Shown here: in pieces, positions 1 through 64,000 of the stretch
Layout of the letters: every line of letters begins with the position of its first letter
Position numbering within the stretch: position 1 is the stretch's first letter
Assembly: GCA_030432235.1 (NCBI GenBank)
Contig: JAUIHT010000001.1
Span: forward strand, 434,001-498,000
Origin: Verrucomicrobiia bacterium
GTDB taxonomy: Bacteria > Verrucomicrobiota > Verrucomicrobiia > Opitutales > Cerasicoccaceae
Direction: 5' to 3'
Length of the DNA: 64,000 nt
Position numbers and translations under genes: made by a program
Notes under the pieces: model-generated
What the model saw: the letters and a program-made list of their open reading frames with translations, nothing else
Databases searched by the model: none
What the model was told of the DNA's origin: nothing

Positions 1-917
1 TTTTGCGTGTCACTTCCGTTTGTGTGGCAGTTTTTTTCTTTGGCGCTTCCATGCTTTTCGTCCAACTCGACTACATCAACATGTTCATCACCATCATTTG
101 TGCGGTCTGGTTGGGAGGGGCGGGACCGGTGATGATCTTTGGTCTCTACAGTCGTTTTGGGACGACCTTTGGGGCCTACTGCGCATTACTCTTTGGGTCG
201 GGATTCTCCATCCTTGGCTACTTTTTGCAGCGCTACTGGGCCGAAAGCATTTACCCGCTACTGGAACAGCATGGCTGGAGTGAGCCGTGCGGGCGCATGC
301 TTGAGATGATGTCCAGTCCCTTTCACCCTTATGTTGTTTGGGAGATGAATCCGGTGAAGTTTCCTATCAACTCCTACGAGCTATATTTTCTGGCGATGCT
401 GATGGGCATTGCCGCCTATATCGCAGGTTCTCTAATCACTTACCGGAAGCCGTATAATTTGGACCGGCTTCTGCACCGGGGGGAGTATAATCTGGATGAA
501 ACCAAAGATATTCGCTCTCCGTGGACATGGAAGAGCGTGTGGGGAAAACTCATTGGGATTACACCGGACTACACCAAGGGAGATAAGATTATTGCCTGGG
601 CCGTTTTCGGGTATGCATTTGTGTATCAAATCGGCATTTGCTTCCTGCTGGTTATCGTGTGGAACCTTTTTTCTCCTTGGCCGATGGAGTGGTGGAGCAC
701 GTATTTTTACGTGACCAGTCTGGTGGTTAGCGCTGTCCTGGCGCTCATTTCTACGGTGTGGTTCTTCATTGGAGGCGTCATTGATATCAAGAGGCTTTTC
801 AAGGATCTAGCGGCACGGGTGGATAACCCACTTGATGATGGACGAGTCGAGGGACATGTCTCCTTGATGGATAAAGCGACCTTTGAAACGAAGACACATC
901 AACAGCAAGAGGATTAA
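1..917 (+). CDS. SSS-type sodium:solute symporter, C-terminal part (5' end outside window)
   Basis: The reading frame is open to the left edge, so this is only the C-terminal third to half of a membrane protein; the true start is upstream of the window. About 304 residues are visible. They contain several hydrophobic segments: near the start, around 45-65, around 125-145 and two near 200-260. A charged cytoplasmic tail follows. The stretch GGAGPVMIFGLYSRFG and the spacing of helices fit the C-terminal region of the larger Na+/solute symporters of the SSS family found in Verrucomicrobiota and Planctomycetota. The substrate cannot be read; sugar-related transport is inferred from neighbouring sugar genes. 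It lies outside the tRNA-Leu remnant at 1031 and so may belong to a neighbouring cluster. Confidence 0.7.
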   Translation, partial: LRVTSVCVAVFFFGASMLFVQLDYINMFITIICAVWLGGAGPVMIFGLYSRFGTTFGAYCALLFGSGFSILGYFLQRYWAESIYPLLEQHGWSEPCGRMLEMMSSPFHPYVVWEMNPVKFPINSYELYFLAMLMGIAAYIAGSLITYRKPYNLDRLLHRGEYNLDETKDIRSPWTWKSVWGKLIGITPDYTKGDKIIAWAVFGYAFVYQIGICFLLVIVWNLFSPWPMEWWSTYFYVTSLVVSAVLALISTVWFFIGGVIDIKRLFKDLAARVDNPLDDGRVEGHVSLMDKATFETKTHQQQED

Positions 918-1030
918 TCACGGATGCTTGGACATTGTGAAAAGTCGAACAGATCGTCCTCATTTTATGCGAAGTCGACTCGGGTCCGTTTGACAGGAAT
1001 CGGACAGGGACTCCGTAACTCGTTGATTAG

Positions 1031-1058
1031 TGGTGCCTGAGGCGGGACTCGAACCCGC
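1031..1058 (-). other. Displaced tRNA-Leu 3' end (putative attachment-site remnant)
   Basis: On the minus strand these 28 bases read as a tRNA T-arm, the 3' acceptor strand and an encoded CCA. No matching 5' half lies within the next 90 bases. They match the 3' end of the intact tRNA-Leu at 11069-11152 in 24 of 28 positions, in the same orientation. Two of the differences are compensatory in the T-stem, and the remnant's acceptor strand would pair with the 5' strand of that tRNA-Leu (G1-C72 instead of the present G1-U72). This is the arrangement left when an element integrates into a tRNA 3' end. Confidence 0.6.
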
Positions 1059-1173
1059 TAATTTGGCCCTTGGAAACTGTTTCAGATCACTCGTTTATTG
1101 GCTGATAATGAGCGGGTTATGGATTCGATCAAGGAAATGATCCCCTGGCAACATCGGCCCAATTGCTCGGGTG

Positions 1174-1226
1174 CGCAACTGTTTTCGTATGAGAATATTT
1201 GATGGGTTAAAGGCAGAGATTATCGT
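1174..1226 (+). promoter_or_regulatory. Island A regulator site plus promoter upstream of the Gfo/Idh gene
   Basis: The 15-mer CGCAACTGTTTTCGT occupies 1174-1188. Ten bases later comes TTGATG (1199-1204), then 16 bases, then TATCGT (1221-1226), a plausible -35/-10 pair. The same motif-to-35 distance of 10 bp occurs at 3898 and 10720. A 12-codon ORF begins at 1233, seven bases after the -10. An inverted repeat TTTACCT/AGGTAAA (about 1252-1276) lies in the leader before the real gene at 1299. Confidence 0.55.
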
Positions 1227-1232
1227 TCGGGT

Positions 1233-1271
1233 ATGAGTAATTGCGGTCATGTTTACCTCATTGAGAGGTAG
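1233..1271 (+). CDS. Possible 12-codon leader ORF (MSNCGHVYLIER)
   Basis: A short ATG-to-TAG frame lies between the predicted promoter and the Gfo/Idh gene, in the same reading frame as that gene but closed by TAG at 1269. It starts at the position where leaderless genes elsewhere in this window start relative to the -10 box. It could be a translated leader peptide or chance. There is no ribosome binding site. Confidence 0.2.
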   Translation: MSNCGHVYLIER

Positions 1272-1298
1272 GTAAAACTTTTTTCAAGAATTCGAGCT

Positions 1299-2303
1299 AT
1301 GTGCTTTAAAATATGCCTTATTGGTTGCGGAGATTTTGCCTCTCAGGTCCATGGTGCTGCGCACTTAAACTACGCCAATAGCGATCCCTCGGTTGAGCTT
1401 TCTGCTTGTTGCGATCTAAATGGTGAATTGGCCAAGGCGTTCGGGGCGCGATTTGGGTACCGACGCTACTACACGGACATGGAAGCAATGATGGATCGGG
1501 AATTACCGGATGCCGTGATCGTACTTGTCATGCCACAGGCCACGGCCAGGGTAGCCTCAGCGGTATTACGACGGGGGATCCCCATTTTTCTGGAAAAGCC
1601 TCCAGGGATGAATCTCAAGGAAATTGATGATCTTATTACTATCGCGGCGGAGTACATGGTGCCGAATCAAGTCGCCTTCAACCGTCGCTATATGCCGCTG
1701 ATGCTGCGGGCTCGAGATATCATTGAGGAGGGAATTTATCCTATACAGCAGGTGAATTATAGCATGATTCGTTATGCTCGGGACGACCCTGATTTTTCAG
1801 TCACTTCCATCCATGCGATTGACGCCGCTATGTTTCTCGCTGGCAGTACGTACCGGAAAATGAATCTTCATTTCGAAGTACTTGAAGGGGTTGAGGCGAG
1901 CCGCTCTAATGTTTCATTGTATGGTGAATGTGAATCGGGGACTTCAATAAATATCAATATTCAACCGATGGCAGGCTATCTGTCGGAGTCCTTTAGTGTG
2001 CACGGTGTCGGAGTTTCCTTATTAGGCGAGGTGCTTGGCCCGGGGATAAAGGCAAACGCTGGGAGATTGGAGCACTGGGTGGGAGATGAAATTGTTGGGG
2101 TATACTCCGATAAGGGGCACACCAAATCTTCTCGTACAGGTATTGATGGAGAGTTTGCAGCTTTCTGCGATGCAGTCCGATCGGGGGCTATGCCGACTCC
2201 TTCCTTGGAAGATTGCAGGCATCAGATTAGATTAATGGAGGCAGTGCGTAACCGAGAGTGCGATGTCATCGACTTCTCAAACTCACATACAGAAACAGCC
2301 TAG
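1299..2303 (+). CDS. Gfo/Idh/MocA family oxidoreductase
   Basis: A 334-residue NAD(P)-dependent sugar (or inositol-like) dehydrogenase of the Gfo/Idh/MocA type. The Rossmann nucleotide loop GCGDFA is at residues 10-15 and the family motif EKPP is near 99-102. The C-terminal half is the alpha/beta substrate-binding domain. I kept the ATG at 1299 because the Rossmann strand begins four residues later, as is usual in the family. The gene lies 77 bp before a lacI-type gene and has its own regulator site at 1174, which points to induction with the rest of island A. The exact substrate is not readable; members act on sugars, anhydrosugars, inositols and glycosides. The upstream leader holds a short in-frame ORF closed by a stop. 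Confidence 0.85.
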   Translation: MCFKICLIGCGDFASQVHGAAHLNYANSDPSVELSACCDLNGELAKAFGARFGYRRYYTDMEAMMDRELPDAVIVLVMPQATARVASAVLRRGIPIFLEKPPGMNLKEIDDLITIAAEYMVPNQVAFNRRYMPLMLRARDIIEEGIYPIQQVNYSMIRYARDDPDFSVTSIHAIDAAMFLAGSTYRKMNLHFEVLEGVEASRSNVSLYGECESGTSININIQPMAGYLSESFSVHGVGVSLLGEVLGPGIKANAGRLEHWVGDEIVGVYSDKGHTKSSRTGIDGEFAAFCDAVRSGAMPTPSLEDCRHQIRLMEAVRNRECDVIDFSNSHTETA

Positions 2304-2344
2304 TTTGCTTGTTCCAGGCGGGTGAATTTACAATGCTTTGAGCT

Positions 2345-2378
2345 TTGACATGAATCTATTCGTACGAAAACAGTTGTG
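2345..2378 (+). promoter_or_regulatory. lacI-type gene promoter with overlapping reversed regulator site
   Basis: TTGACA at 2345-2350 is a consensus -35. The expected -10 zone (about 2367-2373) lies inside a reversed copy of the island motif, ACGAAAACAGTTGTG at 2364-2378 (14 of 15 match to the other copies on the minus strand). That copy ends two bases before the ATG at 2381. The placement over the -10 and start suggests autorepression, unlike the upstream placement at 1174, 3898 and 10720. CGTACG at its edge makes it the most palindromic copy. Confidence 0.5.
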
Positions 2379-2380
2379 TA

Positions 2381-3448
2381 ATGGAAAAGCACAGGGTGAC
2401 CCTTCGCGACATAGCACGTGAATGCGGCGTCCATTTTACTACGGTTTCACGTGCATTGGCTCATCATACGAGCATACCGTCTGAGACCTGCGAGCGTATT
2501 CAGCAAAAGGCAAAGGAGATGGGCTACGTGCCTGATCCGATGTTGTCTGCCTTAAGTGCCTATCGTACCAAAATTCGCCCTCGAAGCTACCAGGGGAATT
2601 TAGCATGGGTGACGAATTACTCCGGACCGAAAGACTGGGCTAAGCATGAGATCTACAAACTGCATTTTGAAGGTGCCGTAGAGAGGGCGAATGAACTCGG
2701 CTATCGGTTGGAGGAATTCTGGCTGGGCGAGCCGGAAATGAATGACGTACGAGCGGCCCAAATTCTGAGAGCACGAAATATTCGTGGCCTACTCTGGTGT
2801 GCACAGCCTTCTACCGGAGTAAGGTTGGATTTTAATTGGTCTCGCTTTTCATCGGTGACATTTGGCTATTCGTTGGTGCAGCCTGCTCTACATACAGTGG
2901 CTGGGCATACCTTTCATGCCATGGTCACGACAATCGAGCAAGTTCGGCGCTTAGGATACTCGAGATTGGGTTTAGCGATAGCCTTGGCGAGTGATGAGCG
3001 AATATTCAATATTTGGTCGGGGGCCTTTTTAACTCAGCAGCAATATTGGCCTAGGAATGAACGCATTTCATTATATACGCCCACTCAATTCAATCAGGAG
3101 AGATTTTTGAAGTGGGTAAGGAGGTATGAGCCCGATGTCGTCATCGCCCAGGATGAAGGATTAATCGAAGTTTTAGAGCAGGCTGGGATTCGCGTGCCAA
3201 AGGACATCGGTTTTGCGACGCCCTCTTTGATATCGCATCCTAGAAATCCGAGTGGAATCGATGAGAATCCACGCCTGATGGGTGTCGCTGCCGTCGATAT
3301 GCTTTCCAGCATGCTGCAGCGAAATGAAACTGGTGTACCTGAGAGTCCCTACTACTTGCTTGTTAAAGGAAGGTGGTGCCCGGGAAATACGTTAGTAAAA
3401 AAAAGGACGCCCAAGGCTAAATTGACGAAGACCAAGCGGAGTCGATAG
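2381..3448 (+). CDS. LacI-family transcriptional regulator
   Basis: A 355-residue regulator. Residues 6-53 form a LacI helix-turn-helix and hinge-helix start (TLRDIARECGVHFTTVSRAL, then GYVPDP). The rest resembles the periplasmic-binding-protein-like effector domain, with a basic C-terminal tail rich in Lys and Thr. It probably senses a sugar and controls the surrounding island A genes. The ATG at 2381 begins at the conserved N-terminus. No Shine-Dalgarno sequence is visible, and the distance to the expected -10 box would allow a leaderless message. Four copies of one motif inside the island (1174, 2364, 3898, 10720) are the likely binding sites; the link to this protein is inferred from location only. 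Confidence 0.9.
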   Translation: MEKHRVTLRDIARECGVHFTTVSRALAHHTSIPSETCERIQQKAKEMGYVPDPMLSALSAYRTKIRPRSYQGNLAWVTNYSGPKDWAKHEIYKLHFEGAVERANELGYRLEEFWLGEPEMNDVRAAQILRARNIRGLLWCAQPSTGVRLDFNWSRFSSVTFGYSLVQPALHTVAGHTFHAMVTTIEQVRRLGYSRLGLAIALASDERIFNIWSGAFLTQQQYWPRNERISLYTPTQFNQERFLKWVRRYEPDVVIAQDEGLIEVLEQAGIRVPKDIGFATPSLISHPRNPSGIDENPRLMGVAAVDMLSSMLQRNETGVPESPYYLLVKGRWCPGNTLVKKRTPKAKLTKTKRSR

Positions 3449-3559
3449 TAGTAAGTGCTTTTTTCCGGTTTGAGTGAACAGCTTCGTTTTATGTACTCTA
3501 CGGTTTGCGCCTCACTTGAATTGTACTGATTCAGATATTTGCAGACAGTCAGGAAAAAA

Positions 3560-3790
3560 TGAGCGCCTCTCCCAATAGAAATGTAAGCAGATGTTTCGGA
3601 AAGTGGTGTTTTTCCACCTTGGGATGTACTGGCCTGAGCTTGAGCGAAGTATTGGATTTGGCTGAGAAATGAGGCTTCGGGTTCGCTCCAGACGAGAAAG
3701 ACTTTGCCCGGGGCGGTGGCATGCAGGTCGTAGCTGGTTCCTCTTTCACTCGTTGCGGCGATCGTTATCTCACCTGGATGTGTCCCGAGC
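3560..3790 (-). pseudogene. Possible IclR-type effector-domain remnant
   Basis: One minus-strand frame contains GEITIAATSERGTSYDLHAT followed by APGKVFLV, which resembles the IclR effector-domain signature (LHATA-GK-LA). Upstream and downstream parts of the frame do not continue a recognisable IclR protein and no HTH is seen. I read it as a decayed fragment in the 512-bp gap between lacI and the pseudopilin gene. Chance similarity is possible. Confidence 0.3.
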
Positions 3791-3897
3791 ACTAGCGGAC
3801 TCCGGCCGTATGAACGAGATTTCACTCTATATGAGCAAGTCTGGCGATCCTCGAAAATGTGTCTGGCAAGTCTCAGGGGGCACGAGACAGCGGGCCA

Positions 3898-3952
3898 CGC
3901 AACTGTTTTCGTGACGCTTAAGTTGAGATTGTTCGATACGAAACAATAATAC
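3898..3952 (+). promoter_or_regulatory. Island A regulator site plus promoter of the pseudopilin gene
   Basis: CGCAACTGTTTTCGT lies at 3898-3912, identical over 15 bases to the copy at 1174. Ten bases later comes TTGAGA (3923-3928), then 17 bp to ATAATA or 18 bp to TAATAC (3946-3952). The ATG follows after 8 bases, which predicts an almost leaderless transcript. The site sits just upstream of the -35, a position more typical of activation than repression. Confidence 0.6.
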
Positions 3953-3960
3953 AGAATCCA

Positions 3961-4596
3961 ATGAGACCCCACCCCAAAGGTTTTTCCTTGATTGAATTAT
4001 TGGCAGCAATGGCTGCTATGGCGATATTGGTTGGCTTGTTAGCCGTGGCTCTGCCTCGAGTCAGAGCTTATAGTGATCGTGTTGCTGCGACGGCGAGCTT
4101 ACGCTCCATTGGATTGGCGATACAGCATTATTCTAATGAGCACACTGGTCAGTTGCCTGGGCCGCTCTATTATTCGCAGAATGCGCTCTATAAAAAAGGA
4201 GTTCCCGGAATGTTAGGATATTATCTATGGAGCTATCTGGAAAGCCCCGAACCAACCTCATCATGGCAAACCTGTGAAATTATTAATACCCCGGCATTCT
4301 TGCGCGAGCGTCCGTTAGACACAAGCCCCCTATATATTGTCCAGAGAAATATTTATAAGCCTGGTCAACCGACGATTTCACCTTTTGGCTATCCGAACAA
4401 AGAACAACCTATATCTGTAAATGCGCTCATGGAATTTAATCTTAGAGATGAGTGGGCTTTACAGGAGTTGGATCAGCAGCATCCAGAAGTAGCTACTTGG
4501 GATAAAAGCAATATGGTGTCTCAACCACTACACGGAGACGTGCGGATGACGGTCTTCTTCGACTGGCATGTTGAAGGTATTCCTGTGGAAGACTGA
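3961..4596 (+). CDS. Type IV pilin-like pseudopilin (DUF1559-like)
   Basis: A 211-residue protein with a class III prepilin leader: a short basic start, then GFSLIEL at residues 7-13, so the prepilin peptidase would cut after Gly7, with Glu at mature position 5. A hydrophobic helix runs to about residue 30. The C-terminus ends in HGDVRMTVFFDWHVEGIP, the His-Gly...Asp-x-His-Val pattern of the pseudopilins that are abundant in Planctomycetota and Verrucomicrobiota. There are no other secretion or pilus genes nearby, so it is a solitary copy within a sugar cluster, directly before a lyase gene. It may assist export or surface presentation, but this is inference. Expression seems tied to the island motif at 3898. 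Confidence 0.85.
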   Translation: MRPHPKGFSLIELLAAMAAMAILVGLLAVALPRVRAYSDRVAATASLRSIGLAIQHYSNEHTGQLPGPLYYSQNALYKKGVPGMLGYYLWSYLESPEPTSSWQTCEIINTPAFLRERPLDTSPLYIVQRNIYKPGQPTISPFGYPNKEQPISVNALMEFNLRDEWALQELDQQHPEVATWDKSNMVSQPLHGDVRMTVFFDWHVEGIPVED

Positions 4597-4683
4597 GTGC
4601 GTCTATTCAGGGCATGAGATTCAATAGCCACTCTAAAACCTAGCATATCCCGATTGATTGAATGCTTATTAGTATTTTTTAAT

Positions 4684-7600
4684 ATGAAAAATAAATGGAT
4701 AAAAATCTCCAGTATAGCCTTAGTCATTTCATTACCTATTATGCTATTTGCGCAGAACATTAACTATCCAACGGAGGATATCAGCTATATATCTTCCGAT
4801 ATTAAAAGCGGTAAGGAATTCCTGGCCATTACACAGTCAATGATCAACGAGGCGGAAGGGCGTTGGAACACCATTACGATTCAACTGCCTGAGGGAATTC
4901 CATATCAGCCGAATCTGGCGCTACGGGGGATGGCGCAAATTGAATCAACAGATGTTAAGCCGACGCATGTGGGGGTTTTGCTAATGTGTGCGAACGGGGA
5001 AGAGGGGTTTGCCAAAGTGCCAGTCCGCAAGTCTGGTGCTGCTACGTTTGAACTGCTCGCTTCTGAGTTTGTTCCAGGGTCGAAATCGGCGAACAATGCA
5101 CCGCTTACGGAAAAGAGTGTCATTACGGCTATCCGCATCTACGCGAGCTACCCCCAGGAAACACAGTCTACTTTTACTCTGGAATCTTTTTCCATGAATT
5201 ACGAAAAAGAGCTGCTTGATGTATCTGCTGATTATACAAGCGGTGAGGAGTTTCTGACCCTTCCTCAACCGATAACAAACGAGGCGACGGGGCGTTGGTC
5301 TGTGGCTGTAATTCAGCCGCCGGATGAAATTCCCTATCAGCCAAAACTGATATTCCGGGGACAGGCGGAGGTGAAATCAACGGATATCAAGCCGACGCAT
5401 GTAGGCATTACACTAATCGGCACAAAAGATGAGGAAGGTTTTGCGAAGGTGCCAGTGGGCCCCGACGGTGCCGTATCATTCGAAGTGCCAGCTTCAGAGT
5501 TTGTGGCAGTATCCAGGCCAGAAAATAAGGGGCCACTTACGGAAGAGAGTTCCATTAAGACCATTCGTATTTACGCGAGCTACCCTCAAGAAACCAAATC
5601 CACATTTACGCTGGAATCTTTTTCCATGAGCTATGAGGAAGACTGGAGCCCTCTCGAGGCGGCCAAGCGCAGGAATGCGCATCTGCTGGAAGGTAGCATG
5701 GTTATCCCGGAAAGATGGGCGAATGTACATCCGCGTTTGTATGCCAGTGCGGAGGATTTAGAGCAAACCGCTCTCCGTTATCAGGAAGACCCTGCATTTC
5801 TGGAGATAGCCTTGCCGGCGGATGATGGTCCGGAAATGACAGGTCCACTTCTCCGGCTTGAAGAAGGTGGCAACGCCCATCGCATCGGCATCTACCTCGC
5901 CAAACTGGCTGTAGCCTATCGCGTGACGAACAATGAAGCCTATCTTGCGCGCCTGCGTGATTGGATGCCGACACTAAAGAGCTATGAACCACCAGCCATG
6001 GGGAGCATTGGCGATAATATCGGGCTGAATGCGGGGCATGTTCTTTTGGGTTGCTCTATCGCTTATGATGTCCTCGTCGGTCAGGGAGATGAGGAACTGG
6101 AGGATGTACTGCTGGATGTAATTCTCAGGCAGGGTAAACAAACTTTCGAAGATATTATCTCCTTGCGCACTTTTCCCTACGAGCAGAATCATTTAATTAT
6201 TCCAGTCTGCGGTCTCGCTGTAGCCTCAATGACTTTGGCCGACAGTTATCCAGAGGCTGAAGAATGGGGCGTGCTGGCCGACAACATAATGGAGCGCGCA
6301 CTCACTGCGATTGCCCATGACGGCTGGTATCATGAAGGGTTCTGGTATTGGAATTACACCATGCAATTCCCGACCTCTTACGCGGTGGCAAAAGAGCGCG
6401 TTATGGGTCAGCAAGTTCTAGACGCCCCCTGTTTTAAGTTAGCGCCCGAGTATATCTCCCACATGACACTTCCGAATCCTCGCTTTGTTTTTGACTTTGC
6501 CGATTGGGGGCCTCGCGTGGAGCCGGATGGGGTAGGCTTTCAACAGGGCTATGATTGGCCTTGGCATACTCTGCACTCCCGATTGAAGAAATTTGTTCCA
6601 GTTCTTTTGCTCAGGGAAGATCCTGAAAACAGCCTTTTGCGCAATTATCTGGATCATTATGATGGAAAAGAGGGTATGACGGGCATTCACACCATCGATG
6701 CTGTTTATGAGATGCTCATACCCGCGTCGTCTTCCGAGGGACAGCCTTCCTCAGACACTACGGATGACACCTATCCTCCATACCACTATTTCCCCGATAT
6801 GGAGGTCGTACATTGGCGCAATAACTGGGAAGACCCGAATGCCACGGCGATTGCGTTCAAGTCAGGCCCTCCGGCAGGACACCATTTCGGCGAGATAATT
6901 GAAGGGAACCCAGAATGGAAACCGAGCCTGGGACATGCTCATCCCGATGCGGGCTCGTTTATTATATTCGGCCAGGGGGTTTTTCTCGCTAACGACGCCG
7001 GCTATACCGGGGCCAAAGAAACGGCAAATCACAACGCTATTCTTGTCGATGGAATTGGTCAGCACAAGGGAGGAACGCCCTGGAATACATTTTTAGGCAA
7101 ACCCTATAGTGAGTACGATAAGATTCACATGGAAGATGTCTGGATGGGACCCCATGTGATGGCGGCGACAGCTGTGTATCAAGCAGCCTACGATGATGCA
7201 ATGATGCTTGAAACCATGCGCCGCACTCTCATCCTGATCGATGGACGCTTTTTGGTTATCCTCGATGAATTATCCTCCGAATTGCCTCACGAATACGAGT
7301 GGCGCTGGCATTCCGACCAACCAGCGGAAGTAGCAGGAGCGGGGCGCTACGTGATGACCAATGGGAGCGGCCGTGTGGTGATCGAGTCTCTCAATGAAGT
7401 TGCCGCGGAAAAGGTGGCTCCGACAATCGTCGAGACCAATATCTATCCGCAGAACCCAAGTCGTCCACAGCAACGAGGCTTTCATTTATCGTTGGTTTCT
7501 CCACGGCAGAAGGATTTTGAATTCCTCACCGCAGCGTGTATTCAATCAGCATCAGAGAGTCCTGACTCTTTTCAAGTAATTGAAAGCTCGGATCGAATGG

Positions 7601-7857
7601 TCAGGTTGAGCGATGGAACCCGGGAATGCACGGTCTGGTTTGCGGGAAATGCTTCGCTGGACGGTAGCTTTGCTTACATGGTTCGCGGCTCCAGTGGCCA
7701 AATCGAGGCGGTAGGTCTTTCCGGCAAGTCACTTAGGGCCGGCTCCTTGTTGATTGAGCTGGAATCTCCTGGCAGTGTGTCGGCTGAACGAGATGCTTCC
7801 GGTAGTTGGATGTTCGAGCCCGCTGACTGCGCGGTGACGATTCAGGTAGCGGAATGA
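4684..7857 (+). CDS. Heparinase II/III-like polysaccharide lyase with two N-terminal repeats
   Basis: A large secreted protein (1057 residues from the ATG at 4684, chosen because a signal peptide MKNKWIKISSIALVISL... ending near FAQ begins there; a start at 4654 would add nine residues in front). Two tandem homologous beta-type modules occupy about 26-175 and 176-320; both contain YPQET-STFTLESFSM. An alpha/alpha-toroid-like region follows to about 680, then a heparinase II/III C-terminal beta-sheet domain with HAHPDAGSF near residue 751. The family cleaves uronic-acid polysaccharides such as alginate, heparan-like or ulvan-like glycans by beta-elimination; the substrate here is unknown. It lies directly after the pseudopilin gene and is probably co-expressed. 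Convergent with the symporter at 7887. Confidence 0.8.
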   Translation: MKNKWIKISSIALVISLPIMLFAQNINYPTEDISYISSDIKSGKEFLAITQSMINEAEGRWNTITIQLPEGIPYQPNLALRGMAQIESTDVKPTHVGVLLMCANGEEGFAKVPVRKSGAATFELLASEFVPGSKSANNAPLTEKSVITAIRIYASYPQETQSTFTLESFSMNYEKELLDVSADYTSGEEFLTLPQPITNEATGRWSVAVIQPPDEIPYQPKLIFRGQAEVKSTDIKPTHVGITLIGTKDEEGFAKVPVGPDGAVSFEVPASEFVAVSRPENKGPLTEESSIKTIRIYASYPQETKSTFTLESFSMSYEEDWSPLEAAKRRNAHLLEGSMVIPERWANVHPRLYASAEDLEQTALRYQEDPAFLEIALPADDGPEMTGPLLRLEEGGNAHRIGIYLAKLAVAYRVTNNEAYLARLRDWMPTLKSYEPPAMGSIGDNIGLNAGHVLLGCSIAYDVLVGQGDEELEDVLLDVILRQGKQTFEDIISLRTFPYEQNHLIIPVCGLAVASMTLADSYPEAEEWGVLADNIMERALTAIAHDGWYHEGFWYWNYTMQFPTSYAVAKERVMGQQVLDAPCFKLAPEYISHMTLPNPRFVFDFADWGPRVEPDGVGFQQGYDWPWHTLHSRLKKFVPVLLLREDPENSLLRNYLDHYDGKEGMTGIHTIDAVYEMLIPASSSEGQPSSDTTDDTYPPYHYFPDMEVVHWRNNWEDPNATAIAFKSGPPAGHHFGEIIEGNPEWKPSLGHAHPDAGSFIIFGQGVFLANDAGYTGAKETANHNAILVDGIGQHKGGTPWNTFLGKPYSEYDKIHMEDVWMGPHVMAATAVYQAAYDDAMMLETMRRTLILIDGRFLVILDELSSELPHEYEWRWHSDQPAEVAGAGRYVMTNGSGRVVIESLNEVAAEKVAPTIVETNIYPQNPSRPQQRGFHLSLVSPRQKDFEFLTAACIQSASESPDSFQVIESSDRMVRLSDGTRECTVWFAGNASLDGSFAYMVRGSSGQIEAVGLSGKSLRAGSLLIELESPGSVSAERDASGSWMFEPADCAVTIQVAE

Positions 7858-7886
7858 TTTCTCCGTGCTTTCTGAGGAGTGACAAT

Positions 7887-9665
7887 TCAGACGGCTGCCA
7901 GTTGTTGCTTAGCGCGAAGGCTTTTTGCTTTGTAGAGGAGAATGCCAGCTATCGAGAGCATGAGAATGGCAGAAAACCCAATGGCGACTCGGCCTGAGAA
8001 TGGGTTGGGGACAAGTAAGATGCTACTGATAGCAAGACCGTAGAGCAGGCAAAGATAACCCACGATTCTCGCTTGCTGCTCTGTATTATCCCCGCCGATT
8101 TCTTTTTCAAAGTCTACCGCAGTATCCATCCGCCTTGAGAATTCATCCAACTGGGCCATATATGCCTTGTTCTCTTTATTCCTCCAGAAATAGGAAGTAG
8201 CTATAAAGTATAAGCTGGTAAATGGTACTGTTATGATGTTCGTGAAGGTGAATTTATTGGTGACCAGGTAATCGTAAACACTGTCCCCCAGAAATGGCGT
8301 TAGCATAGATTTAGCGGCTTCTGTTGGCAGTAGATCGTAAAGGAATACTGTTGTCAGAATACCGAAAATGACCGACGACCACCCCGACCACGCGGGCGTA
8401 CGTTTGACTAGGAGCCCCATGAAGAGAGCCACAGTTAGCGGAGCCTGAACGTAGGCATTGAGGTAGAGATAAGCATCGAAGAGGGAGATTTTGCCTCTGC
8501 TAACCATGAGTATAGCCAGGAGCATCATGATAATGCCGGATAACACCGTGCAGAACTGCCCGGCGCGCAGTAACTCATACTCGCTCGCCTGGGGCCTGAA
8601 GATAGGTTGGTAGAAATTTTTCACGAGGAAGCCGGCGTTGATATTCAATCCGGAGTCCATCGACGACAGGGTTGCGGCAAACAGCGCTGCGATCATCAGG
8701 CCAAGCATGCCACTGGGTAGGATCTCGACACACACGGCAATGTAGGAAGCTTCGGCGGGAAGGTTAAAACTGGAATACTTTTCTGGCAAATCCGGCACGA
8801 TCATGAGTGCTCCTACGGCCGGGATGAACCAAAATACAGGTAGCACGAGATAGCCGATCAGCGGTATCAGGGCCGACTTCCGGGCGTGCTTGTCATCTTT
8901 TGCCATGATGTATTTGGCGGCCCCGTATGCGATGCTGTTCTTCTGGTAGATCCCCCATATCAGAGCGGTGGTCACATAGAGCCAGTCGTACTTTATTGAG
9001 CCGAGAGGTTTGAAGAATTCCCAATGACTGTCGGGTATTTTCGAAATAAATGAAGAGAATCCGCCCACGTGGTAGATGGTCAGTCCGGCGACTCCAATAC
9101 TACAGCCTATGAGCATGAGCATCTGGACCAGATCTCCGGAACTCACAGCCCATTTGCCTCCAACCGTGGCCAGGGTAATGATACTGCAACTTGCGATGAC
9201 GATGACCGGAATTTGGCCAATGCCGAAGACAGTAGAGAGCAGAATTGACAGCGCGACCAGCCAGACCGCGCCTCCGATATAGGAGGTGATGATTTGCAGC
9301 CAGGTAAACAACTGTTCGTTGCCTTTGCCGAAGCGCATGCGTACGGCATCCATGGCGGTAACCAGCCTGAGCCTACGGAACCTGGAGGAGAACCAAAGAA
9401 AGGTGACGATGAAGCCGACGATATCTATGAGAGGTATACTGAAGAAAAGAATGCCATAGGTATAGGCCATGCTAGCCGCACCAGTGAATGTCCAGGCACT
9501 AAAGTTGGTCACAAGGGCACTTGAACCAAGTAACCACCAATTCATTTTACAGCCACCAGCAAAATAATCTTTGCCTCCTTTGTTTAGCTTTTTAAAGACA
9601 AAGCCTATAGAAGCCATGAACATAAAATAGAACAGGATCATGGCATAGTCGTAGATCGTAAGCAT
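7887..9665 (-). CDS. SSS-family sodium:solute symporter
   Basis: A 592-residue membrane protein with about 13-14 hydrophobic segments and the SSS N-terminal pattern DYFAGGCKMNWWLLGSSALV followed by a Ser/Thr-rich helix, as in SGLT-like sodium/sugar symporters. It probably imports the mono- or oligosaccharide released by the island A lyase. The ATG at 9665 follows a good ribosome binding site (GAGGAGA). The PEP-CTERM gene lies 176 bp upstream on the same strand and may share its promoter. A charged loop (EFSRRMDTAVDFEKEIGGDN) precedes the last two helices. The substrate cannot be read from the sequence. Confidence 0.85.
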   Translation of the reverse strand: MLTIYDYAMILFYFMFMASIGFVFKKLNKGGKDYFAGGCKMNWWLLGSSALVTNFSAWTFTGAASMAYTYGILFFSIPLIDIVGFIVTFLWFSSRFRRLRLVTAMDAVRMRFGKGNEQLFTWLQIITSYIGGAVWLVALSILLSTVFGIGQIPVIVIASCSIITLATVGGKWAVSSGDLVQMLMLIGCSIGVAGLTIYHVGGFSSFISKIPDSHWEFFKPLGSIKYDWLYVTTALIWGIYQKNSIAYGAAKYIMAKDDKHARKSALIPLIGYLVLPVFWFIPAVGALMIVPDLPEKYSSFNLPAEASYIAVCVEILPSGMLGLMIAALFAATLSSMDSGLNINAGFLVKNFYQPIFRPQASEYELLRAGQFCTVLSGIIMMLLAILMVSRGKISLFDAYLYLNAYVQAPLTVALFMGLLVKRTPAWSGWSSVIFGILTTVFLYDLLPTEAAKSMLTPFLGDSVYDYLVTNKFTFTNIITVPFTSLYFIATSYFWRNKENKAYMAQLDEFSRRMDTAVDFEKEIGGDNTEQQARIVGYLCLLYGLAISSILLVPNPFSGRVAIGFSAILMLSIAGILLYKAKSLRAKQQLAAV

Positions 9666-9783
9666 AAGAGAGTCTCCTCAAGTGAACGGTCAGACAATGC
9701 TGAGTGTGGTCAATGCAGGGGATACAAATAACCCCCCACTCACTTTAAAGTGAATGAATGAGTTCTAAAAAGAATTCCTGAAG

Positions 9784-9796
9784 AGGCGCTACGCCT
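9784..9796. repeat. Short perfect hairpin after the PEP-CTERM gene
   Basis: AGGCG-CTA-CGCCT forms a five-pair stem with a three-base loop between the PEP-CTERM gene and the symporter gene. Similar miniature hairpins occur after other genes in the window (13278, 34025, 43723, 61304). Confidence 0.4.
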
Positions 9797-9841
9797 TGAA
9801 GGCCGGCCAGCCAGGGGATAGCAATAGAGCGCTTTGCCCGC

Positions 9842-10672
9842 TTACAGTTTTTTTATCGCATTCTTGCGCAATAGCAGAGCAATGACTCCGGTGGCTCCGG
9901 AAAACAAGAGAGCTACGTCCTCCGGTTCCGGTATTACGGCTCCGTCATAGAGAATTATGTCGTCAATGTAAGCTTCGCGGGATGCACCGGAAAAGTCCGT
10001 GGTATAGCGAAAGTGTGTCATCGTATTTGGGCTGTCGTAGGTGCTGCCTTCGTGGCTAATATTGTCGAACACTAGCACACCATCAACCCAAACGTCCGCG
10101 GTCAATGAAGCTACACTGGCGGAATCACCATTATAGGAAACTGGCGAAGCGGAGGTATTTACGACTATGTCTACCTTGTGGAGTGCATCAACGGTATAGG
10201 CAGCCGTGGCAGCTCCACTGGAATAGCTAAGCACGCCACCTTGGAAGTTAATTTGAAAGGCACGGTCAGTTGAGTTGTTACTGCTTTTTCCAAACGAGAC
10301 TCGATACTTGGTATTACTGAAGTCACTGGTTTCATAGTAGAGAAAACTCAATGTGGCTACCTGGAAGCTAAGGGCGCTTGAATCCATACGGGTCTCAGCG
10401 GATGTCGAATTGTCCAACATGTGTAGTATATGGTTACTTGTCCCCTGCCCAAAGGAGTCCGCGGGGCTAAGGGTACTGCCGTTGTCTTCGACTACTTGCA
10501 GGAGCGTATCGGTTCCCGTATTGACATAGCTCCAGTTCGCGCCTGCTGTCAGGTCAGAGTCAGGGGCGTAGGACTCAAAATTTTCCGAAAAGAGAACGGT
10601 CTGTCCTCGAGCAATGGTGGCGATCACAAGGAAGGTGAAAATAATACTAGGGTAATAAGTGGATTTTTTCAT
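9842..10672 (-). CDS. PEP-CTERM sorting-signal protein
   Basis: A 276-residue exported protein: signal peptide at 1-23 (ending near ARGQ), a Ser/Thr/Asn-rich beta-sandwich body that begins VLFSENFESY, as in laminin-G/LamG-like or concanavalin-like modules, and a C-terminal sorting signal IPEPEDVALLFSGATGVIAL followed by a basic end. PEP-CTERM proteins are cut and anchored by exosortases; none is in this window. It is likely a surface sugar-binding or matrix protein co-regulated with island A: a close variant of the island motif lies at 10720, with a -35/-10 pair and an 8-base gap to the ATG. It may be co-transcribed with the downstream symporter. Confidence 0.85.
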   Translation of the reverse strand: MKKSTYYPSIIFTFLVIATIARGQTVLFSENFESYAPDSDLTAGANWSYVNTGTDTLLQVVEDNGSTLSPADSFGQGTSNHILHMLDNSTSAETRMDSSALSFQVATLSFLYYETSDFSNTKYRVSFGKSSNNSTDRAFQINFQGGVLSYSSGAATAAYTVDALHKVDIVVNTSASPVSYNGDSASVASLTADVWVDGVLVFDNISHEGSTYDSPNTMTHFRYTTDFSGASREAYIDDIILYDGAVIPEPEDVALLFSGATGVIALLLRKNAIKKL

Positions 10673-10680
10673 AGAACCCT

Positions 10681-10734
10681 ATTCCATATCGGTTTGATTA
10701 CTGGTTCAAATCCGGCCTTACGAAAACATTTGCG
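10681..10734 (-). promoter_or_regulatory. Island A regulator site plus promoter of the PEP-CTERM gene
   Basis: On the minus strand CGCAAATGTTTTCGT (10734 to 10720) differs at one base from the motif at 1174 and 3898. After exactly 10 bases comes TTGAAC (10709-10704), then 17 bases, then TGGAAT (10686-10681), then 8 bases to the ATG at 10672. This repeats the geometry of the pseudopilin promoter at 3898-3961 and is strong evidence that the motif is functional. Confidence 0.6.
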
Positions 10735-10740
10735 TAATGT

Positions 10741-10992
10741 GTGGAGGTTCATGGCAGCAACCATTGTGAGAGGCATTGCTTGGGCGCCGAAATTATCGAA
10801 AGGCTCGTGGGGCTATCCCTTCGAATGGGTGAAAAATCGGGTGACATTTATCCCGACCCTGAATACTGGCCCGTGCTGGAACACTGCATTGCCTCAAGCA
10901 ACCTCCCGCTCGTGAATGAACTACAGTCCACGGCACCGTGGCGCCAACTGCTTATTTATGAGGCTTCCTCGCCGCTATTAAATATCAACTGA
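10741..10992 (+). pseudogene. Unrecognised ORF, possible regulator fragment
   Basis: An 83-codon frame with protein-like composition in its middle (AEIIERLVGLSLRMGEK, then YPDPEYWPVLEHCIA). The region before the HTH of some AraC-type regulators looks loosely like this, but no HTH follows. It sits between the PEP-CTERM promoter and tRNA-Leu in a 396-bp gap, where insertion scars are expected. It could be a decayed gene or chance. Nothing else is visible in this gap. Confidence 0.2.
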
Positions 10993-11068
10993 CAGGCCAG
11001 GCATGGGAGCGAACGCGAGCCCGTTTTTGATGGGAATTTGGCAGGAGTTCCGCAAGGCGTTGATAAAG

Positions 11069-11152
11069 TGGTACCTGGGGTGGGACTCGAACCCACACCT
11101 GTTTCCAGAGCGGTGTTTGAGACCGCCGCGTCTACCATTCCGCCACCCAGGC
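11069..11152 (-). tRNA. tRNA-Leu (anticodon CAA)
   Basis: Complete class II tRNA on the minus strand. Acceptor GCCTGGG pairs with CCCAGGT (G1-U72 wobble), the anticodon stem is GCGGT/ACCGC with loop CTCAAAC, giving anticodon CAA, there is a long variable arm, T-arm GTGGG-TTCGAGT-CCCAC, and CCA is encoded. Its 3' end faces island A, and a related 3' end is found at 1031-1058 in the same orientation. Confidence 0.95.
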
Positions 11153-11195
11153 ATTTGTGCGAAAGAAGTGGATAATGCCACCTTCGCAAAAGATT

Positions 11196-12038
11196 TCAAC
11201 CCTGTTGTTCGTTTTCGATTTCGCCCCACTTGAGTTTGGTGCGCAGGATGCGGAAGTGCGAATAGCCCGGCGGTTGCAGCAGCAGCAGCGACTGGTCTGC
11301 GATGCCGACCTCGAAGGGGAAAAAGTGCTGTCCGTGGAAGCAGGCCGCGCCGTCGAGGGTCAGCAGGGGTGGCTTGGCGCTTTCCAGCAGCTCGACCTTC
11401 AATCGGGCCGGGTGGGGGAAGATCACGCTGCGATTGGTCAGGGTGTGCGGGCAGATGGGAGTCATGGTCAGGACTCCGGCCTCGGGCATAACGATGGGGC
11501 CGCCGGCGGAGAGGTTGTAAGCGGTCGAGCCGGTCGGCGTGCAGAAGACCAGACCGTCGCTGTAGTAGTCGGTCACGACCTCGTCCCCGCAGGATACGCG
11601 CAGGCCGATGAGGCGGCTGCCGTCCGAGCTTTTGATCACGGTGTCGTTGAGCGCGTAGGATTGCTCGCCGTCGGCGGTGCGGCACTCCAGCACCGAGCGG
11701 GTGACGATGCGATAGTTACCGCTGAGGAGCGCCTCGAACTCCGACTGGGCCTCTTCCACTGAGTACGTGGCGAGAAAGCCCAGCTTGCCTCGGTTGATGC
11801 CGAAGACGGGCGTTTGGCAATGAAGCGCCGCGCGAGCCACGGAGAGCAGGGTGCCGTCTCCGCCGACCACGCAGCAGGCGTCGATGCCCTCAAGCATGCT
11901 GCTGTCGATGGGGTATTCCGTCGTCATGGCAGCCTCGACGCCTTGCGCGATGGCGCTCTGGGCCAACACTTCAGCCAGCTCCACCGCGCCGGGTTTGGTG
12001 GCATTGACGACGAAGGCAAGGCGCTGGATGGCTTTCAC
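11196..12038 (-). CDS. nadK: NAD kinase
   Basis: A 280-residue cytoplasmic enzyme that phosphorylates NAD to NADP. The diagnostic GGDGT is at residues 59-63, followed by GINRGKLGFLA, LNDTVI and TPTGSTAYN, all in family order, and the length is typical. It marks the start of core chromosome beyond island A; tRNA-Leu lies 43 bp downstream. The ATG at 12038 puts the first beta strand (LAFVVN) at the usual distance. No sign of truncation. Confidence 0.95.
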   Translation of the reverse strand: MKAIQRLAFVVNATKPGAVELAEVLAQSAIAQGVEAAMTTEYPIDSSMLEGIDACCVVGGDGTLLSVARAALHCQTPVFGINRGKLGFLATYSVEEAQSEFEALLSGNYRIVTRSVLECRTADGEQSYALNDTVIKSSDGSRLIGLRVSCGDEVVTDYYSDGLVFCTPTGSTAYNLSAGGPIVMPEAGVLTMTPICPHTLTNRSVIFPHPARLKVELLESAKPPLLTLDGAACFHGQHFFPFEVGIADQSLLLLQPPGYSHFRILRTKLKWGEIENEQQG

Positions 12039-12090
12039 GCCTTATTGTCTAAAGGCGGCGTGGGCGCGTGCAATCGAAAACGAAAGCACC

Positions 12091-13203
12091 CTATTCGACG
12101 TCGATACGGAAGCCGCCGTAATCGCCCACCAGAGGCTGAAGCGCACTGCGGACTTCGGCTGCGGTCGCGGCATCTCCGACGTCGTAACGCATGATCAGCT
12201 TGTTGGAAGTAAAGCTGTACTGATAGAAGTTGTCGTAACCGTATTGCTGCAGGGCACTGGAATAGGTTTGTACGAACTGATTCCAGCTCGCCTGATCGAG
12301 CCCGCCGGTATTGGTCAGGATGTAATCGACGGTATAGCCGCCCCCGCCGGAACCTCCGCCACCGGAGCCGCCACCAGGCCCGCCGAGGTAGCCGTTGGTG
12401 GTGTTGTTGTAAAAGTCGCCCACGCCGGAGTCATAGTAGCACCAGGAGCCGACGTTGTTCAGGTAAGTGCTGGGGTAGTAGGAGGTGGTGGTCCAGGCCC
12501 AGTCCGAGTAGCTGTCTATCCAGCACCACCAGTTGCTGGAGGCACTGGCACTGCTTTCAATGTAGCACCACTCCCATTCCAGAGAGTAAATCCAGACCTG
12601 GCTGCCGACCACATTCGGGTAAAAGGAGCCGAACCAGTCACAGTAGTTCCAGCCGCCGCCGGTGACCACGAAGTCGCCAAAGAGTAAACTGGAATACCAG
12701 TTGTTGCCCAGAGCCGTGGTGTTGGGCACGCCGCCGCCGAGGGCTCCGCCGCCACCTCCGCCGGTGCCGAACTGCTCGGTGTCATCAAAGGTTCGCACAT
12801 CGCGGATTACGAACTCGCTGCCGGAATACTCGCTCAATGTCATGGTGATGTAGTAAACACCGTCGGGAGGTGGGGTGTAGGCCACAGTTACCTCCGGGGT
12901 GGAATAGTAGTAGCCCCCTTGCAGGACATCGTCGAACTGATACTCGCCCAGTATATAGCCGCTGATGCCGCCGCCGCTGTAGCGGCTTTCCGTGGCCCAT
13001 AGGGCCCACTTCATGCTGCCGGAGTGACCGCCGTTGCTGTTATTGCTGATTTCGCCCGCGCTCAACGTGAGCACGCCGCCGTGGCTGTTGATTTCGTAGG
13101 AGGCAGTACCGTTGATAGTGAGGCTGGCGGCAGAGGCCAGGGAAACCCCGCCGAGGCAGAGTAGGAGAGTGAAGAGCGAGTGCCTGAACATGGAGCCATC
13201 CAT
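12091..13203 (-). CDS. Secreted Gly/Trp/Tyr-rich protein
   Basis: A 370-residue exported protein of unknown function. The ATG at 13203 follows AAGGAAG nine bases upstream; a signal peptide ends near SLASA. Residues up to about 140 look like a beta-rich domain. Two poly-Gly linkers (GGGGGGALGGG and GGGSGGGGSGGGG) flank a segment very rich in Trp and Tyr (WFGSFYPN, EWEWCYIES, WAWTTTSYYPSTYL, WCYYD). Its spacing recalls the C-terminal Trp-rich domain of the lyase at 47288. A small C-terminal alpha/beta domain ends the protein. It may bind surface polysaccharide or the envelope; this is inference. It ends 52 bp before nadK begins and could be its operon leader. Confidence 0.7.
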   Translation of the reverse strand: MDGSMFRHSLFTLLLCLGGVSLASAASLTINGTASYEINSHGGVLTLSAGEISNNSNGGHSGSMKWALWATESRYSGGGISGYILGEYQFDDVLQGGYYYSTPEVTVAYTPPPDGVYYITMTLSEYSGSEFVIRDVRTFDDTEQFGTGGGGGGALGGGVPNTTALGNNWYSSLLFGDFVVTGGGWNYCDWFGSFYPNVVGSQVWIYSLEWEWCYIESSASASSNWWCWIDSYSDWAWTTTSYYPSTYLNNVGSWCYYDSGVGDFYNNTTNGYLGGPGGGSGGGGSGGGGYTVDYILTNTGGLDQASWNQFVQTYSSALQQYGYDNFYQYSFTSNKLIMRYDVGDAATAAEVRSALQPLVGDYGGFRIDVE

Positions 13204-13277
13204 GCCAGTAGACTTCCTTAAGGTCAAGCAGCCAACGGCTTACAAGCCGATATTGTGACTTTGGAACGTGGGCAACT

Positions 13278-13290
13278 AGGGCTATGCCCT
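13278..13290. repeat. Short perfect hairpin near the end of the gamma-CA-like gene
   Basis: AGGGC-TAT-GCCCT, five pairs with a three-base loop, four bases after the stop codon of the 13295-13825 gene. Possible RNA end-stabilising hairpin; no T-tract follows. Confidence 0.35.
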
Positions 13291-13294
13291 CTGG

Positions 13295-13825
13295 TTAACC
13301 TTGGAACTTCGCTTTGTGGAAAATGGCGTTTTCGACGTATTTGTCGGCCCAGTGTTTGAGCCCGGCCTGCTCTGCTTCGCTGAGGGGGCGGACGACCTTG
13401 GCCGGCGAACCCAGCACCAGTGAGCCCGGTGGCACGACCGTGCCCTTGGTCACCAGCGCGCCTGCGCCCACGATGGAGCGTGCGCCGATGACCGCGCCGT
13501 CGAGGATGGTGGCGCTCATGCCGATGAGGCACTCGTCCTCCACCGTGCAGGCGTGGACCATGGCGAGGTGCCCCACAGTGACGTAACGGCCGATGTGGCA
13601 GCCGAACTCGTCGGCCAGGTGGACGACCGCGCCGTCCTGGATGTTGGAGCCTTCGCCGACGGTTATCTCCTCGATATCACCGCGCAGCACGGCGTTGTGC
13701 CACACACTGCTCTTGGGGGCGAGGGTAACCGCGCCGATGACGACGGCCCCGGCGGCCACATAGGCGCTGGGGTCGATCTGTGGATCCTGATCGAGATACT
13801 TATGGAGACGTTCTTGGAGGGTCAT
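13295..13825 (-). CDS. Gamma-carbonic anhydrase-like hexapeptide-repeat protein
   Basis: A 176-residue left-handed beta-helix protein. Repeated hexapeptide-like units run from about residue 20 to 150 (VVIGAVTLAPKSSVWHNAVL, RGDIEEITVGEGSNIQDG). Histidines in VVHLADE, VTVGHLAMVHAC fit the zinc-ligand pattern of the gamma-CA/YrdA family. The ATG at 13825 is four bases after the stop of the response-regulator gene, so the two are co-translated or nearly so. Function may be carbonic anhydrase or acyltransferase-like; most YrdA-type proteins have uncertain activity. Confidence 0.85.
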   Translation of the reverse strand: MTLQERLHKYLDQDPQIDPSAYVAAGAVVIGAVTLAPKSSVWHNAVLRGDIEEITVGEGSNIQDGAVVHLADEFGCHIGRYVTVGHLAMVHACTVEDECLIGMSATILDGAVIGARSIVGAGALVTKGTVVPPGSLVLGSPAKVVRPLSEAEQAGLKHWADKYVENAIFHKAKFQG

Positions 13826-13829
13826 GATA

Positions 13830-14915
13830 TCAGCTTTCTTCCTGTCCGAGTAGGATGGCTTCGCTCTGGGCCAGGAACTGTTCGCGGGCTTTGATGAGTG
13901 CTTCGGCCTTCTTGATGGAGCGCTCCTTGTCGCGCATCTTTTCTTCCATCTCGCGGAGGGCTTCCTCCTTCTCCTCAAGCTTGGCCTGCATGGCTTCCAT
14001 TTCCTGCTGGGCTTCGGCGGACAGACCTTCGCCGCCACCGCCGCCACGCTTTTCCATGTCCTCACTCATCTGCTCCAGCTCGGCCTCGAGCTCCTGCAGG
14101 CGCATGCCCTTTTCCATGAGCGATTCTTCGGTCTGGGTAATAAAACTCTCGCGCTCCTGGATGCCGGCCTCCATCTCCTGCAGCTCGGCTTCGCGCTGCT
14201 CCAGCTTGGTCTGCAGTTCGGACAGTTTTTGGGTGTCCTCGGCGGAAAGCCCGCTGCTCTGCTGTTTCTGTTGGTTTTCCTTGAGCTTGGCCATGCGCTC
14301 GTTGAGGACGCTTTCCATGGTCTTCAGAGCGCCTTCGCGCACCTCCAGTTGCATGCGGGCCTTGTCGAGCTCCTTGCGCTTCTTCTCGCTGGCGACCAAA
14401 AGGTTTTTCTGGGTGGTCAGCTCCTGCTTGAGCTGCTCAATCTCGGCGTCCTTCTTTTCCACGTCGGCGATGGCCGCATCGCGGGAGGCCAACTCCTGCT
14501 TGAGCGCCTCGACCTCCTCCTGGTTGGCTCCGCCGCCTTGGCCGACGCGCTTGCTGCGCTCTTCCATGGCGCGTTGGATGGTCTCGACCAGCTCGGCCTC
14601 GCTGTAGGGCTTTTCCACGTAATCGAAGGCACCCAGACGCAGGGCCTGGATGACGAAGTCCCGCGACTCCGAGGCGGTGGTCATCACGACGGTTACGTTG
14701 GGGTCGATTTGCTTGAGCTCGCTAAAGAGTTCCAGGCCGTTCATACCGGGCATCTGGATGTCGCTCAGGACGACGTCGATGGGCTTGCTTTGGTAAATTT
14801 CGATGGCCTTCTCGGCCTGCTGGGCATGCTCGATGTCGAAGCCGGTGTCCTCGAAAACGACGTCCAGCATATCGTGGACGCCGGGGATGTCATCGACTAT
14901 GAGTAGAGTTGGCAT
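13830..14915 (-). CDS. Response regulator with long coiled-coil output
   Basis: A 361-residue protein. Residues 1-120 form a CheY-like receiver: Asp8-Asp9, phospho-acceptor Asp52 in SDIQMPGMNG, Thr80 and Lys102 in EKPY. From about 130 to the end it is a Glu/Lys/Gln-rich coiled coil with heptads and no DNA-binding or enzymatic domain, so output is probably by protein contact or oligomerisation. No histidine kinase gene is adjacent. It is followed at a 4-base gap by the gamma-CA-like gene. High Glu content and repeated LQE/MEE units suggest a scaffold-like role; this is inference. Confidence 0.85.
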   Translation of the reverse strand: MPTLLIVDDIPGVHDMLDVVFEDTGFDIEHAQQAEKAIEIYQSKPIDVVLSDIQMPGMNGLELFSELKQIDPNVTVVMTTASESRDFVIQALRLGAFDYVEKPYSEAELVETIQRAMEERSKRVGQGGGANQEEVEALKQELASRDAAIADVEKKDAEIEQLKQELTTQKNLLVASEKKRKELDKARMQLEVREGALKTMESVLNERMAKLKENQQKQQSSGLSAEDTQKLSELQTKLEQREAELQEMEAGIQERESFITQTEESLMEKGMRLQELEAELEQMSEDMEKRGGGGGEGLSAEAQQEMEAMQAKLEEKEEALREMEEKMRDKERSIKKAEALIKAREQFLAQSEAILLGQEES

Positions 14916-15002
14916 GGCCTGGATGAAAGGGAGACATTGCCAAATGGCCCTAGCACCGGCAAGCCGGAATCGGCGCGAAATCTCGCCGCGCCCGGACGCG
15001 GT

Positions 15003-15602
15003 TCATCGCTTCTTGGTGAACCGGTGCTCCGTGCCGGAAAAGAGCCGCTGGATATTGGCCCGGTGCCGGTAGACGATGAGCACGGCGATGCCGAACAGGA
15101 AAACGATGAGCACGGGCTTCTCCTCGAAGCCGACGGCCAGCACCGGCAGACTGATGCCGAAGCAAATCGACGCCAGCGATACATAGCGGCTGACGTAAAA
15201 AATTACCACCCAGACGAGCAGCCCGATGAGCAGAATGTACCAGGACAGCGCCAGCAGCCCGCCCATGGTCACGGCCACGCCCTTGCCGCCCTTAAAGCCG
15301 ATAAAGACCGAATAGCTGTGCCCGATGATGGCCGCGATGAGCCCCAGCACGCCGAGGCCGGTCGGGTCGCTCGCGCCCAGCAGGGGCCAGCCCGCCGCTG
15401 CCACGCCTTTGAGGAAGTCGAGCGCGAAGCAGAGATTGCCCGCGCGTTTGCCGATGGTGCGCGTGACGTTCGTCGCGCCGGGGTTGCCGCTGCCTTCCTT
15501 GAGGATGTTGACCCCGTGGCGCCGGGCGATGATGACCGCAAAGGGGATCGCCCCCAGCAGGTAGCCCACAATAGTGACCGCGATGACTTCGAAGGGGTTC
15601 AT
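15003..15602 (-). CDS. plsY: Acyl-phosphate:glycerol-3-phosphate acyltransferase PlsY
   Basis: A 199-residue inner-membrane enzyme that moves an acyl group from acyl-phosphate to glycerol-3-phosphate, the first step of phospholipid synthesis. The signatures GSGNPGATNV (38-47) and GFKGGKGVA are present, with five or more hydrophobic helices. Length and motif order are standard. It lies 87 bp before the response regulator gene on the same strand. Confidence 0.95.
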   Translation of the reverse strand: MNPFEVIAVTIVGYLLGAIPFAVIIARRHGVNILKEGSGNPGATNVTRTIGKRAGNLCFALDFLKGVAAAGWPLLGASDPTGLGVLGLIAAIIGHSYSVFIGFKGGKGVAVTMGGLLALSWYILLIGLLVWVVIFYVSRYVSLASICFGISLPVLAVGFEEKPVLIVFLFGIAVLIVYRHRANIQRLFSGTEHRFTKKR

Positions 15603-15706
15603 GGGAAAAGCCGAAAGCCCAAAGCTAAAAGCCTATGTCGTCAAGAGCAAGGGTTTTGGAATGGCATCCACCTTATGCCGCTTTCACAGGGATTTGATGA
15701 AATGGT

Positions 15707-15791
15707 TTTTACCACGAAAAAGACGAAGTTACACGAAAAGCCCAACTAAGAGTATCTCAACTTTCGTGTCTTTTCGTGTGTTTCGTGGTTC
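15707..15791. repeat. Imperfect inverted repeat (ACCACGAAA type)
   Basis: Arms near 15707-15740 and 15760-15791 share ACCACGAAA, ACACGAAA and AAGACGAA units in opposite orientation. Short palindromic units of this type are common intergenic repeats in Verrucomicrobiota. It lies between plsY and the ChaN-like gene. Confidence 0.5.
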
Positions 15792-15809
15792 AAATTTTTG
15801 GAATCGCAC

Positions 15810-16916
15810 TTACTTCGAGCGGGGGCCGTAGGTGCGCCGGACCGGCGCCGCCTCCAGGGATAAGCCCAGGCCGGGCAGGGTGGTGTGCGCGTGGGCGTGG
15901 GCCGTCAGGACGATCTCGGCCGGGGCGGGTGTCTTGAGGGTGTCCACGGTCAGGGTTTTCGCGCCCTGGCGCGTATAAATGACGAAATCCGCGCGGTCGA
16001 TGTCCGCCGGGTCAAAGTTGCCTGTGTGGAGCTTGCGCTGGATGCTGATGGTCAGCACCTCCAGGCCGGGGTTGCTGTGACGAATCCGCTGCAGCAGGCC
16101 GCCGTCGTGCGCGATGTGGAAATCGCCCACCAGCAGCACGACCTTGGCATGCTCCTCGGTGGCTCCGAGCACGGAGTCGGCCAGGGTGGCGTCCCAGAGC
16201 TGCTGGGCGCGAAAGTAGGTGGCCGGGTCGATGGGCTCGCCATCGCCGTGGCCTTGACCGTGGCCGCTCATGAGCTCGTAAAAGCGCCGGCGGTAGTCGT
16301 TTTCGTCCACGGCATCGTCGGGCAGGACAAACAGTTCGATTTCCATTTCGTCAGCCAGGGCCTGCAGGGCTTCGAAACCTTCCTCGCGCGCCATGACGGC
16401 GTAGCGGCGCGGTGCATTGGCCGCGATGACGCGGGCTCCCTCGAGGCTGTTCGCCTTGGCGGAGTCGACCACGGGCAGGTACCAGGCGCGCCAGTTTTCC
16501 TCGCTGCCGCCCCAGGATTCCGAGCCGGTGGCCTCGAAGAGCGTGGCGGATTCGATCTGGCCCTGCGTGTAGGAATCCAGCAGAGCCTGCTCGTCGCGCT
16601 CAAACATCTCCATGGCCACGGCGGCGTTGGGCTTGTCAGCCAGTATGGCCTCGACCAGCTTGAGCTCCAGCGCGTGCGCCAGGACGTTGTCATGCTGCTC
16701 GCCGATGAGGACGATGTCGGCCAGCTCCGCCCGCGTTTTTACCGTGTACCAGGTGGTTTCCTGGCCACCCACGCCGTAATAGGCCGCCCACTCAGGACCG
16801 GAAGGCTTTTCGCCCGCTATCTGTTCGAGCGTCTGGCAGCCGGACAGGCTCAAAAGAAGCCCGGCTAGGGCAGGTATCCAGCGAGGGCTCCAAATTCGGC
16901 GGAGATTTGACTTCAT
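15810..16916 (-). CDS. ChaN-family (haem-binding, Tiki-like) lipoprotein
   Basis: A 368-residue lipoprotein from the ATG at 16916 (an in-frame GTG lies 12 bases upstream). The signal ends in LLLSLSGC, so Cys would be lipidated. The ChaN core shows IGEQHDN near the start, then VAMEMFERDEQ, and FHIAHDGGLLQRIRH near the end, which are the conserved His/Glu features of the DUF399/ChaN and TIKI-like fold. Family members bind haem or may be metalloproteases; the activity here is unknown. The C-terminus has an extension of about 70 residues rich in His and Pro. Confidence 0.8.
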   Translation of the reverse strand: MKSNLRRIWSPRWIPALAGLLLSLSGCQTLEQIAGEKPSGPEWAAYYGVGGQETTWYTVKTRAELADIVLIGEQHDNVLAHALELKLVEAILADKPNAAVAMEMFERDEQALLDSYTQGQIESATLFEATGSESWGGSEENWRAWYLPVVDSAKANSLEGARVIAANAPRRYAVMAREEGFEALQALADEMEIELFVLPDDAVDENDYRRRFYELMSGHGQGHGDGEPIDPATYFRAQQLWDATLADSVLGATEEHAKVVLLVGDFHIAHDGGLLQRIRHSNPGLEVLTISIQRKLHTGNFDPADIDRADFVIYTRQGAKTLTVDTLKTPAPAEIVLTAHAHAHTTLPGLGLSLEAAPVRRTYGPRSK

Positions 16917-17106
16917 TGAAGGAAACACACCCTAGTTTTCAGCCACCTTTGCCCCCGGCACAAGCAAAGAAAGAGAGTTGTGCTAAAGTAGAGACTAAAA
17001 CGGGACTCGTTTGGTCAATAGGGCAAGAGGACAGATATCGACGTTGGTTATCAATTGCTTATGGACTCGATTATACCGGGTAAGCAAAAGTTAGGCCGTT
17101 GAAAAC

Positions 17107-17646
17107 TCAGGATCGATTTCGACGATGCCTATAACTAGGCATTTCAATGCCCTCATCACGAAACCACTGAGTTATCATCTTCCTTCCTATCCTAATAACT
17201 GGAACATCATCGCCATGAACGGAAGTATAACCAAGAGTCGCACATGTGCCCTTTTCTAAAAGCGGTAATGCTCGAATATGCTTCCAGCATGTCGTAAGAG
17301 CCTCTTTAATACTTTCCTGTCCTTCACTGACTATGGTGCTACTAATTATAAGATGCGTAATCTTTTCCTCTTTGCATACTACGGGCAGTTTTGCCCTCTT
17401 TGAATCCCGACCTTTGTCAGTAGTTATTACTACCCAATTAGCACCTTTTCTTCTCAGCTCAGGTATCCATGCTCCGTCATCCGATCCACGAATATAAAAC
17501 TCTGTAAGATGAGCCACCTTAAAGTTGTCTTCTTCTACAAATGCATCGCTATACATTTGACGGATCTTCTCAACCAAGTGATGGCTACAACACTCATCAA
17601 GGAAAAGCCAAAGCTTTAAGCTATGCTGCCAGTTTAAGTCGCTCAC
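17107..17646 (-). CDS. PIN-like domain toxin (VapC45/DUF5615-like)
   Basis: A 179-residue protein with LFLDECCSHHL near 15-25, an acidic SDDGAWIPELRRKGANWVVI segment and ITTDKGRD, the spaced Asp residues of PIN-like nucleases in the DUF5615/VapC45 group. It would act as an RNase toxin. The start is GTG at 17646, inside the last 26 bases of the upstream gene, a tight overlap typical of toxin-antitoxin pairs. Base composition is more AT-rich than neighbouring core genes, consistent with transfer. Confidence 0.65.
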   Translation of the reverse strand: MSDLNWQHSLKLWLFLDECCSHHLVEKIRQMYSDAFVEEDNFKVAHLTEFYIRGSDDGAWIPELRRKGANWVVITTDKGRDSKRAKLPVVCKEEKITHLIISSTIVSEGQESIKEALTTCWKHIRALPLLEKGTCATLGYTSVHGDDVPVIRIGRKMITQWFRDEGIEMPSYRHRRNRS

Positions 17647-18328
17647 AATATTTAATGGATGCAGATACGACTCTCATATCGACGTTAAAATATCGAGAGA
17701 CAGCCTTTTCTGAACCCTCTGCCAAAAATGCACGATAAAGAGTCGGCGCACTAATCGGAGCATCTTCCACAAATGGCTCTCCCATTAGCTTTTGGGGGTT
17801 CAGTATTATCCTTTTATCATTAAACATTTCAGGATGGATATATCTTCTTGCCTGATTTGTTACATCATCAAAATCAATCCAGTTTATATAATCTAGCCCA
17901 ATAAATTCTATGGATTGTTGCTTTTTGTTTTTACCCGTAATTTGAACGGGATGATTTTTTCCATCTAATTTAATATGTAAGTTGTAACCATCACTGCCAA
18001 CCTTATTGCGCTTGGAAAACGGGTATTCAATTCCCCATGTTTGCCTAACAAAGTCTATCGCAGCCCTAATCCTCTGTAGAGACACCACCTTTTCAGCAAA
18101 TCGTCCTTGCGTCCTAAGCTCTTTAATTGCAATTGCTTCAATTAAGTCGTAAAAATTCAAAAATTGATACTCTCCGTCTATTGATGCTTTACGGACTGGC
18201 GCGTGATTGGTGTCACCATAAAACCAGTATCTAAGAGTGCGAACACTCGTGCCGACATAGTATGCGGCATCTTGAATCGGATACAAACCCGCTTGCTCGG
18301 TCAAATTACTGGAGATTTTACTCGTCAT
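17621..18328 (-). CDS. DUF433/VapB45-type antitoxin with MerR-like HTH
   Basis: A 235-residue protein. Residues 12-40 (YPIQDAAYYVGTSVRTLRYWF) look like a MerR-like winged helix. The last 60 residues (LNPQKLMGEPFVEDAPISAP... then AVSRYFNVDMRVVSASIKYCERL) match the DUF433 pattern of antitoxins that pair with PIN-like toxins. It should neutralise the downstream toxin and repress the operon. A good promoter lies at 18350-18378. Confidence 0.7.
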   Translation of the reverse strand: MTSKISSNLTEQAGLYPIQDAAYYVGTSVRTLRYWFYGDTNHAPVRKASIDGEYQFLNFYDLIEAIAIKELRTQGRFAEKVVSLQRIRAAIDFVRQTWGIEYPFSKRNKVGSDGYNLHIKLDGKNHPVQITGKNKKQQSIEFIGLDYINWIDFDDVTNQARRYIHPEMFNDKRIILNPQKLMGEPFVEDAPISAPTLYRAFLAEGSEKAVSRYFNVDMRVVSASIKYCERLKLAA

Positions 18329-18349
18329 TCAAATGCAATGTGCTAGCAT

Positions 18350-18378
18350 AAGTATACATTCGTGCACTGTAAAGTCAA
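18350..18378 (-). promoter_or_regulatory. Promoter of the toxin-antitoxin operon
   Basis: On the minus strand TTGACT (18378-18373) is followed after 16 bases by TATACT (18356-18351), or after 17 bases by ATACTT. The antitoxin ATG is 22 bases downstream. A near copy of the island B palindrome occurs here by chance (AAGTATACAT). Confidence 0.6.
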
Positions 18379-19167
18379 TTCATATTCTTCGTGATTTTGC
18401 CTAAATTGTTGCTAGCAGACATTCCCGATCATTCAACGTCAACGAATATTGGCGTTAAATCCAGACAAAAACTCTCAAGATAATTTGATTCTGATTATCA
18501 GCCTCCTCTGCTATGCAGGGAAAAAGTACTTCTGCTCAGTGTTCTACTCGTTAACGACTAGCGGCCGCTATTTCGGCGATTCGAGACGTGCCGATCTCCA
18601 CCTTGACCGGATGCTATGCGCGTGCCTGATTAGGGGGCTGCTTGTCGCGCTGGGGAGCACAGCTCCTGTCAATGGAAGCCAGTCCTATTTCGCACGATTG
18701 GACCGTTTTTTTCGGAAAAATGAATTTTTATTCCAACTAAGCCAACCCATCCAACGTAACCCATTGCCCGTGTGTTAGAATGGGGGCATGATTGAAAAGC
18801 GAATAGCACGACCACCCTAACGAAGGGACCTGCGCACCGAAGGGTCGCGAGCGGTTGTCTTGCCTAAGTGCAGCCGGGGCCATCCACCTGTCACACCCAT
18901 GCGCGTGGGGCAGGAGCCGACTTTAAACAGGATGGCGTTACGGATGCGCGTAGCACTTCGACAGGCTCAGTGCGGGCTGACAGTCTTCATGCAGACTGTT
19001 GACCTCCTGCGACCGGACGGAAGTTTGTTCTTTGTCAGCCGATGCCGTCAGATATAAAAGAACACGCAGCATGTGCGCTCCGTGTCTCTGAGGCTAAAAT
19101 CCGCCGTTACAGCTCAACCCACGGTTCAGATGAGATACCGTCAAACCTGACTCGACGTTAAAGGCCC
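18379..19167. other. Intergenic region with no supported gene
   Basis: 789 bases between the antitoxin promoter and the end of the pectate-lyase gene. Only short frames without recognisable motifs or start signals are seen. A phrase like ACTTCGACAGGCTCAGT (about 18955) is a common genomic repeat type. No tRNA, hairpin terminator or transposase could be supported; insertion scars are possible. Confidence 0.5.
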
Positions 19168-21117
19168 CTAATCCTTCGGCATTTCTGATTCCAGGGCGCG
19201 GAAGCAAGGCGTGAGGTGCGAATGCAGGTTTGGTGAATCGAAGCGCCGTGGCAACTCGCCTGGAGTGACCTCCAATAGGCTGCCCTCCTTCTTGACTTCA
19301 ATATAAACGGAGTAGTCATTGTCCCGGAAGTTGTCGGCCAGAAAGGTGAGGGAGGCGCGGGCGTCCGTAATCGGGTAGGGAACCGCATCCGGCGGGACCA
19401 CCGGAAGCACGGTGGCGTTGATGTAATTGTAGGCGCCAAGCAGCTCGGTCACGCCGTCGTCACGTGTCTCGATGAAAGGAGCGGGGCCCTCGGTTTTGAA
19501 GCCGAGAACCCACAGTCGCCCGCCACGGTTGACCACCTGCGCCTCGGAGCCGTCGCCGTCGAAGTTCTCCGGGTTGAACTGCCGTGCCCAGACGGATTGC
19601 CCATCAAAGTCCCAGCCGGGCAGGAAGACGTCTTCGATGAAGACAGGACCGGTGGCGTTTTCCGTGTTGCGGTAGGAGCGCCGCTGGCCGTCCGTGCCCA
19701 CCCATCCGGCGCAGTGCTTGATCACGAGGGGCTTCGGGGAGTTGTTTTCGAAGATAACTTCGCCGGGATACTGGGCGTTGAAAAAGACGTTCTCGAAGGT
19801 GACCTGCGCGCCTTCAGTGGGGTCGATGCGAAAGAGCGGTCGCGGGTGCTCGCGGTCACTGAAGGGCTCTTTGGCCGCGCCGAGGTTGATTTCAGCGCCC
19901 ATGCCGAGGATGTGCTCGACAGCGCCGCGCACCACCATCGTATCGGAGAGGAAGTAGACGCGGTCGTTGCGGAAATACACCACCGGCTTACCAGCGTCGA
20001 TGGCACGTTGGATGGCAGCCGTGTCGTCGGTCTCGCCGGGGAGGCGCTCGCCCACGGCCTGCCAGGCCTCCAGGTCGTTGTTCCAGTAGTCCGGCGTCTC
20101 GCGCACGGGTAATAAGGCGCTCAAGTCTGCCGGAGCCGTGTAAGTTTTGTCCGGCGGCGAGGCCCAACCGGACTTCCAGCCGTCGGGAATTTCTCGGCCA
20201 CGGTAGTACAAGGGGCGTTCGCCGTAGCCTTTGATATAGACAGCCCGCAGAAAGAGCACGCCCTCGCTCATGATCGCACAGAAGGCTTCCGCCCGGCCTT
20301 GCAGTGTGGAGTCCAGCAGGGTGACCATGCCCTCGCGGTGGGTGACCAGCAGCGCCGGCACGGTGTTATCACTGGTGACTTTCCGGGCGTGGATGAGGTT
20401 TTTGCTGACACGGATGCCGGCCTTGCGCTGACCGGAGAGGTCAAGGTTCTCGACGGTTACGCCGTACTGGAGGTCACCCACATCCAGCCCATAGTCGAAG
20501 CCTTGCACGGAGACGTCCTTAATCAGCCCCGGACCAGGGATTTTGCGCCGCATGGAGATGCCAGCCACGCCCGCGCCGTCGCCGCTCACGATGGTGACGC
20601 CCTTGATCGCACCGATGTTGCTGACCGCCCAGGCAACGCCCATCGCACCGGGATTGCCGCTGCCCGTGTCGAGCGTGAGATTGAAGAGGTTGTTGCGAAA
20701 GGCCTTGTTGCCGCCGCCGTCCAGGGAGTCGCCTTTTTCCCAGTGGGAGCCGGTCATGAGCAGTGCCTTGGGTGCCTCCGGTTCTCCGAAGCCCGGCGAA
20801 GCGTCGGTCAGACGGATGATAGTGCGTTCGCGGTTCTCTCCCTGGAGCGTCAGGTGTGCGCGCCAGACGCCCTCGTTGTTTTTAGCCACCAGCGTGTCGC
20901 TGATGTCGTAAACACCCGCCGACAGGTACAGCACGCGGCCCGTCCCCACGTTATCGCTGATGCATCGTTGCAAGGCTGCGGTGTCGTCCTGCCCGTCATC
21001 CGGGATGGCTCCGTACGGCGGCTGCGTCACATCGACGACCGCATCGGCGGGAAACCAACGCGACTCGCCTTGAGCAAATGAGAGGGTAAGCAACAGGAGC
21101 AGAGAGACTCGTTTCAT
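19168..21117 (-). CDS. Secreted pectate-lyase-3 / GH28-related beta-helix protein
   Basis: A 649-residue exported protein. The ATG at 21117 is preferred: GGTGGAG lies 8 bases before it and MKRVSLLLLLTLSFAQG is a signal peptide. Two pectate-lyase-3 (GH28-related) modules are seen: YGAIPDDGQDDTAALQRCI near residue 34 and DDTAAIQRAIDAGKPVVYF near 360. Between them are right-handed beta-helix coils. This fold is shared by polygalacturonases, lyases and phage tailspikes, so the reaction is uncertain. It stands alone between a gene-free stretch and serA. Confidence 0.8.
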   Translation of the reverse strand: MKRVSLLLLLTLSFAQGESRWFPADAVVDVTQPPYGAIPDDGQDDTAALQRCISDNVGTGRVLYLSAGVYDISDTLVAKNNEGVWRAHLTLQGENRERTIIRLTDASPGFGEPEAPKALLMTGSHWEKGDSLDGGGNKAFRNNLFNLTLDTGSGNPGAMGVAWAVSNIGAIKGVTIVSGDGAGVAGISMRRKIPGPGLIKDVSVQGFDYGLDVGDLQYGVTVENLDLSGQRKAGIRVSKNLIHARKVTSDNTVPALLVTHREGMVTLLDSTLQGRAEAFCAIMSEGVLFLRAVYIKGYGERPLYYRGREIPDGWKSGWASPPDKTYTAPADLSALLPVRETPDYWNNDLEAWQAVGERLPGETDDTAAIQRAIDAGKPVVYFRNDRVYFLSDTMVVRGAVEHILGMGAEINLGAAKEPFSDREHPRPLFRIDPTEGAQVTFENVFFNAQYPGEVIFENNSPKPLVIKHCAGWVGTDGQRRSYRNTENATGPVFIEDVFLPGWDFDGQSVWARQFNPENFDGDGSEAQVVNRGGRLWVLGFKTEGPAPFIETRDDGVTELLGAYNYINATVLPVVPPDAVPYPITDARASLTFLADNFRDNDYSVYIEVKKEGSLLEVTPGELPRRFDSPNLHSHLTPCFRALESEMPKD

Positions 21118-21153
21118 ACCGATGCTCTCCACCTGGGTTGTTCAAACCTCCCT

Positions 21154-22758
21154 TTACAACTCGATGATGCGGAACTTCTCGATGTCCTTGTGGCCGGAGA
21201 TTTTCTTCTGGGCGGCCTCGCTGGGGATGCTGTCGAGCTCGAAGACGCTGATGGCGAAGCCCTGGCCCTGGTCGCGCGCGAGAGCGAGGTTGGCGATGTT
21301 GACCTTATCCTCGCCGAGGGTCTGGCCGATGAAGCCGACGATGCCGGGCACGTCCTGGTTTTTCAGCACCAGTAGGATGCCGGAGGTGCTGACCTCGACC
21401 CCGTAGCCGTCGATGTGGACGATGCGGGGGCGCTGGGCCTTGGAGAAGAGGGTGCCGCCGACGGTGCGGGTCTTGCCTTTGGCGTCCACGGTCTGGACTT
21501 CGACGAGCTCGGTGTAGCTGGTCTCGCTGCTGCTCTTGACTGTCTGCACCTCGACGCCGAGCTCGGCCAGCTTCTTGGGCGCATTGACGTCGTTGACGCG
21601 GTCTGCGATGTGCTTGAGGTAGCCGCGCTGGATGGCCCGGCTGAGCGGCAGGGCGTCCAGGTCGACAATCTTGCCGTAGTAGGTGAGAGTGAGCTTTTCG
21701 ATGCACTCGCCGCCGAGCTGCTGGATGAAGGTGCCGAGGGCTTCGCCGAGTTTCAGGTAGGGCTTGAGCACTTCGAGCGTCTTGGCGTCGACCGAGGGCA
21801 TGTTGACAGCGTTGCGGACGGTGCCGCCGGCCAGGGCCTCGACCATCTGTTCGGCCACTTCGACCCCGACGCTTTCCTGCGCCTCGGCGGTGGAGGCGCC
21901 CAGGTGCGGGGTCAGCACGACCTTATCGAGGCTGCGCAGGGGGCTGTCTTCAGCCAGGGGCTCGTCCTCGTAGACGTCCAGCCCGGCAGCGGCGACTTTG
22001 CCGCCGTTGACCGCCTCGATGAGCGCGGCCTCGTCGATGATCCCGCCGCGGGCGCAGTTGAAGACCCGCACGCCGTCCTTCATCTGGGCGAAGGCGTCCT
22101 TGCCCAGCATGCCGCGGGTGTCATCAGTCAACGGCATATGCACGGTGATGTAGTCGGCCTGCTTGAAAATCTCGGTCAGCTCGACCTTTTTGATGCCCAT
22201 GCTCTGCGCGCGGGACTCGGTCAGGAAAGGGTCGTAGGCCAGGATGGTCATGTTGAAGGCCTGGGCGCGCTTGGACACCTCGGCCCCGATGCGCCCGAGC
22301 CCGCAGACGCCCAGCACCTTGCCGTTCAGCTCGGTGCCGCCGTACTTTTTGCGGTCCCAGCCGCCGGCCTTCATAGTGGCATTGGCCTGCGCGATGGGAC
22401 GGGCTCCGCAGAGCATGTGCGTGAAGGTCAGCTCCGCCGTGGCGATGGTGTTGCCGCCGGGGGTGTTCATGACGATGACGCCGCGCTCGGTGGCCGCGTC
22501 GATATCGACGTTGTCCACGCCCACGCCGGCACGGCCCACCACCTTGAGGTTGGGGGCCGCCGCGATGACATCGGCCGTCACCTTGGTTTCGGAGCGCACC
22601 GCGATGGCGTCGGCGTCCGCGATGAGCTGTTTGACCTGCTCCGGCGCGGCCGACCAGTCCGGCATGACCTCCCAGGCCACGACGACGTCGTAACCGGGCT
22701 GGGCCTTGAAAAGCTCGATGCCCTTGGGCGAGATTTTATCTGCGACAAGTATCTTCAT
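21154..22758 (-). CDS. serA: D-3-phosphoglycerate dehydrogenase
   Basis: A 534-residue cytoplasmic enzyme for the first step of serine synthesis. The start at 22758 (MKILVADKISPKG) is standard. The Rossmann motif GLGRIGAEV, the catalytic Arg-Glu-His arrangement (NCARGGIIDE and LTPHLGAST), an allosteric substrate-binding region and a C-terminal ACT domain (about 460-534, DVPGIVGFIGQTLGEDKVNI) give the long form of SerA, which is often feedback-regulated by serine. No phosphoserine aminotransferase is adjacent; a class V aminotransferase lies at 53784. Confidence 0.95.
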   Translation of the reverse strand: MKILVADKISPKGIELFKAQPGYDVVVAWEVMPDWSAAPEQVKQLIADADAIAVRSETKVTADVIAAAPNLKVVGRAGVGVDNVDIDAATERGVIVMNTPGGNTIATAELTFTHMLCGARPIAQANATMKAGGWDRKKYGGTELNGKVLGVCGLGRIGAEVSKRAQAFNMTILAYDPFLTESRAQSMGIKKVELTEIFKQADYITVHMPLTDDTRGMLGKDAFAQMKDGVRVFNCARGGIIDEAALIEAVNGGKVAAAGLDVYEDEPLAEDSPLRSLDKVVLTPHLGASTAEAQESVGVEVAEQMVEALAGGTVRNAVNMPSVDAKTLEVLKPYLKLGEALGTFIQQLGGECIEKLTLTYYGKIVDLDALPLSRAIQRGYLKHIADRVNDVNAPKKLAELGVEVQTVKSSSETSYTELVEVQTVDAKGKTRTVGGTLFSKAQRPRIVHIDGYGVEVSTSGILLVLKNQDVPGIVGFIGQTLGEDKVNIANLALARDQGQGFAISVFELDSIPSEAAQKKISGHKDIEKFRIIEL

Positions 22759-22984
22759 GGGATTTGTGAAAAGGAGCCAGTAAAGTCCCTCTGGCCACCT
22801 TGGCAAGGGAGGAGTGCACATGAGAAGTGAGATGTGGGGTTGTGAGATAAATATGGATTTCGCCTTTTCATGTTTCATCATCCTGCATCCCCATCTCACT
22901 CCTCACATCCCATATCCCATCCCTACGTTTCTCTTTACGCTTGAATCCGCTCTCCCGACGCGCTTTGCTTCTCTGTTTCCTCAC

Positions 22985-23059
22985 GCTCCTGTAGTTCAAT
23001 GGATAGAACAGCGGTTTCCGGAACCGTCGATCTGGGTTCGACTCCCAGCGGGAGTACCA
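22985..23059 (+). tRNA. tRNA-Arg (anticodon CCG)
   Basis: Complete cloverleaf: acceptor GCTCCTG with CGGGAGT (G1-U72 wobble), anticodon stem GCGGT/ACCGT with loop TTCCGGA giving anticodon CCG, T-arm CTGGG-TTCGACT-CCCAG, and encoded CCA. Island B begins directly downstream, and a second copy of this 3' end occurs at 47121. Confidence 0.95.
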
Positions 23060-23220
23060 AGGGGACTTGCAACCTTTTACGAGCAATGGGCTTCGGGGTT
23101 GTATTGTAGGTGAGTCGATCGCTTTCATACACGAGAGCCGTTCAGCGCCATTTTTCCTCATGGAATTCGCTGAGTGGATTCCTGTTGTCTATGGGCCGCT
23201 TTCGATTGTAACGCTAGGCC

Positions 23221-24174
23221 ATGCAATCGGCAACCAATTCTGGTTCAGTCATTCGCCTCGGGTTCGTCGGCATGGTTCCGGAGAACGGTCACCCCTTCAG
23301 TTGGGGGGGCATTATAAACGGCGCCTACAACACCAACATCATCGAACGGTACGGCTATCCGGGCATCAATGACTACCTGGATCGGGTTCCCGCAGATCAA
23401 CTCGGATTGCCCGGCGTTGCGGTGACGCACCTGTGGTGTGATCGCCCTGAAGATACCCAGATGGTGGCCGCCTCGGCGGGAATTCCGCATGTGCTTCAGC
23501 AAGCAGAGGAGATGGTCGGCCAGGTCGACGCCGTGGTTATCCCGACCGATCTCGGTGAGGAGCATTGGGAGCGGGCCCGGCCATTTCTCGATGCCGGTTT
23601 GCCCGTCTTTATCGACAAGCCGCTGACGGACAACCTACCTGACCTGGAGCGCTTCATCGCGGCCCGGCAGGAGGGAGCAACTATCATGTCCAGCAGTTGC
23701 ATGCGTTATGCCAAGGAGTTTCAAGAGCTCAAGAATCGCCTGCCCGAGGTCGGAGAGCTACGCCTGGTAACCGTTACCTGCGCGAAGAGCTGGGAGCGGT
23801 ACGGCATTCATGCCCTGGAGTCGATTTACGGTCTCTTTGAGCCCGATGGATGGACCAGCGTCCGTAATGTAGGCACGCCAGAACGCAATTTGGTGATAGC
23901 AGCACATGATTCCGGCGTCGATGCCATGCTGGCGCTGGTCAAAGACCTGACGGGGGCCTTCTGCCATGTGGAGGTCTATGGCACGCAGGGTCATATCAGC
24001 GCGCAGTTCCAGGATACCTATGCCGCGTTTCGTGCTCAGTTGGTGGCTTTCATCGACTTCCTAAAGGGTGACGCTTCGTTCAACGCATTCGATGAAACGG
24101 TCGAGCAGATGCGTATCATCGCAGCAGGCATCGAGAGCCGAAACCGCGGCGGCGAGACGATCTCTTTACGTTGA
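23221..24174 (+). CDS. Gfo/Idh/MocA family oxidoreductase
   Basis: A 317-residue dehydrogenase-like protein with a Rossmann N-terminus (IRLGFVGMVPENGHPFS; the usual GxGxxG is altered), VIPTDLGEEHWERARPFLDA and the DKP motif in FIDKPLTDNL. The C-terminal substrate domain is shorter than in most members. It converges with the SSS/kelch operon (overlap of 9 bases at the stops). Gfo/Idh enzymes act on anhydro-sialic acid in some gut bacteria; that role is possible given the neighbours but unproven. The altered glycine loop could reduce cofactor binding. Confidence 0.75.
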   Translation: MQSATNSGSVIRLGFVGMVPENGHPFSWGGIINGAYNTNIIERYGYPGINDYLDRVPADQLGLPGVAVTHLWCDRPEDTQMVAASAGIPHVLQQAEEMVGQVDAVVIPTDLGEEHWERARPFLDAGLPVFIDKPLTDNLPDLERFIAARQEGATIMSSSCMRYAKEFQELKNRLPEVGELRLVTVTCAKSWERYGIHALESIYGLFEPDGWTSVRNVGTPERNLVIAAHDSGVDAMLALVKDLTGAFCHVEVYGTQGHISAQFQDTYAAFRAQLVAFIDFLKGDASFNAFDETVEQMRIIAAGIESRNRGGETISLR

Positions 24175-25620
24175 TTTTCGGTCGCCAAGGAATGCGCCCA
24201 GCTGACAGCAGGCAACGCAGACGAGTAGGGATGCCGGCGCCACCCAGAGGCGGCTGATATCCGTCCCCAGCGCGATCCACCAGCCCGTCACGACCCCGCC
24301 GCCGATGCCGGCAAGCACGAATGCCGGCCGTATACTCACCTTGTAGACAGCGTACATCAGACAGGCGATCAGCGGGCCGAGAAAAGCCCCGGTAATGATT
24401 TGCGTGATATCAAAGATGCTTCCGAGCAAGCCCACGAAGCCGGATATCACGGTCGCAATAATCCCGACGGCGACACTGGTCCAGCGCGCGAATTTGAGCT
24501 CCGTTTCTTTCGAGCGAATTTTGACGAAACGTTCGCGAAAGTCGAAGGTGATAGTGCCGGCGAGCGCATTCACGCCACTGGTCATGGAGCTCATGGTGGC
24601 GGCGAGGATGGCGGCCAGCATGAGACCGGAAATGCCATTGGGAAGTACGCTGGCGATGAAGAAGGGGAATATCATGTCCCTGCGCTCGGGCAGGATGACC
24701 TCGGGGTGATAGTCGTACCAAAGTGAAATCGCAATCCCGAGCGTGATCAGCATGGCCAGGATAACGACCGCGCCGATGACACTGATGGAAAACGACCGGA
24801 TGCTGCCTTTGACCGTGCCGGTGGACAGATATCGCTGCAGCGCCATCTGGTCGCCTACGTAATTGCCCAGGCTGGCCACGGACAGCCCCAGGAGGATGGA
24901 CCAGATGGTCAGCGTATCTTTCCAGTCCCAGGCCAGCGAGGGCATGGTCAACAGGTGTTCCTCACGCAGGGTATGGGTCAGCTCGGTGGTGTTTCCGGGC
25001 AGGTTTATGACGGCAAATACGACGGCGAACACGATGCCGCCAAAGATAACAACGAACTGGATCGCGTCCGTGATGATAACGCCGCGAATGCCACCCAAGG
25101 CGGTATAGATTGTGCAGGTCCCGCCGATGATCAATGCCAGCGGCCAGAACCACTCGTCCCCCAGACCACAGGCGCCGATGAGCGCGAGCGTCGGCGCGTA
25201 GATGAGCGTGGACATCCAGCCAATGCGCAGGAGCACGAACATGAATGCCGCGGCCAGGCGCACGGACAGGCCAAAACTTTTTTCTAAAACCTCATAGGGT
25301 TGCGTGTAGCCCTTGTCCAGGTAACGGGGAAGAAAGAAGTACCGCAGGATAGGCCAGGCCAGGGGCAGCGCGATGATGTTGAAATAGACCTTGGTTCCCT
25401 CGGAGTAAGCCAGGCTGGGAATGGCCAGAAAGCTGATGCCGCTGAAAAGCGTCGCGGCCAGGCTCAGGCCGACGAGAAGAACGCCGAATGCTCCCGTCAT
25501 GCCGCCTCCCGAGGTGAAGTAGTCGTTAACGTCTTCCTGCTTGCCGCGACAGGCAATGCCCACGGCCACGGTGGCCAGGATGTAGATGACGATCAGGATG
25601 ATGTCCAGGGTCGTTAGCAT
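24166..25620 (-). CDS. SSS-family sodium:solute symporter (SiaT/NanT-like context)
   Basis: A 484-residue membrane protein starting at ATG 25620, whose A is shared with the TGA of the upstream kelch gene (TGATG coupling). It begins MLTTLDIILIVIYILATVAVG and carries DYFTSGGGMTGAFGVLLVGL followed by a Ser/Thr helix, as in SSS symporters; 13 helices are likely. SSS transporters include sialic-acid importers of the SiaT type, usually near a mutarotase, as here. The substrate is inferred only from the pair. Confidence 0.8.
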   Translation of the reverse strand: MLTTLDIILIVIYILATVAVGIACRGKQEDVNDYFTSGGGMTGAFGVLLVGLSLAATLFSGISFLAIPSLAYSEGTKVYFNIIALPLAWPILRYFFLPRYLDKGYTQPYEVLEKSFGLSVRLAAAFMFVLLRIGWMSTLIYAPTLALIGACGLGDEWFWPLALIIGGTCTIYTALGGIRGVIITDAIQFVVIFGGIVFAVVFAVINLPGNTTELTHTLREEHLLTMPSLAWDWKDTLTIWSILLGLSVASLGNYVGDQMALQRYLSTGTVKGSIRSFSISVIGAVVILAMLITLGIAISLWYDYHPEVILPERRDMIFPFFIASVLPNGISGLMLAAILAATMSSMTSGVNALAGTITFDFRERFVKIRSKETELKFARWTSVAVGIIATVISGFVGLLGSIFDITQIITGAFLGPLIACLMYAVYKVSIRPAFVLAGIGGGVVTGWWIALGTDISRLWVAPASLLVCVACCQLGAFLGDRKST

Positions 25621-26741
25621 CAGTTCTTTTGCAATGGTTCCATGGTAAGCTTTGAGAGAGGAAGCGCCAGCACGCATCCGCTGCGAATGGAGGGGAGTAC
25701 CTCGCCCCCGATGAGAATCAGATCGTCTCTCCAAAGCACGCAGGGGGCGGCCAAAGGCGGCATGGGGCGGGAATACACCGCGAGGTCGCGTGAGGCGGAC
25801 TCGTCCTTGGGCAGGGGCGGACCGTTCAACCAACAGTCCTCTTCAGTCTGGTAGATCAACGTTTGTGGGCTGAAGCCCGGATGCGTTTCCGGGGACCCCG
25901 GATGTACTTCCGCGTAGCCGCCGGCCAGTAAGATGGCGTGGCCGGAATCCATGGCCGGTGACGCGCTTGGGGCGACTCGCGCCTCGGGCAAGTCGGCGAT
26001 CCGGGTCCAGCTTTTCGATTCCGGATCGAAGCGGTAGACTTGGTTTAGAGGTGTCGGGATGACTTCGCCCGAGTCGTCCCGGGGATAGGCGATGCCGCCA
26101 AAAACGTAGACGTATTGACCATCACTGCTGGCAGCCGGGACCAATGGCGCTGCGCCGGGCAGGTCGGGCATGCGCTCCCACTCACCATCCGTGAGGGACA
26201 GGCGCCAGCACTGCGCGGTCGGATTCGTTAGTGTCTTGCTCTGGGCTCCACCGATGACATAAAAATAATCCCCGGCGACGGCCCCCGCCCCGTAGGCATT
26301 GGGCAGCGGCATGTCTGTCAGTTCGCGTATGACGATCTTGCCTTGTTGCCAAAGAATACGGAAGACCTTGCGCTGCACGCCTTCGTCATTGATGCCGCCG
26401 GCAACGATGAGCCCGTGCGCGTCCTGGGCAAAAGCGGCGTGTCCAAGTGGATAGGGGAGGGCTTCGCTTGTTTGGGTCCAGCCTCCGTCCGGTTCGCTCA
26501 GGATATAAATGCTATCGCTAAAGTGCTTTTTGCCCTGCAGCCAGATGGGCTTGTCAAAGTAGCTTCCGCCCGCGGCGATCAGTTTTCCTTCCAGCACGCC
26601 CCCTATCATTCCGCCATAGCCAACGCCATCCGGTAGCGCGGAAAGTTCCCGCCAGACGTTTGCCTCGTTCGCGTTTGCAGCGCCAAGAGCAAGCATGGCA
26701 GTCGTCAACCCCAGGATGAGGCGTTTTTGTGGCGGAGGCAT
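25620..26741 (-). CDS. Secreted kelch-repeat protein, NanM-like
   Basis: A 373-residue exported beta-propeller. The signal peptide ends near GAANANE. About six kelch blades follow, with VAGG, VIGG, VFGG, LAGG and IGGE turns and W or Y spacing, in the length range of NanM N-acetylneuraminate mutarotases. It probably acts in the periplasm on a sugar before import by the co-translated SSS transporter. Divergent from the sialidase-like gene at 26890; the ATGTATACAT palindrome at 26834 sits between them, with a GTTTTCG/CGAAAAC inverted repeat at 26770-26792. Confidence 0.7.
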   Translation of the reverse strand: MPPPQKRLILGLTTAMLALGAANANEANVWRELSALPDGVGYGGMIGGVLEGKLIAAGGSYFDKPIWLQGKKHFSDSIYILSEPDGGWTQTSEALPYPLGHAAFAQDAHGLIVAGGINDEGVQRKVFRILWQQGKIVIRELTDMPLPNAYGAGAVAGDYFYVIGGAQSKTLTNPTAQCWRLSLTDGEWERMPDLPGAAPLVPAASSDGQYVYVFGGIAYPRDDSGEVIPTPLNQVYRFDPESKSWTRIADLPEARVAPSASPAMDSGHAILLAGGYAEVHPGSPETHPGFSPQTLIYQTEEDCWLNGPPLPKDESASRDLAVYSRPMPPLAAPCVLWRDDLILIGGEVLPSIRSGCVLALPLSKLTMEPLQKN

Positions 26742-26769
26742 GCCTTGATGTATGGTACTGGGTGTATTG

Positions 26770-26792
26770 GTTTTCGTCTGATGGGCGAAAAC
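26770..26792. promoter_or_regulatory. Inverted repeat in the divergent region
   Basis: GTTTTCG and CGAAAAC flank 9 bases, with CGAAAACAG sharing the core of the island A motif (ACTGTTTTCG on the other strand). It lies between the kelch and sialidase-like promoters and might be a second operator; the flanking geometry of island A promoters is not present. Confidence 0.3.
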
Positions 26793-26814
26793 AGTCTGTT
26801 TTTACCGATGTAAG

Positions 26815-26843
26815 TTGACAGCATTGAATGCAGATGTATACAT
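26815..26843 (+). promoter_or_regulatory. Island B promoter module (TTGACA-N13-ATGTATACAT)
   Basis: TTGACA at 26815-26820 and the perfect palindrome ATGTATACAT at 26834-26843 share the geometry of the modules at 29143, 32401 (minus) and 38137. The palindrome covers the expected -10 (ATACAT with 17-bp spacing). A GntR regulator would block RNA polymerase here. It lies about 47 bases before the ATG at 26890. Confidence 0.65.
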
Positions 26844-26889
26844 ATTGGTCAAGGATTTCTTCTCTCTTCCGATTAAGTTGAAAACAAAC

Positions 26890-28071
26890 ATGACCCCCAA
26901 TATCTTGAAATCACTACGCAACTCATCTGTTTTGTTGCGGCGCGGAACCGGGCTTGGAATAGCCATTCTGGCCGCTCTGGTCTCACAGTCCAAGGCATCC
27001 GCTGAGATGGCGGTGGATGTCGATCTACAAAATATTCGCTATATCGATGAGGATGCGACGGATTACCGGGGCTGGCCCATGCTCACCCGCTTGGACAACG
27101 GCGACCTCATGCTGGTTTACTCGGGCGGTCGTGACTATCATATTTGCCCCTTTGGCCGTATTGACATGATACGCTCCTCCGACAACGGCGAGACTTGGTC
27201 CGAGCCGATGACGCTCGTGGACACACCGCTGGACGATCGCGATCCAGCCGTGCTGCAAACAAGCGAGAACGGTATACTGGTGACCTATAACTGCTCCAGC
27301 GTCTATCAGAAGCACATGAACGACCCGCAACGGCTGTTGGCCAAGGTTTACGGGGATGAATTGGAGGCAAATCTCGAACGCTGGAAAGCGCAGGACGCCC
27401 TCACGACGGGCGACGAAAAGAAGGCAATACAAGGCCAGTACCGTGGCTTTAATGCCGTGCGTTCGACCGATGGTGGGAAAACCTGGTCGAAGCCTTTTCC
27501 GATACCTGGCTTTAGCCCGCGTGGTCCTATACGGTTGAGTGACGGCTCGCTGTTGCATTTTTCCGGCCTCGGCGAAATCACCTGGATGTCCTATGACGAA
27601 GGGCTTACTTGGGAGAAAGTGGGCAAGCAGAACGTACCGGGGGGCGAAGATCATGCGGTACAAAACGCAGACGGCTCCATCGTTGCTCATGTTCGGCTCA
27701 AGGAAAATACGCCGCAGGGCCGCATCCAGCATACGGTTCAAATGCGCTCCGATGATAGCGGTCAGACCTGGACCGACCCTCGTCACATTGCCGATGGTTA
27801 TCCGTCACACCTGCTTCGATTGAAGGATGATTCGCTACTCATGACCTATGGTGTGCGCAAAGCTCCCTACGGCATCCGCGCTCGGGTCAGTCGTGATGCC
27901 GGCCTCACCTGGTCAGAGGAGCTGATCATATCGGACGATGGCGCGAGTTGGGACCTGGGCTATCCGAGTACGGTTGAGTTGCCGGATGGGCGTTTGCTGT
28001 CAATTTGGTACGAAGTGCCGGAAGGCCAGCGCAACGCCGGACTGAGGCAAGCCATCTGGCGCCTGCCGTGA
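26890..28071 (+). CDS. Secreted sialidase-like BNR/Asp-box protein 1
   Basis: A 393-residue exported six-bladed propeller. The ATG at 26890 gives a signal-like N-terminus ending near SKASA. Asp-boxes are visible: SSDNGETWS, STDGGKTWS, SYDEGLTWE, SDDSGQTWT and SRDAGLTWS. The first blade has YRGWPMLTRLDNGDLMLVYS where GH33 sialidases carry FRIP, so the first catalytic Arg is missing at that spot. It may thus be a sialidase relative with another specificity. It is closely related to the proteins at 29191 and 31184, sharing SGGRDYH--PFGRI. Confidence 0.75.
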   Translation: MTPNILKSLRNSSVLLRRGTGLGIAILAALVSQSKASAEMAVDVDLQNIRYIDEDATDYRGWPMLTRLDNGDLMLVYSGGRDYHICPFGRIDMIRSSDNGETWSEPMTLVDTPLDDRDPAVLQTSENGILVTYNCSSVYQKHMNDPQRLLAKVYGDELEANLERWKAQDALTTGDEKKAIQGQYRGFNAVRSTDGGKTWSKPFPIPGFSPRGPIRLSDGSLLHFSGLGEITWMSYDEGLTWEKVGKQNVPGGEDHAVQNADGSIVAHVRLKENTPQGRIQHTVQMRSDDSGQTWTDPRHIADGYPSHLLRLKDDSLLMTYGVRKAPYGIRARVSRDAGLTWSEELIISDDGASWDLGYPSTVELPDGRLLSIWYEVPEGQRNAGLRQAIWRLP

Positions 28072-28126
28072 TTTTCCGAATGAACCCGGTGGGTGGGTGC
28101 TATCATATTTGCTTCTATAATTCCTG

Positions 28127-28158
28127 TTGACTTTATTAGCGAATGTAGATGTATACAT
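28127..28158 (+). promoter_or_regulatory. Island B operator (ATGTATACAT) upstream of the aldolase gene
   Basis: TTGACT at 28127-28132 and the palindrome ATGTATACAT at 28149-28158; the spacing is 16, three bases more than in the other modules. A GAATG unit precedes the palindrome, as at 26826 and 29154. A Shine-Dalgarno sequence GAGGTAG before 28194 shows that this mRNA has a leader. Confidence 0.6.
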
Positions 28159-28193
28159 AAATATACAAAGCGAGATTTACTCGAGGTAGTTTG

Positions 28194-29018
28194 ATGGTGA
28201 AATTAAGAAATAGTCGTGTCTTGCGGGAAGTGCGCGCCAATCAGGTGGCCACTTGTGCAAAAATCAATTTAAGCGATCCACGCGTGGTCGAGCTGTGCGG
28301 CATGGCCGGTTTTTCTTCGGTATGGCTTTGCCTGGAGCATGTACCCAACGATTGGCAGACGATCGAGCATTCCGTTCGCGCCGCTAAAATTCACGATATG
28401 GATGTGATTGTGCGTGTGGCTCGCGGCTCTTACAGCGACTACATACGGCCTCTGGAGTGCGATGCGAGCGGGGTGATGGTGCCTCACGTGCAGTCGGCTG
28501 AAGAGGCGCGGGAAATAGTTTCCTTGTGCCGCTTCCAGCCCCGCGGCAAGCGCGCTCTGGATGGTGGTAATGTGGATGGAGCTTTTTGCAATGTCCCACT
28601 GACGGAGTACCTTGAGCATGCTAATGCCGAGCGCTATATAATCCTGCAGATTGAGTCTCCGGAGGCGGTTGAGCAGGTGGAGTCCATTGCGGCGGTGCCG
28701 GGTTATGACTTCCTGCTGTTTGGGGCGGGAGATTACACGCATCGTATTGGGAAGCCTGGTCAGTTCGATTGTCGCGAGGTGCATGTTGCCCGTGCCCGTG
28801 TGGAGGAAGCCGCCCGAAAGCATGGAAAAAGCTGCATGGCCGTCGGCCTCACACTGGCCGCGGAGGCACTCTTTTTGAGAGGCTACGGCATCGTGAGTCT
28901 TGCTTCGGATGTTGTGGGACTTGGCAATTACCTGCGTAATCAGGTCAAGGATTACCAGCCTGTGGTTGATGAGAAGGCTCTGGGCTCCTTGTATTCAAAA
29001 GAAGCTGCCGAGCTGTAA
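28194..29018 (+). CDS. HpaI/HpcH-family aldolase
   Basis: A 274-residue class II pyruvate-dependent aldolase of the HpcH/HpaI citrate-lyase-like family. Conserved features are FSSVWLCLEHVPNDW, a metal-binding Glu in LQIESPEAVEQV, and FGAGDYTHRIGKPG. Such enzymes cleave 2-keto-3-deoxy sugar acids to pyruvate and an aldehyde, so it may replace NanA-type or KDPG-type aldolases in the island B pathway. The ATG at 28194 follows GAGGTAG; an in-frame TTG one codon upstream is less likely. It has its own operator. Confidence 0.8.
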   Translation: MVKLRNSRVLREVRANQVATCAKINLSDPRVVELCGMAGFSSVWLCLEHVPNDWQTIEHSVRAAKIHDMDVIVRVARGSYSDYIRPLECDASGVMVPHVQSAEEAREIVSLCRFQPRGKRALDGGNVDGAFCNVPLTEYLEHANAERYIILQIESPEAVEQVESIAAVPGYDFLLFGAGDYTHRIGKPGQFDCREVHVARARVEEAARKHGKSCMAVGLTLAAEALFLRGYGIVSLASDVVGLGNYLRNQVKDYQPVVDEKALGSLYSKEAAEL

Positions 29019-29142
29019 GTATTTTGCACGTAATGGCGGGCTTGAGAACAAGCCGTTTGCATCTGATTTTCGCCTACCTCTCCTTGGCCGTATCTAGGAA
29101 GGATGGGGAGCTCCAGAAACTGAATCATCGGAATTCTTGGGG

Positions 29143-29171
29143 TTGACATATATGAATGTACATGTATGCAT
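29143..29171 (+). promoter_or_regulatory. Island B promoter module (TTGACA-N13-ATGTATGCAT)
   Basis: TTGACA at 29143-29148, then 13 bases, then ATGTATGCAT at 29162-29171, matching the 26815 module including TGAATG in the spacer. The ATG of the following gene is at 29191, leaving a leader of only about a dozen bases without a ribosome binding site. Confidence 0.65.
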
Positions 29172-29190
29172 ATTGAAAAGACTGTTTTAT

Positions 29191-30462
29191 ATGATACTTG
29201 TTCCATTCATCCCTGCTCCGGTTTTATCCCGGATTCGTTGCATTGCCATTCTTGGGTTGTTTCTTCCCTTGGCCATTCCCTTCTTGGTCGCTAACGAGCC
29301 GGATTTTACTGGCTCAAGCCAGAAGCGTGCTGGCGATGAAGCCGCGCAATCCGACTTAGCCGAAGGAGCGGCGGAGGGCATCGTCGTTCATGAAGTGAAG
29401 ACCATTACGCCCCCGGAGGTGGAATACGCTGGTTGGCCCATGCTCATTCGCACCTCCAGCGGTAAACTCATGGTGGTCTATTCCGGCGGGCGCGATTACC
29501 ATGTGGGGCCGTTTGGGCGCATTGAAATGATGACGTCCAAAGATGATGGGGAGACATGGACCTGGCCCCAGGTCATCCTCGATACACCTCTGGATGATCG
29601 TGGTACCGCGATACTGGAGACGGCTGATGGCACCCTTTTGGTTACCTTTATTGCCTCTACCGTATACAAGAGACATCTCAATAAGCCGGAGCGACATCTG
29701 AAAAAGGTGTTTGGCGACAATTTGGAGGAGCACCTGCATCGCTGGCGCCTGGCCGATGCCAGGACTACGCCTGAGGAGATAAGAGTGATTGAAAAGGACT
29801 ACGGAGGTCGGCTCCTCATCCGTTCTACAGACGGCGGCCTTACCTGGTCGGAAACCATTACGGTGCCTTGCTTCAGTCCTCGCGGGCCGATGAATCGCGC
29901 TGACGGTACGGTGCTTTATGTCTCCGGCAATGGCAAGATTGCCGGCGCGTGGTCCAGCAAGGATGAGGGCCAGACTTGGGAGATGATTTCCGAGTTGCCG
30001 ACACGTGCCGGTGAATCACATTCGGTGCAGGCCGCCGACGGGACCATCGTCGCCCACGTGCGGGAAAAACTGGCAACGGACAAGGGCAAGGTGCAGTATA
30101 CCATCCAGACCGAATCCTCCGATGGCGGACTGACCTGGTCGGAGGCGCATAAAGTTGCCGACGGCTATCCGTCTCAGCTGCTGAAGTTGAACGATGATGC
30201 GCTGTTGATGACTTACGGTATGCGGACCAAGCCTTACGGAATCCGCGGGAAAATAAGCCGCGATAATGGACAAAGCTGGTCGCCGGAGTTTGTCATCTAC
30301 GACGAGGGAGCTTCCTGGGATATTGGCTATCCCTGCTCAGTGCAGCTTCCCGACGATCGCATCGTGACTATTTGGTATGAAGCTCCTGAAGGCGATTACC
30401 ATGCTCAGCTACGGCAGGCTGTTTGGTCTATTGATACCGCCGTCGCCAAGGCCGATGGATAG
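29191..30462 (+). CDS. Secreted sialidase-like BNR/Asp-box protein 2
   Basis: A 423-residue paralog of the protein at 26890, also exported (hydrophobic stretch AILGLFLPLAIPFLVA near the N-terminus). Asp-boxes SKDDGETWT, STDGGLTWS, SKDEGQTWE, SSDGGLTWS and SRDNGQSWS are present. The first blade reads YAGWPMLIRTSSGKLMVVYS, again without FRIP, followed by GGRDYHVGPFGRIEM. An insert of about 25 residues lies between the signal and the propeller. It is an accessory glycan-cleaving or glycan-binding protein; the substrate is unknown. Confidence 0.75.
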   Translation: MILVPFIPAPVLSRIRCIAILGLFLPLAIPFLVANEPDFTGSSQKRAGDEAAQSDLAEGAAEGIVVHEVKTITPPEVEYAGWPMLIRTSSGKLMVVYSGGRDYHVGPFGRIEMMTSKDDGETWTWPQVILDTPLDDRGTAILETADGTLLVTFIASTVYKRHLNKPERHLKKVFGDNLEEHLHRWRLADARTTPEEIRVIEKDYGGRLLIRSTDGGLTWSETITVPCFSPRGPMNRADGTVLYVSGNGKIAGAWSSKDEGQTWEMISELPTRAGESHSVQAADGTIVAHVREKLATDKGKVQYTIQTESSDGGLTWSEAHKVADGYPSQLLKLNDDALLMTYGMRTKPYGIRGKISRDNGQSWSPEFVIYDEGASWDIGYPCSVQLPDDRIVTIWYEAPEGDYHAQLRQAVWSIDTAVAKADG

Positions 30463-30492
30463 CCACTTCTTATTGCATTTATGGAGTAGGCT

Positions 30493-31191
30493 TTAGTCGT
30501 CGGACATCATTGCGTGCAAGGTAGGGTTGATGGCTTCGGCGAAGATGACATAGCCCTCGGTGTTGGGATGCAGCTGGTCCGGCATCAGAGTTAGCGGGAT
30601 CTTGCCCTCCGCGTCGACAAAGCGGTCTCCGATGTCGAGGAAGACGATGTTGTTATCCGTAGCGGCGAATTCTTCCAGGTACTTGTTAATCTCAATGCTT
30701 TGCAGCCGTCTTGCGGAATCGGGTTCATTGCGCGGCAGTATTGCGAGTAGGAGCAATTTGCTGTCCGGCAATTTTACCCGGATAAGATCGATTATTTGTG
30801 TGAGCCCTTCCTCGATTTCGCGGGTAGTATTACGCGGCGTGAGGTTGTTGGTGCCGGCCATCAGAACCACGACCTGCGGAGCGATGCCTTCAAGCTCTCC
30901 GTTTTGAAGCCGCCAGAGAATGTGCTGCGTGCGGTCGCCATTGATGCCGAAGCACGCTGCGTTCAGGGGGGCATACTCGCGGTCCCATACGCTTTTCCCG
31001 CGCTTGGGGTCTTCCCAGTATTGCGTAATGGAGTCCCCGATGAAAAGGATGTCGATATCGCCTTCCTGAGCTCTTTGGAGGAAGCGCTGATGGAAGGGCT
31101 CGGCACGCGGGACAGGTGTGGTCGCCGTGTTGGCTTTTGCCAGTGTCATGCCTGCGAGCAGGATAAGCGTTACTAGGTGGAATCTACTCAT
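30493..31191 (-). CDS. Secreted SGNH/GDSL esterase
   Basis: A 232-residue exported hydrolase. The signal peptide ends near TLAKANT. The SGNH blocks are clear: FIGDSITQYW (Ser), FGINGDR (Gly), MAGTNNLTP (Asn) and MPDQLHPN (Asp-His). The family removes acetyl groups from sugars or lipids; PAF-acetylhydrolase-like and NanS-like enzymes belong here. Its ATG lies inside the last 8 bases of the sialidase-like gene at 31184, so the two are co-translated; deacetylation before glycan cleavage is a plausible joint role. Confidence 0.8.
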   Translation of the reverse strand: MSRFHLVTLILLAGMTLAKANTATTPVPRAEPFHQRFLQRAQEGDIDILFIGDSITQYWEDPKRGKSVWDREYAPLNAACFGINGDRTQHILWRLQNGELEGIAPQVVVLMAGTNNLTPRNTTREIEEGLTQIIDLIRVKLPDSKLLLLAILPRNEPDSARRLQSIEINKYLEEFAATDNNIVFLDIGDRFVDAEGKIPLTLMPDQLHPNTEGYVIFAEAINPTLHAMMSDD

Positions 31192-32371
31192 TAATGGCCT
31201 TTGGTAATGTCCATCGGGCTTGGCGCAGGGCGGCCTTTTTTGTGTCTTCGGGTACTTCGTACCATACGGTGATCAGTGTGCCGTCGCTGAGTTCCGCCGT
31301 ACTGGGATAGCCGAGATCCCAGGTCGGGCCGTCAGCATAGATGATGAATTCTTCGGACCAGGTCTTGCCATTGTCGTCACTGATTTTGCCTCGGATGCCG
31401 TAAGGTCGCTTGCGGTAGCTGTAGGTCATCAGGAGACGGCCATCGGCGAGCCTTGCCAGATGGGTGGGGTAGCCGGTGACGCCGATTTCATGAAACTGGG
31501 TCCAGGTGGACCCTCCATCGTGGGACTCGGTTTGCAGCGTCTTTTTCTCTTTGATCCCGGCTCCTGACAGGCGGGCCTGAACGATCAGTGTTCCGTCCTC
31601 GGCTTCTACGGCATGGAGCTCGTGAAGGACAGCATTGGATTCCCCTTCACGTGGCGCAAGATAACTGAGCAGCTCCCAGGTTCGGCCGTCGTCATCGGAT
31701 ACCCAGACGCCGATTTTCTCATCCTCCTGCCACAGCTCCTTGCCGGCGTAGAGGAGACGGCCGTCGCGCATGAGGATAGGTCCGTGTGGGCTGTTGCAGG
31801 GCGCAGGTACGCGTTCACTCCAGGTGCGCCCGCCGTCTTCAGAGCGAAGCAGCCAGCTCCCGACATCGGCTTCCTTTTCCTCCTGGCTTGAACCCAGCTC
31901 CGCTTGACGCCAGGCGTCGAGATGAGCTGGGAGGTCATCGCCAAACGCTTTTGCTAACAGGCGCTCGGGGTTGTTCAGGTGTCCTTGATAGGCGAGGGAA
32001 GTGAAGGTCGTGGCCAATAGCGTGCCCTTCTGCGTTTCCACAAGGCCTCCGTCGCGTACATCGATGATGCTGTCCAGCAGCACGCGAGGGGAACTCCAGT
32101 TTTTCCCGTCGTCTTCCGAAACGATGAGCTCGAGACGGCCGAAAGGGCAGACGTGGTAATCACGGTTCCCCGAGTAAACCACCATCAGCCTGCCATTCTG
32201 CAGGCGGGTAAGCGTAGGCCAGCCATGATAGTCCTCCGGGCTGTGGCTGATGGTGCGAACATCAACAACCTCAGCCTTGGGCGATGAGTCTGGTTGGCTC
32301 GCGACCACGGTCACTAGGTGGAGTATGGCGAAGAGCAGGAGGGGCAGGATACGGAAGGTAAACAGATGCAC
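31184..32371 (-). CDS. Secreted sialidase-like BNR/Asp-box protein 3
   Basis: A 395-residue paralog of the two other sialidase-like proteins. I place the start at the GTG at 32371, giving the signal VHLFTFRILPLLLFAILHLV, because the ATG at 32446 would lie upstream of the predicted promoter (32401-32378). Asp-boxes SEDDGKNWS, SEDGGRTWS, SDDDGRTWE, SHDGGSTWT and SDDNGKTWS are seen. The first blade reads YHGWPTLTRLQNGRLMVVYS, without FRIP. It overlaps the SGNH esterase gene by 8 bases. Confidence 0.7.
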   Translation of the reverse strand: MHLFTFRILPLLLFAILHLVTVVASQPDSSPKAEVVDVRTISHSPEDYHGWPTLTRLQNGRLMVVYSGNRDYHVCPFGRLELIVSEDDGKNWSSPRVLLDSIIDVRDGGLVETQKGTLLATTFTSLAYQGHLNNPERLLAKAFGDDLPAHLDAWRQAELGSSQEEKEADVGSWLLRSEDGGRTWSERVPAPCNSPHGPILMRDGRLLYAGKELWQEDEKIGVWVSDDDGRTWELLSYLAPREGESNAVLHELHAVEAEDGTLIVQARLSGAGIKEKKTLQTESHDGGSTWTQFHEIGVTGYPTHLARLADGRLLMTYSYRKRPYGIRGKISDDNGKTWSEEFIIYADGPTWDLGYPSTAELSDGTLITVWYEVPEDTKKAALRQARWTLPKAINE

Positions 32372-32377
32372 TTTTAG

Positions 32378-32406
32378 ATGAATGCATAGGAATGCAAGTC
32401 GGTCAA
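32378..32406 (-). promoter_or_regulatory. Island B promoter module (TTGACC-N13-ATGCATTCAT)
   Basis: On the minus strand TTGACC (32406-32401), 13 bases, then ATGCATTCAT (32387-32378). This fits the relaxed palindrome ATGYATNCAT and the exact N13 spacing. The GTG start lies six bases after it, so the message would be nearly leaderless. Confidence 0.6.
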
Positions 32407-32472
32407 TTCCATTTAGTACAGACTGATGAGTTTTTCTCATGAACATTTCATTTATGCCTTATATTTTTCTTG

Positions 32473-32500
32473 TTGACTTAATGAACACGTATGTATGCAA
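32473..32500 (+). promoter_or_regulatory. Island B promoter module (TTGACT-N12-ATGTATGCAA)
   Basis: TTGACT at 32473-32478, 12 bases, then ATGTATGCAA at 32491-32500 (one mismatch to the palindrome). The ATG of the PEP-CTERM gene is 8 bases after it, exactly as at 38165-38174. Confidence 0.6.
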
Positions 32501-32508
32501 TAGCCTCC

Positions 32509-33273
32509 ATGAAGACAATATTTACTGCAACGATCGGCTCTCTCTTCACTCTAATACTCCTGGCGGGTACGACCGCCAGCGGCGTGGTAATCGCCTCGTA
32601 CGACTTTGATGGTCTGTCGGGGGATGAGGTGACCCTCGCGGCAGCCTCCTCGGAAGCGAACATATCAGCCAGTGTGCTTTCGCGTGGGGCGGCTTACGAT
32701 GGCTACGCGGCGGCATTCACCACGAACGGATTCGGTACGCAGCCCGGTGCCGTTGATGAGAATGATGCTTTCAGGCAGCTTCATTACACGATTCAGGATG
32801 CCGCAGATAATGACGGCTACTACCAACTGACGCTTACACCGGCTGAGGGTTATCAGCTGTCTGTCGACACTATCGTTTTTGGAAGTCGTCGCGCATCCAA
32901 TCGGACCGGCCCCAATTTAATCGGAGCGCGCTCGAGTTTAGACACCTACACGGCAGATTTGGTGTCGGGGGTAGACGCCAGCGGTGCGGGTGGAAATGTG
33001 TCAGCTGTTACGACATTGGATTTTGGCAGTTCTCTGCAGAATGTCGCCACAGAAGTTACCATCAGGATCTACGGCTATGACCGCAACAATGGTTTGGACC
33101 GGGGCTTTGGCATCTGGACGATTTCTAATCAGAATGCTTCGGACGTCGATGGCGCTGGAACTGGAAACTTCGTGATTAACGGCAGCATCAGTCCGGTGCC
33201 GGAACCAGAAACCTATGCGCTGATTGTGTCAGCCTTGGCTTTCGGTCTGGTGGTGTGGCGCCGCCGTCGGTAA
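32509..33273 (+). CDS. PEP-CTERM protein 1 (paralog family of island B)
   Basis: A 254-residue exported protein from ATG 32509 (an upstream in-frame ATG at 32491 lies within the operator). The signal ends near TTASG; the body starts IASYDFDGLSGDEVTL and carries LSRGAAYDG, then TIVFGSRRASNRTGPN and IRIYGYDRNN. The C-terminal sorting signal is PVPEPETYALIVSALAFGLV with WRRRR. The same domain, with or without anchor, is encoded at 33353, 38174 and 38853. It is likely a surface glycan-binding protein; function unproven. Confidence 0.8.
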   Translation: MKTIFTATIGSLFTLILLAGTTASGVVIASYDFDGLSGDEVTLAAASSEANISASVLSRGAAYDGYAAAFTTNGFGTQPGAVDENDAFRQLHYTIQDAADNDGYYQLTLTPAEGYQLSVDTIVFGSRRASNRTGPNLIGARSSLDTYTADLVSGVDASGAGGNVSAVTTLDFGSSLQNVATEVTIRIYGYDRNNGLDRGFGIWTISNQNASDVDGAGTGNFVINGSISPVPEPETYALIVSALAFGLVVWRRRR

Positions 33274-33297
33274 TCCTTCTGGACGCAACCAAATCGT

Positions 33298-33329
33298 AGG
33301 CGTGTTTCTTAGGGAAGACGCCTTTTTTA
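33298..33329 (+). terminator. Rho-independent terminator
   Basis: AGGCGT and ACGCCT form a stem around a 14-base loop, followed by a T-run at 33323-33328. It lies between the PEP-CTERM gene and its anchorless paralog, so it may be a partial terminator that lowers expression of the second gene. Confidence 0.6.
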
Positions 33330-33352
33330 TCTTCTAGCTGAAAGGAACCGTA

Positions 33353-34003
33353 ATGAATACTCATAAGGGATTATGGCTTGGGCTTTTCTTGCTGGCTGCC
33401 ATTGGCATGCGGGCAGAGGTGTTGGTGAAATTCGATTTCACCGGCTATGATGGCCTGCAAGAGCAAACAAAACCTGAGGCGAAATCCGTCGCGGACCACC
33501 TTAAAGTGTCGGCCATTAAGCGCTCCCCGATTTATCGGGCTCCCGAGAATGGCAGTTCATTCCTGGAGAGCTCCATGGGTTTTGTGCCCACGGTGTCTGA
33601 TGGTGCTCTGGAAGATACCTATAGTGTCGCGACTGCGGTGGAAAAGGGCGCCTATTTTGAGATTACTCTGACGGTTGCTCCCGGGTATAAACTGACGATC
33701 GATTCCATCCAGTTGGGAACGAAACGCGCTTCGAAGAAAACAGGGCCCAACTATTTCGTGCTGCGGTCCAATCAGGACGATTTTTCCAAAGACATTGCCG
33801 ACGGTGAAACAGCCGGTGAGGGATACGATGTGCCTCGGAACGTAACGCTTCAAACGTTCGGTGAGTTGAGTGATCTTCGAGGCGAGGTCGTATTGCGCTT
33901 TTACGGTTGGGGGCGCGATGCCTGGAGCACCAAAACCGGACTGTGGGCCATCGCCAATCATTCCGAGGTCGGCGGCCTGGTAATCGAAGGTACTGTTCGC
34001 TGA
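33353..34003 (+). CDS. Secreted anchorless paralog of PEP-CTERM protein 1
   Basis: A 216-residue exported protein with a signal ending near GMRAE and a good ribosome binding site (AAAGGAA before 33353). The body shares the family pattern VKFDFTGYDG, SIQLGTKRASKKTGPNYFVL and VVLRFYGWGRD with the protein at 32509, but ends at VIEGTVR without PEP-CTERM. It is probably secreted free or bound to its partner. Pairing with an anchored paralog recurs at 38174/38853. Confidence 0.75.
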   Translation: MNTHKGLWLGLFLLAAIGMRAEVLVKFDFTGYDGLQEQTKPEAKSVADHLKVSAIKRSPIYRAPENGSSFLESSMGFVPTVSDGALEDTYSVATAVEKGAYFEITLTVAPGYKLTIDSIQLGTKRASKKTGPNYFVLRSNQDDFSKDIADGETAGEGYDVPRNVTLQTFGELSDLRGEVVLRFYGWGRDAWSTKTGLWAIANHSEVGGLVIEGTVR

Positions 34004-34024
34004 GGGCCGACGAGATGAGCCAGG

Positions 34025-34038
34025 GGGCAAGCTTGCCC
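34025..34038. repeat. Perfect 14-bp palindrome after the anchorless paralog
   Basis: GGGCAAGCTTGCCC lies between two convergent genes. It may act as a mild bidirectional terminator. No T-run follows. Confidence 0.35.
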
Positions 34039-34057
34039 TCACTGATGCGGGTAGTTA

Positions 34058-34834
34058 TTACTGTATACTTGAGTATTCTTCGAGCTCGTCGGCATCAGGC
34101 TGCATGTCATGAGTTGGGGCATTCTTGCTTTGATGAAGCTCGATTAGGTTAAAGGTCACCGGCCGGTTCGAATTACCGGTCGATTGGAGTACCACAAGTA
34201 CGCGCGTGTCTTCTCGAAAACGGTGAGCCGTAGAATAAAGCCGTTTCCAATTTTCTTTGGAACTATCGAAAAAGGCCAGTTTGACGGCTTGTAGACTTCT
34301 TTCGCTAATGTCCGGTCTGGCAATATCATTCGCGTTCGGAGGCAGCTTGAGTTGATTGGTTCCGATAAGTCCGATAACGGGTACCTCCGAACGATTGATG
34401 AGGCAGGCGCTGCCGTTAGGAAAGCGGTTTTCATCGTATTCTATCAGGTAGCCTTTAATGCCTCCCAACGAAGGCGTTGAGTACTCGACTATCAGCAAGC
34501 CGTCATGCAGTCCCTCTGGGATGGTGATCGATGTAATTGGAACATAGCTGTCCCCTGTTTTATGGTAGAGAACCATGGGGCTCGGGCCACTGTAATGGTA
34601 AGGTCCGGACTGACTGAGAATATTCAGGCCGAGCTCCCGGTACCGTCCGCCCGTAATAATATAAACGGGGTGGCTCATGCGCTCAAATCCCTCCGGAGAG
34701 GCGGCATACATATCCTGTGTTGGCAGAACGAAAATACTGAAATCCAGGCTGAGATTTTCCTGGGCTTCAAGCGATTTCGCCAAAATGGTTGCGGCGAACA
34801 GGAGAAATAGGTAGGTGCTTTTTTTAGATTTCAT
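34058..34834 (-). CDS. Secreted protein partner of the Verru_Chthon A-like gene
   Basis: A 258-residue exported protein (signal ending near KSLEAQE) that I do not recognise. It contains a beta-rich region (YIITGGRYRELGLNI, VLYHKTGDSYVPI) and an acidic C-terminus. Its ATG overlaps the end of the upstream gene by 11 bases, so the two are co-translated. Its context suggests a surface appendage or secretion accessory role, but nothing in the sequence proves this. Confidence 0.6.
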   Translation of the reverse strand: MKSKKSTYLFLLFAATILAKSLEAQENLSLDFSIFVLPTQDMYAASPEGFERMSHPVYIITGGRYRELGLNILSQSGPYHYSGPSPMVLYHKTGDSYVPITSITIPEGLHDGLLIVEYSTPSLGGIKGYLIEYDENRFPNGSACLINRSEVPVIGLIGTNQLKLPPNANDIARPDISERSLQAVKLAFFDSSKENWKRLYSTAHRFREDTRVLVVLQSTGNSNRPVTFNLIELHQSKNAPTHDMQPDADELEEYSSIQ

Positions 34835-37800
34835 CTTCGTTCAGCCAACGGAATGACACAATGGAGAACTTTCTGCCAAAGGTCTGGTTGTTCGTGTTGG
34901 TGGCGGGATACTTTTCTGCCGGGTCGGCAGTATCATCAACATACTCGGGCTGGCGCTGTACAATCGCTTCACACCAGGCCTTGCCGGTGGTTTGGCTGCT
35001 GATGGTGTCGGTGACGCTGCCATAGGCCCGGATACGGAAGGTGTCACCTCGTGCGGTCAGGTAGGGGCCGATTTGGGTGAGGATATCGGCTTGGGTCAGG
35101 AAGCCGGGAGCGGCTGCCGAGCGTGGGCCGTCACCGGCCCCGGGGTAAGGGAAGGCCTTGCCTGTTTGCGCCATGGATTCGGGGGCAAGATCATCCTCCA
35201 GTGAGTCATTGATGCCGGGCGGCGCCAAGGGGTCGTTTTTGTTGCTGGTCGCGTCGATTGCGGCCTGTAGGGCGCCGGTTAAGTTTTGCTTGGAATTTCC
35301 CGGGGCATCGAGGTCACGGTTGACAAAGTCCGACACGGACAGGAAGGGGCCGCGGGCTTTGACTTCGTCGACGATTGCCTTGGCCAATGCCTCCAATTGC
35401 GCGTCCGGCGTGCCATCGATTGTTCGAAAGCCACGCCAGGGATCGCTATCGTTGCCGGATGGAAGGCTAAAGCGTGGAAAAGCCAATTCAAGATCGGCGA
35501 TGCTTCCCCTCACGGGCGCAAGTGCGAGAGGATTGACGTAGTCGAAGCGCTCACCCGCCCAGCCGGACAGGACTGCTTTCCAGGCTTCGACGGAGGTGGA
35601 GTTGACGTTAAACATACCGTCCACGCTCATCTGGGTAGCGGCGGTGTCGTAACGGTCGAGTTTGTTTTCTGTGGCTGTTGTAGCTAAGGTATAGCGCGGG
35701 TTGCCGTCGACGGCGTTTACCGTGCCGCTTGCGTCGACGCGACTGGAGAAAAAGAAGTCGTCCCACAGGACTTCGTTGAGGCGGTAAGAGAAGTCCTTCG
35801 CATCATGAGCCACATATGGAGAGGCGTAGCTGTTGCCGACGGCATAGGCGGGTTCCCAGGCCTCGGAAAGGTTCAGGTGCTGGAATTGGCCGAGGGAATA
35901 GAGCGGGCGAGTGGGTACTTCAAAGAGCGTAACGAAGCTTTCGCTGCCCGTGTTATCCGGGCCCCAAAAGGTATGCGTGAACTCACCGCTCCCGAAGGGA
36001 GAATCTACCGGAAAGGCGGTTTCATAAATAGGATAATGATAGCCGTCGAAAACGGGGTTTCCTAGCCACAGTCCACCCGGGTCCTGCTCACTGTTTATCG
36101 CGCGTGGGTTGTAGTCGGCCAACCAGCGGCTTCCGCCGGTGCCGTCCGATCTGGTTGGGTATTGGCCGGGTGAGGGGATGGCGAGTCTGCTTGAGTCTCT
36201 TGTCTGATGTTTCATGGGAATCGCGGAGTCGGCTTCGTTCCATTGCGTGGTGACCGCTCCGAGGGATGAGAATAGGCTGTCGTCAATGGCTTGTACGATT
36301 GTGTTCCCCTGATAGAGTTTGAAATGCAGGTAGCCCCAACGGACGCGGACATAGCAATTGACCGCGCCACTGGTCACCGGATCGAGATCGCTTTGTGGAA
36401 TGGTGCCGTTAGAAACGGAAACATCCTTCCATGTGTAATTCTCTGTATCGTACTGATTGGTCAGTTCGGCGCCGCTGGAATCGTATTCTGCTGAGTTTGC
36501 CAGCGAAAAAACCTTCACTTCACCGGGGCGAAAACCGATCGCATTCATTTTTAGTTTTAGAGGTGCTCCGAAGACATTGGCAAAGGTACTCTGCAGGTCA
36601 TAGTTGCTATCGTCTTTGTAGCTTTTGCCGGCCGCGAGCTGAGTCCACATAAATAGTATCAGAGCCCTGTTGAACTGGATTTCGACTGTGTAATCGGAGG
36701 GCTCCAGGGCGACATTGTAGGGATTGGCGATGGCTACGATCGGCTTCAAGGTCCAACGCGGAAGCGAGGGTTCCGTGCCCGATGTCAGCATCGCCCCGAG
36801 ATTGAGTTGTACTGCCGTCAAGATCGGGGCGACGCCGTGCTGCGTTGCTGTCTGGGCCTGTACTTCGATGCTGGGAACTTCGTTAGCGAGGGTGGCATTT
36901 TTGAAAGGGAGCTGGTAGTAGGAACGAAGGAGCCCCCAGCTTGGGCCGCCGCTGTATAGGCTGGCGTTATTCGCATAAGCGGCATCGTCGCTGAATCCGG
37001 ATTCGAGGATGCGGCTGAGATCCTTGCGGAATCCGCCGTCCATCACATCGACAAGGAGCCCCTGACTGATAAACGAAAGGTCCGCTTGGGAACGCTGAAA
37101 CGGGATTTCGTAGTCGGGACCGGCCATGGCTCCTTCATGGTAGCTTTGGGCCCGTGTAATGGATTCCGGCAGGACGGCGGTATTGCTCTGGAATAACGTC
37201 TCAAACTGTTCCATCCACGCTAATCTGGGATCGTAGTCTTTTTTATTTGCGGATGGATCGTTATAGGTACTGGGAAATAGATGGTTGTCCGAGGCAGGGG
37301 CACTTTTTGCCATAAGGGATTCGTCGCCGATCCACCATGCCGCTTCGTCATGTGACGTACCGGAATTGGAGAGGGTGATGACTTCCCCTTGGATGGTAAT
37401 CGGAGTGCCGGTGGCGGTCCTGTAGTTGAGAAGGGGGATGGAATTGCTTATGTCGGGCGTCGCCGGATCCGGAGAGCCACTCGAGGAAATGAGCCAGTGG
37501 GGCTCTCCGTAGGGTAGGCTGTCGGTGGCCGCGGACACTGAAGTGGGCCAGACGCCCGTCCAGAGCCGTGCCGCATCAGAGGTGCCTGGCAGGATTTCCG
37601 CTCGGGCGGTGATCCGGCAATCGTCGCCCGCATATTTTTGTAATTCCCCGATGGCGATGGAGAGGGCCGTCAGCGCATTCTCCTGGGCCTTGCTTGTTGT
37701 CTGTGTGGTGCCCATGGAGCGGGTTTCTATTCTCACCAGTGTGGCCAACGAGACCAGAAGCAAGAATACGAAGGACAACAACGCTATGGCTGCAATCAAA

Positions 37801-37856
37801 GCAAACCCGTGTGATGAGCCTGGGTTTTCTGCATGAAATGTCTTAATGCGCGTCAT
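34824..37856 (-). CDS. Verru_Chthon cassette protein A-like
   Basis: A 1010-residue protein from ATG 37856 (an ATG four codons upstream touches the operator). The N-terminus is GFALIAAIALLSFVFLLLVS, a pilin/PilX-like hydrophobic helix, followed by RIETRSMGTTQTTSKAQENA and AIGELQKYAGDD-RITARAEI, the pattern I associate with Verru_Chthon cassette protein A. The rest is a large extracellular domain. The usual B, C and D prepilin-like partners are absent here. Operator ATGTATACAT lies at 37869-37878, so this envelope protein appears sugar-regulated. Confidence 0.75.
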   Translation of the reverse strand: MTRIKTFHAENPGSSHGFALIAAIALLSFVFLLLVSLATLVRIETRSMGTTQTTSKAQENALTALSIAIGELQKYAGDDCRITARAEILPGTSDAARLWTGVWPTSVSAATDSLPYGEPHWLISSSGSPDPATPDISNSIPLLNYRTATGTPITIQGEVITLSNSGTSHDEAAWWIGDESLMAKSAPASDNHLFPSTYNDPSANKKDYDPRLAWMEQFETLFQSNTAVLPESITRAQSYHEGAMAGPDYEIPFQRSQADLSFISQGLLVDVMDGGFRKDLSRILESGFSDDAAYANNASLYSGGPSWGLLRSYYQLPFKNATLANEVPSIEVQAQTATQHGVAPILTAVQLNLGAMLTSGTEPSLPRWTLKPIVAIANPYNVALEPSDYTVEIQFNRALILFMWTQLAAGKSYKDDSNYDLQSTFANVFGAPLKLKMNAIGFRPGEVKVFSLANSAEYDSSGAELTNQYDTENYTWKDVSVSNGTIPQSDLDPVTSGAVNCYVRVRWGYLHFKLYQGNTIVQAIDDSLFSSLGAVTTQWNEADSAIPMKHQTRDSSRLAIPSPGQYPTRSDGTGGSRWLADYNPRAINSEQDPGGLWLGNPVFDGYHYPIYETAFPVDSPFGSGEFTHTFWGPDNTGSESFVTLFEVPTRPLYSLGQFQHLNLSEAWEPAYAVGNSYASPYVAHDAKDFSYRLNEVLWDDFFFSSRVDASGTVNAVDGNPRYTLATTATENKLDRYDTAATQMSVDGMFNVNSTSVEAWKAVLSGWAGERFDYVNPLALAPVRGSIADLELAFPRFSLPSGNDSDPWRGFRTIDGTPDAQLEALAKAIVDEVKARGPFLSVSDFVNRDLDAPGNSKQNLTGALQAAIDATSNKNDPLAPPGINDSLEDDLAPESMAQTGKAFPYPGAGDGPRSAAAPGFLTQADILTQIGPYLTARGDTFRIRAYGSVTDTISSQTTGKAWCEAIVQRQPEYVDDTADPAEKYPATNTNNQTFGRKFSIVSFRWLNEDEI

Positions 37857-37868
37857 AAATGAACTCAT

Positions 37869-37878
37869 ATGTATACAT
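37869..37878 (-). promoter_or_regulatory. Island B operator upstream of the Verru_Chthon A-like gene
   Basis: Perfect palindrome ATGTATACAT 12 bases before ATG 37856. The -35 is weak: no TTGAC at N13. It shares a 305-bp divergent region with the module at 38137; nothing else is visible in that gap. Confidence 0.5.
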
Positions 37879-38136
37879 AATGGAGCATGAGCAACGCCAA
37901 ATTGATGATTTCAGTGCTAATTTTGAAAAAAATCGTGCGACATTTGCCGATTCGAATCCATTTTATTTCAAGTGCCTGCAGCAGTTTTCATGCAAGAAAA
38001 GCTGATGGGTAAATAGAAAGCAAGAAATGCCTGATATTGCTTAATCTGTCATTATTCCAGGGAGAATGCAAGATCCGATTGCAAGATGAATTTCGACCGT
38101 TTTTTTCGACAGTGCTCTATTTTCGTAATTAGCAGC

Positions 38137-38165
38137 TTGACCAATATGAATTCGAATGTATGCAT
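38137..38165 (+). promoter_or_regulatory. Island B promoter module (TTGACC-N13-ATGTATGCAT)
   Basis: TTGACC at 38137-38142, 13 bases, ATGTATGCAT at 38156-38165. The ATG at 38174 is 8 bases further, predicting a leaderless transcript. Confidence 0.65.
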
Positions 38166-38173
38166 ATAAAGCC

Positions 38174-38830
38174 ATGAATGCAAAAATATTCTCTCTGGCT
38201 GCTGCGCTAATGGCTCTGTTCGGGACTTCTCTTCAGGGGGTAACGTTGGTTTCCTATGATTTTTCGGGCCAGCCTGGTAACCAAACAACCACGTCGACTT
38301 CCGTCGTAGCCAGTGGCCTCAGTGCCGATCCGTTGAGCCGTGGGGCGGGCTTGGGCTCAGTCGCCTTTGCCGACAGTATGTCGGGTACTGGTTGGGACGT
38401 GGGTGATTTTACACCGTCGGATAACGATTATTTCGAATTTTCCATTACTCCGGATTCGGGGTATGAGATGGATGTTACGTCTATTGACCTTTCCATCCTG
38501 CGCTCATCGTCGGGAGCTAAGAACTACGCGATATTTACCAGTCTGGATAATTATGCGTCGGCAGCCACCAATACTTATTTGGATATTGGAACCGGCACCC
38601 AGAATTTAAGTTTTACCTTCCTGACTCCTTCCAATTTTGAGGGATTGGCGAGTGGTTTGACTTTACGCTTGTATGGCTGGAATGCAACCACCGGTGGCGC
38701 GGCCTATTTGCAAAGTACATTTACGGCGAGTGGGTCTGTCAATGTGGTGCCTGAGCCGTCCACCTATGCCCTGTTTATGTCGCTGGGATTGGTGGCCTAT
38801 CTGGTATGCCGCCGACATCTGCGGAAGTAA
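38174..38830 (+). CDS. PEP-CTERM protein 2
   Basis: A 218-residue exported protein of the same family as 32509. The ATG at 38174 gives the signal MNAKIFSLAAALMALFGTS; an in-frame ATG at 38156 falls inside the operator. The body has VSYDFSGQPGN, LSRGAGLGS, SPDSGYEMDVTSIDLSILR and LRLYGWNATTGG. It ends PEPSTYALFMSLGLVAYLV with CRRHLRK, a PEP-CTERM signal. It heads a likely operon with 38853 and 39510. Confidence 0.8.
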   Translation: MNAKIFSLAAALMALFGTSLQGVTLVSYDFSGQPGNQTTTSTSVVASGLSADPLSRGAGLGSVAFADSMSGTGWDVGDFTPSDNDYFEFSITPDSGYEMDVTSIDLSILRSSSGAKNYAIFTSLDNYASAATNTYLDIGTGTQNLSFTFLTPSNFEGLASGLTLRLYGWNATTGGAAYLQSTFTASGSVNVVPEPSTYALFMSLGLVAYLVCRRHLRK

Positions 38831-38852
38831 TAGCTCCATAGGATTCAAAACA

Positions 38853-39458
38853 ATGAGGCTCTTGCTCGCTCTCCTGTTTGCCGGTGCAGGCGTGATTGCG
38901 TCTGCCGATACCGCTCCAGCGGAGGACGGTGTCTTGGCCAGCTATTATCTAGGAGGGCTGAGCGGTAATGAATACGAACTGGACGTGACCCATGTTGTGC
39001 CTGGAGTCACGGCTGGGGCGCTCAGCCGTGGTAATGGTTTGAATTACACGGTGCGCGCCGAGAATACCTTTTGTGCCAATGGTTGGACTCGATCCGAGGA
39101 ACCGGCAGAGAACGATTATTTTTCCTTCACGATAGCGCCTCTGGAGGGCTACGAAATCGACTTGGAAGCACTGGATTTTACGGAATTTGTTAATCGCAAC
39201 GGACCGGCTAATTTTGTCATCCGAAGCAGTCTGGACGATTTCAAAAGCAACTGTTTCGGGCCTGTTGGCATCTCCGATATCGCGCCGGTGAACCTCAGGG
39301 AAATCCCGCTGAGCGATGCTTTCCTCGGATTAACGAAGCCGGTGACCTTTCGATTGATTGCATGGGGTTCCAAGAGTAGCGGCAGTGGCGTTTGGGGCAT
39401 TGGGAATCCTAAAGTGCCCACCCGTTTGGTGGTGCGTGGTCAGGCGAGGCGTCCCTGA
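38853..39458 (+). CDS. Secreted anchorless paralog of PEP-CTERM protein 2
   Basis: A 201-residue exported protein; the ATG at 38853 starts MRLLLALLFAGAGVIASAD. The family pattern ASYYLGGLSGNEYELDV, LSRGNGLNY and FRLIAWGSKSSGSGVWG is kept, but there is no sorting signal. It begins 22 bases after the PEP-CTERM gene stop, so it is probably in the same operon. Confidence 0.75.
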   Translation: MRLLLALLFAGAGVIASADTAPAEDGVLASYYLGGLSGNEYELDVTHVVPGVTAGALSRGNGLNYTVRAENTFCANGWTRSEEPAENDYFSFTIAPLEGYEIDLEALDFTEFVNRNGPANFVIRSSLDDFKSNCFGPVGISDIAPVNLREIPLSDAFLGLTKPVTFRLIAWGSKSSGSGVWGIGNPKVPTRLVVRGQARRP

Positions 39459-39509
39459 CATCTACGGTGTTGCTGGCATCTTCGTAAATTGTATTATCAT
39501 TTTCAAGAT

Positions 39510-41135
39510 ATGTTCCTGCTTCGAGGTGTCAGCTGGTTTGTCTTCATCGCCTGTTTTTCATTCGCGTGGGGGCAGGCAGCTGGGCCGGTAGATGAGCAGC
39601 GGAGCCATTCTGTCGGGCGCATTCTATTTAACGATGATGGCGATTATACCTATGTTGGAAACTCGCCAGATGAGTGGCGAGTCCATCTCGCGCAAATGCT
39701 CGAGGGATTGAATCGGATACCGGTAACGGGTTTGGTTTACTCACTAGCTACGGGGACAGATGTTCTGCTTTACCCGAGCCAAGCGGGCAGCTCTTGGGGA
39801 TGGAAGCAAACGGAGATTCCGAGTCGCCTTTCCCATATCCGGCAATTCCCCATCGCGGTTCAGTCAGGCTATGACGGTGTTCGCTGGGCTGCTGAAGATG
39901 CGATGTCCCTGGGGTTGGCCTTTGTGCCGGCTTTTCGTATGAACGATGCCCATTACACAAGTGGTAACGCGTCTTACCTAGAAGGTCGGTTCTGGGAGGA
40001 AAATCGTGGTCTTTACACTTTTCAACAACCCCCCTATCCGGTTGGTAAGCTCAATGGGTATAAAGAACTCCTTGATTTTTCCCACCAGGAAGTGCGGGCC
40101 CACCGCCTGGCAGTAATCGAAGAGGCCATTAGCCGTTACACGGATGTGTTGGATGGCTTTCTCCTGGATTTTATGCGAACTCCCGCCTTTTTCGACCTGG
40201 ATATGGCCGAGGATAAGGCGCCCTTGATGACGGAGTTGGTGCTGCGTGTAAGGCAAGCGCTTGATTGCGTGGAGGCGGAGAAGGCGCAGCGTATTCCGTT
40301 AATTGTTCGCGTGCCGGCCACGTTGAATAATTGTCGGCGAGTGGGCTTAGATCTGCCGGAATGGATGCGTCAGGGCATTGTCCAAATCGTGATTCCCGCG
40401 CAGGCGATGACGCTTGCTCATGATTCTCCGTTGCAGGAGTTCATCGATCTTGGGGAGCCGCAGGGGATCCTTGTATATGCGTCCATTTACGAACGAACGA
40501 ATTACACCTGTTCTTTCAGTCGGCAAGCGCCGGACAAGAGTGACTTTATCGGACGCAGTGCTTCCGCTCAGCTTCTGCGTGGAGCGATTAACAATTACCG
40601 TCACATGGGAGCGGCGGGATTTGAGCTCTATAATTTTAATCTGCCTCTCAATGAGGCTCAGGGGAAGGCCTTTCAGTCTTTAGATTCGTCGGATAGCGAT
40701 GCTGGATTGGCGAGGGTCTATGCCATTACCCCGGCCTATTTTTTTGACTATCTCGATATCTATGAGCCAGCGAAGCAAATCCCGTTTCCCCTTTCAAAAG
40801 CGAAGCCGGCTCTTCGCCTGAATCTGTATTTCGGTGAAAATCCTGCCGGACTGAATGCGTCGGATTACTGCGGCTTAAGACTGGGTTTTGCTCGCGACAT
40901 CCAGCCTGACGCTTTGCGGGTCTCGTTGAACGGGAATATCCTGGAAGCGAGCAGCAGTAGCTCGCTTAATGTGAAGCAGGGACCCAGGGCCTTCCTGCAA
41001 TACGCCATACCCGATGCATCCGATGTGTTGCGGGAGGGTGGAAATGATTTGCTCATAACCGTGACCGATGCCGAATCAACGGTGGAAAACACCCTTGTCG
41101 AGGTACAGGTGGGAATTCTGTCTGAAGGGAGCTAA
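39510..41135 (+). CDS. Secreted TIM-barrel glycoside-hydrolase-like protein
   Basis: A 541-residue exported protein from ATG 39510 (MFLLRGVSWFVFIACFSFAW). The central region looks like a GH10-type or GHL10-like barrel: VQSGYDGVRWAAEDAMSLGL, DVLDGFLLDFMRTPAFF and GAAGFELYNFNLP. A beta domain follows (LRLNLYFGEN, LRVSLNGNIL). I do not recognise a specific GH family. It is the third gene after promoter 38137 and overlaps the aldo/keto reductase end by 4 bases (convergent). Confidence 0.65.
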   Translation: MFLLRGVSWFVFIACFSFAWGQAAGPVDEQRSHSVGRILFNDDGDYTYVGNSPDEWRVHLAQMLEGLNRIPVTGLVYSLATGTDVLLYPSQAGSSWGWKQTEIPSRLSHIRQFPIAVQSGYDGVRWAAEDAMSLGLAFVPAFRMNDAHYTSGNASYLEGRFWEENRGLYTFQQPPYPVGKLNGYKELLDFSHQEVRAHRLAVIEEAISRYTDVLDGFLLDFMRTPAFFDLDMAEDKAPLMTELVLRVRQALDCVEAEKAQRIPLIVRVPATLNNCRRVGLDLPEWMRQGIVQIVIPAQAMTLAHDSPLQEFIDLGEPQGILVYASIYERTNYTCSFSRQAPDKSDFIGRSASAQLLRGAINNYRHMGAAGFELYNFNLPLNEAQGKAFQSLDSSDSDAGLARVYAITPAYFFDYLDIYEPAKQIPFPLSKAKPALRLNLYFGENPAGLNASDYCGLRLGFARDIQPDALRVSLNGNILEASSSSSLNVKQGPRAFLQYAIPDASDVLREGGNDLLITVTDAESTVENTLVEVQVGILSEGS

Positions 41136-42064
41136 CCGGTTGCGGTGGTGGCGCACGGAGATTTTCGATTCGGCCATTCCGCCGGATTTAAAATCCAACC
41201 GGGTACTTGTGGAATTGTTTCCAGAGCAGCGTTGGTGCGGGATTCGCCTCCGCTAGAGGCGTGCAGGGTACAGGTGTTTTGTTTGACCTGATCTGTTGTC
41301 TCAACTCCGATGACGACGGAACTGATCAGGGGATTTTCGACCATCAGTCGCAGCAGGTATTCGGATAAAGGAATTCCGTGGGAGCGCGCTTGGCGGCGCA
41401 GGGCATCCCGCGCGGGCTTAATGGCGAGCAAGTGGGATGGCGTGGAATCATCGTCCATGAGCAGCAACCCCTGCAGGAAGGCGCTACGGGCAAAAACCAG
41501 GATATCCCGCTCGGCGCAGGTCTGTAGCAGACCGGTTTCGGTGAAGCGGTGGTCGACGGCATTGGTGGGGATTTGGACGGCGTCCACGCCGGAGTGGTCC
41601 AGTGCTTGTTTTAGCCCTTCGGGGCTGGCGACGGATACGCCGGTCAGCTCGCAGAGTCCTTGCTCGCGCATCTTTTGAAGGATGTCCCAGTATATCAGAT
41701 TCTCCTCGCGGTGAAGCAGGACGCAGGGCAGGGCATCGAGCTCCAGGCAGCGCAGAGAATTCTGGATGCTTTGGCGGATGCGTGTTTCCGCCTCGCTAGC
41801 GGTCAGATCGGCTGGCAGGGGCTGTACCTTGGTAACGACCGTAAATGCCTCTTGCAGATTCGCCTCTCGGAGCGCCTGGCCTAGAACGGCCTCGCTCTGG
41901 CCGTAGGCGGCCGCGGTGTCGATGCAGTTGATGCCTTCGCTCGCAGCGGTTTCCAGCATCTGGCAAACTTCACTTACGCTGGGCGGACCACTGGTATTGG
42001 CCACGCCATAGGCCTGGCCGAGCTGGGCGGTGCCCAAAGTAAGTTTGGAAAGGGTGAAGCTCAT
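41132..42064 (-). CDS. Aldo/keto reductase
   Basis: A 310-residue NADPH-dependent reductase of the AKR superfamily: LTLGTAQLGQAYGVAN, CIDTAAAYGQSEAVLG (Asp and Tyr of the tetrad), TKVQ (Lys) and VLLHREENL (His). The ATG overlaps the end of the SDR gene by 4 bases (ATGA). Together with the SDR it probably oxidises or reduces a sugar intermediate. The last 30 residues are unusual (ESRTNAALETIPQVPGWILN) and may be a family-specific tail. Confidence 0.85.
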   Translation of the reverse strand: MSFTLSKLTLGTAQLGQAYGVANTSGPPSVSEVCQMLETAASEGINCIDTAAAYGQSEAVLGQALREANLQEAFTVVTKVQPLPADLTASEAETRIRQSIQNSLRCLELDALPCVLLHREENLIYWDILQKMREQGLCELTGVSVASPEGLKQALDHSGVDAVQIPTNAVDHRFTETGLLQTCAERDILVFARSAFLQGLLLMDDDSTPSHLLAIKPARDALRRQARSHGIPLSEYLLRLMVENPLISSVVIGVETTDQVKQNTCTLHASSGGESRTNAALETIPQVPGWILNPAEWPNRKSPCATTATG

Positions 42065-42867
42065 TTTGCGGTGTAGCCTCCATCAACCATCAGATTGGTG
42101 CCGGTGATGTAGGCCGAGGCATCTGAAGCCAGGAAGGCAATCGGCCCCTGAATGTCGGCTAGGTTTGCAGGGCGTCCCAGCAGGGTGCGCTGACTGTAGC
42201 GTTGTACAAACTCGGCGGACATGCGTTCGCTCAACACGCCACCGGGGCTGAGGCAGTTGCAGCGGACCCCCTGCTGGCCGTACTTGGCCGCGATGTAACG
42301 GGTGAAATTGACCATGCCACCCTTGTGGAAGAAATAGTCGGGTATGTAACCATCCATGCCAAGCCCCTCGTAGAGGGTGGCGTCCGGTCCGACGACCCCC
42401 TGGATGGAGCCTATATTAATAATAGAGCCGCGGCCTTGCCCGGCCATTTGGTCCGCCGCAAGCCGGGTTAAGGCAAAGAGCCCCGTTGCATTCGTTTGCA
42501 TGCTTTCCTGGAATGCCTCGGCCGGATCCTGGTGGGATTTCATCGGGCGCGTGGCCGCATTATTGACGAGAACGTCTATTCTTCCCGATTCCTCCATGAT
42601 CTGGGCTACCATCGCCTCTATGGAGGAAGTGTCAGCCTGATCGTAGGCTACGGCCTTGGCCTGATGCCCCTGGGAGACACGCTCTTCGGCGGCTTGTTTC
42701 AGCTTCTCCAGGTTTCGTGACGCCATCCACACGAGTGCTCCGGCTCCGCATAGGGCGTCCACAATAGCTTGGCCGTAGAGGCCGGCAGCTCCGGTTACAA
42801 TTGCAATCTTGCCATCCAAAGAAAACTCGTTAACCGAAAACTCAGTCATTTCTAATACGTTAATCAT
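42061..42867 (-). CDS. Short-chain dehydrogenase/reductase
   Basis: A 268-residue SDR: IVTGAAGLYGQAIVD (cofactor loop), NNAATRP, NIGSIQGVVGPD (Ser region), and YIPDYFFHKGG where Tyr and Lys keep the YxxxK spacing. Motif wording such as LYEGLGMDGY and YFFHKGGM is known to me from SDRs near nonulosonate or sugar clusters, but the substrate is not proven. The operator at 42902 lies upstream. Coupled by overlap to the AKR gene. Confidence 0.85.
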   Translation of the reverse strand: MINVLEMTEFSVNEFSLDGKIAIVTGAAGLYGQAIVDALCGAGALVWMASRNLEKLKQAAEERVSQGHQAKAVAYDQADTSSIEAMVAQIMEESGRIDVLVNNAATRPMKSHQDPAEAFQESMQTNATGLFALTRLAADQMAGQGRGSIINIGSIQGVVGPDATLYEGLGMDGYIPDYFFHKGGMVNFTRYIAAKYGQQGVRCNCLSPGGVLSERMSAEFVQRYSQRTLLGRPANLADIQGPIAFLASDASAYITGTNLMVDGGYTAK

Positions 42868-42901
42868 CTTGCAATCAGCGGCAAGCCGAATATGGACACA
42901 T

Positions 42902-42911
42902 ATGCATACAT
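42902..42911 (-). promoter_or_regulatory. Island B operator upstream of the SDR-AKR operon
   Basis: ATGTATGCAT read on the minus strand, 34 bases before the SDR ATG. No TTGAC at N13. It lies in the divergent region shared with the regulator gene. Confidence 0.5.
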
Positions 42912-42951
42912 TTTTAAAAACAAAAGCTTTTTTGGCTGCTGCTGTAAATGA

Positions 42952-42982
42952 ATGCTTGCATACCTAAGTATGCATGCATAAA
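42952..42982 (+). promoter_or_regulatory. Autoregulatory operator region of the GntR gene
   Basis: Three near or exact copies: ATGCTTGCAT (42952-42961), AAGTATGCAT (42966-42975) and ATGCATGCAT (42970-42979). TTGCAT (42956-42961) with TAAATT (42979-42984) is a possible promoter at 17-bp spacing. The gene ATG is at 42992. Confidence 0.5.
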
Positions 42983-42991
42983 TTTCATCTA

Positions 42992-43720
42992 ATGAGAAAT
43001 CCCAATACCATCCAGGCTTATCAGTACCTTCGTAAGAAGATTGTATCCGGTGAATTTCCCCCGGGTAGTTTTCTTTCCGCGCAGAGCATTTCGAAGGAGA
43101 TTGGTGTCAGCCGCACGCCCATGCGAGAGGCGTTGCGTCAGCTTGAGTGCGAGGATATGGTTACGATCGTGCCCAAGCTTGGCGCCACGGTTACGAATTA
43201 TAGCCGGGAAGAATTTCAGGAGCTGTTGGGTTTTCGGGAAGCTTTGGAGCTTTATGCGGTCAGCCGTGCGGCCACGTTGCGTCAGGCGCAGCACTTGGCC
43301 GAGCTGCAGGATATCATCGAGAACATGCGGGTGGAGACAAACCGGATTGTGAAAACCAAGAAGGGGGCGGCGGACCTCTCTGAACTTTCGAATCTGGATA
43401 TGCGTTTTCACCGGGTTATTTTCACCGCCGCGGGCAATCAGATGGTGATGGAACGGTACGAGCGCGCGAATATTTTACAGCGGATGATGACCCTGGCCGT
43501 GCCTCGCGGATCCCTGCCTGAAGACCTGACCTCGAAGGAAAATATCATGAGTGTTTTTGAGGAGCATGTGGCTATTTTTGAAGCGATCCGGGACCAGGAT
43601 CCCGATCGTGCGCGTAAGGCTATGGCGCGGCATATTGAGATTTTGAGCGCCAAGTACATGAGATGGATGAGTGCCCTGCCGGAGACTGAGGCGACGGCTC
43701 CGCAAGAAGTCTTTATGTAA
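42992..43720 (+). CDS. GntR-family regulator, FCD (FadR) subfamily
   Basis: A 242-residue regulator. The winged helix lies at 8-70 (LRKKIVSGEFPPGSFLSAQS, SRTPMREALRQLE). The FCD effector domain shows metal-ligand spacing: Asp and His in LDMRFHRVIF, His in EEHVAIFEAI and His in MARHIEI. FCD regulators usually sense carboxylated sugars or organic acids. The ATG at 42992 is preferred because 42974 falls within the operator. The GT-AT-AC core of ATGTATACAT agrees with the general GntR operator form. Five genes follow in the same direction, starting with the amidohydrolase. Confidence 0.9.
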   Translation: MRNPNTIQAYQYLRKKIVSGEFPPGSFLSAQSISKEIGVSRTPMREALRQLECEDMVTIVPKLGATVTNYSREEFQELLGFREALELYAVSRAATLRQAQHLAELQDIIENMRVETNRIVKTKKGAADLSELSNLDMRFHRVIFTAAGNQMVMERYERANILQRMMTLAVPRGSLPEDLTSKENIMSVFEEHVAIFEAIRDQDPDRARKAMARHIEILSAKYMRWMSALPETEATAPQEVFM

Positions 43721-43722
43721 CT

Positions 43723-43734
43723 GGGGTGTGCCCC
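43723..43734. repeat. Hairpin GGGG-TGTG-CCCC
   Basis: A four-pair hairpin two bases after the stop of the GntR gene; the following TTTTAG could make it a weak attenuator between the regulator and the amidohydrolase operon. Confidence 0.3.
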
Positions 43735-43807
43735 GGTTTTAGTCAGTGAAATTGAATTTTCACAGTTGGATGCTCTTGAGAGTATTCATTGGTGATTACC
43801 CGCTTTC

Positions 43808-44770
43808 ATGCTCATTGATGTCCACAATCATATCGGTGTCGAGTTCCTGACTTACCTGCGGGGAGAGTTTCCCTATTGTCAGGATGTTCCGACGCTCTTG
43901 GCGCAGGGCAGGGCCTGTGGGGTTAGCCACTGGGTGGTGTTTCCGTTTGTATCCTATGCTGCGCTGGACACGGACCGGTTGCGTCGCGGCGAAATTGCCC
44001 TGGGCGGGATTGAACGGGTTCCCTATGCCTTGGAGAACCGGCGCCTGCTGGAGGAGGTCTATCGGCTTTGGCCGGACTGTTCCGCGCCCATGTTGCCTTT
44101 TGTCATGGTCGATCCTTCGCGGGAAACAGAGGCTCAGGCGGCAGAGTTGAAAAAGCTGCGCGGCGAGTATCGCTTTTACGGCATCAAAATCCAGTCGACC
44201 ATGATCCAGTCGCCGATTGATAACCTGCTGCGTCAGGGGCGTGTCTTTTTGGAACTCGCCGAAGACTGGGACATCCCATTCCTGATTCACAGCAGTTATC
44301 ACCGGGAGGATTGCTGGGCGCAGTCACATACCATTTTAGATGTCGTCGAGGCCACGCCTGGGGTGCGTTTCAACCTCGCCCATAGCTGTCGCTTTGAGAG
44401 GTCGGCACTGGAGCGCCTGAATGCTTTGCCCAATGCCTGGTTCGATTGTTCCGCGCATGGTATCCACTGTCAGTTGGCGGTGAAACAGAGCCCGATTGTG
44501 CCGCCGGAGAACGAACGTTTTGATGCCGACTACGCAGATCCCGGAGCAGTCCTGACTGCTTTGGCCGAGGCCTATCCGGACAAACTTCTGTGGGGCAGCG
44601 ATTCGCCATTCTATACTTGGAAATCCCTGCATCCGCCGGAGTCGGTGGTCAGTGATTACGCAGCCGAGGTGAGCTATCTCAATGCGGTGCCGGAGCCATT
44701 GCGGGCTCGTGCTAGCGGGGAAAACGTGCTGAATTGGCTTGGATTGGAGGCGAGCGATGTTGAACTTTAA
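43808..44770 (+). CDS. Amidohydrolase-2 family metal-dependent hydrolase
   Basis: A 320-residue TIM-barrel hydrolase: DVHNHIGVEF at 4-13 (HxH metal site), FYGIKIQS, PFLIHSSYH and LLWGSDSPFY (final Asp). The family includes lactonases, decarboxylases and sugar-acid hydrolases. Placement after the GntR gene suggests action on a ring-opened or lactone intermediate. It overlaps the following SDR start by 14 bases. Confidence 0.85.
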   Translation: MLIDVHNHIGVEFLTYLRGEFPYCQDVPTLLAQGRACGVSHWVVFPFVSYAALDTDRLRRGEIALGGIERVPYALENRRLLEEVYRLWPDCSAPMLPFVMVDPSRETEAQAAELKKLRGEYRFYGIKIQSTMIQSPIDNLLRQGRVFLELAEDWDIPFLIHSSYHREDCWAQSHTILDVVEATPGVRFNLAHSCRFERSALERLNALPNAWFDCSAHGIHCQLAVKQSPIVPPENERFDADYADPGAVLTALAEAYPDKLLWGSDSPFYTWKSLHPPESVVSDYAAEVSYLNAVPEPLRARASGENVLNWLGLEASDVEL

Positions 44771-45524
44771 TGGCAGAAGCGTACTGGTGACCGGCTCCAG
44801 CAGCGGTATTGGGCTGGCGGTCGCACAAGCTCTGGAAGCCGCCGGTTCTGGGGTTGTTTACCATGGCTCATGTGCGAAGACCCTGGCTGCGGTCGGTATT
44901 ACCAACGGCCTTGCGGCGGATCTCCTCAGTGAGGGTGGAGCGGAGCAATTGATTGCGGATGCCTTTGACCGGGCGCCGGAGATGAGCCTGCTGGTCTGCA
45001 ATGCTGGGGCCTACTTCGATGTGCCCTTTCTGGAGATGACGCGCGAGCGTTTTGGCAGAACCATGCGCCTCAACGTGGAAGCAACTTACTTTCTCATACA
45101 AAGTTTCGCCCGCCGCCTGCGCGATGAAGGCCGCAAGGGTGCCGTGGTGGTGACGACTTCGGTGAACGGTTCGCAGTCTGAAATGGATTCGACGGCATAC
45201 GACATGTCCAAAGGCGCGCTCAATATGCTTATCCGTTCCTGCGCGCAATCGCTGGCTCCGCATGGCATACGTGTCAATGGCGTCGCGCCGGGGCTCATTC
45301 GCACTGCGGCGACGGCGTGGTTGGACGAGCGACCCGAGGTCGTGCGCTATTTCCAAAAGCGCATACCGCTGGAGCGTGTGGGAACGGCGGATGAATGCGC
45401 CGGAGCCTATCTCTACCTGTTGTCCGATCTGGCAGCCTATGTCACCGGGGAAATCATCACCGTCGATGGCGGCATGACTTCCAGTCAATTAGGAACATTG
45501 CCCGTGAGCAATGATACGCCATGA
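44757..45524 (+). CDS. Short-chain dehydrogenase/reductase
   Basis: A 255-residue SDR: VTGSSSGIGLAVAQAL, NAGAYFDVPF, VTTSVNGSQSE and YDMSKGALN (Tyr-x3-Lys), ending VTGEIITVDGGMTSS. The ATG at 44757 is within the end of the amidohydrolase gene; the earlier start at 44739 adds six residues. It ends in an ATGA overlap with the next gene. The substrate is unknown; it is the second SDR of island B. Confidence 0.85.
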   Translation: MLNFNGRSVLVTGSSSGIGLAVAQALEAAGSGVVYHGSCAKTLAAVGITNGLAADLLSEGGAEQLIADAFDRAPEMSLLVCNAGAYFDVPFLEMTRERFGRTMRLNVEATYFLIQSFARRLRDEGRKGAVVVTTSVNGSQSEMDSTAYDMSKGALNMLIRSCAQSLAPHGIRVNGVAPGLIRTAATAWLDERPEVVRYFQKRIPLERVGTADECAGAYLYLLSDLAAYVTGEIITVDGGMTSSQLGTLPVSNDTP

Positions 45525-46600
45525 AGCCAAGTGAGCTCGCCAGCCCCGCCGTCGTTGTCGACGTTGCCCGTCTGGATGCCAACCTGAGGCGCATGCAGGC
45601 CCTGGCCTACGGTTGCACGGTGGAGTTGTGGCCGCATATCAAGACGCATAAGTGTGAGGAAATCGGGCGGCGGCAGCTGGAGTACGGCGCGAAGGGTTTT
45701 ACTTGTGCAAAATTATCCGAAGCGGAGGCATTGCTCGGGACCGGGGTGCGGCGGATTTTTTTGGCCCACTCGCTCGTTACGGAACCGGCCATTGCCCGCC
45801 TTTGTGCGTTGGCCGACTCCCTCGACGAAATCACCATCGCGGTGACCAGCCCCGCGCATTTCGAGTGCTTGGAAGCGCTGCTGAAAAAGACGGGCCGCAG
45901 GTTTCGCGTTGCCCTGGCGGTGGACTCCGGCCTGGGACGCGAGGGTGCCCGGGATGCCGGGGCTGCTGCTGATTTGGCCCGGCTGATTCGTGACTCCAGC
46001 AGCATGAATTTGGTGGCGCTTTATTCTCATGAAGGGCACGCCTACGGGCAGGCTCCCGCTGACATGGAAGGCCTGGTGAGTCAGGCGCACGAGAAAATGA
46101 TGGAGGCACGTGAGGCTATCGGTGGTGAGTTGCCGCTTTGGCCCGGTTGCAGTGCAACAGCTCATCTGATGATAGGTCGCGAAGCCGTCCAGCGCATCCG
46201 CCCCGGCGCCTACGTCTTCGGTGATCTTTTCCTGACCGATGTAACCGGGGCTATGGATTGGGATGCGATTGCCCTGACGGTGGAGGCCACGGTCGTGGAC
46301 CGCCCGGCCCCCGGACTTGCCTTGATTGATGCGGGCAGCAAGGTGTTTTCCAGCGACAAATCCCCCGAAGGTTTCTTTGCCCGGGCTCAGGATGGGAGGC
46401 ACCTCTTCGTGACGCGCTTGAGCGAGGAGCATGGATTCGTTGCCGGAGAGGATGCTGACTCCTTGAAAGTAGGGGAGCGCCTTTCCTTGGTCCCCGCGCA
46501 TGTCTGCCCGGTAGTTAATTTGACCGACCGCCTTTGGGCCCGGCATCCCGATGGAAAAGGCGAGGCCTGGCAAGTCACAGCCCGTGGCTGTGTCTACTAG
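45521..46600 (+). CDS. D-serine dehydratase / D-threonine aldolase-like PLP enzyme
   Basis: A 359-residue fold-type III PLP enzyme. PHIKTHK (38-44) is the PLP-Lys motif; YSHEGHAYG and GCSATAHL follow. HVCPVVNL near residue 327 is the His-x-Cys zinc pair of the eukaryotic-type D-serine dehydratase domain. The family yields pyruvate and ammonia from D-serine or cleaves D-threonine and beta-hydroxy-amino acids. The next gene encodes RidA, which removes the reactive enamine product of dehydratases. ATGA overlap with the SDR. Confidence 0.85.
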   Translation: MKPSELASPAVVVDVARLDANLRRMQALAYGCTVELWPHIKTHKCEEIGRRQLEYGAKGFTCAKLSEAEALLGTGVRRIFLAHSLVTEPAIARLCALADSLDEITIAVTSPAHFECLEALLKKTGRRFRVALAVDSGLGREGARDAGAAADLARLIRDSSSMNLVALYSHEGHAYGQAPADMEGLVSQAHEKMMEAREAIGGELPLWPGCSATAHLMIGREAVQRIRPGAYVFGDLFLTDVTGAMDWDAIALTVEATVVDRPAPGLALIDAGSKVFSSDKSPEGFFARAQDGRHLFVTRLSEEHGFVAGEDADSLKVGERLSLVPAHVCPVVNLTDRLWARHPDGKGEAWQVTARGCVY

Positions 46601-46648
46601 TTGAAATTCTGTTTTCACGCTATGGCCGAGCGATTTACTGGTGGGGCT

Positions 46649-47029
46649 ATGATCGAACACCTGCGCACGCCTGAAATGCCCACTTCCACTTTGCCGTTTT
46701 CGCCGGCAACCGCCTTTGGCAACCTGCTCTTTATCTCCGGGCAGGCATCCGTCGACCTGGAGGGCAAGCTGGTCCCCGATACCTTCGAAGGTGAGATGCG
46801 TCGCTCCATGGAGAATCTGCGTCGTATCCTGGAAGCGGCCGGAAGCGGCCTCGACAAGGTGCTGCAGGTCCGTGCGTTCGTTGATGACATCGAAGATCTG
46901 GCGGAGTTCAATCGTCTCTACCGCGAATACTTCCACGAGCCTTATCCAGCTCGCACCACGATTTTGAATTGTTTCAAAGGCGCGCTGAAATTCGAAATCG
47001 ACTGTATCGCAGTTCGAGAGAATTCATAG
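46649..47029 (+). CDS. RidA-family enamine/imine deaminase
   Basis: A 126-residue protein; the ATG at 46649 (MIEHLRTPEMP) with GGTGGGG before it is typical of RidA, rather than the TTG at 46601. SGQASVD and the conserved Arg in EPYPARTTIL are present. It hydrolyses 2-aminoacrylate-like imines made by PLP dehydratases, which matches the preceding gene. Last gene of the operon before the island B boundary. Confidence 0.9.
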   Translation: MIEHLRTPEMPTSTLPFSPATAFGNLLFISGQASVDLEGKLVPDTFEGEMRRSMENLRRILEAAGSGLDKVLQVRAFVDDIEDLAEFNRLYREYFHEPYPARTTILNCFKGALKFEIDCIAVRENS

Positions 47030-47120
47030 GCGAACTCTTGAGAACAGGATTGGCCCCGTTCTCGGAGTGGCAATCGTCGTGGGGCTGTCATTGCCACCAG
47101 GATACCCGTGCCGGTGATTC

Positions 47121-47144
47121 GGTTCTACTCCCGCGGGAGCACCA
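47121..47144 (+). other. Displaced tRNA-Arg 3' end (putative attachment-site remnant)
   Basis: GGTTCTACTCCCGCGGGAGC followed by ACCA matches the T-loop to CCA end of tRNA-Arg(CCG) at 23035-23059 in 22 of 25 aligned columns (one gap), in the same orientation. The acceptor would pair better with the tRNA-Arg 5' strand than the present 3' strand (G1-C72). No 5' tRNA half is nearby. The rest of the 258-bp gap 47030-47287 holds no gene. Confidence 0.5.
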
Positions 47145-47287
47145 GGCAGGAGGTGGCTTGCTGTGCTGGTCCGTGTGCTTTGGTCATTTAGCATGCGGAT
47201 TCACGTGGCCGGGTAAATCTTACGAAAATTGTGTCATACCGGACTTGTAGTGCTCTGGGTATCCAGCTAATCTTAGTTTATCATACT

Positions 47288-49138
47288 ATGCTATACTCAC
47301 ACAATACAACGCTCCTCGGTGTCATCGGTCGTTATTTTACTTGGTTGGTTTTACTCCTGTTAATGACACCTGCCATGGGCCAGGAAGCCACATTACCGGC
47401 CTTACCGGGCGCTGCTGGTTTTGGCGCAACTGCTACGGGTGGTCGCGGTGGCGCCGTGATTCTGGTAGAAAATCTGAATAACAGTGGGCCTGGCTCATTG
47501 CGTGAGGCACTGGCTCAGGAGGGACCGAGGACTATTATCTTTCGCGTCGGCGGTACGATTGAGTTGGGATCTCATCTGCTTATCAGAAACGGGGATGTCA
47601 CGATTTTGGGACAAAGTGCGCCGGATCCCGGAATTACCTTGGTTCGAGCAGGCATCCATGTGGCGGCGGATAATGTTATCATCAGCAATCTTCGCGTTCG
47701 CGTTGGCGATTCGCCCGACGGCCCTTCCCCGACTGATCGTGACGGGCTTTCCTTATCGAGTGGCCAGAGGATACTGATCGATCATTGCAGCTTCTCCTGG
47801 GCGGTAGACGAAAATGTGGGAATCTCCAGCGATGTGAGTGATGTGACAGTGCAATGGTGCATTATTGCCGAAGGGCTATCCAATAGCATCCATCCAGAGG
47901 GTGAGCACAGTAAGGGCTTGCTGGTGTACAATGGCTGCCAGAACATTTCTATCCACCATAATATTTTCGCTCATAATACGGAGCGGGCCGCATTGTTCAA
48001 AAGCGGCACTTCGGGCGAGTTCATCAACAATTTCGTCTACAACTGGGCTTTGCAGGCGACCGGGCTAACACATGTTTCCGGTGAGAGCTTCTTGGAGCCT
48101 TCCCGGGTAGATATCGTGGCCAATGTCTATCGCGTTGGGCCTGATACGACGAATCCGTCACCGCTTACCGTTACCTCAATTTTGAGTGGTTCGCGGATAT
48201 CCATTCAGAAGAATGAGTTTCCGGGATTCGGCTTGTTCAATCTCGTTCAGATTCTGGCGGGTTTCAGCTTCGTGCAGGAATCTCTGGAGTCTACTTTAGA
48301 GTTTTATTCCTCAAGCATTTCGTGGCTTGAGGAACAATTAACAAATATGGGTTTTGGCCTCCTTGATGGGGATAGCGAAACGTCTCCGGTTTTGAGTTTT
48401 TTGCATATGTTCAAGCGCAAAAGCGTCCAGAGCGGTACTCCCGCTTATCCCGTTGAGGTCAATGCGGCTTTTGCGCTTCAGGGCCGGCTGGCGGCTTTTG
48501 CCGGAGCGCGGAATCAACAGGGGGAGCTGGATGCCATCGACAGCCGAATCATCGAAGATATTTACCAGGGAGGAGGTGCTATCGTGGATGCTCCACCTGC
48601 TCACGAAATGACTCAGATTTTGGAGCAAGGCGGGACGTTTAGTACGGTTGTGGATTTGGACTCAGATGGCCTTCCCGATGCCTGGGAAGTGCTCCATGGG
48701 CTGGACCCGCTGAACCCCGGTGATGCGACTGAGACGCTGCAGGGCGGCATGTCGACGCTGGAGGTGTACTACTTGGAAACTTATCGAATACCCCAAGGTG
48801 GGGCCTGGAAAGACGCCTATTATTTTCAGGACGATTGGTACTACTCGAAATGGTTCGAATGGTTCTCGCTCCGTACGCCATGGATGTACCATCCGTCTCA
48901 CGGATGGTTATACTTTTTGGGTGAGGATGAATCGAGCTTGGTTTTCTTTTTCGGTGAGTCGATTGGGTGGGTCTGGACCGGAGAGCGAACTTATCCATGG
49001 CTCTACAGTTATTCCCGGAGTGACTGGGCTTACTATCTGGAAGCCGGGGAGACACCGGAGGAACGCTTATTTTACCTGGTATCCGAAGAAGCGTGGTATA
49101 CTCCGGAGGAGTTTCTCGTCCCGGAAGAAGAGGAATGA
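47288..49138 (+). CDS. Secreted pectate-lyase-like beta-helix protein with Trp-rich C-terminus
   Basis: A 616-residue exported protein; the ATG at 47288 gives a hydrophobic signal ending near AMGQE. Residues about 35-300 form a PL1/PL9-type parallel beta-helix: FGATATGGRGGAVILVENLN, SLREALAQEGPRTIIFRVGG, DHCSFSWAVDENVG and HHNIFAHNTERA. A calcium-type DLDSDGLPDAWEVLHGLDPL segment follows, then a Trp/Tyr-rich C-terminus (KWFEWFSLRTPWMYHPSHGW, GWVWTGERTYPWLYSYS). That last domain resembles the middle of the protein at 12091. The substrate is likely a pectin-like or other uronate glycan. It lies just outside island B. Confidence 0.8.
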   Translation: MLYSHNTTLLGVIGRYFTWLVLLLLMTPAMGQEATLPALPGAAGFGATATGGRGGAVILVENLNNSGPGSLREALAQEGPRTIIFRVGGTIELGSHLLIRNGDVTILGQSAPDPGITLVRAGIHVAADNVIISNLRVRVGDSPDGPSPTDRDGLSLSSGQRILIDHCSFSWAVDENVGISSDVSDVTVQWCIIAEGLSNSIHPEGEHSKGLLVYNGCQNISIHHNIFAHNTERAALFKSGTSGEFINNFVYNWALQATGLTHVSGESFLEPSRVDIVANVYRVGPDTTNPSPLTVTSILSGSRISIQKNEFPGFGLFNLVQILAGFSFVQESLESTLEFYSSSISWLEEQLTNMGFGLLDGDSETSPVLSFLHMFKRKSVQSGTPAYPVEVNAAFALQGRLAAFAGARNQQGELDAIDSRIIEDIYQGGGAIVDAPPAHEMTQILEQGGTFSTVVDLDSDGLPDAWEVLHGLDPLNPGDATETLQGGMSTLEVYYLETYRIPQGGAWKDAYYFQDDWYYSKWFEWFSLRTPWMYHPSHGWLYFLGEDESSLVFFFGESIGWVWTGERTYPWLYSYSRSDWAYYLEAGETPEERLFYLVSEEAWYTPEEFLVPEEEE

Positions 49139-49192
49139 TCCTTGGTGGCTGAGAGAAGATATCGGGAGCCGAGGGCGCACCCAAGCCATCGC

Positions 49193-49846
49193 CTAACCTT
49201 CCTCTTGCTCGGCAATTAACTCTTCGATAGGCGCATCAAGATAGGCATCTAGGTTCCGGACGTAGTTGCCCTGGAGGTAAGCCCAGCCGGCATTCAGGCT
49301 AAGAAAGAGAAACAAGGAAGTGCCAATGACGATGAGCCCGCGTCTCCGGTTGATGGATATCAGGTCCAGTATGCCCGCCAGCAGAGCCAAAATGGAGAAG
49401 GGAATCAACGTCCGTACGATGCGAACATACGGACGCTGCAGACTATCCTGAAATTCTTTCCATTCTTCCGGACTCCTGTAACCAAGCTCCTTCCTGAGGT
49501 TATCCTCGACGTCAAAGAGGGCATCTTTGTTTTCACACCATAGTTGAGCCCCATAATCTCCAAAGTAGTGGAACCAACCGGAGATTTCGGGTGCGAGAAA
49601 CTTACCCACGAAATTGAACATCAGGGCCAGGCCCATCAATACCGTAAAACCACCGAATGCGCCCAACGACTTTTTGGCCAGCTTCTGATATTCCTGGGGG
49701 AGTACTCTGGCCATTTCATCCAATAGGCCAAAAAGTTTCTCCCGGCTATCCTTGAAGCTACTTTTATGTACTGCTGCGTGTAGATAAATCACAGCGAAAG
49801 CGCCAAAAAAAGCAGATACTACTAGGATGATAACTTCTGTTCCCAT
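49193..49846 (-). CDS. Four-helix membrane protein of unknown function
   Basis: A 217-residue protein with hydrophobic segments near 5-24, 65-85, 145-165 and 172-190. An amphipathic region with Asp/Glu (DNLRKELGYRSPEEWKEFQD) lies between helices 2 and 3, probably on one membrane face. No family recognised. It is on the same strand as the next gene but not overlapping. Confidence 0.6.
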   Translation of the reverse strand: MGTEVIILVVSAFFGAFAVIYLHAAVHKSSFKDSREKLFGLLDEMARVLPQEYQKLAKKSLGAFGGFTVLMGLALMFNFVGKFLAPEISGWFHYFGDYGAQLWCENKDALFDVEDNLRKELGYRSPEEWKEFQDSLQRPYVRIVRTLIPFSILALLAGILDLISINRRRGLIVIGTSLFLFLSLNAGWAYLQGNYVRNLDAYLDAPIEELIAEQEEG

Positions 49847-49908
49847 AATTAATTACGATTTCAGCTGGTTTCTAAATTATCGCTAAGGCGCACCCCATTT
49901 ATCTGCGG

Positions 49909-51117
49909 TCAGGCCTCGCGTTTGCTCCACAACTTGTGATTGAGGTACCAGAGGATGCCGATGGTCAGCAGGAGCAGGTAGACGGCGATGAGAGCGAGGA
50001 GGATAAGAGCCTTATAAAAGATGTCGTCAGCGAGTTCGCGGCGCATTTGATCCACGTCGTCGATGGCGGCCTGTCGCTCTTTGGAGATAAAGTTCTGGAG
50101 GGTGACGCGCTCGGCCTGGAGGTTGGCAAGGGCTTCGGTACGGATGGTTTCCAGTTCATTGTAGGCATCGTCCCAGTATTTATTCAGTTCGCCCATGACG
50201 ATTTTACGCTCTTCGGTGAGCTTTGCCAGGATGGCATTGCGCTCCTCATCAATTAGTTCGGGTATGTCCTGCATGAGGCCGTTGGCTTCGATGAGGGCGA
50301 CGTTGGCGTTGTCCATGGTTTTTTCCGCTTGGTCCATGAACTGCGGCATGCGCTCGGCGGTTTCGTCGAGCCGGTAGTAGCCGAGCACATCGAGGATGAG
50401 GAGCTCGGCCTCCCAACGGGCCTGCTCCGGGAGTTGCGCGCTGTAGACGCCAATCTTGCGGTTGAGGTCGTCGACGGTGGTGACCATCTCGTCGACGCTG
50501 TCACGGAAGGATTTGCCGAGGGCGAGACTGATTTCAGTGGCCTGATTGATGATAGTCTCGCGGGCGTCCATTTCGTCGGTGATGGGATAGTTGGTGGCCC
50601 ACTGGCGGACGATTTTTCGGGCCTCTGCCGTGTCATTTTGGAGCGTGATGCTGGCGTAGAGTTTTTCGATGCGCTCGTTGATGGCCTTGGCGGCGTCGTA
50701 GGCCATGGGGGCGTAGGGGCCAAATTTCTCCTTACCCCGGCCGGCCTCGAAGTAGTCCATCATCTGGAAGCTCAGCCCCCAGGTATCGAAGAGCGCGATG
50801 AAGCCACTGGGCGAGAAAAGGGCTTCACGGATGGCGGGCGTGGCGGTGGCCTTCCAGCGCAGGGCGGCGAACTGAATTTCTGGATCGTCCGTGCTTTCGA
50901 TGATCTCGTTAGCGGTTTTGCGGATCTCGCCGGTCATGGGGTTGACCATCGCACGCATCGTCAGGCGCAGTTGCGTGGCATTCACGCGCATGCCCTCAAG
51001 TTTATCTTTGGTGTGATCTTGGCCCAGAAAAAGAGACTCGCAGCCGACCAGCAGCAGGCAAAGCCCTGCCAGCAGGAAAAGGCCGGTATGGCGGCGAATA
51101 GCAGTGACGCGCGACAT
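49909..51117 (-). CDS. Lipoprotein with coiled coil and C-terminal membrane helix
   Basis: A 402-residue protein; the start at 51117 (MSRVTAIRRH) gives a lipoprotein signal ending LLLVGC. A mostly helical body has a coiled-coil-like stretch (about 300-365, TEERKIVMGELNKYW, NFISKERQAAIDDVDQMRRE). The C-terminus has a hydrophobic helix LILLALIAVYLLLLTIGIL and basic end. It could be anchored in both membranes or be an inner-membrane lipoprotein. Function unknown. Confidence 0.6.
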   Translation of the reverse strand: MSRVTAIRRHTGLFLLAGLCLLLVGCESLFLGQDHTKDKLEGMRVNATQLRLTMRAMVNPMTGEIRKTANEIIESTDDPEIQFAALRWKATATPAIREALFSPSGFIALFDTWGLSFQMMDYFEAGRGKEKFGPYAPMAYDAAKAINERIEKLYASITLQNDTAEARKIVRQWATNYPITDEMDARETIINQATEISLALGKSFRDSVDEMVTTVDDLNRKIGVYSAQLPEQARWEAELLILDVLGYYRLDETAERMPQFMDQAEKTMDNANVALIEANGLMQDIPELIDEERNAILAKLTEERKIVMGELNKYWDDAYNELETIRTEALANLQAERVTLQNFISKERQAAIDDVDQMRRELADDIFYKALILLALIAVYLLLLTIGILWYLNHKLWSKREA

Positions 51118-51167
51118 GCCCGACAGCCTGAGCAGGCCGGATGCCATTAGCAAGGCTGCAAACGCGC

Positions 51168-53672
51168 TTAGCTCTCCTGCTTGGCGGCGGCTTTTTTGGC
51201 GGCTTTTTTCTTCGGTGGGCGCGGCGGGAACTCGAAGCCGATGTCGCCGTTGTCTTTGAGCAGGAGGAAGGCGTCGAAGAGGCGCTTGGTGCGGTTGCTG
51301 CGGAAGCCCTTGATCAGGCCGGTCTTCTTTTCCGTGAGGAGTTTTTTAACCTCTTCCGGCGGAATGGCCTTGCCGAGCATGTTGCGGCCCAGGCGGAAGG
51401 TCGGCTTACCCTTGGCGTCCTTGCCTTCGGAGATGTAGGCGTTGGGCGTCTCGTGCACGGGTGAGTTGTCCACGGGCGAGTTGCCGACGACGGGGAACTG
51501 CGACAGATCGATGTCCTCGTCGCCGTTCTCGCCGTTGCTGCCAAAGTCCAGTTCGACGCGCAGGCTGCCGTTGTCCTTCTCCACCAGCTTGAGCAGGGCG
51601 GAAAAGGCCTTGCCGGTGCGCGAGGTGAAGCCATCCAGCGGTCCGATTTCGCGCTTTTCGATGAGGGTGGCGACTTCCTCCGGGTCCATCTTGCGGTTGC
51701 CGATGACCTTGTTGACGGCGATGACCGGGATAGCCCGCCCGCGCACTTCGATGGTTTCCTCGGAGTGCCAGGAGCGATGGTCTTCCATCAGGTGGCCGCT
51801 TTCCAGCGGGCTGGCGATGTCAGACTTCTCCTTGGGCGGGGGCGCACCGAGCTTGGCGATCATCTCCTCGGTCATGGCGATGATGCCGCGCATGAACTGA
51901 TCGCGGGAAAGGGTGCCTTCCTCGACCTGGCGGAGCTTGTGCTCCCACTCGCCGGTCAGGGCCGGGCTGGTGAGCTGCTCGATGCCGAGGGTGTTGAGGA
52001 ACTCCAGCAGGCCTTCGGCCTTGTGGGTGGGGACGAGCTCGCGGCCTTCGCGGAAAAGGTACTTCTCGTTGACGAGGTGATCGATGGTGGCGGCGCGGGT
52101 GGCGGGGGTGCCCAGGCCGCGTTCCTTCATGGCTTCGGCCAGCTCTTCGTCGTCGACGAACTTCCCGGCGCCTTCCATGGCGGCCAGCAGGGTGGCTTCC
52201 GTGTAGCGGGGTGGCGGACGGGTCTGGTCCTGCTCCAGTTCGGTGCTGTTGACAGCGGCCTTGGTGGGGTCGCCGTCCTCGGGGGAGAGCGGCGGCAGGG
52301 TGTCTTTGTCATGAGTAGCGCGCCCGTAAACATCGAGCCAGCCGGGGACGGCCAGCACCTTGCCTTCTGTTTTAAACGTGTGGCCGGCGGCGACGGAAAT
52401 GCGCGTGGTGACGTCGAACTCGGCCGGCGGGTAGAAGACCGCGATAAAGCGGCGCACGACCATGTCGTAAATCTTCTGCTCGGCTTCCTTCAGGCTCTTG
52501 GGGGCCACGCCTGTCGGGATGATGGCGAAGTGGTCGCTGACCTGCTTGTTGTTAAAGATGCGCTTGTTGCCGGTGTGGACCCAGTCGTTGTCGAGCACCT
52601 TGCGGGCATGCGGTGTGTACTCGCCGTCGAGCTGGCCGAGAGTATCGCGGACGGTACGGCCGTAGTCCTCGGGCAGCGCACGGGAGTCCGTACGCGGATA
52701 GGTCAGCGCCTTGTGCCGCTCGTAGAGGGCCTGGGCCAGGTTGAGCGTCATACCGGCGGGGAAGCCGTAGCGGCTGTTGGCCTCGCGCTGGAGCGTGGTC
52801 AGGTCGTAGAGACGGGGTGCACTCTGGCGGGTCCGCTTTTTCTCTTCGGTGACTTCGGCCTGTGGCGAGGCCTGCACCTCGGCGAGAATCTTTTCGCCTT
52901 CGGGCTGTTCCCAGAGGCGGTCGGCGCGGTCGTGCTCGTCGTCGCCCTTCTTCCAATCGGGCTTCTGGTAAACGCCTGTATAAACGCCGGCGTGGACGCC
53001 AAACTCCGCCGTGATGCGCCAGTAGTCGCGCGGCACGAAATTACGGATGTCCACTTCGCGCTGGTAAACCATGGCAAGGGTGGGGGTCTGCACGCGGCCC
53101 ACGGTGGCGGCGGTGCCGCCGCGACGGCCGAATTGCACGGTGGCGCCACGGGTGCCGTTGATGCCGATAAGCCAGTCGGCCTCGCTGCGGGAGCGGGCGG
53201 CATCCTGGAGAGGCTGCATGGACTCGCCCTCGCGCAGGTGGGCGAAGGCGTCGCGGATGGCCTCAGGGGTCATGGACGACATCCAGAGGCGGCGGACGGG
53301 CTTCTTGCCGTTGGCGGCCTCGTTGATGTAGGTGAAGATGAGTTCGCCCTCGCGCCCGGCGTCACAGGCGTTGACGACCTCGCCGATGTCCTCGCGCTTG
53401 ATGAGCTTCTTGAGCTCGTTGAACTTTTCCTTGGTCTTGGTGATGGGCTTGAGCTTGAAATTCTTCGGGACTATAGGCAGGTCCTTCAGGTTCCAGCGCT
53501 TGAAAGCCTTGTCCATGTCCTCGGGCATGAACAGCTCCACCAGGTGGCCGACCGCCGAGCTGATAACGTACTGGTCGTTTTCGTAGTAATCGCCCTTCTT
53601 AGGGATTTTTCCAAGCACGCGGGCAAGGTCCCCGGCGACGCTTGGCTTCTCGGCGATGATCAAAGTCTTCAT
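51168..53672 (-). CDS. topB: DNA topoisomerase III
   Basis: An 834-residue type IA topoisomerase. The ATG at 53672 starts MKTLIIAEKPSVAGDLARVL, the TopB Toprim start. DAGREGELIF is the Toprim Asp-x-Asp-like block, and ALTYPRTDSRALP contains the active Tyr. After residue about 600 come two or more C-terminal topoisomerase repeat domains (GFTSRTGKAFSALL, GFRSNRTKRLFDAFL) and a Lys/Ala tail. It relaxes and decatenates DNA. Longer than E. coli TopB, owing to the tail. Confidence 0.95.
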   Translation of the reverse strand: MKTLIIAEKPSVAGDLARVLGKIPKKGDYYENDQYVISSAVGHLVELFMPEDMDKAFKRWNLKDLPIVPKNFKLKPITKTKEKFNELKKLIKREDIGEVVNACDAGREGELIFTYINEAANGKKPVRRLWMSSMTPEAIRDAFAHLREGESMQPLQDAARSRSEADWLIGINGTRGATVQFGRRGGTAATVGRVQTPTLAMVYQREVDIRNFVPRDYWRITAEFGVHAGVYTGVYQKPDWKKGDDEHDRADRLWEQPEGEKILAEVQASPQAEVTEEKKRTRQSAPRLYDLTTLQREANSRYGFPAGMTLNLAQALYERHKALTYPRTDSRALPEDYGRTVRDTLGQLDGEYTPHARKVLDNDWVHTGNKRIFNNKQVSDHFAIIPTGVAPKSLKEAEQKIYDMVVRRFIAVFYPPAEFDVTTRISVAAGHTFKTEGKVLAVPGWLDVYGRATHDKDTLPPLSPEDGDPTKAAVNSTELEQDQTRPPPRYTEATLLAAMEGAGKFVDDEELAEAMKERGLGTPATRAATIDHLVNEKYLFREGRELVPTHKAEGLLEFLNTLGIEQLTSPALTGEWEHKLRQVEEGTLSRDQFMRGIIAMTEEMIAKLGAPPPKEKSDIASPLESGHLMEDHRSWHSEETIEVRGRAIPVIAVNKVIGNRKMDPEEVATLIEKREIGPLDGFTSRTGKAFSALLKLVEKDNGSLRVELDFGSNGENGDEDIDLSQFPVVGNSPVDNSPVHETPNAYISEGKDAKGKPTFRLGRNMLGKAIPPEEVKKLLTEKKTGLIKGFRSNRTKRLFDAFLLLKDNGDIGFEFPPRPPKKKAAKKAAAKQES

Positions 53673-53697
53673 AGGCAAATTTTAATGCAGAATTCAG

Positions 53698-53784
53698 AAT
53701 TCAAAATGCAGAATATATATAGGGCAGAATGCGCATCCGTTACCCCTCTCGGCTTTTTGCATTCTGGATTTAGCATTTTGAATT
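53698..53784. repeat. Inverted repeat between topB and the aminotransferase gene
   Basis: AATTCAAAATGC (53698-53709) and its reverse complement (53773-53784) frame about 63 bases; AGAAT/ATTCT pairs extend the arms. The right arm reaches the aminotransferase stop codon. No coding frame lies between the arms. It may be a small repeat element. Confidence 0.5.
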
Positions 53785-54866
53785 TATGCCGGAAGGAATT
53801 CCGGTAATAGTTCGTCGAGGGCGGCGAGGAGGCCGGTCATGGTCTCGTCGGTTTCGTCGCCCATATTGGAGATGCGGAAGGTCTTGCCCTTGAGCTTGCC
53901 GTAGCCACCGTCGATGACGCAGTTGTGCTTCTCCTTGAGAGCGGCGTTGAGTCCGGCGATGTCGATATCGCGCGTGTTCTTGACGCAGCACAGGGTCTTC
54001 GAGCCGAACTCCGGCGGGGGCAACAGCTCCAGGCCGTTCTTCTCCACCCAGGCGCGGGTAAGGTTATTCAACCGCTCATGACGCGCGTATCGCGCTTCAA
54101 GCCCTTCGGTGAAGATATCCTCGAGCTTGCTGCGCAGGGCGTAAATGAGGGGGATGACCGGTGTGCTGGGCGTCATGCCTTTCTCGTAGTTCTTCTGGAA
54201 CTCGATGAAGTCGAAGTAGTAGCCGCGGTCCGGCAGGCTCTCGGCGCGCTCGAGGGCGCGTTCGGAGACGGACAGGATGGCGAGGCCGGGCGGCAGGGCC
54301 AGGGCCTTCTGCGAGCCGGAGAGCAGCACGTCGATGCCGAGCTCGTCCTTTGGCACCGGCACGGCGCTGAAGGAGCTGACGGTGTCGACCACTGACATGA
54401 CCTCGGGAAACTCGTTGATCACCGCCATGATTTCCTTGAGCGGATTCATGGTGCCGGTGGAGGTCTCGTTGTGGATGAGCGTGATGCAGTCATACTCGCC
54501 GGTGGCCAACTCCTTGCGGATGGCCTCGGGGTCGGCGGGCTCGCCCCACTCGAACTGCAGCGCGCCGGCGGCCTTGCCACAGCGCAGGGAGACGTCGTTC
54601 CACTTGTCGGAAAAGGCGCCGCTCATGACGTTGAGCACCTTCTTGGCGCAGAGGTTGCGCACGGAGCCTTCCATCACGCCCCAGGCGCTGCTGGTGCTGA
54701 TGTAGACGGGGTCTTTCGTGCCGACCAGCTTCTGCAGGTCCGGCTGAATGCCCTGAAATAACGCCACGAAATCCTTGCTCCGGTGGCCTACCACGGGGGT
54801 CGTCATGGCCCGGTAGGTCTTGTCGGAGACCTCCACTGGGCCGGGGATGAATAGCTTGTAACTCAC
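53784..54866 (-). CDS. Class V aminotransferase (alanine-glyoxylate/serine-type)
   Basis: A 360-residue PLP enzyme that starts at GTG 54866 after AAGGAG. FIPGPVEVSDKTYRAM opens the protein, HNETSTGTMNPL and DTVSSFSAVPV lie mid-chain, and SGSQKALALPPG contains the PLP Lys. The family covers serine-pyruvate, alanine-glyoxylate and sometimes phosphoserine aminotransferases. With serA in the same window and no serC seen, a role as phosphoserine aminotransferase is possible, but it is not proven. Confidence 0.85.
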   Translation of the reverse strand: MSYKLFIPGPVEVSDKTYRAMTTPVVGHRSKDFVALFQGIQPDLQKLVGTKDPVYISTSSAWGVMEGSVRNLCAKKVLNVMSGAFSDKWNDVSLRCGKAAGALQFEWGEPADPEAIRKELATGEYDCITLIHNETSTGTMNPLKEIMAVINEFPEVMSVVDTVSSFSAVPVPKDELGIDVLLSGSQKALALPPGLAILSVSERALERAESLPDRGYYFDFIEFQKNYEKGMTPSTPVIPLIYALRSKLEDIFTEGLEARYARHERLNNLTRAWVEKNGLELLPPPEFGSKTLCCVKNTRDIDIAGLNAALKEKHNCVIDGGYGKLKGKTFRISNMGDETDETMTGLLAALDELLPEFLPA

Positions 54867-55017
54867 GTTTCGCTCCTTGTTCGGGAAAAATAGGCCAGCA
54901 AGGACCTCTTGCGGAAAAATGCAAGCGTGAATCTGGAAAAGGGCATTGTCATCAGTATTGACCTGCGTTTACCTGGATACAATTTGATATCTATTGCCGT
55001 GTTGGCCATTCATTGGA

Positions 55018-55266
55018 ATGAAATATACCGCTACACTCAAAAAACGCGCGATCAAGGACTTGAAATTTATCCCCATCGCCGACCGGATGCGGGTTATCGA
55101 GCGTATTGAAGCACTTGAGAATGATTTGACAGGAGACGTGAAGAAACTGACCAATTTTACACCCGAGTACCGGATGAGGTGCGGGGATTGGCGGGTTCTT
55201 TTCGAGATTGAAGGAGAGTCGATTGTTATCTACCGTATTTTAAATCGCAAGGAAGCCTACCAATGA
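55018..55266 (+). CDS. RelE/ParE-family toxin
   Basis: An 82-residue protein; ATG 55018 (MKYTATLKKRAIKDLKFIPI) is the usual start. It has the RelE pattern: KLTNFTPEYRMRCGDWRVLF and IVIYRILNRKEAYQ. It would cut mRNA on the ribosome or inhibit gyrase. Its stop overlaps the next gene's ATG (ATGA). Toxin-first order is less common for this family. Confidence 0.8.
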   Translation: MKYTATLKKRAIKDLKFIPIADRMRVIERIEALENDLTGDVKKLTNFTPEYRMRCGDWRVLFEIEGESIVIYRILNRKEAYQ

Positions 55267-55460
55267 GTATTCATCCGCAAGTCATCGAAAAAAACGGGAA
55301 GAAGGAATTCGTCGTTCTGCCCTACGATGAGTATGTAGCAATGCAAGAAGCCTTGGAGGATTTTGAAGACCTAAAGGTATTGAGAGAGGCAAAAGCCCAA
55401 ACTCAGTCAGAACCGGCTGTTGCGCTTTCTTCAATTCGTGAAGAATTACTGACTGACTGA
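55263..55460 (+). CDS. Phd/YefM-type antitoxin
   Basis: A 65-residue protein: KKEFVVLPYDEYVAMQEALE is the Phd/YefM-like DNA-binding and dimer part; the acidic end EDFEDLKVLREAKAQ should wrap the toxin. It overlaps the toxin gene by 4 bases, which ensures coupled translation. Confidence 0.75.
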   Translation: MSIHPQVIEKNGKKEFVVLPYDEYVAMQEALEDFEDLKVLREAKAQTQSEPAVALSSIREELLTD

Positions 55461-55465
55461 CTTTC

Positions 55466-56659
55466 TCACCACCGTAGTAGCCTACGGATTTCCAGCTCTT
55501 GGGTCTGGGCAGTCTGAAAGTCGAGGGCGAAGCGGGCGAGGGCCTCCTCGAAGACTGCCTGAGCCTCGGCGATGGCTTCCTCGGAAGGTGCCTCCTCGCC
55601 GTCTCGTTTCGGACCCCTGGCGGAGTCGTAGAGCAGACCGAGGGAAAGCAAGCTGTTGAAGTAGACGGGGTTGACCTTCTGGATTTCGATTTTCACCTCG
55701 CGCACGCGTTGCTGCATGGCGAGGCGGGCCTCGGGGTTGTCATGCCAGTCCCACAGCTTTTGTCCGGCGACGCGGAGGTCCGCCCCATCGGTCTGGAAGG
55801 TGACGAAGGCCATGCCGGTGATGAGCTCGCGGGAGGCCTCCATGGAAGCGAAGGGCGGCTGGCGTCCGCGCACGGTGGCCTCGAAGCCGACGGCCCACCA
55901 CAGCTCCAGCTCGCGGGCGCTGTCGAAGTGTCCGGGGTAGGCTTTGACCAGGATGGCGTTGGGATTCATGCCGGCGAGGAAGGCCGAGCAGACACGCCGA
56001 AAGGCCGCCGTGGTCTTGGTTTGTACTTCGAGAAAGCGGAAGAGCCAGCCGGAGTCGACCGCGATCTCGGGCAGGTCGGCCCCGAAGGGCCCTTCGGCGG
56101 TGGTGATGGCCGCGATGGACATCGGTGGGGTTTCCAGGGCAAGTTCGCGCTGGTAGTCGATGGCGGCGGGGCGAATGTCGATAATGAGCTCCTGGCCGAA
56201 GGCGAGCTCGAGCCAGTCGGGCACCTTGGGGGCGGCCTCGGGGCCGTAATGCCAGATGGCCGTTCGCTGGAGGAGGCCGCTGGCGAGGGCCTGCGCGACG
56301 TCCTCGAAGCGCGTGTCCACGCCCCAGCGGACGAGTACGTGGACGCCGCCGTTGACCTGCGGGCGCACGAGGAAGGGCGCAGTGAAGTCAGCCAGCTCTT
56401 CGGGGACGAGCTTGACCAGGACAGGCTGGGGCGGGTCCTTGGGCACGGGCAGGTAGCGGCGGGCCAGGCGCGAGAGGCGTTCGGCCATCTGCGTGGTGAA
56501 CTGCACGGCGTTGTAACTGGTGCCGACCACGTGAAAAACGCCGTCACTGGAATAGCGTTCGCTGAAATCCGTCTCGATCTCCTGGGCGGGCAGGGCGGAT
56601 GCGCCGCAGACGGCGAGGCAAAAAAGAAGCAGATGGGAAAGACCCTTCACCGGCGGCAT
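55466..56659 (-). CDS. Secreted protein, gluzincin-like but lacking HExxH
   Basis: A 397-residue exported protein (signal ending near ALPAQE). The segment around 125-160 (VAQALASGLLQRTAIWHYGP, PDWLELAFGQEL) resembles the helix and WL--GLA part of peptidase-MA-like gluzincins, but no HExxH is present, so catalysis is unlikely. The C-terminal third is alpha-helical with repeats of Ala and Glu. No known function. Confidence 0.5.
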   Translation of the reverse strand: MPPVKGLSHLLLFCLAVCGASALPAQEIETDFSERYSSDGVFHVVGTSYNAVQFTTQMAERLSRLARRYLPVPKDPPQPVLVKLVPEELADFTAPFLVRPQVNGGVHVLVRWGVDTRFEDVAQALASGLLQRTAIWHYGPEAAPKVPDWLELAFGQELIIDIRPAAIDYQRELALETPPMSIAAITTAEGPFGADLPEIAVDSGWLFRFLEVQTKTTAAFRRVCSAFLAGMNPNAILVKAYPGHFDSARELELWWAVGFEATVRGRQPPFASMEASRELITGMAFVTFQTDGADLRVAGQKLWDWHDNPEARLAMQQRVREVKIEIQKVNPVYFNSLLSLGLLYDSARGPKRDGEEAPSEEAIAEAQAVFEEALARFALDFQTAQTQELEIRRLLRW

Positions 56660-56668
56660 TCCCCGGTA

Positions 56669-57373
56669 TTACTTGCGGATGAGGACGAGCTCGTTTTCGT
56701 CCACCTCCACGGTTTCGAGGTCCGCCCAACTGTTGTAATAGGGCCCGAAATCCTCGGCGTTTTCAAAAATGCCCATCATCCTGCCCACGAGCACGGGGGC
56801 GGCACCCTGCTCGGGAATGGGGGCGGAGCCGATGTAGGTCACCTCGGGCACGAACTTCCACACGCCGCCTTCCTTGGCGAAATGGCCGTCGCTCTGCACG
56901 AGCACCTTCTGGTTCATGCCGAAGGCGTTGACCTCCATGGTCATCGCCATATTAAAGACGCCGTCGCGGATGCGGAAGCGGGGAGCGGCGGGCTTGATTT
57001 GCACATAGCCGCTTTGGGTTTCCTCGCCGGGTTTGGCGGGAGCGCCAAATTTAAAGGTGTTGCGTGACCAGCTGTTCAGTTCCTCCTCGTTGAGGATGAT
57101 GGTGCCGGGCTGGGCTTGCAGCAGGGCGGCCTCCTTGGCGCGGTAGGAGTTGCCCCCGCGTTCCTGTCCTTGCACGAAATAGACTGTGTGCGGCTTCAGC
57201 TCCTCGTCCGGCGGCATCTCCTTGACCTCGGACACCGGCACCATGGCCAGATTCAGCACGCCGAGGAACAGGCCGAGAATGACACTGAGGATGGCGGCCA
57301 CGATGGCCATGCCCACGCTGCCGGCCTCGCGGTTGGCATCGTCTTTTTCCTTCTGTCGCTTGGCTCGGGACAT
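56669..57373 (-). CDS. Membrane-anchored protein of unknown function
   Basis: A 234-residue protein; ATG 57373 (MSRAKRQKEKDD) precedes a single helix GMAIVAAILSVILGLFLGVL. A periplasmic or cytoplasmic beta-rich domain follows (FNMAMTMEVNAFGMNQKVLV). No family recognised. Eight bases downstream of the FmdB-like stop, hence the same operon. Confidence 0.6.
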   Translation of the reverse strand: MSRAKRQKEKDDANREAGSVGMAIVAAILSVILGLFLGVLNLAMVPVSEVKEMPPDEELKPHTVYFVQGQERGGNSYRAKEAALLQAQPGTIILNEEELNSWSRNTFKFGAPAKPGEETQSGYVQIKPAAPRFRIRDGVFNMAMTMEVNAFGMNQKVLVQSDGHFAKEGGVWKFVPEVTYIGSAPIPEQGAAPVLVGRMMGIFENAEDFGPYYNSWADLETVEVDENELVLIRK

Positions 57374-57381
57374 GGCGTTGC

Positions 57382-57684
57382 TCAGGTTGCGGCGGCTGCT
57401 TCCTTCTTGGGCTTTTCCGCCTTGGTGGATTCGCTTTTGCTCTCGCCCTTGGAGCCGGACTTCGACTCGCCCGAAGACTCGTCCTTTTTGCCTTTCTTGG
57501 TCTTGTAGTCGGTCTCGTAAAAGCCCGACCCCTTGAAGATGAGGCCCGCGCCCCCGCTGATCATGCGGCGGATCTTGCCCTTCTTTTTGCATTCCGGGCA
57601 AACCTTGAGCGGCTCGTCCTTCATGGATTGGAAGACCTCGAGGTCCTCGTTGCAGGCATCACAATGATACTCGTATGTCGGCAT
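57382..57684 (-). CDS. FmdB-family zinc-ribbon protein
   Basis: A 100-residue protein: MPTYEYHCDACNEDLEVFQS, then CPECKKKG with CxxC pairs and GLIFKGSGFYETDYK, the FmdB/CxxC_CxxC_SSSS pattern. The tail is Lys/Ser/Glu-rich. A small zinc-ribbon of unclear role, often found near translation or membrane genes. Twelve bases after the DUF4013-like stop. Confidence 0.85.
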   Translation of the reverse strand: MPTYEYHCDACNEDLEVFQSMKDEPLKVCPECKKKGKIRRMISGGAGLIFKGSGFYETDYKTKKGKKDESSGESKSGSKGESKSESTKAEKPKKEAAAAT

Positions 57685-57695
57685 CGGCGTATGGA

Positions 57696-58301
57696 TTAGT
57701 CGTCCGCTTCGGACTCGCAAAAGATGGGCGTGTAATAGGCCAGAAGGACGACAAATCCAAGAAAAAAGGCGAAGGGCAGCAGCGGCATAAATATCCCGAT
57801 GAGGCCGCCCCAGAGCAGCGTCGGCACCACGAGCCGCGAGGCGTTCTCGCGCAGGGGGCCGAAAATACCACGGAACTCCCACAGTGCTGCCCAGTCCTGG
57901 CGGCCCTGATAATGGGTCAGCGCGGCGATGCACAGGGCGGGCGCGATGGCGGTGCCGAGGGCTGCCACCACGTAGGCGCCCCACCAGAGGAGCCCGAAGG
58001 TCACAATCTCGATAAGGGCGCCGGCGACAATCGCCAGCAGGGCCGGCATGACGTACCACATGCCGAAGACGGCCAGAAAGTGCCAGCCGGGACGCCAGTA
58101 GCGGCCAAAGGATTTCAGCTCGCCCCACGCCGGCAGGGCGGGGGAGCCCCCGTTGCGTTGGGCCAGGGCGTAGCGGAACAAATAGCCCGCCGCCCAGGGG
58201 ATGCCCACGACGCTCAGGCACAGCAGCCCGCCCAAAAGGACGCGCCGCCAGGCGGTTTCCCCGGTGAAAATTCCCTCGCAGGTTGTCTCCAAGCTTGCCA
58301 T
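57696..58301 (-). CDS. DUF4013-like membrane protein
   Basis: A 201-residue membrane protein; ATG 58301 follows AAGGAG. Five or six hydrophobic segments, with WRPGWHFLAVFGMWYVMPAL and GTAIAPALCIAALTHYQGRQ, match the DUF4013 layout. No function is known. Divergent from the polyprenyl synthase gene at 58338. Confidence 0.7.
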   Translation of the reverse strand: MASLETTCEGIFTGETAWRRVLLGGLLCLSVVGIPWAAGYLFRYALAQRNGGSPALPAWGELKSFGRYWRPGWHFLAVFGMWYVMPALLAIVAGALIEIVTFGLLWWGAYVVAALGTAIAPALCIAALTHYQGRQDWAALWEFRGIFGPLRENASRLVVPTLLWGGLIGIFMPLLPFAFFLGFVVLLAYYTPIFCESEADD

Positions 58302-58337
58302 TTCTCTTCTCCTTTGAAATGCCACACTGTTTCCGAC

Positions 58338-59216
58338 ATGGACTTCAAAGCAACCCTAAAGGACTATCAGGCGCGCGTCGAGGCCGCCCTGGACCACCTC
58401 ACCCCGCCCGCCACGACGCGCCCCGCCGTGCTCCATGAGGCCATGCGCTACAGTCTGGCCGCCGGTGGCAAGCGCCTGCGCCCGGTGCTGATTTTGGCCA
58501 GCCACGCGCTCTATCCGTCCAAGCTGGACCCGCTGCCCGCCGCCGTGGCGATGGAGTGCATGCACACCTACAGCCTCATCCACGACGACCTGCCCTGCAT
58601 GGACGACTCCGACCTGCGCCGTGGGATGCCCTCCTGCCACAAGCAGTTTGACGAGGAAACGGCTCTGCTGGCCGGGGATGCTCTGCTGACCTACGCCCTT
58701 TGGCTCCTGGCCGAGAGCTACCGGGCTGAGCCCGCCATCGCCGTGGAGCTGGTCCGTGATTTCGGCCGAGCCGCCGGCAGCGAGCACCTCATCGGCGGCC
58801 AGATGGAAGACCTCCTCGGCGAACGCGAAAAAGCCACCGCCGAGCGCCTTGACTTTATCCACCACAACAAGACCGCCGCGCTCATCACTGCGAGCTTGGT
58901 TATGGGCCTGCGTCTGTCGGACGCGCCTCCGGGCCGCATAGACCACATGCGCGACGCTGGACGCCACCTCGGCCTGGCTTTCCAGATCATCGACGACATC
59001 CTCGATGCCACTTCCGATGCCGAGACCATGGGCAAGCCCGTCGGTGCCGACGTCGACAACAACAAGATGACCTACCCGGCGCTCTACGGCATCGAGGCCT
59101 CCCGCGAGAAGGCCCACGAGCACACCGCTGCCGCCGTCAACGCCTTCGAGGCCGTCGGCGGGAACAACAGTTTCCTCATCGAGTGCGCCCGCTATATGGA
59201 AAAGCGGTTGAGCTAG
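58338..59216 (+). CDS. ispA: Polyprenyl (farnesyl/geranylgeranyl) diphosphate synthase
   Basis: A 292-residue trans-prenyl synthase. MDFKATLKDYQ is the start; AAGGKRLRPVLIL, LIHDDLPCMDDSDLRRG (first Asp-rich motif DDxxxxD, the IspA form) and FQIIDDILDATSD (second) are in order. It condenses IPP with DMAPP to farnesyl diphosphate; FPP versus GGPP product length is not decided. The gene symbol is used in the E. coli sense. Confidence 0.9.
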   Translation: MDFKATLKDYQARVEAALDHLTPPATTRPAVLHEAMRYSLAAGGKRLRPVLILASHALYPSKLDPLPAAVAMECMHTYSLIHDDLPCMDDSDLRRGMPSCHKQFDEETALLAGDALLTYALWLLAESYRAEPAIAVELVRDFGRAAGSEHLIGGQMEDLLGEREKATAERLDFIHHNKTAALITASLVMGLRLSDAPPGRIDHMRDAGRHLGLAFQIIDDILDATSDAETMGKPVGADVDNNKMTYPALYGIEASREKAHEHTAAAVNAFEAVGGNNSFLIECARYMEKRLS

Positions 59217-59220
59217 GTTT

Positions 59221-59250
59221 TTTAACAGGAAGATCGGGAAGGCCGGGAAG
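59221..59250. repeat. Left arm of inverted repeat flanking a small gene
   Basis: Begins TTTAACAGGAAGATCGGG and is matched in reverse at 59671-59699 with 26 of 29 identical bases. It lies five bases after the ispA stop. Confidence 0.65.
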
Positions 59251-59299
59251 CTGATTTCAATAGACGATTACTGACAATTAAGTTAAACAGTAACTTCAA

Positions 59300-59656
59300 A
59301 TGCCAAGTAACCATAGCTGGGTTTGCTTTGATTGTCATAAGGTTAAAAGGCGATCAAAACCGATAGAAGCCGCCCCGATTTGTAATGATTGTGGCAAGGA
59401 ATTGTTTTGCTTGGGCTATAAAGTAGAAATCCCCAAAAAGTCTGATCACAAAGCATGGAAACTTCTGAGGGAAGAGTGTAGGGCACGGTTTTTCCAAAGA
59501 CAGGAGAAAAATAAGATTATCAGAGCGGAACGTTTTCACGATATAGAAAGAGAAATCAGTAAGTTAGAGTCTTCACCTGAGCATCCAGGGCGAAGGAAGC
59601 AAATCAACCTTTTGAAACGTAGTTTGGCACGCTATGATATAATGCGTAAGTACTAA
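59300..59656 (+). CDS. Small zinc-binding-like protein within inverted repeats
   Basis: A 118-residue protein: CFDCHKVKRR and CNDCGKELFC provide two Cys pairs, so a small zinc ribbon, followed by a long basic helix (LLREECRARFFQRQEKNKII). AT-rich compared with the GC-rich ispA and helicase neighbours. It lies between inverted repeats (59221-59250 and 59671-59699), so it could be a small mobile cassette. No family identified. Confidence 0.6.
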   Translation: MPSNHSWVCFDCHKVKRRSKPIEAAPICNDCGKELFCLGYKVEIPKKSDHKAWKLLREECRARFFQRQEKNKIIRAERFHDIEREISKLESSPEHPGRRKQINLLKRSLARYDIMRKY

Positions 59657-59670
59657 GGCTACCACATTTC

Positions 59671-59699
59671 TTTCCGCCCTTTCCGATCTTCCTGTTAAA
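59671..59699. repeat. Right arm of inverted repeat flanking a small gene
   Basis: Ends CCGATCTTCCTGTTAAA; reverse complement of the arm at 59221. No duplicated target site was seen. Confidence 0.65.
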
Positions 59700-59906
59700 T
59701 CTCCCTGTTTATTTCGCTTGCTAATCGTGCAGGTTAGCCCATTGTCCGGCGGCTTTTGCGGGTAAAACCGCGGGACGGTCAAGCTGCATGTAACGCATTA
59801 GCCAGGGCTGTCACAGTTCCCCCTTGATTAAATCGGTGAGCGATTGCTGGGGACTTCGTCAACAGCTCGTCGAGGCTTGGCGCTTCTCATCGCGCCGGAT
59901 ATAACC

Positions 59907-61301
59907 ATGCAAGAAGAACCATCCTTCGCGGCTCTGCCTTTGGCAGAGCCCATTCAGCGCGCGTTAAGCGAGTCCAACTACACGAAGCCGTCGCCTATCC
60001 AGTGGCAGGCCATCCCGGCGCAGCTCGAGGGCCGCGACCTCATCGGCTGCGCGCAGACCGGCACCGGCAAGACCGCTGCGTTCGCCCTGCCCATCCTGCA
60101 TCACCTGGCCGAGCGCGGCCACGGCAAGGAGCGGGGCATCGTCCGCGCCCTCGTCCTGACGCCCACGCGGGAGCTGGCCGTGCAGGTCGGCGAAAATTTC
60201 ACCAAGTACGGCAAGCACCTCAAGCTGCATCACGCGCTCGTTTACGGTGGGGTCAAGCAAGGCGGGCAAGTCAAGGCACTGCAGCGCGGCGTCGACATCC
60301 TCGTGGCCACGCCGGGCCGTTTGCTCGACCTCATGAACCAGGGGCACCTCAGCCTCAACCAGGTCGAGTTCCTCGTGCTCGACGAGGTCGACCGCATGCT
60401 GGACATGGGCTTCATCCACGACATCAAGCGCATCGCCAAGGAGCTACCGTTCCGCCGCCAGACCGCGCTCTTTACTGCCACGCTGACCAAGGACGTCGAG
60501 CGCGTGGCCGAGGCCTACGTCATCGACCCCGTGCGTGTGGAAATCAGCCCGGACAAGCCCGTGGTGGAGAAGATTCACCAGCAGATTTGCTTCCTCCACC
60601 CGGAGAACAAGGTCGCGCTGCTGGCCCAGCTTATCAATGAGCAAGCCGAGTCCGGCGACCCGCAGCTTACGCTCGTGTTCAGCCGCACCAAGTACGGCTC
60701 GGACAAGCTGGTCAAGCGCCTCAAGCGCGAAGGCATCCGCAGCGATTCCATCCACGGCAACAAGAGCCAGGGCGCCCGCCAGCGTGCTCTCGACGGCTTC
60801 CGCTCCGGCAAGCTGCCTGTGCTCATCGCCACCGATGTGGCTGCGCGCGGCATCGACGTGAAAAACGTCACCCTGGTGGTCAATTTCGATCTACCCGATG
60901 CCCCCGACACCTACGTGCACCGCATCGGGCGCACCGCCCGCGCCGAGGCCCACGGCCGCGCCGTTTCCTTCTGCGGCTACGAGGAGCTGGGACAGCTCCG
61001 CGACGTGCAGCGCCTCATCGGCAAGGAAATCGAGGTATTCGCCGAGCATGAGTTCCACGACGACAAGCTGGCCGAAAAAGCCGCGCAGAACCCGACGGGC
61101 AGAAGCGGCGGCAAGGGCAAGTCCGGCAAAGGCGGCCCCCGCGCCCGCAGCAAGTCCAAGCGCCACCAGCCCCGTTCCTCCAAGCCCGGCCATGCAGACG
61201 GCTTCAAGCCCAAGGGCAACCGGAGCTCGTCCGGCGGCAACGTACCCGGCCACTTCGCGAAAAAGAAACGCAACCGCGGCTTCCGCGGCTCGGGTGCGTG
61301 A
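59907..61301 (+). CDS. DEAD-box-type RNA helicase (RhlE-like, with DEVD motif)
   Basis: A 464-residue helicase; ATG 59907 (MQEEPSFAALPL) begins the Q-motif region. AQTGTGKTAAFALP (motif I), PTRELAVQ (Ia), VLDEVDRMLDMGF (motif II, DEVD instead of DEAD), FTATLTKDV (motif III, TAT instead of SAT), and HRIGRTARAEAHGRAV (VI) are seen. The last 80 residues are Lys/Arg/Gly/Ser-rich, probably RNA-binding. It remodels RNA, in ribosome assembly or cold adaptation. Confidence 0.9.
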   Translation: MQEEPSFAALPLAEPIQRALSESNYTKPSPIQWQAIPAQLEGRDLIGCAQTGTGKTAAFALPILHHLAERGHGKERGIVRALVLTPTRELAVQVGENFTKYGKHLKLHHALVYGGVKQGGQVKALQRGVDILVATPGRLLDLMNQGHLSLNQVEFLVLDEVDRMLDMGFIHDIKRIAKELPFRRQTALFTATLTKDVERVAEAYVIDPVRVEISPDKPVVEKIHQQICFLHPENKVALLAQLINEQAESGDPQLTLVFSRTKYGSDKLVKRLKREGIRSDSIHGNKSQGARQRALDGFRSGKLPVLIATDVAARGIDVKNVTLVVNFDLPDAPDTYVHRIGRTARAEAHGRAVSFCGYEELGQLRDVQRLIGKEIEVFAEHEFHDDKLAEKAAQNPTGRSGGKGKSGKGGPRARSKSKRHQPRSSKPGHADGFKPKGNRSSSGGNVPGHFAKKKRNRGFRGSGA

Positions 61302-61303
61302 GC

Positions 61304-61357
61304 AAGGCATAGCCTTGCAACCTCGATACTGCGTATCGTGATGGGGCTGTGCCCCAT
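61304..61357. repeat. Three consecutive hairpins downstream of the helicase gene
   Basis: GCAAGGC-ATA-GCCTTGC, then ATAC-TGC-GTAT, then TGGGGC-TGT-GCCCCA follow the helicase stop. Each has a three-base loop. They may end or protect the transcript; no long T-run is seen. The remainder of the gap to 61520 shows nothing recognisable. Confidence 0.5.
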
Positions 61358-61520
61358 TGCGCGTTACGTATGGTGCTGTTCCTTTGGGTAGAGACGCACC
61401 TACGGGGGGCGTCCTTGGCCCTTGGAATGGAGGTTGGCTACCTCTTGGTGTCAGAGCCCATGCTCCCCGGGTCCGGGAAGCTACTGGTTCCGGGGTCTGT
61501 GCGCGATAACAAGCCGCGCT

Positions 61521-61898
61521 TCAATCCGGCCGGATGCGATTGCTTGTTACATGGCCATCACCATCAAACCCGATTTCCAACCAATCATTGTCGATTTGAA
61601 TGAATGAACCGCGCTCCGGGCCAAGGCAGTAAAGATACATATAGCCACTATCTGAATCTGGCTGACCAAGCATTTCGAGGATTTCTGGCTGGGACTTGGC
61701 TATTAGCAGGTCGTGATTTATGAGGTAGCGAGCCATGTAATAGCGCTTTTCGACCTGATCCATCGTCGTAAGCGTTTTCCATTGCTCCTCATCGAACTTG
61801 TAGTAGAGGACACGTTCTCGGTTCAAATATGCAAGACCGCCTAATATTATTATCAGAGCTAGAAGGATCCGTATTCGATTTTTTTTGTGTGGTTTCAC
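61521..61898 (-). CDS. Membrane-anchored SmpA/OmlA-like small protein
   Basis: A 125-residue protein with an N-terminal helix ILLALIIILGGLAYL and a small domain: EILEMLGQPDSDSGYMYLYC then LEIGFDGDGHV, the pattern of the SmpA/OmlA (BamE-like) fold. There is no lipobox Cys. Function unknown; likely envelope. Confidence 0.55.
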   Translation of the reverse strand: MKPHKKNRIRILLALIIILGGLAYLNRERVLYYKFDEEQWKTLTTMDQVEKRYYMARYLINHDLLIAKSQPEILEMLGQPDSDSGYMYLYCLGPERGSFIQIDNDWLEIGFDGDGHVTSNRIRPD

Positions 61899-61929
61899 GA
61901 CTTGGTGGGAGGCATTGAATTCCCAAAAG

Positions 61930-62262
61930 TTACCACGATTGAGATTTATAATTTACGGTACCGTTTGAGTAAGTGATTTCTTCTTCGAAGTCGTTACTCT
62001 TGTCGGAATAGTAACTCGAACCATTGAATTTGTATCCAAGTCGACTCACGTATTCTTCAAACTGCTCCGGGGAAATCTCTGCCTTCAAGGAATAGTTATA
62101 GTCAGGAAGAAATCCTTCTTCCCAAGAAATTATTTCGATATTACTCGCCCCTTCTGGCAAAGCACCTTTTGGAGTCGGGTAAAGATATTCCCTGAACCAC
62201 AATTGTCCGTAGCCGAATATCACTCCAATAAAGAACCACAGGGCAGGCTTATATTTTTTCAT
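61930..62262 (-). CDS. Small membrane-anchored protein of unknown function
   Basis: A 110-residue protein with an N-terminal helix (ALWFFIGVIFGYGQLWF) and a short polar domain (FEEYVSRLGYKFNGSSYYSD). No homology recognised. Low-GC relative to neighbours. It lies 19 bases after the DnaJ-like gene stop and may share its message. Confidence 0.5.
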   Translation of the reverse strand: MKKYKPALWFFIGVIFGYGQLWFREYLYPTPKGALPEGASNIEIISWEEGFLPDYNYSLKAEISPEQFEEYVSRLGYKFNGSSYYSDKSNDFEEEITYSNGTVNYKSQSW

Positions 62263-62281
62263 TATGTCTAACTGCTGATCA

Positions 62282-63229
62282 TCAATACGCCGCCTTGAGC
62301 TTCTCCCAGAGCGCTTTCTGTTCCTCCGTCGTGGCGGCGTCGACGATGACCTCCACGACGGCGTAGAGGTCGCCGCGGGTGCCGTCGGGCTTTTTCATGC
62401 CGAGACCGCGCAGGCGCAGGCGGCTGCCGGACTTCGCGCCGGGTTTGACCGTGACGGCCACCTTCTGCTTGAGCGTGGGGATGGTCTTTTTGGCGCCGAG
62501 AGCGGCCTCCCAGGGTGGGATTTCCAGGTCGTAAATGAGGTCCGCGCCGTCGACCTCGAAGTCCGGATGGCGTTCCAGGCGAATGGTTAAAAACAGGTCG
62601 CCGGGGCCGGCCTGGCCGGGTGAACCTTTGCCCGCGAGGCGGATGCGCTGGCCTTCGCGCACTCCGGCGGGGATTTTCACCTTCAAGGTCTCGGTGGCGC
62701 TGAAGCCCTCGCGACGGAAGCTGATCTGCTTTTCGCCGCCGTTATTGGCCTCTTCGAGGGTCACGAGGAGGTCGGCGGAGAGATCCGCGCCCTTGGATGG
62801 GGCGCGCTGAAAACCGCCACCGTAGCCGCCGAAGTCCTCCGCGCCGTAGCCGCGCCCTCCCTGGGCGAAGCCCGCACCGCCGAAGAACTGCTCGAAGAAG
62901 TCACTGAAGCCGGTGCCGCCGAAGTGGTACTCACGTGCGCCGGGGCCCATGCCACCCATACCGCCGCCCCAGCCGGGGGGCGGGGTGAAGTCGCCACCCT
63001 GCTGCCAGTTGGCGCCGAGCTGGTCGTATTTGGTGCGCTTGTCGGGGTCGCCGAGAACCTCGTAGGCCTCGTTGATCTCCTTGAACTTCTCCTCGGCGCC
63101 GGGCTTGTCCTTGGCATGGTCCGGGTGGTACTGGCGGGCCAGTTTGCGGAACGCCTTCTTGATGGCGTCGGCGGAAGCGTCGCGCTCGACCCCGAGGGTT
63201 TCATAGTAGTCTTTGTATTGTACGGCCAC
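62282..63229 (-). CDS. DnaJ-like (CbpA-type) co-chaperone
   Basis: A 315-residue J-protein. I prefer the GTG at 63229 ([18 protein letters not shown]) over an earlier start at 63271. The J-domain has the essential QYHPDHAK motif. A long Gly/Phe region (about 75-145) follows, with no zinc-finger CxxCxGxG, so it is CbpA-like, not canonical DnaJ. The C-terminal two beta-domain region ([19 protein letters not shown]) binds client. It works with DnaK. Confidence 0.9.
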
Positions 63230-63344
63230 TGTGCTTCTAAATTGAGCAGGGCGGGGTCTGCGATCAAGCACGCTTCGGAAGATTTTTGCCCTGCTGTTTG
63301 TTTAAAACGCAACTCCTGGAGCGCTCCGGTGTCTTTTAGTCATT

Positions 63345-63614
63345 GTGAGAACCATAACCGTCGTCGTTCCCTGGGAGGAGGGGTTGCACCTGCGGCCAGC
63401 CGCTCGCCTGGTCAAGCTGGCCAAGTCCGTTCACTCAACGGTATCGCTAAAGGCAGGCGGGAAGGTGGCGGACGCCCGCAGCATCCTCAGTATTCTGTTG
63501 CTGGCGGCTTCCCTCGGTGCGGTTGTGCAGATCGATATCTGCGGCGTGGACGAGGTACAGGCCCAGGAGGCTATCGTGGAGATTTTCGAGGATGTCCTCG
63601 ATGAAAACGCCTAA
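63345..63614 (+). CDS. HPr-family phosphocarrier protein
   Basis: An 89-residue protein starting at GTG 63345. GLHLRPAARLVKL contains the phospho-His, and DARSILSILLLAA has the regulatory Ser. Such proteins carry phosphate from EI in PTS or PTS-like regulatory systems. No EI or EII gene is seen here. Its stop overlaps the convergent gene's end by 4 bases. Confidence 0.85.
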   Translation: MRTITVVVPWEEGLHLRPAARLVKLAKSVHSTVSLKAGGKVADARSILSILLLAASLGAVVQIDICGVDEVQAQEAIVEIFEDVLDENA

Positions 63615-64000
63615 AACGGTGCGCGGGAGCCCATGCCGACGGTGAGTTGGGCGATGAGGGCCTTGACCGCGGCAATGTTCTCCTCGACGGCGTCGAGGTA
63701 GGGATTTTGGCCGGTGTCGGGGTCAGTAAAGTACTGCCAGACGCCGCTGCACTGGTCGGTCATCTTCCAGTGGACAAATTTTTCCCAAAAGGCGGGAGTT
63801 TTCACGAGCATGTCCTCGTAGCTGGTAAAGGGGCGGTCCATGCCTTCGAGCCCCTGGAAATCGTAGCTTTCCTCGAACTCCTGATAGAGCAGGGGGAGCT
63901 TCTCGACGTAGCGCGGGTCGCTCATTTGCCCGATGAAGTCGGCGGTGCAGACGGCCTGGCCGAGCACTTTCTCCTTTTCGCTGGCAAAGCGCACCTTGGT
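63611..64000 (-). CDS. HD-domain-like protein, C-terminal part (5' end beyond window)
   Basis: The frame is open to the right edge, so only the last 127 to 130 residues are visible. LGQAVCTADFIGQMSDPRYV resembles an HD-domain helix (Ala-Asp pattern), and the rest is helical with Glu and Lys. HD-family phosphohydrolase is a guess. The start is outside the window. Confidence 0.35.
   Translation of the reverse strand, partial: TKVRFASEKEKVLGQAVCTADFIGQMSDPRYVEKLPLLYQEFEESYDFQGLEGMDRPFTSYEDMLVKTPAFWEKFVHWKMTDQCSGVWQYFTDPDTGQNPYLDAVEENIAAVKALIAQLTVGMGSRAPF

Follow-up and report, generated by a model that had tools for sequence, protein, structure and literature searches.

A sugar-acid gene cluster in the window (the whole analysed stretch of 64,000 nucleotides from a verrucomicrobial bacterium) carries a 10-base palindrome of the type ATGTATRCAT before many of its genes. 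Judged from the sequence, it very probably serves as the site at which the repressor encoded in the cluster docks. We infer with high confidence that the VanR-type FCD GntR protein encoded at 42992-43720 works the palindromes as local repressor operators, that is, that it would bind and repress there, answer to a ligand and join the genes in a shared response. This type of site is already known from Agrobacterium, and the paired layout of the operators and their predicted reach over surface-protein genes are the added features. The genes concerned are the following:

24175-26741, minus strand: NanM/kelch-like and SSF symporter genes (Pfam)
26890-28071, plus strand: BNR_2 sialidase-like protein
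28191-29018, plus strand: HpcH/HpaI aldolase
29191-30462, plus strand: BNR_2 sialidase-like protein
30493-32446, minus strand: GDSL esterase and BNR_2 sialidase-like protein
32491-34003, plus strand: PEP-CTERM protein and a protein without family match
34058-37868, minus strand: two-gene cassette of a 1014-aa prepilin-like protein and a 258-aa partner
38156-41135, plus strand: PEP-CTERM protein and two proteins without family match
41132-42867, minus strand: aldo/keto reductase and SDR
42992-43720, plus strand: FCD-type GntR regulator, 242 aa, VanR-like (Pfam GntR and FCD)
43808-46600, plus strand: amidohydrolase/lactonase-like protein, SDR and D-Ser dehydratase-like protein, downstream of gntR

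The genes at 43808-46600 presumably share one operon with gntR, and those at 24175-26741 are, by their position, possible divergent targets of the site at 26834. The putative operators and the associated promoter elements are distributed as follows:

26815-26820, plus strand: -35-like TTGACA
26834-26843, unstranded: putative operator ATGTATACAT, exact; TTGACA at 26815, N13; before the sialidase-like gene 26890-28071
28149-28158, unstranded: putative operator ATGTATACAT, exact; TTGACT at 28127, N16; before the HpcH/HpaI aldolase gene
29162-29171, unstranded: putative operator ATGTATGCAT, exact; TTGACA at 29143, N13; before the second sialidase-like gene
32378-32387, minus strand: putative operator variant ATGCATTCAT (read on the plus strand), one mismatch; TTGACC at 32406-32401 minus, N13; before the third sialidase-like gene and the GDSL esterase gene
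32491-32500, plus strand: putative operator variant ATGTATGCAA, one mismatch; TTGACT at 32473, N12; before the first PEP-CTERM gene
37869-37878, minus strand: putative operator ATGTATACAT, exact; no TTGAC, TTGGC at N16; directly before the 1014-aa prepilin-like gene
38156-38165, plus strand: putative operator ATGTATGCAT, exact; TTGACC at 38137, N13; before the second PEP-CTERM gene
42902-42911, minus strand: putative operator ATGTATGCAT, exact; no TTGAC; before the SDR-AKR operon
42958-42973, unstranded: gntR's own putative tandem operator GCATAC-N4-GTATGC, with GYATRC cores at 42958 and 42968 (10 bp pitch)

All ATGTATRCAT-type sites of the initial annotation were present at their positions, six of them exact (the three ATGTATGCAT sites as read on one strand), two with a single mismatch each, and the last, at 42952-42979, a run of variants. 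The site at 26834 also lies divergent from the NanM-like gene at 25620-26741. The spacing TTGACN-N13-palindrome reported for four sites was found again at 26815, 29143, 38137 and, on the minus strand, 32406-32401, as were N12 at 32473 and N16 at 28127. TTGAC is missing at three of the nine own sites (37869 and 42902, both minus, and 42970). The N13 target promoters read TTGACN-N16-TATRCA, with the palindrome near the start codon. The earlier claim that the palindrome covers the -10 box holds by geometry alone and not by consensus, as a sigma-70 consensus scan gave 10 matches with none of the palindrome sites among them.

The palindrome was concentrated in the island. Exact ATGTATRCAT occurs at 10 distinct places in the 5.72 Mb genome, 6 of them inside the 16 kb island (13 strand-matches in the genome scan versus 3 for a reversed-pattern control), and the combination of the palindrome with an upstream TTGAC is found four times in the whole genome, each time in the island. 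At up to one mismatch, 21 strand-matches were counted in the window versus 3.8 expected, a number reached in 0 of 100 shuffles. Among all 1024 10-mer palindromes, ATGTATACAT alone is repeated in exact form within the island, where 29 AT-matched palindromes gave a mean of 0.48 matches at up to one mismatch (maximum 3) versus 6 for ATGTATACAT. The refuting condition named in the initial annotation, an equal frequency in unrelated intergenic regions, was not borne out. The eight best genome-wide matches of a site model all lie in the island (E ≤ 0.05) and the best one outside has E 0.55, a result that is partly circular because the model was built from seven of the sites.

Several candidates outside the island were set aside. 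Two site-model matches on C39 (E 0.55 and 0.80) and two places outside the window, C3:447160 and C11:193711, which among the matches listed differ from TTGAC-N14-ATGTATRCAT by one mismatch, were considered as a distal regulon, and all four were treated as chance level. At up to three mismatches this pattern gave at least 110 strand-matches versus at least 57 for the reversed control, totals that say little because TTGAC is a promoter word. The sequence TTGACT-N13-ATGTATACTT at 18350 minus, before the ORF 17621-18328 and absent from the initial annotation, was rejected as a regulon member, being probably an ordinary promoter (TTGACT-N16-TATACT). The second gene of the two-gene unit behind it has a PIN-like domain. 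An insertion of the island at tRNA-Arg (22985-23059) was likewise rejected, with no second copy of the tRNA 3' end in the window at up to three mismatches.

The operators show a tandem layout, which is an addition to the initial annotation. A GYATRC-like second copy at exactly +10 accompanies 21 of the 26 sites outside gntR promoters (2-8 at other offsets); at 26834, this weaker copy is TGAATGCA at 26825-26832, 10 bp upstream. The weaker copy does not follow the direction of transcription, because its best-scoring side varies among the own sites (the -35 side in five, the gene side in two, a tie in one). An upstream-element shuffle test yielded 0/20000, a result that overstates significance because the consensus came from the same sites. 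The possibility that the upstream element is itself a -35 box was rejected for the own sites, since TTGAC forms an element of its own and since two sites, 37869 and 42902 (both minus), have the copy on their gene side. In the relatives' gntR promoters, position +10 is G in 23 of 26 and position +11 is T or C in 24 of 26. There the element likely overlaps a -10, and its reading as merely a -10 box was partly rejected: the bases at +10/+11 fit an operator half better, and the frequent +10 copy at sites outside gntR promoters also speaks against it.

The same geometry bears on a different explanation, namely that the module is a promoter element for a dedicated or unusual sigma factor, with TTGAC as its -35 and ATGTATRCAT as its -10. 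The constant N13 spacing in four sites, the TAT located 16 nt from TTGACN, as suits a -10, and the arrangement TTGnnn-N15-18-TATnnn around the core in 15 of the 26 relatives' gntR promoters agree with it. However, the palindrome of the relatives sits between TTG and TAT and so leaves no fixed -10, three own sites have no TTGAC, the core is symmetric and the weaker copy ignores transcription direction, which together make such an element very improbable. An operator role for the palindromes is preferred, and the candidate regulator is considered below.

The GntR protein scored 59 bits for Pfam GntR (cut-off 27) and 85 bits for FCD (cut-off 24.3) in a scan run with six extra N-terminal residues, which places it in the FCD family. 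Its AF2 model (mean pLDDT 92.9) is closest in fold to 7u5q, McbR, Atu1419 and PmiR. VanR-type entries mostly gave TMq 0.60-0.73, but VanR 3c7j gave 0.49-0.51, and FadR entries gave 0.46-0.52. By inspection, the wing is followed by six long helices and one short turn. The predicted fold assigns the regulator to the VanR subgroup; of the features of the FadR subgroup, the additional FCD helix was absent from the model, and the boxes are ATGT/ACAT, not TKGT/ACMA. Residues D136, H140, H192 and H214, which we take to be the FCD metal ligands (Asp/Asn and three His type), are invariant in 13 sequences; in 35 sequences, H140 and H192 are invariant and D136 and H214 are conserved at 90% or more. These residues suggest a metal-binding FCD domain. 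The putative operator ATGTATACAT fits the NyGTNxACNy-type palindrome described as the operator consensus of the FCD family in the available text of PMC4494728.

A closely matching operator is known from Atu1419 of Agrobacterium fabrum, a member of the VanR subgroup of FCD GntR proteins (PDB 6z74, 6za0, 6za3, 6za7 and 6zab). In the available text of PMC7797058, Atu1419 is a repressor whose palindrome overlaps -10 boxes, and it was crystallised on ATGTATACAT with contacts via Ser44, Arg45, Thr46 and Arg49 and a phosphate contact by Arg31. Alignment identified S40, R41, T42 and R45 as the helix-3 counterparts of the first four residues, and Phe27 in place of Arg31, which counts against the proposal. 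The same operator and the same helix-3 contacts point to a local repressor regulon of a known kind.

Footprints were also observed in relatives. GTATAC stands 24-27 nt before gntR in 34 of 50 verrucomicrobial relatives and within 120 nt in 37, being absent from that interval in 13; it was missing within 60 nt in 3 of 14 loci of an overlapping set and in all three further relatives. Within 8 kb of gntR and outside its promoter, the 50 loci contained 24 copies of TGTATACA versus 0.8 expected, and six control palindromes were near or below expectation in the same loci. No site-model match precedes the Gfo/Idh gene of the island (23221); relatives of this gene are frequent neighbours of gntR (29 of the 50 loci), which, given the missing site, counts against the proposal. 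The assignment of the sites to GntR is nevertheless backed by genome-wide clustering, these cross-genome footprints and the known operator of Atu1419.

The sites could instead be operators for a regulator from another part of the genome, either a further FCD GntR or one of a different type. GTATAC is widespread among FCD regulators (upstream in 14 of 30 more distant relatives), so the motif alone cannot name the paralog, and the genome encodes four GntR paralogs with 22-26% identity. However, none of the four has GTATAC within 400 nt upstream of its alignment-inferred start (for L013, this stretch looks coding), and the sites cluster round this gntR, its own promoter included, and track its relatives across genera. 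Control by a regulator from elsewhere is therefore most unlikely, and the GntR protein of the cluster is retained.

In the proposed mechanism, one GntR dimer would bind TGTATRCA, and the weaker copy, at a distance of 10 bp or one helical turn, may be occupied either by another dimer or by an additional DNA-binding domain. Since the palindrome is at the -10 position and near the start codon, bound GntR should block RNA polymerase, and the N13 target promoters would be repressed by steric exclusion. Release of GntR, which would switch on the whole cluster, surface proteins included, is probably brought about by a sugar acid or ketodeoxy acid of the pathway that chelates metal. The sialidase-like, aldolase, PEP-CTERM, prepilin-like and dehydrogenase genes would then belong to one response, as the initial annotation had suggested. 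Activation by GntR instead of repression would suit the poor -10 matches at these promoters, as activated promoters often have such matches. The site, however, spans the -10 and the region of the start, a place in which activators are seldom found. A repressor role is also described in the available text of PMC7797058 for Atu1419, whose identical operator overlies a -10 box, and activation appears improbable.

Under repression by GntR, the reach of the operators would extend to a prepilin-like cassette. The earlier label "Verru_Chthon A" for the protein at 34824-37868 could not be kept, as TIGR02600 gave 17.7 bits versus a cut-off of 332.3 and covered residues 21-81 only. The family of this 1014-aa protein has 35 loci in the genome, by our own grouping of 91 pieces, and the cassette was defined as a 1000-1400-aa prepilin-like protein with a smaller partner. 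Among 20 other copies examined, 18 have a 226-310-aa partner downstream in the same direction (exceptions L215 and L223), and these partners form one homology group with the window's 34058-34834 protein. The operator core is present at three GntR-linked orthologs, in the window and in genomes G008 and G030 (upstream, as TGTATACA, in the latter two), and absent within 200 nt upstream in 20/20 other copies. Regulators of the LacI and AraC types are among the neighbours of those copies, as are sulfatases and glycoside hydrolases (72 of 151 proteins). Tentatively, each carbohydrate cluster of the lineage may have its own surface cassette wired to its own regulator, with the GntR island as the copy under a tandem TGTATRCA operator. 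Such cassettes would resemble the SusC/SusD pairs of Bacteroidota.

A limited literature search found no GntR regulon worked out in Verrucomicrobia, for which the present analysis offers a regulator-operator pair open to test. The finding points to a catabolic repressor whose control may include surface proteins (PEP-CTERM and prepilin-like). As a simple footprint, TGTATACA accompanied at +10 by a weak copy could serve to trace the targets of this group of regulators in further genomes of the Opitutales.

Among known systems, the available text of PMC8012715 describes E. coli NanR as an FCD GntR for sialic-acid catabolism, with several dimers bound to a (GGTATA)3 operator. Both systems combine an FCD GntR with repeated operator units, but the operator here is palindromic and not built of GGTATA direct repeats. 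The NanR-type long N-terminal extension is absent from the AF2 model, in which helix 1 begins at residue 4, and NanR identity was not supported by NCBIfam NanR (61.2 bits versus a cut-off of 260) or by fold (TMq 0.44 for 6on4_A). The 10-bp weaker copy is the same kind of feature as the weaker boxes that 13 groups of the FadR subfamily have at 7-12 nt from the centre of the palindrome (Suvorova et al. 2015, available text of PMC4494728), with a single value of +10 across several genera here and a range of distances there. Atu1419 has about 24% identity to this GntR, and in the available text of PMC7797058 it acts on a different pathway (hydroxycinnamic acids) through two operators 190 bp apart that a tetramer can loop, whereas the operators here extend across 16 kb and mostly have a weak copy at a distance of 10 bp. 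Both nevertheless share the operator ATGTATACAT letter for letter, the helix-3 Ser-Arg-Thr...Arg and, judging here by residues, a metal-binding FCD domain.

The palindrome sites that the initial annotation reported for the gene cluster at about 26815-42982 (the island) were all confirmed in the window sequence, and the repetition is real. With up to one mismatch, ATGTATRCAT gave 21 strand-matches in the window against a mean of 3.8 in shuffled sequences, and 0 of 100 shuffles reached 21. Genome-wide (5.72 Mb on 42 contigs), exact matches amounted to 13 strand-matches at 10 distinct sites, of which 6 lie within 26834-42911 of the window (binomial chance of about 1e-13 for 16.1 kb of 5725 kb); a reversed-pattern control gave 3 strand-matches. 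All four genomic occurrences of TTGAC, a flexible gap and the exact palindrome fell in the island (control, 0). Among the 1024 ten-base palindromes, only ATGTATACAT had more than one copy in the island, and the suggested comparison with AT-matched palindromes gave it 6 island matches at up to one mismatch versus a mean of 0.48 (maximum 3) for 29 palindromes of equal base composition. The whole-genome matrix scan, run with a position model trained on seven of the island's own sites and therefore partly circular, returned 14 matches up to E = 10. The island holds 12 of these, among them the eight top-ranked ones (E up to 0.042); the other two lie beyond it (E 0.55 and 0.80). As this model found no comparable site elsewhere in the genome, the regulon looks local. 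Separately, TTGACT-N13-ATGTATACTT was observed at 18350-18378 (minus strand), upstream of a two-gene unit (ORFs 17107-17646 and 17621-18328) whose second gene carries a PIN-like domain; this is probably an ordinary promoter resembling the island module.

The palindrome is very likely recognized by the FCD-type GntR regulator (42992-43720, plus strand, 242 aa), an assignment favoured by the clustering, by footprints in relatives' promoters and by the Atu1419 precedent. GTATAC was present within 60 nt upstream of gntR in 11 of 14 fetched relatives and absent there in three (L030, L032 and L036). In a scan sharing some genomes with this set (e.g., G008, represented by L030 and L107), 37 verrucomicrobial loci out of 50 had it within 120 nt upstream of gntR, 34 of these at 24-27 nt from the start codon side, and 14 of 30 more distant loci had it within the same distance. 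Three further relatives (L050, L053 and L054) lacked it in the examined upstream stretch; L050 has GTATGC 16 nt upstream. Four other FCD regulators of the source genome (L012-L015) showed no GTATAC in the 400 nt upstream of the alignment-inferred start, a stretch that appears coding in L013. Beyond the promoter itself, TGTATACA occurred 24 times within 8 kb of gntR in the 50 loci, redundant ones included, versus 0.8 expected under a first-order model, while six control palindromes, counted in the same way, gave 0, 1, 4, 2, 1 and 0 against 1.0, 0.6, 3.1, 1.7, 1.7 and 9.7. The gene content of these loci, some on short contigs, agrees with the putative footprint: relatives (E <= 1e-20) of the HpcH/HpaI aldolase, the Gfo/Idh gene at 23221 and the SDR at 42061 were detected in 31, 29 and 26 of the 50, respectively.

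The putative operator is unusually regular and tandem, with a weaker GYATRC-like second copy exactly 10 bp from the main core. When the better-scoring of both sides was counted (score >= 4 of 6), 21 of 26 sites not in gntR promoters carried this copy (2-8 did so at other offsets), as did 17 of 24 gntR-promoter sites (0-10 at other offsets) and 7 of 8 own sites of the window (0-6, the 6 at +14). The window's gntR promoter has two full copies, GCATAC at 42958 and GTATGC at 42968. Weaker boxes beside GntR palindromes are known in general (PMC4494728).

Own sites, with the distance from the palindrome to the downstream ATG (start codons chosen by us) and the better side of the weaker copy, scored with a consensus derived from these sites
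26834: 46 nt; -35 side
28149: 35 nt; tie
29162: 19 nt; -35 side
32378, minus strand: -35 side
32491: 8 nt, start codon at 32509; -35 side
37869, minus strand: gene side
38156: 8 nt, start codon at 38174; -35 side
42902, minus strand: gene side

At 5 of 8 sites the weaker copy thus has its higher score on the -35 side, and its differing position favours a protein site over a promoter element. The proposal that the palindrome covers the -10 box is consistent with the geometry: at 26815, 29143, 32401 (minus strand) and 38137, TTGACN-N16-TATRCA places it over the expected -10. In relatives' gntR promoters the core lies instead between a TTG and a TAT element, and TTGnnn-N15-18-TATnnn was present in 15 of 26 non-redundant cases versus 1.15 in shuffles. 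A strict sigma-70 scan did not corroborate the -10 overlap, with no own site among 10 matches, a total not above shuffles (12.1); the overlap is therefore only predicted. Both PEP-CTERM genes have their ATG 8 nt past the palindrome (38156-38174 and 32491-32509), and their transcripts would be leaderless or almost so if the palindrome is the -10.

It is of interest that the predicted regulon extends to surface proteins. The "Verru_Chthon A" label of the prepilin-like 1014-aa gene (34824-37868) was not upheld (17.7 bits versus a curated cut-off of 332.3). Its family comprises 91 match pieces in the source genome, grouped by position into 35 loci including this one, and occurs in 37 of 372 same-order genomes (E <= 1e-40, source genome counted). 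Among 20 of the other 34 loci, fetched as L206-L225, the next same-direction gene encodes a 226-310-aa protein in 18, L215 and L223 having an unrelated neighbour. These partners form one BLAST homology group with the 258-aa protein of 34058-34834, which 7 of the 18 match directly (22-28% identity). The two genes form a cassette (34058-37868); among the results listed by literature searches, none was a paper on such a gene pair. The TGYATRCA core was absent within 200 nt upstream of all 20 copies and within 400 nt upstream of five relatives in other genomes (L150-L153 and L166), none seen near this GntR. L150 and L151 share another palindrome-like stretch, TTTCATTAAATGAAA, upstream of the paralog, as if under another regulator. 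In G008, a genome of the same family, TGTATACA lies between divergent SDR and AKR genes and also upstream of the 1014-aa gene, the latter likewise in G030 (L113, on the same contig). Around the cassettes, with 72 of 151 open frames scanned and the first 25 of 68 families considered, the matches listed include 5 LacI, 3 AraC-type HTH and 5 sulfatase, and several frames match glycoside hydrolase families.

The island encodes an SSF symporter, a NanM/kelch-like protein, three BNR sialidase-like proteins, an aldolase, an AKR, two SDRs, a lactonase-like amidohydrolase and a D-Ser-dehydratase-like protein; the G008 cluster additionally contains aldehyde dehydrogenase, SMP-30 lactonase, DHDPS-like and RraA-like genes. 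This content reads as sugar-acid catabolism and suggests a sugar acid or a ketodeoxy acid as the probable ligand. D136, H140, H192 and H214 of the regulator, which we take by family to be metal ligands, are conserved among its relatives. At its left edge the catabolic island has a tRNA-Arg (ccg) at 22985-23059, the 3' end of which was not found a second time in the window.

The regulator comprises a GntR and an FCD domain, and relatives were identified in 13 of 372 same-order genomes (E <= 1e-35, source genome counted), the others being distant (36-41% identity). Its AlphaFold2 model, built from 35 sequences, reached a mean pLDDT of 92.9. The top-ranked solved folds were 7u5q, McbR, Atu1419 and PmiR (TMq 0.64-0.73), VanR-type or unassigned FCD proteins; FadR entries scored 0.46-0.52 and NanR (6on4_A) 0.44, although 3c7j, a VanR member, was likewise low (0.49-0.51). 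The closest precedent is Atu1419 of A. fabrum, a VanR-type FCD repressor which binds the ten-base ATGTATACAT at atu1418 and atu1420, where the palindrome overlaps the -10 boxes (PMC7797058); a full-text literature search for GntR and this palindrome returned no other paper. Its DNA contacts Ser44, Arg45, Thr46 and Arg49 (PMC7797058) align with S40, R41, T42 and R45 here, whereas its Arg31 corresponds to Phe27. By analogy with Atu1419, the assignment of the palindrome to this GntR is therefore chemically plausible.
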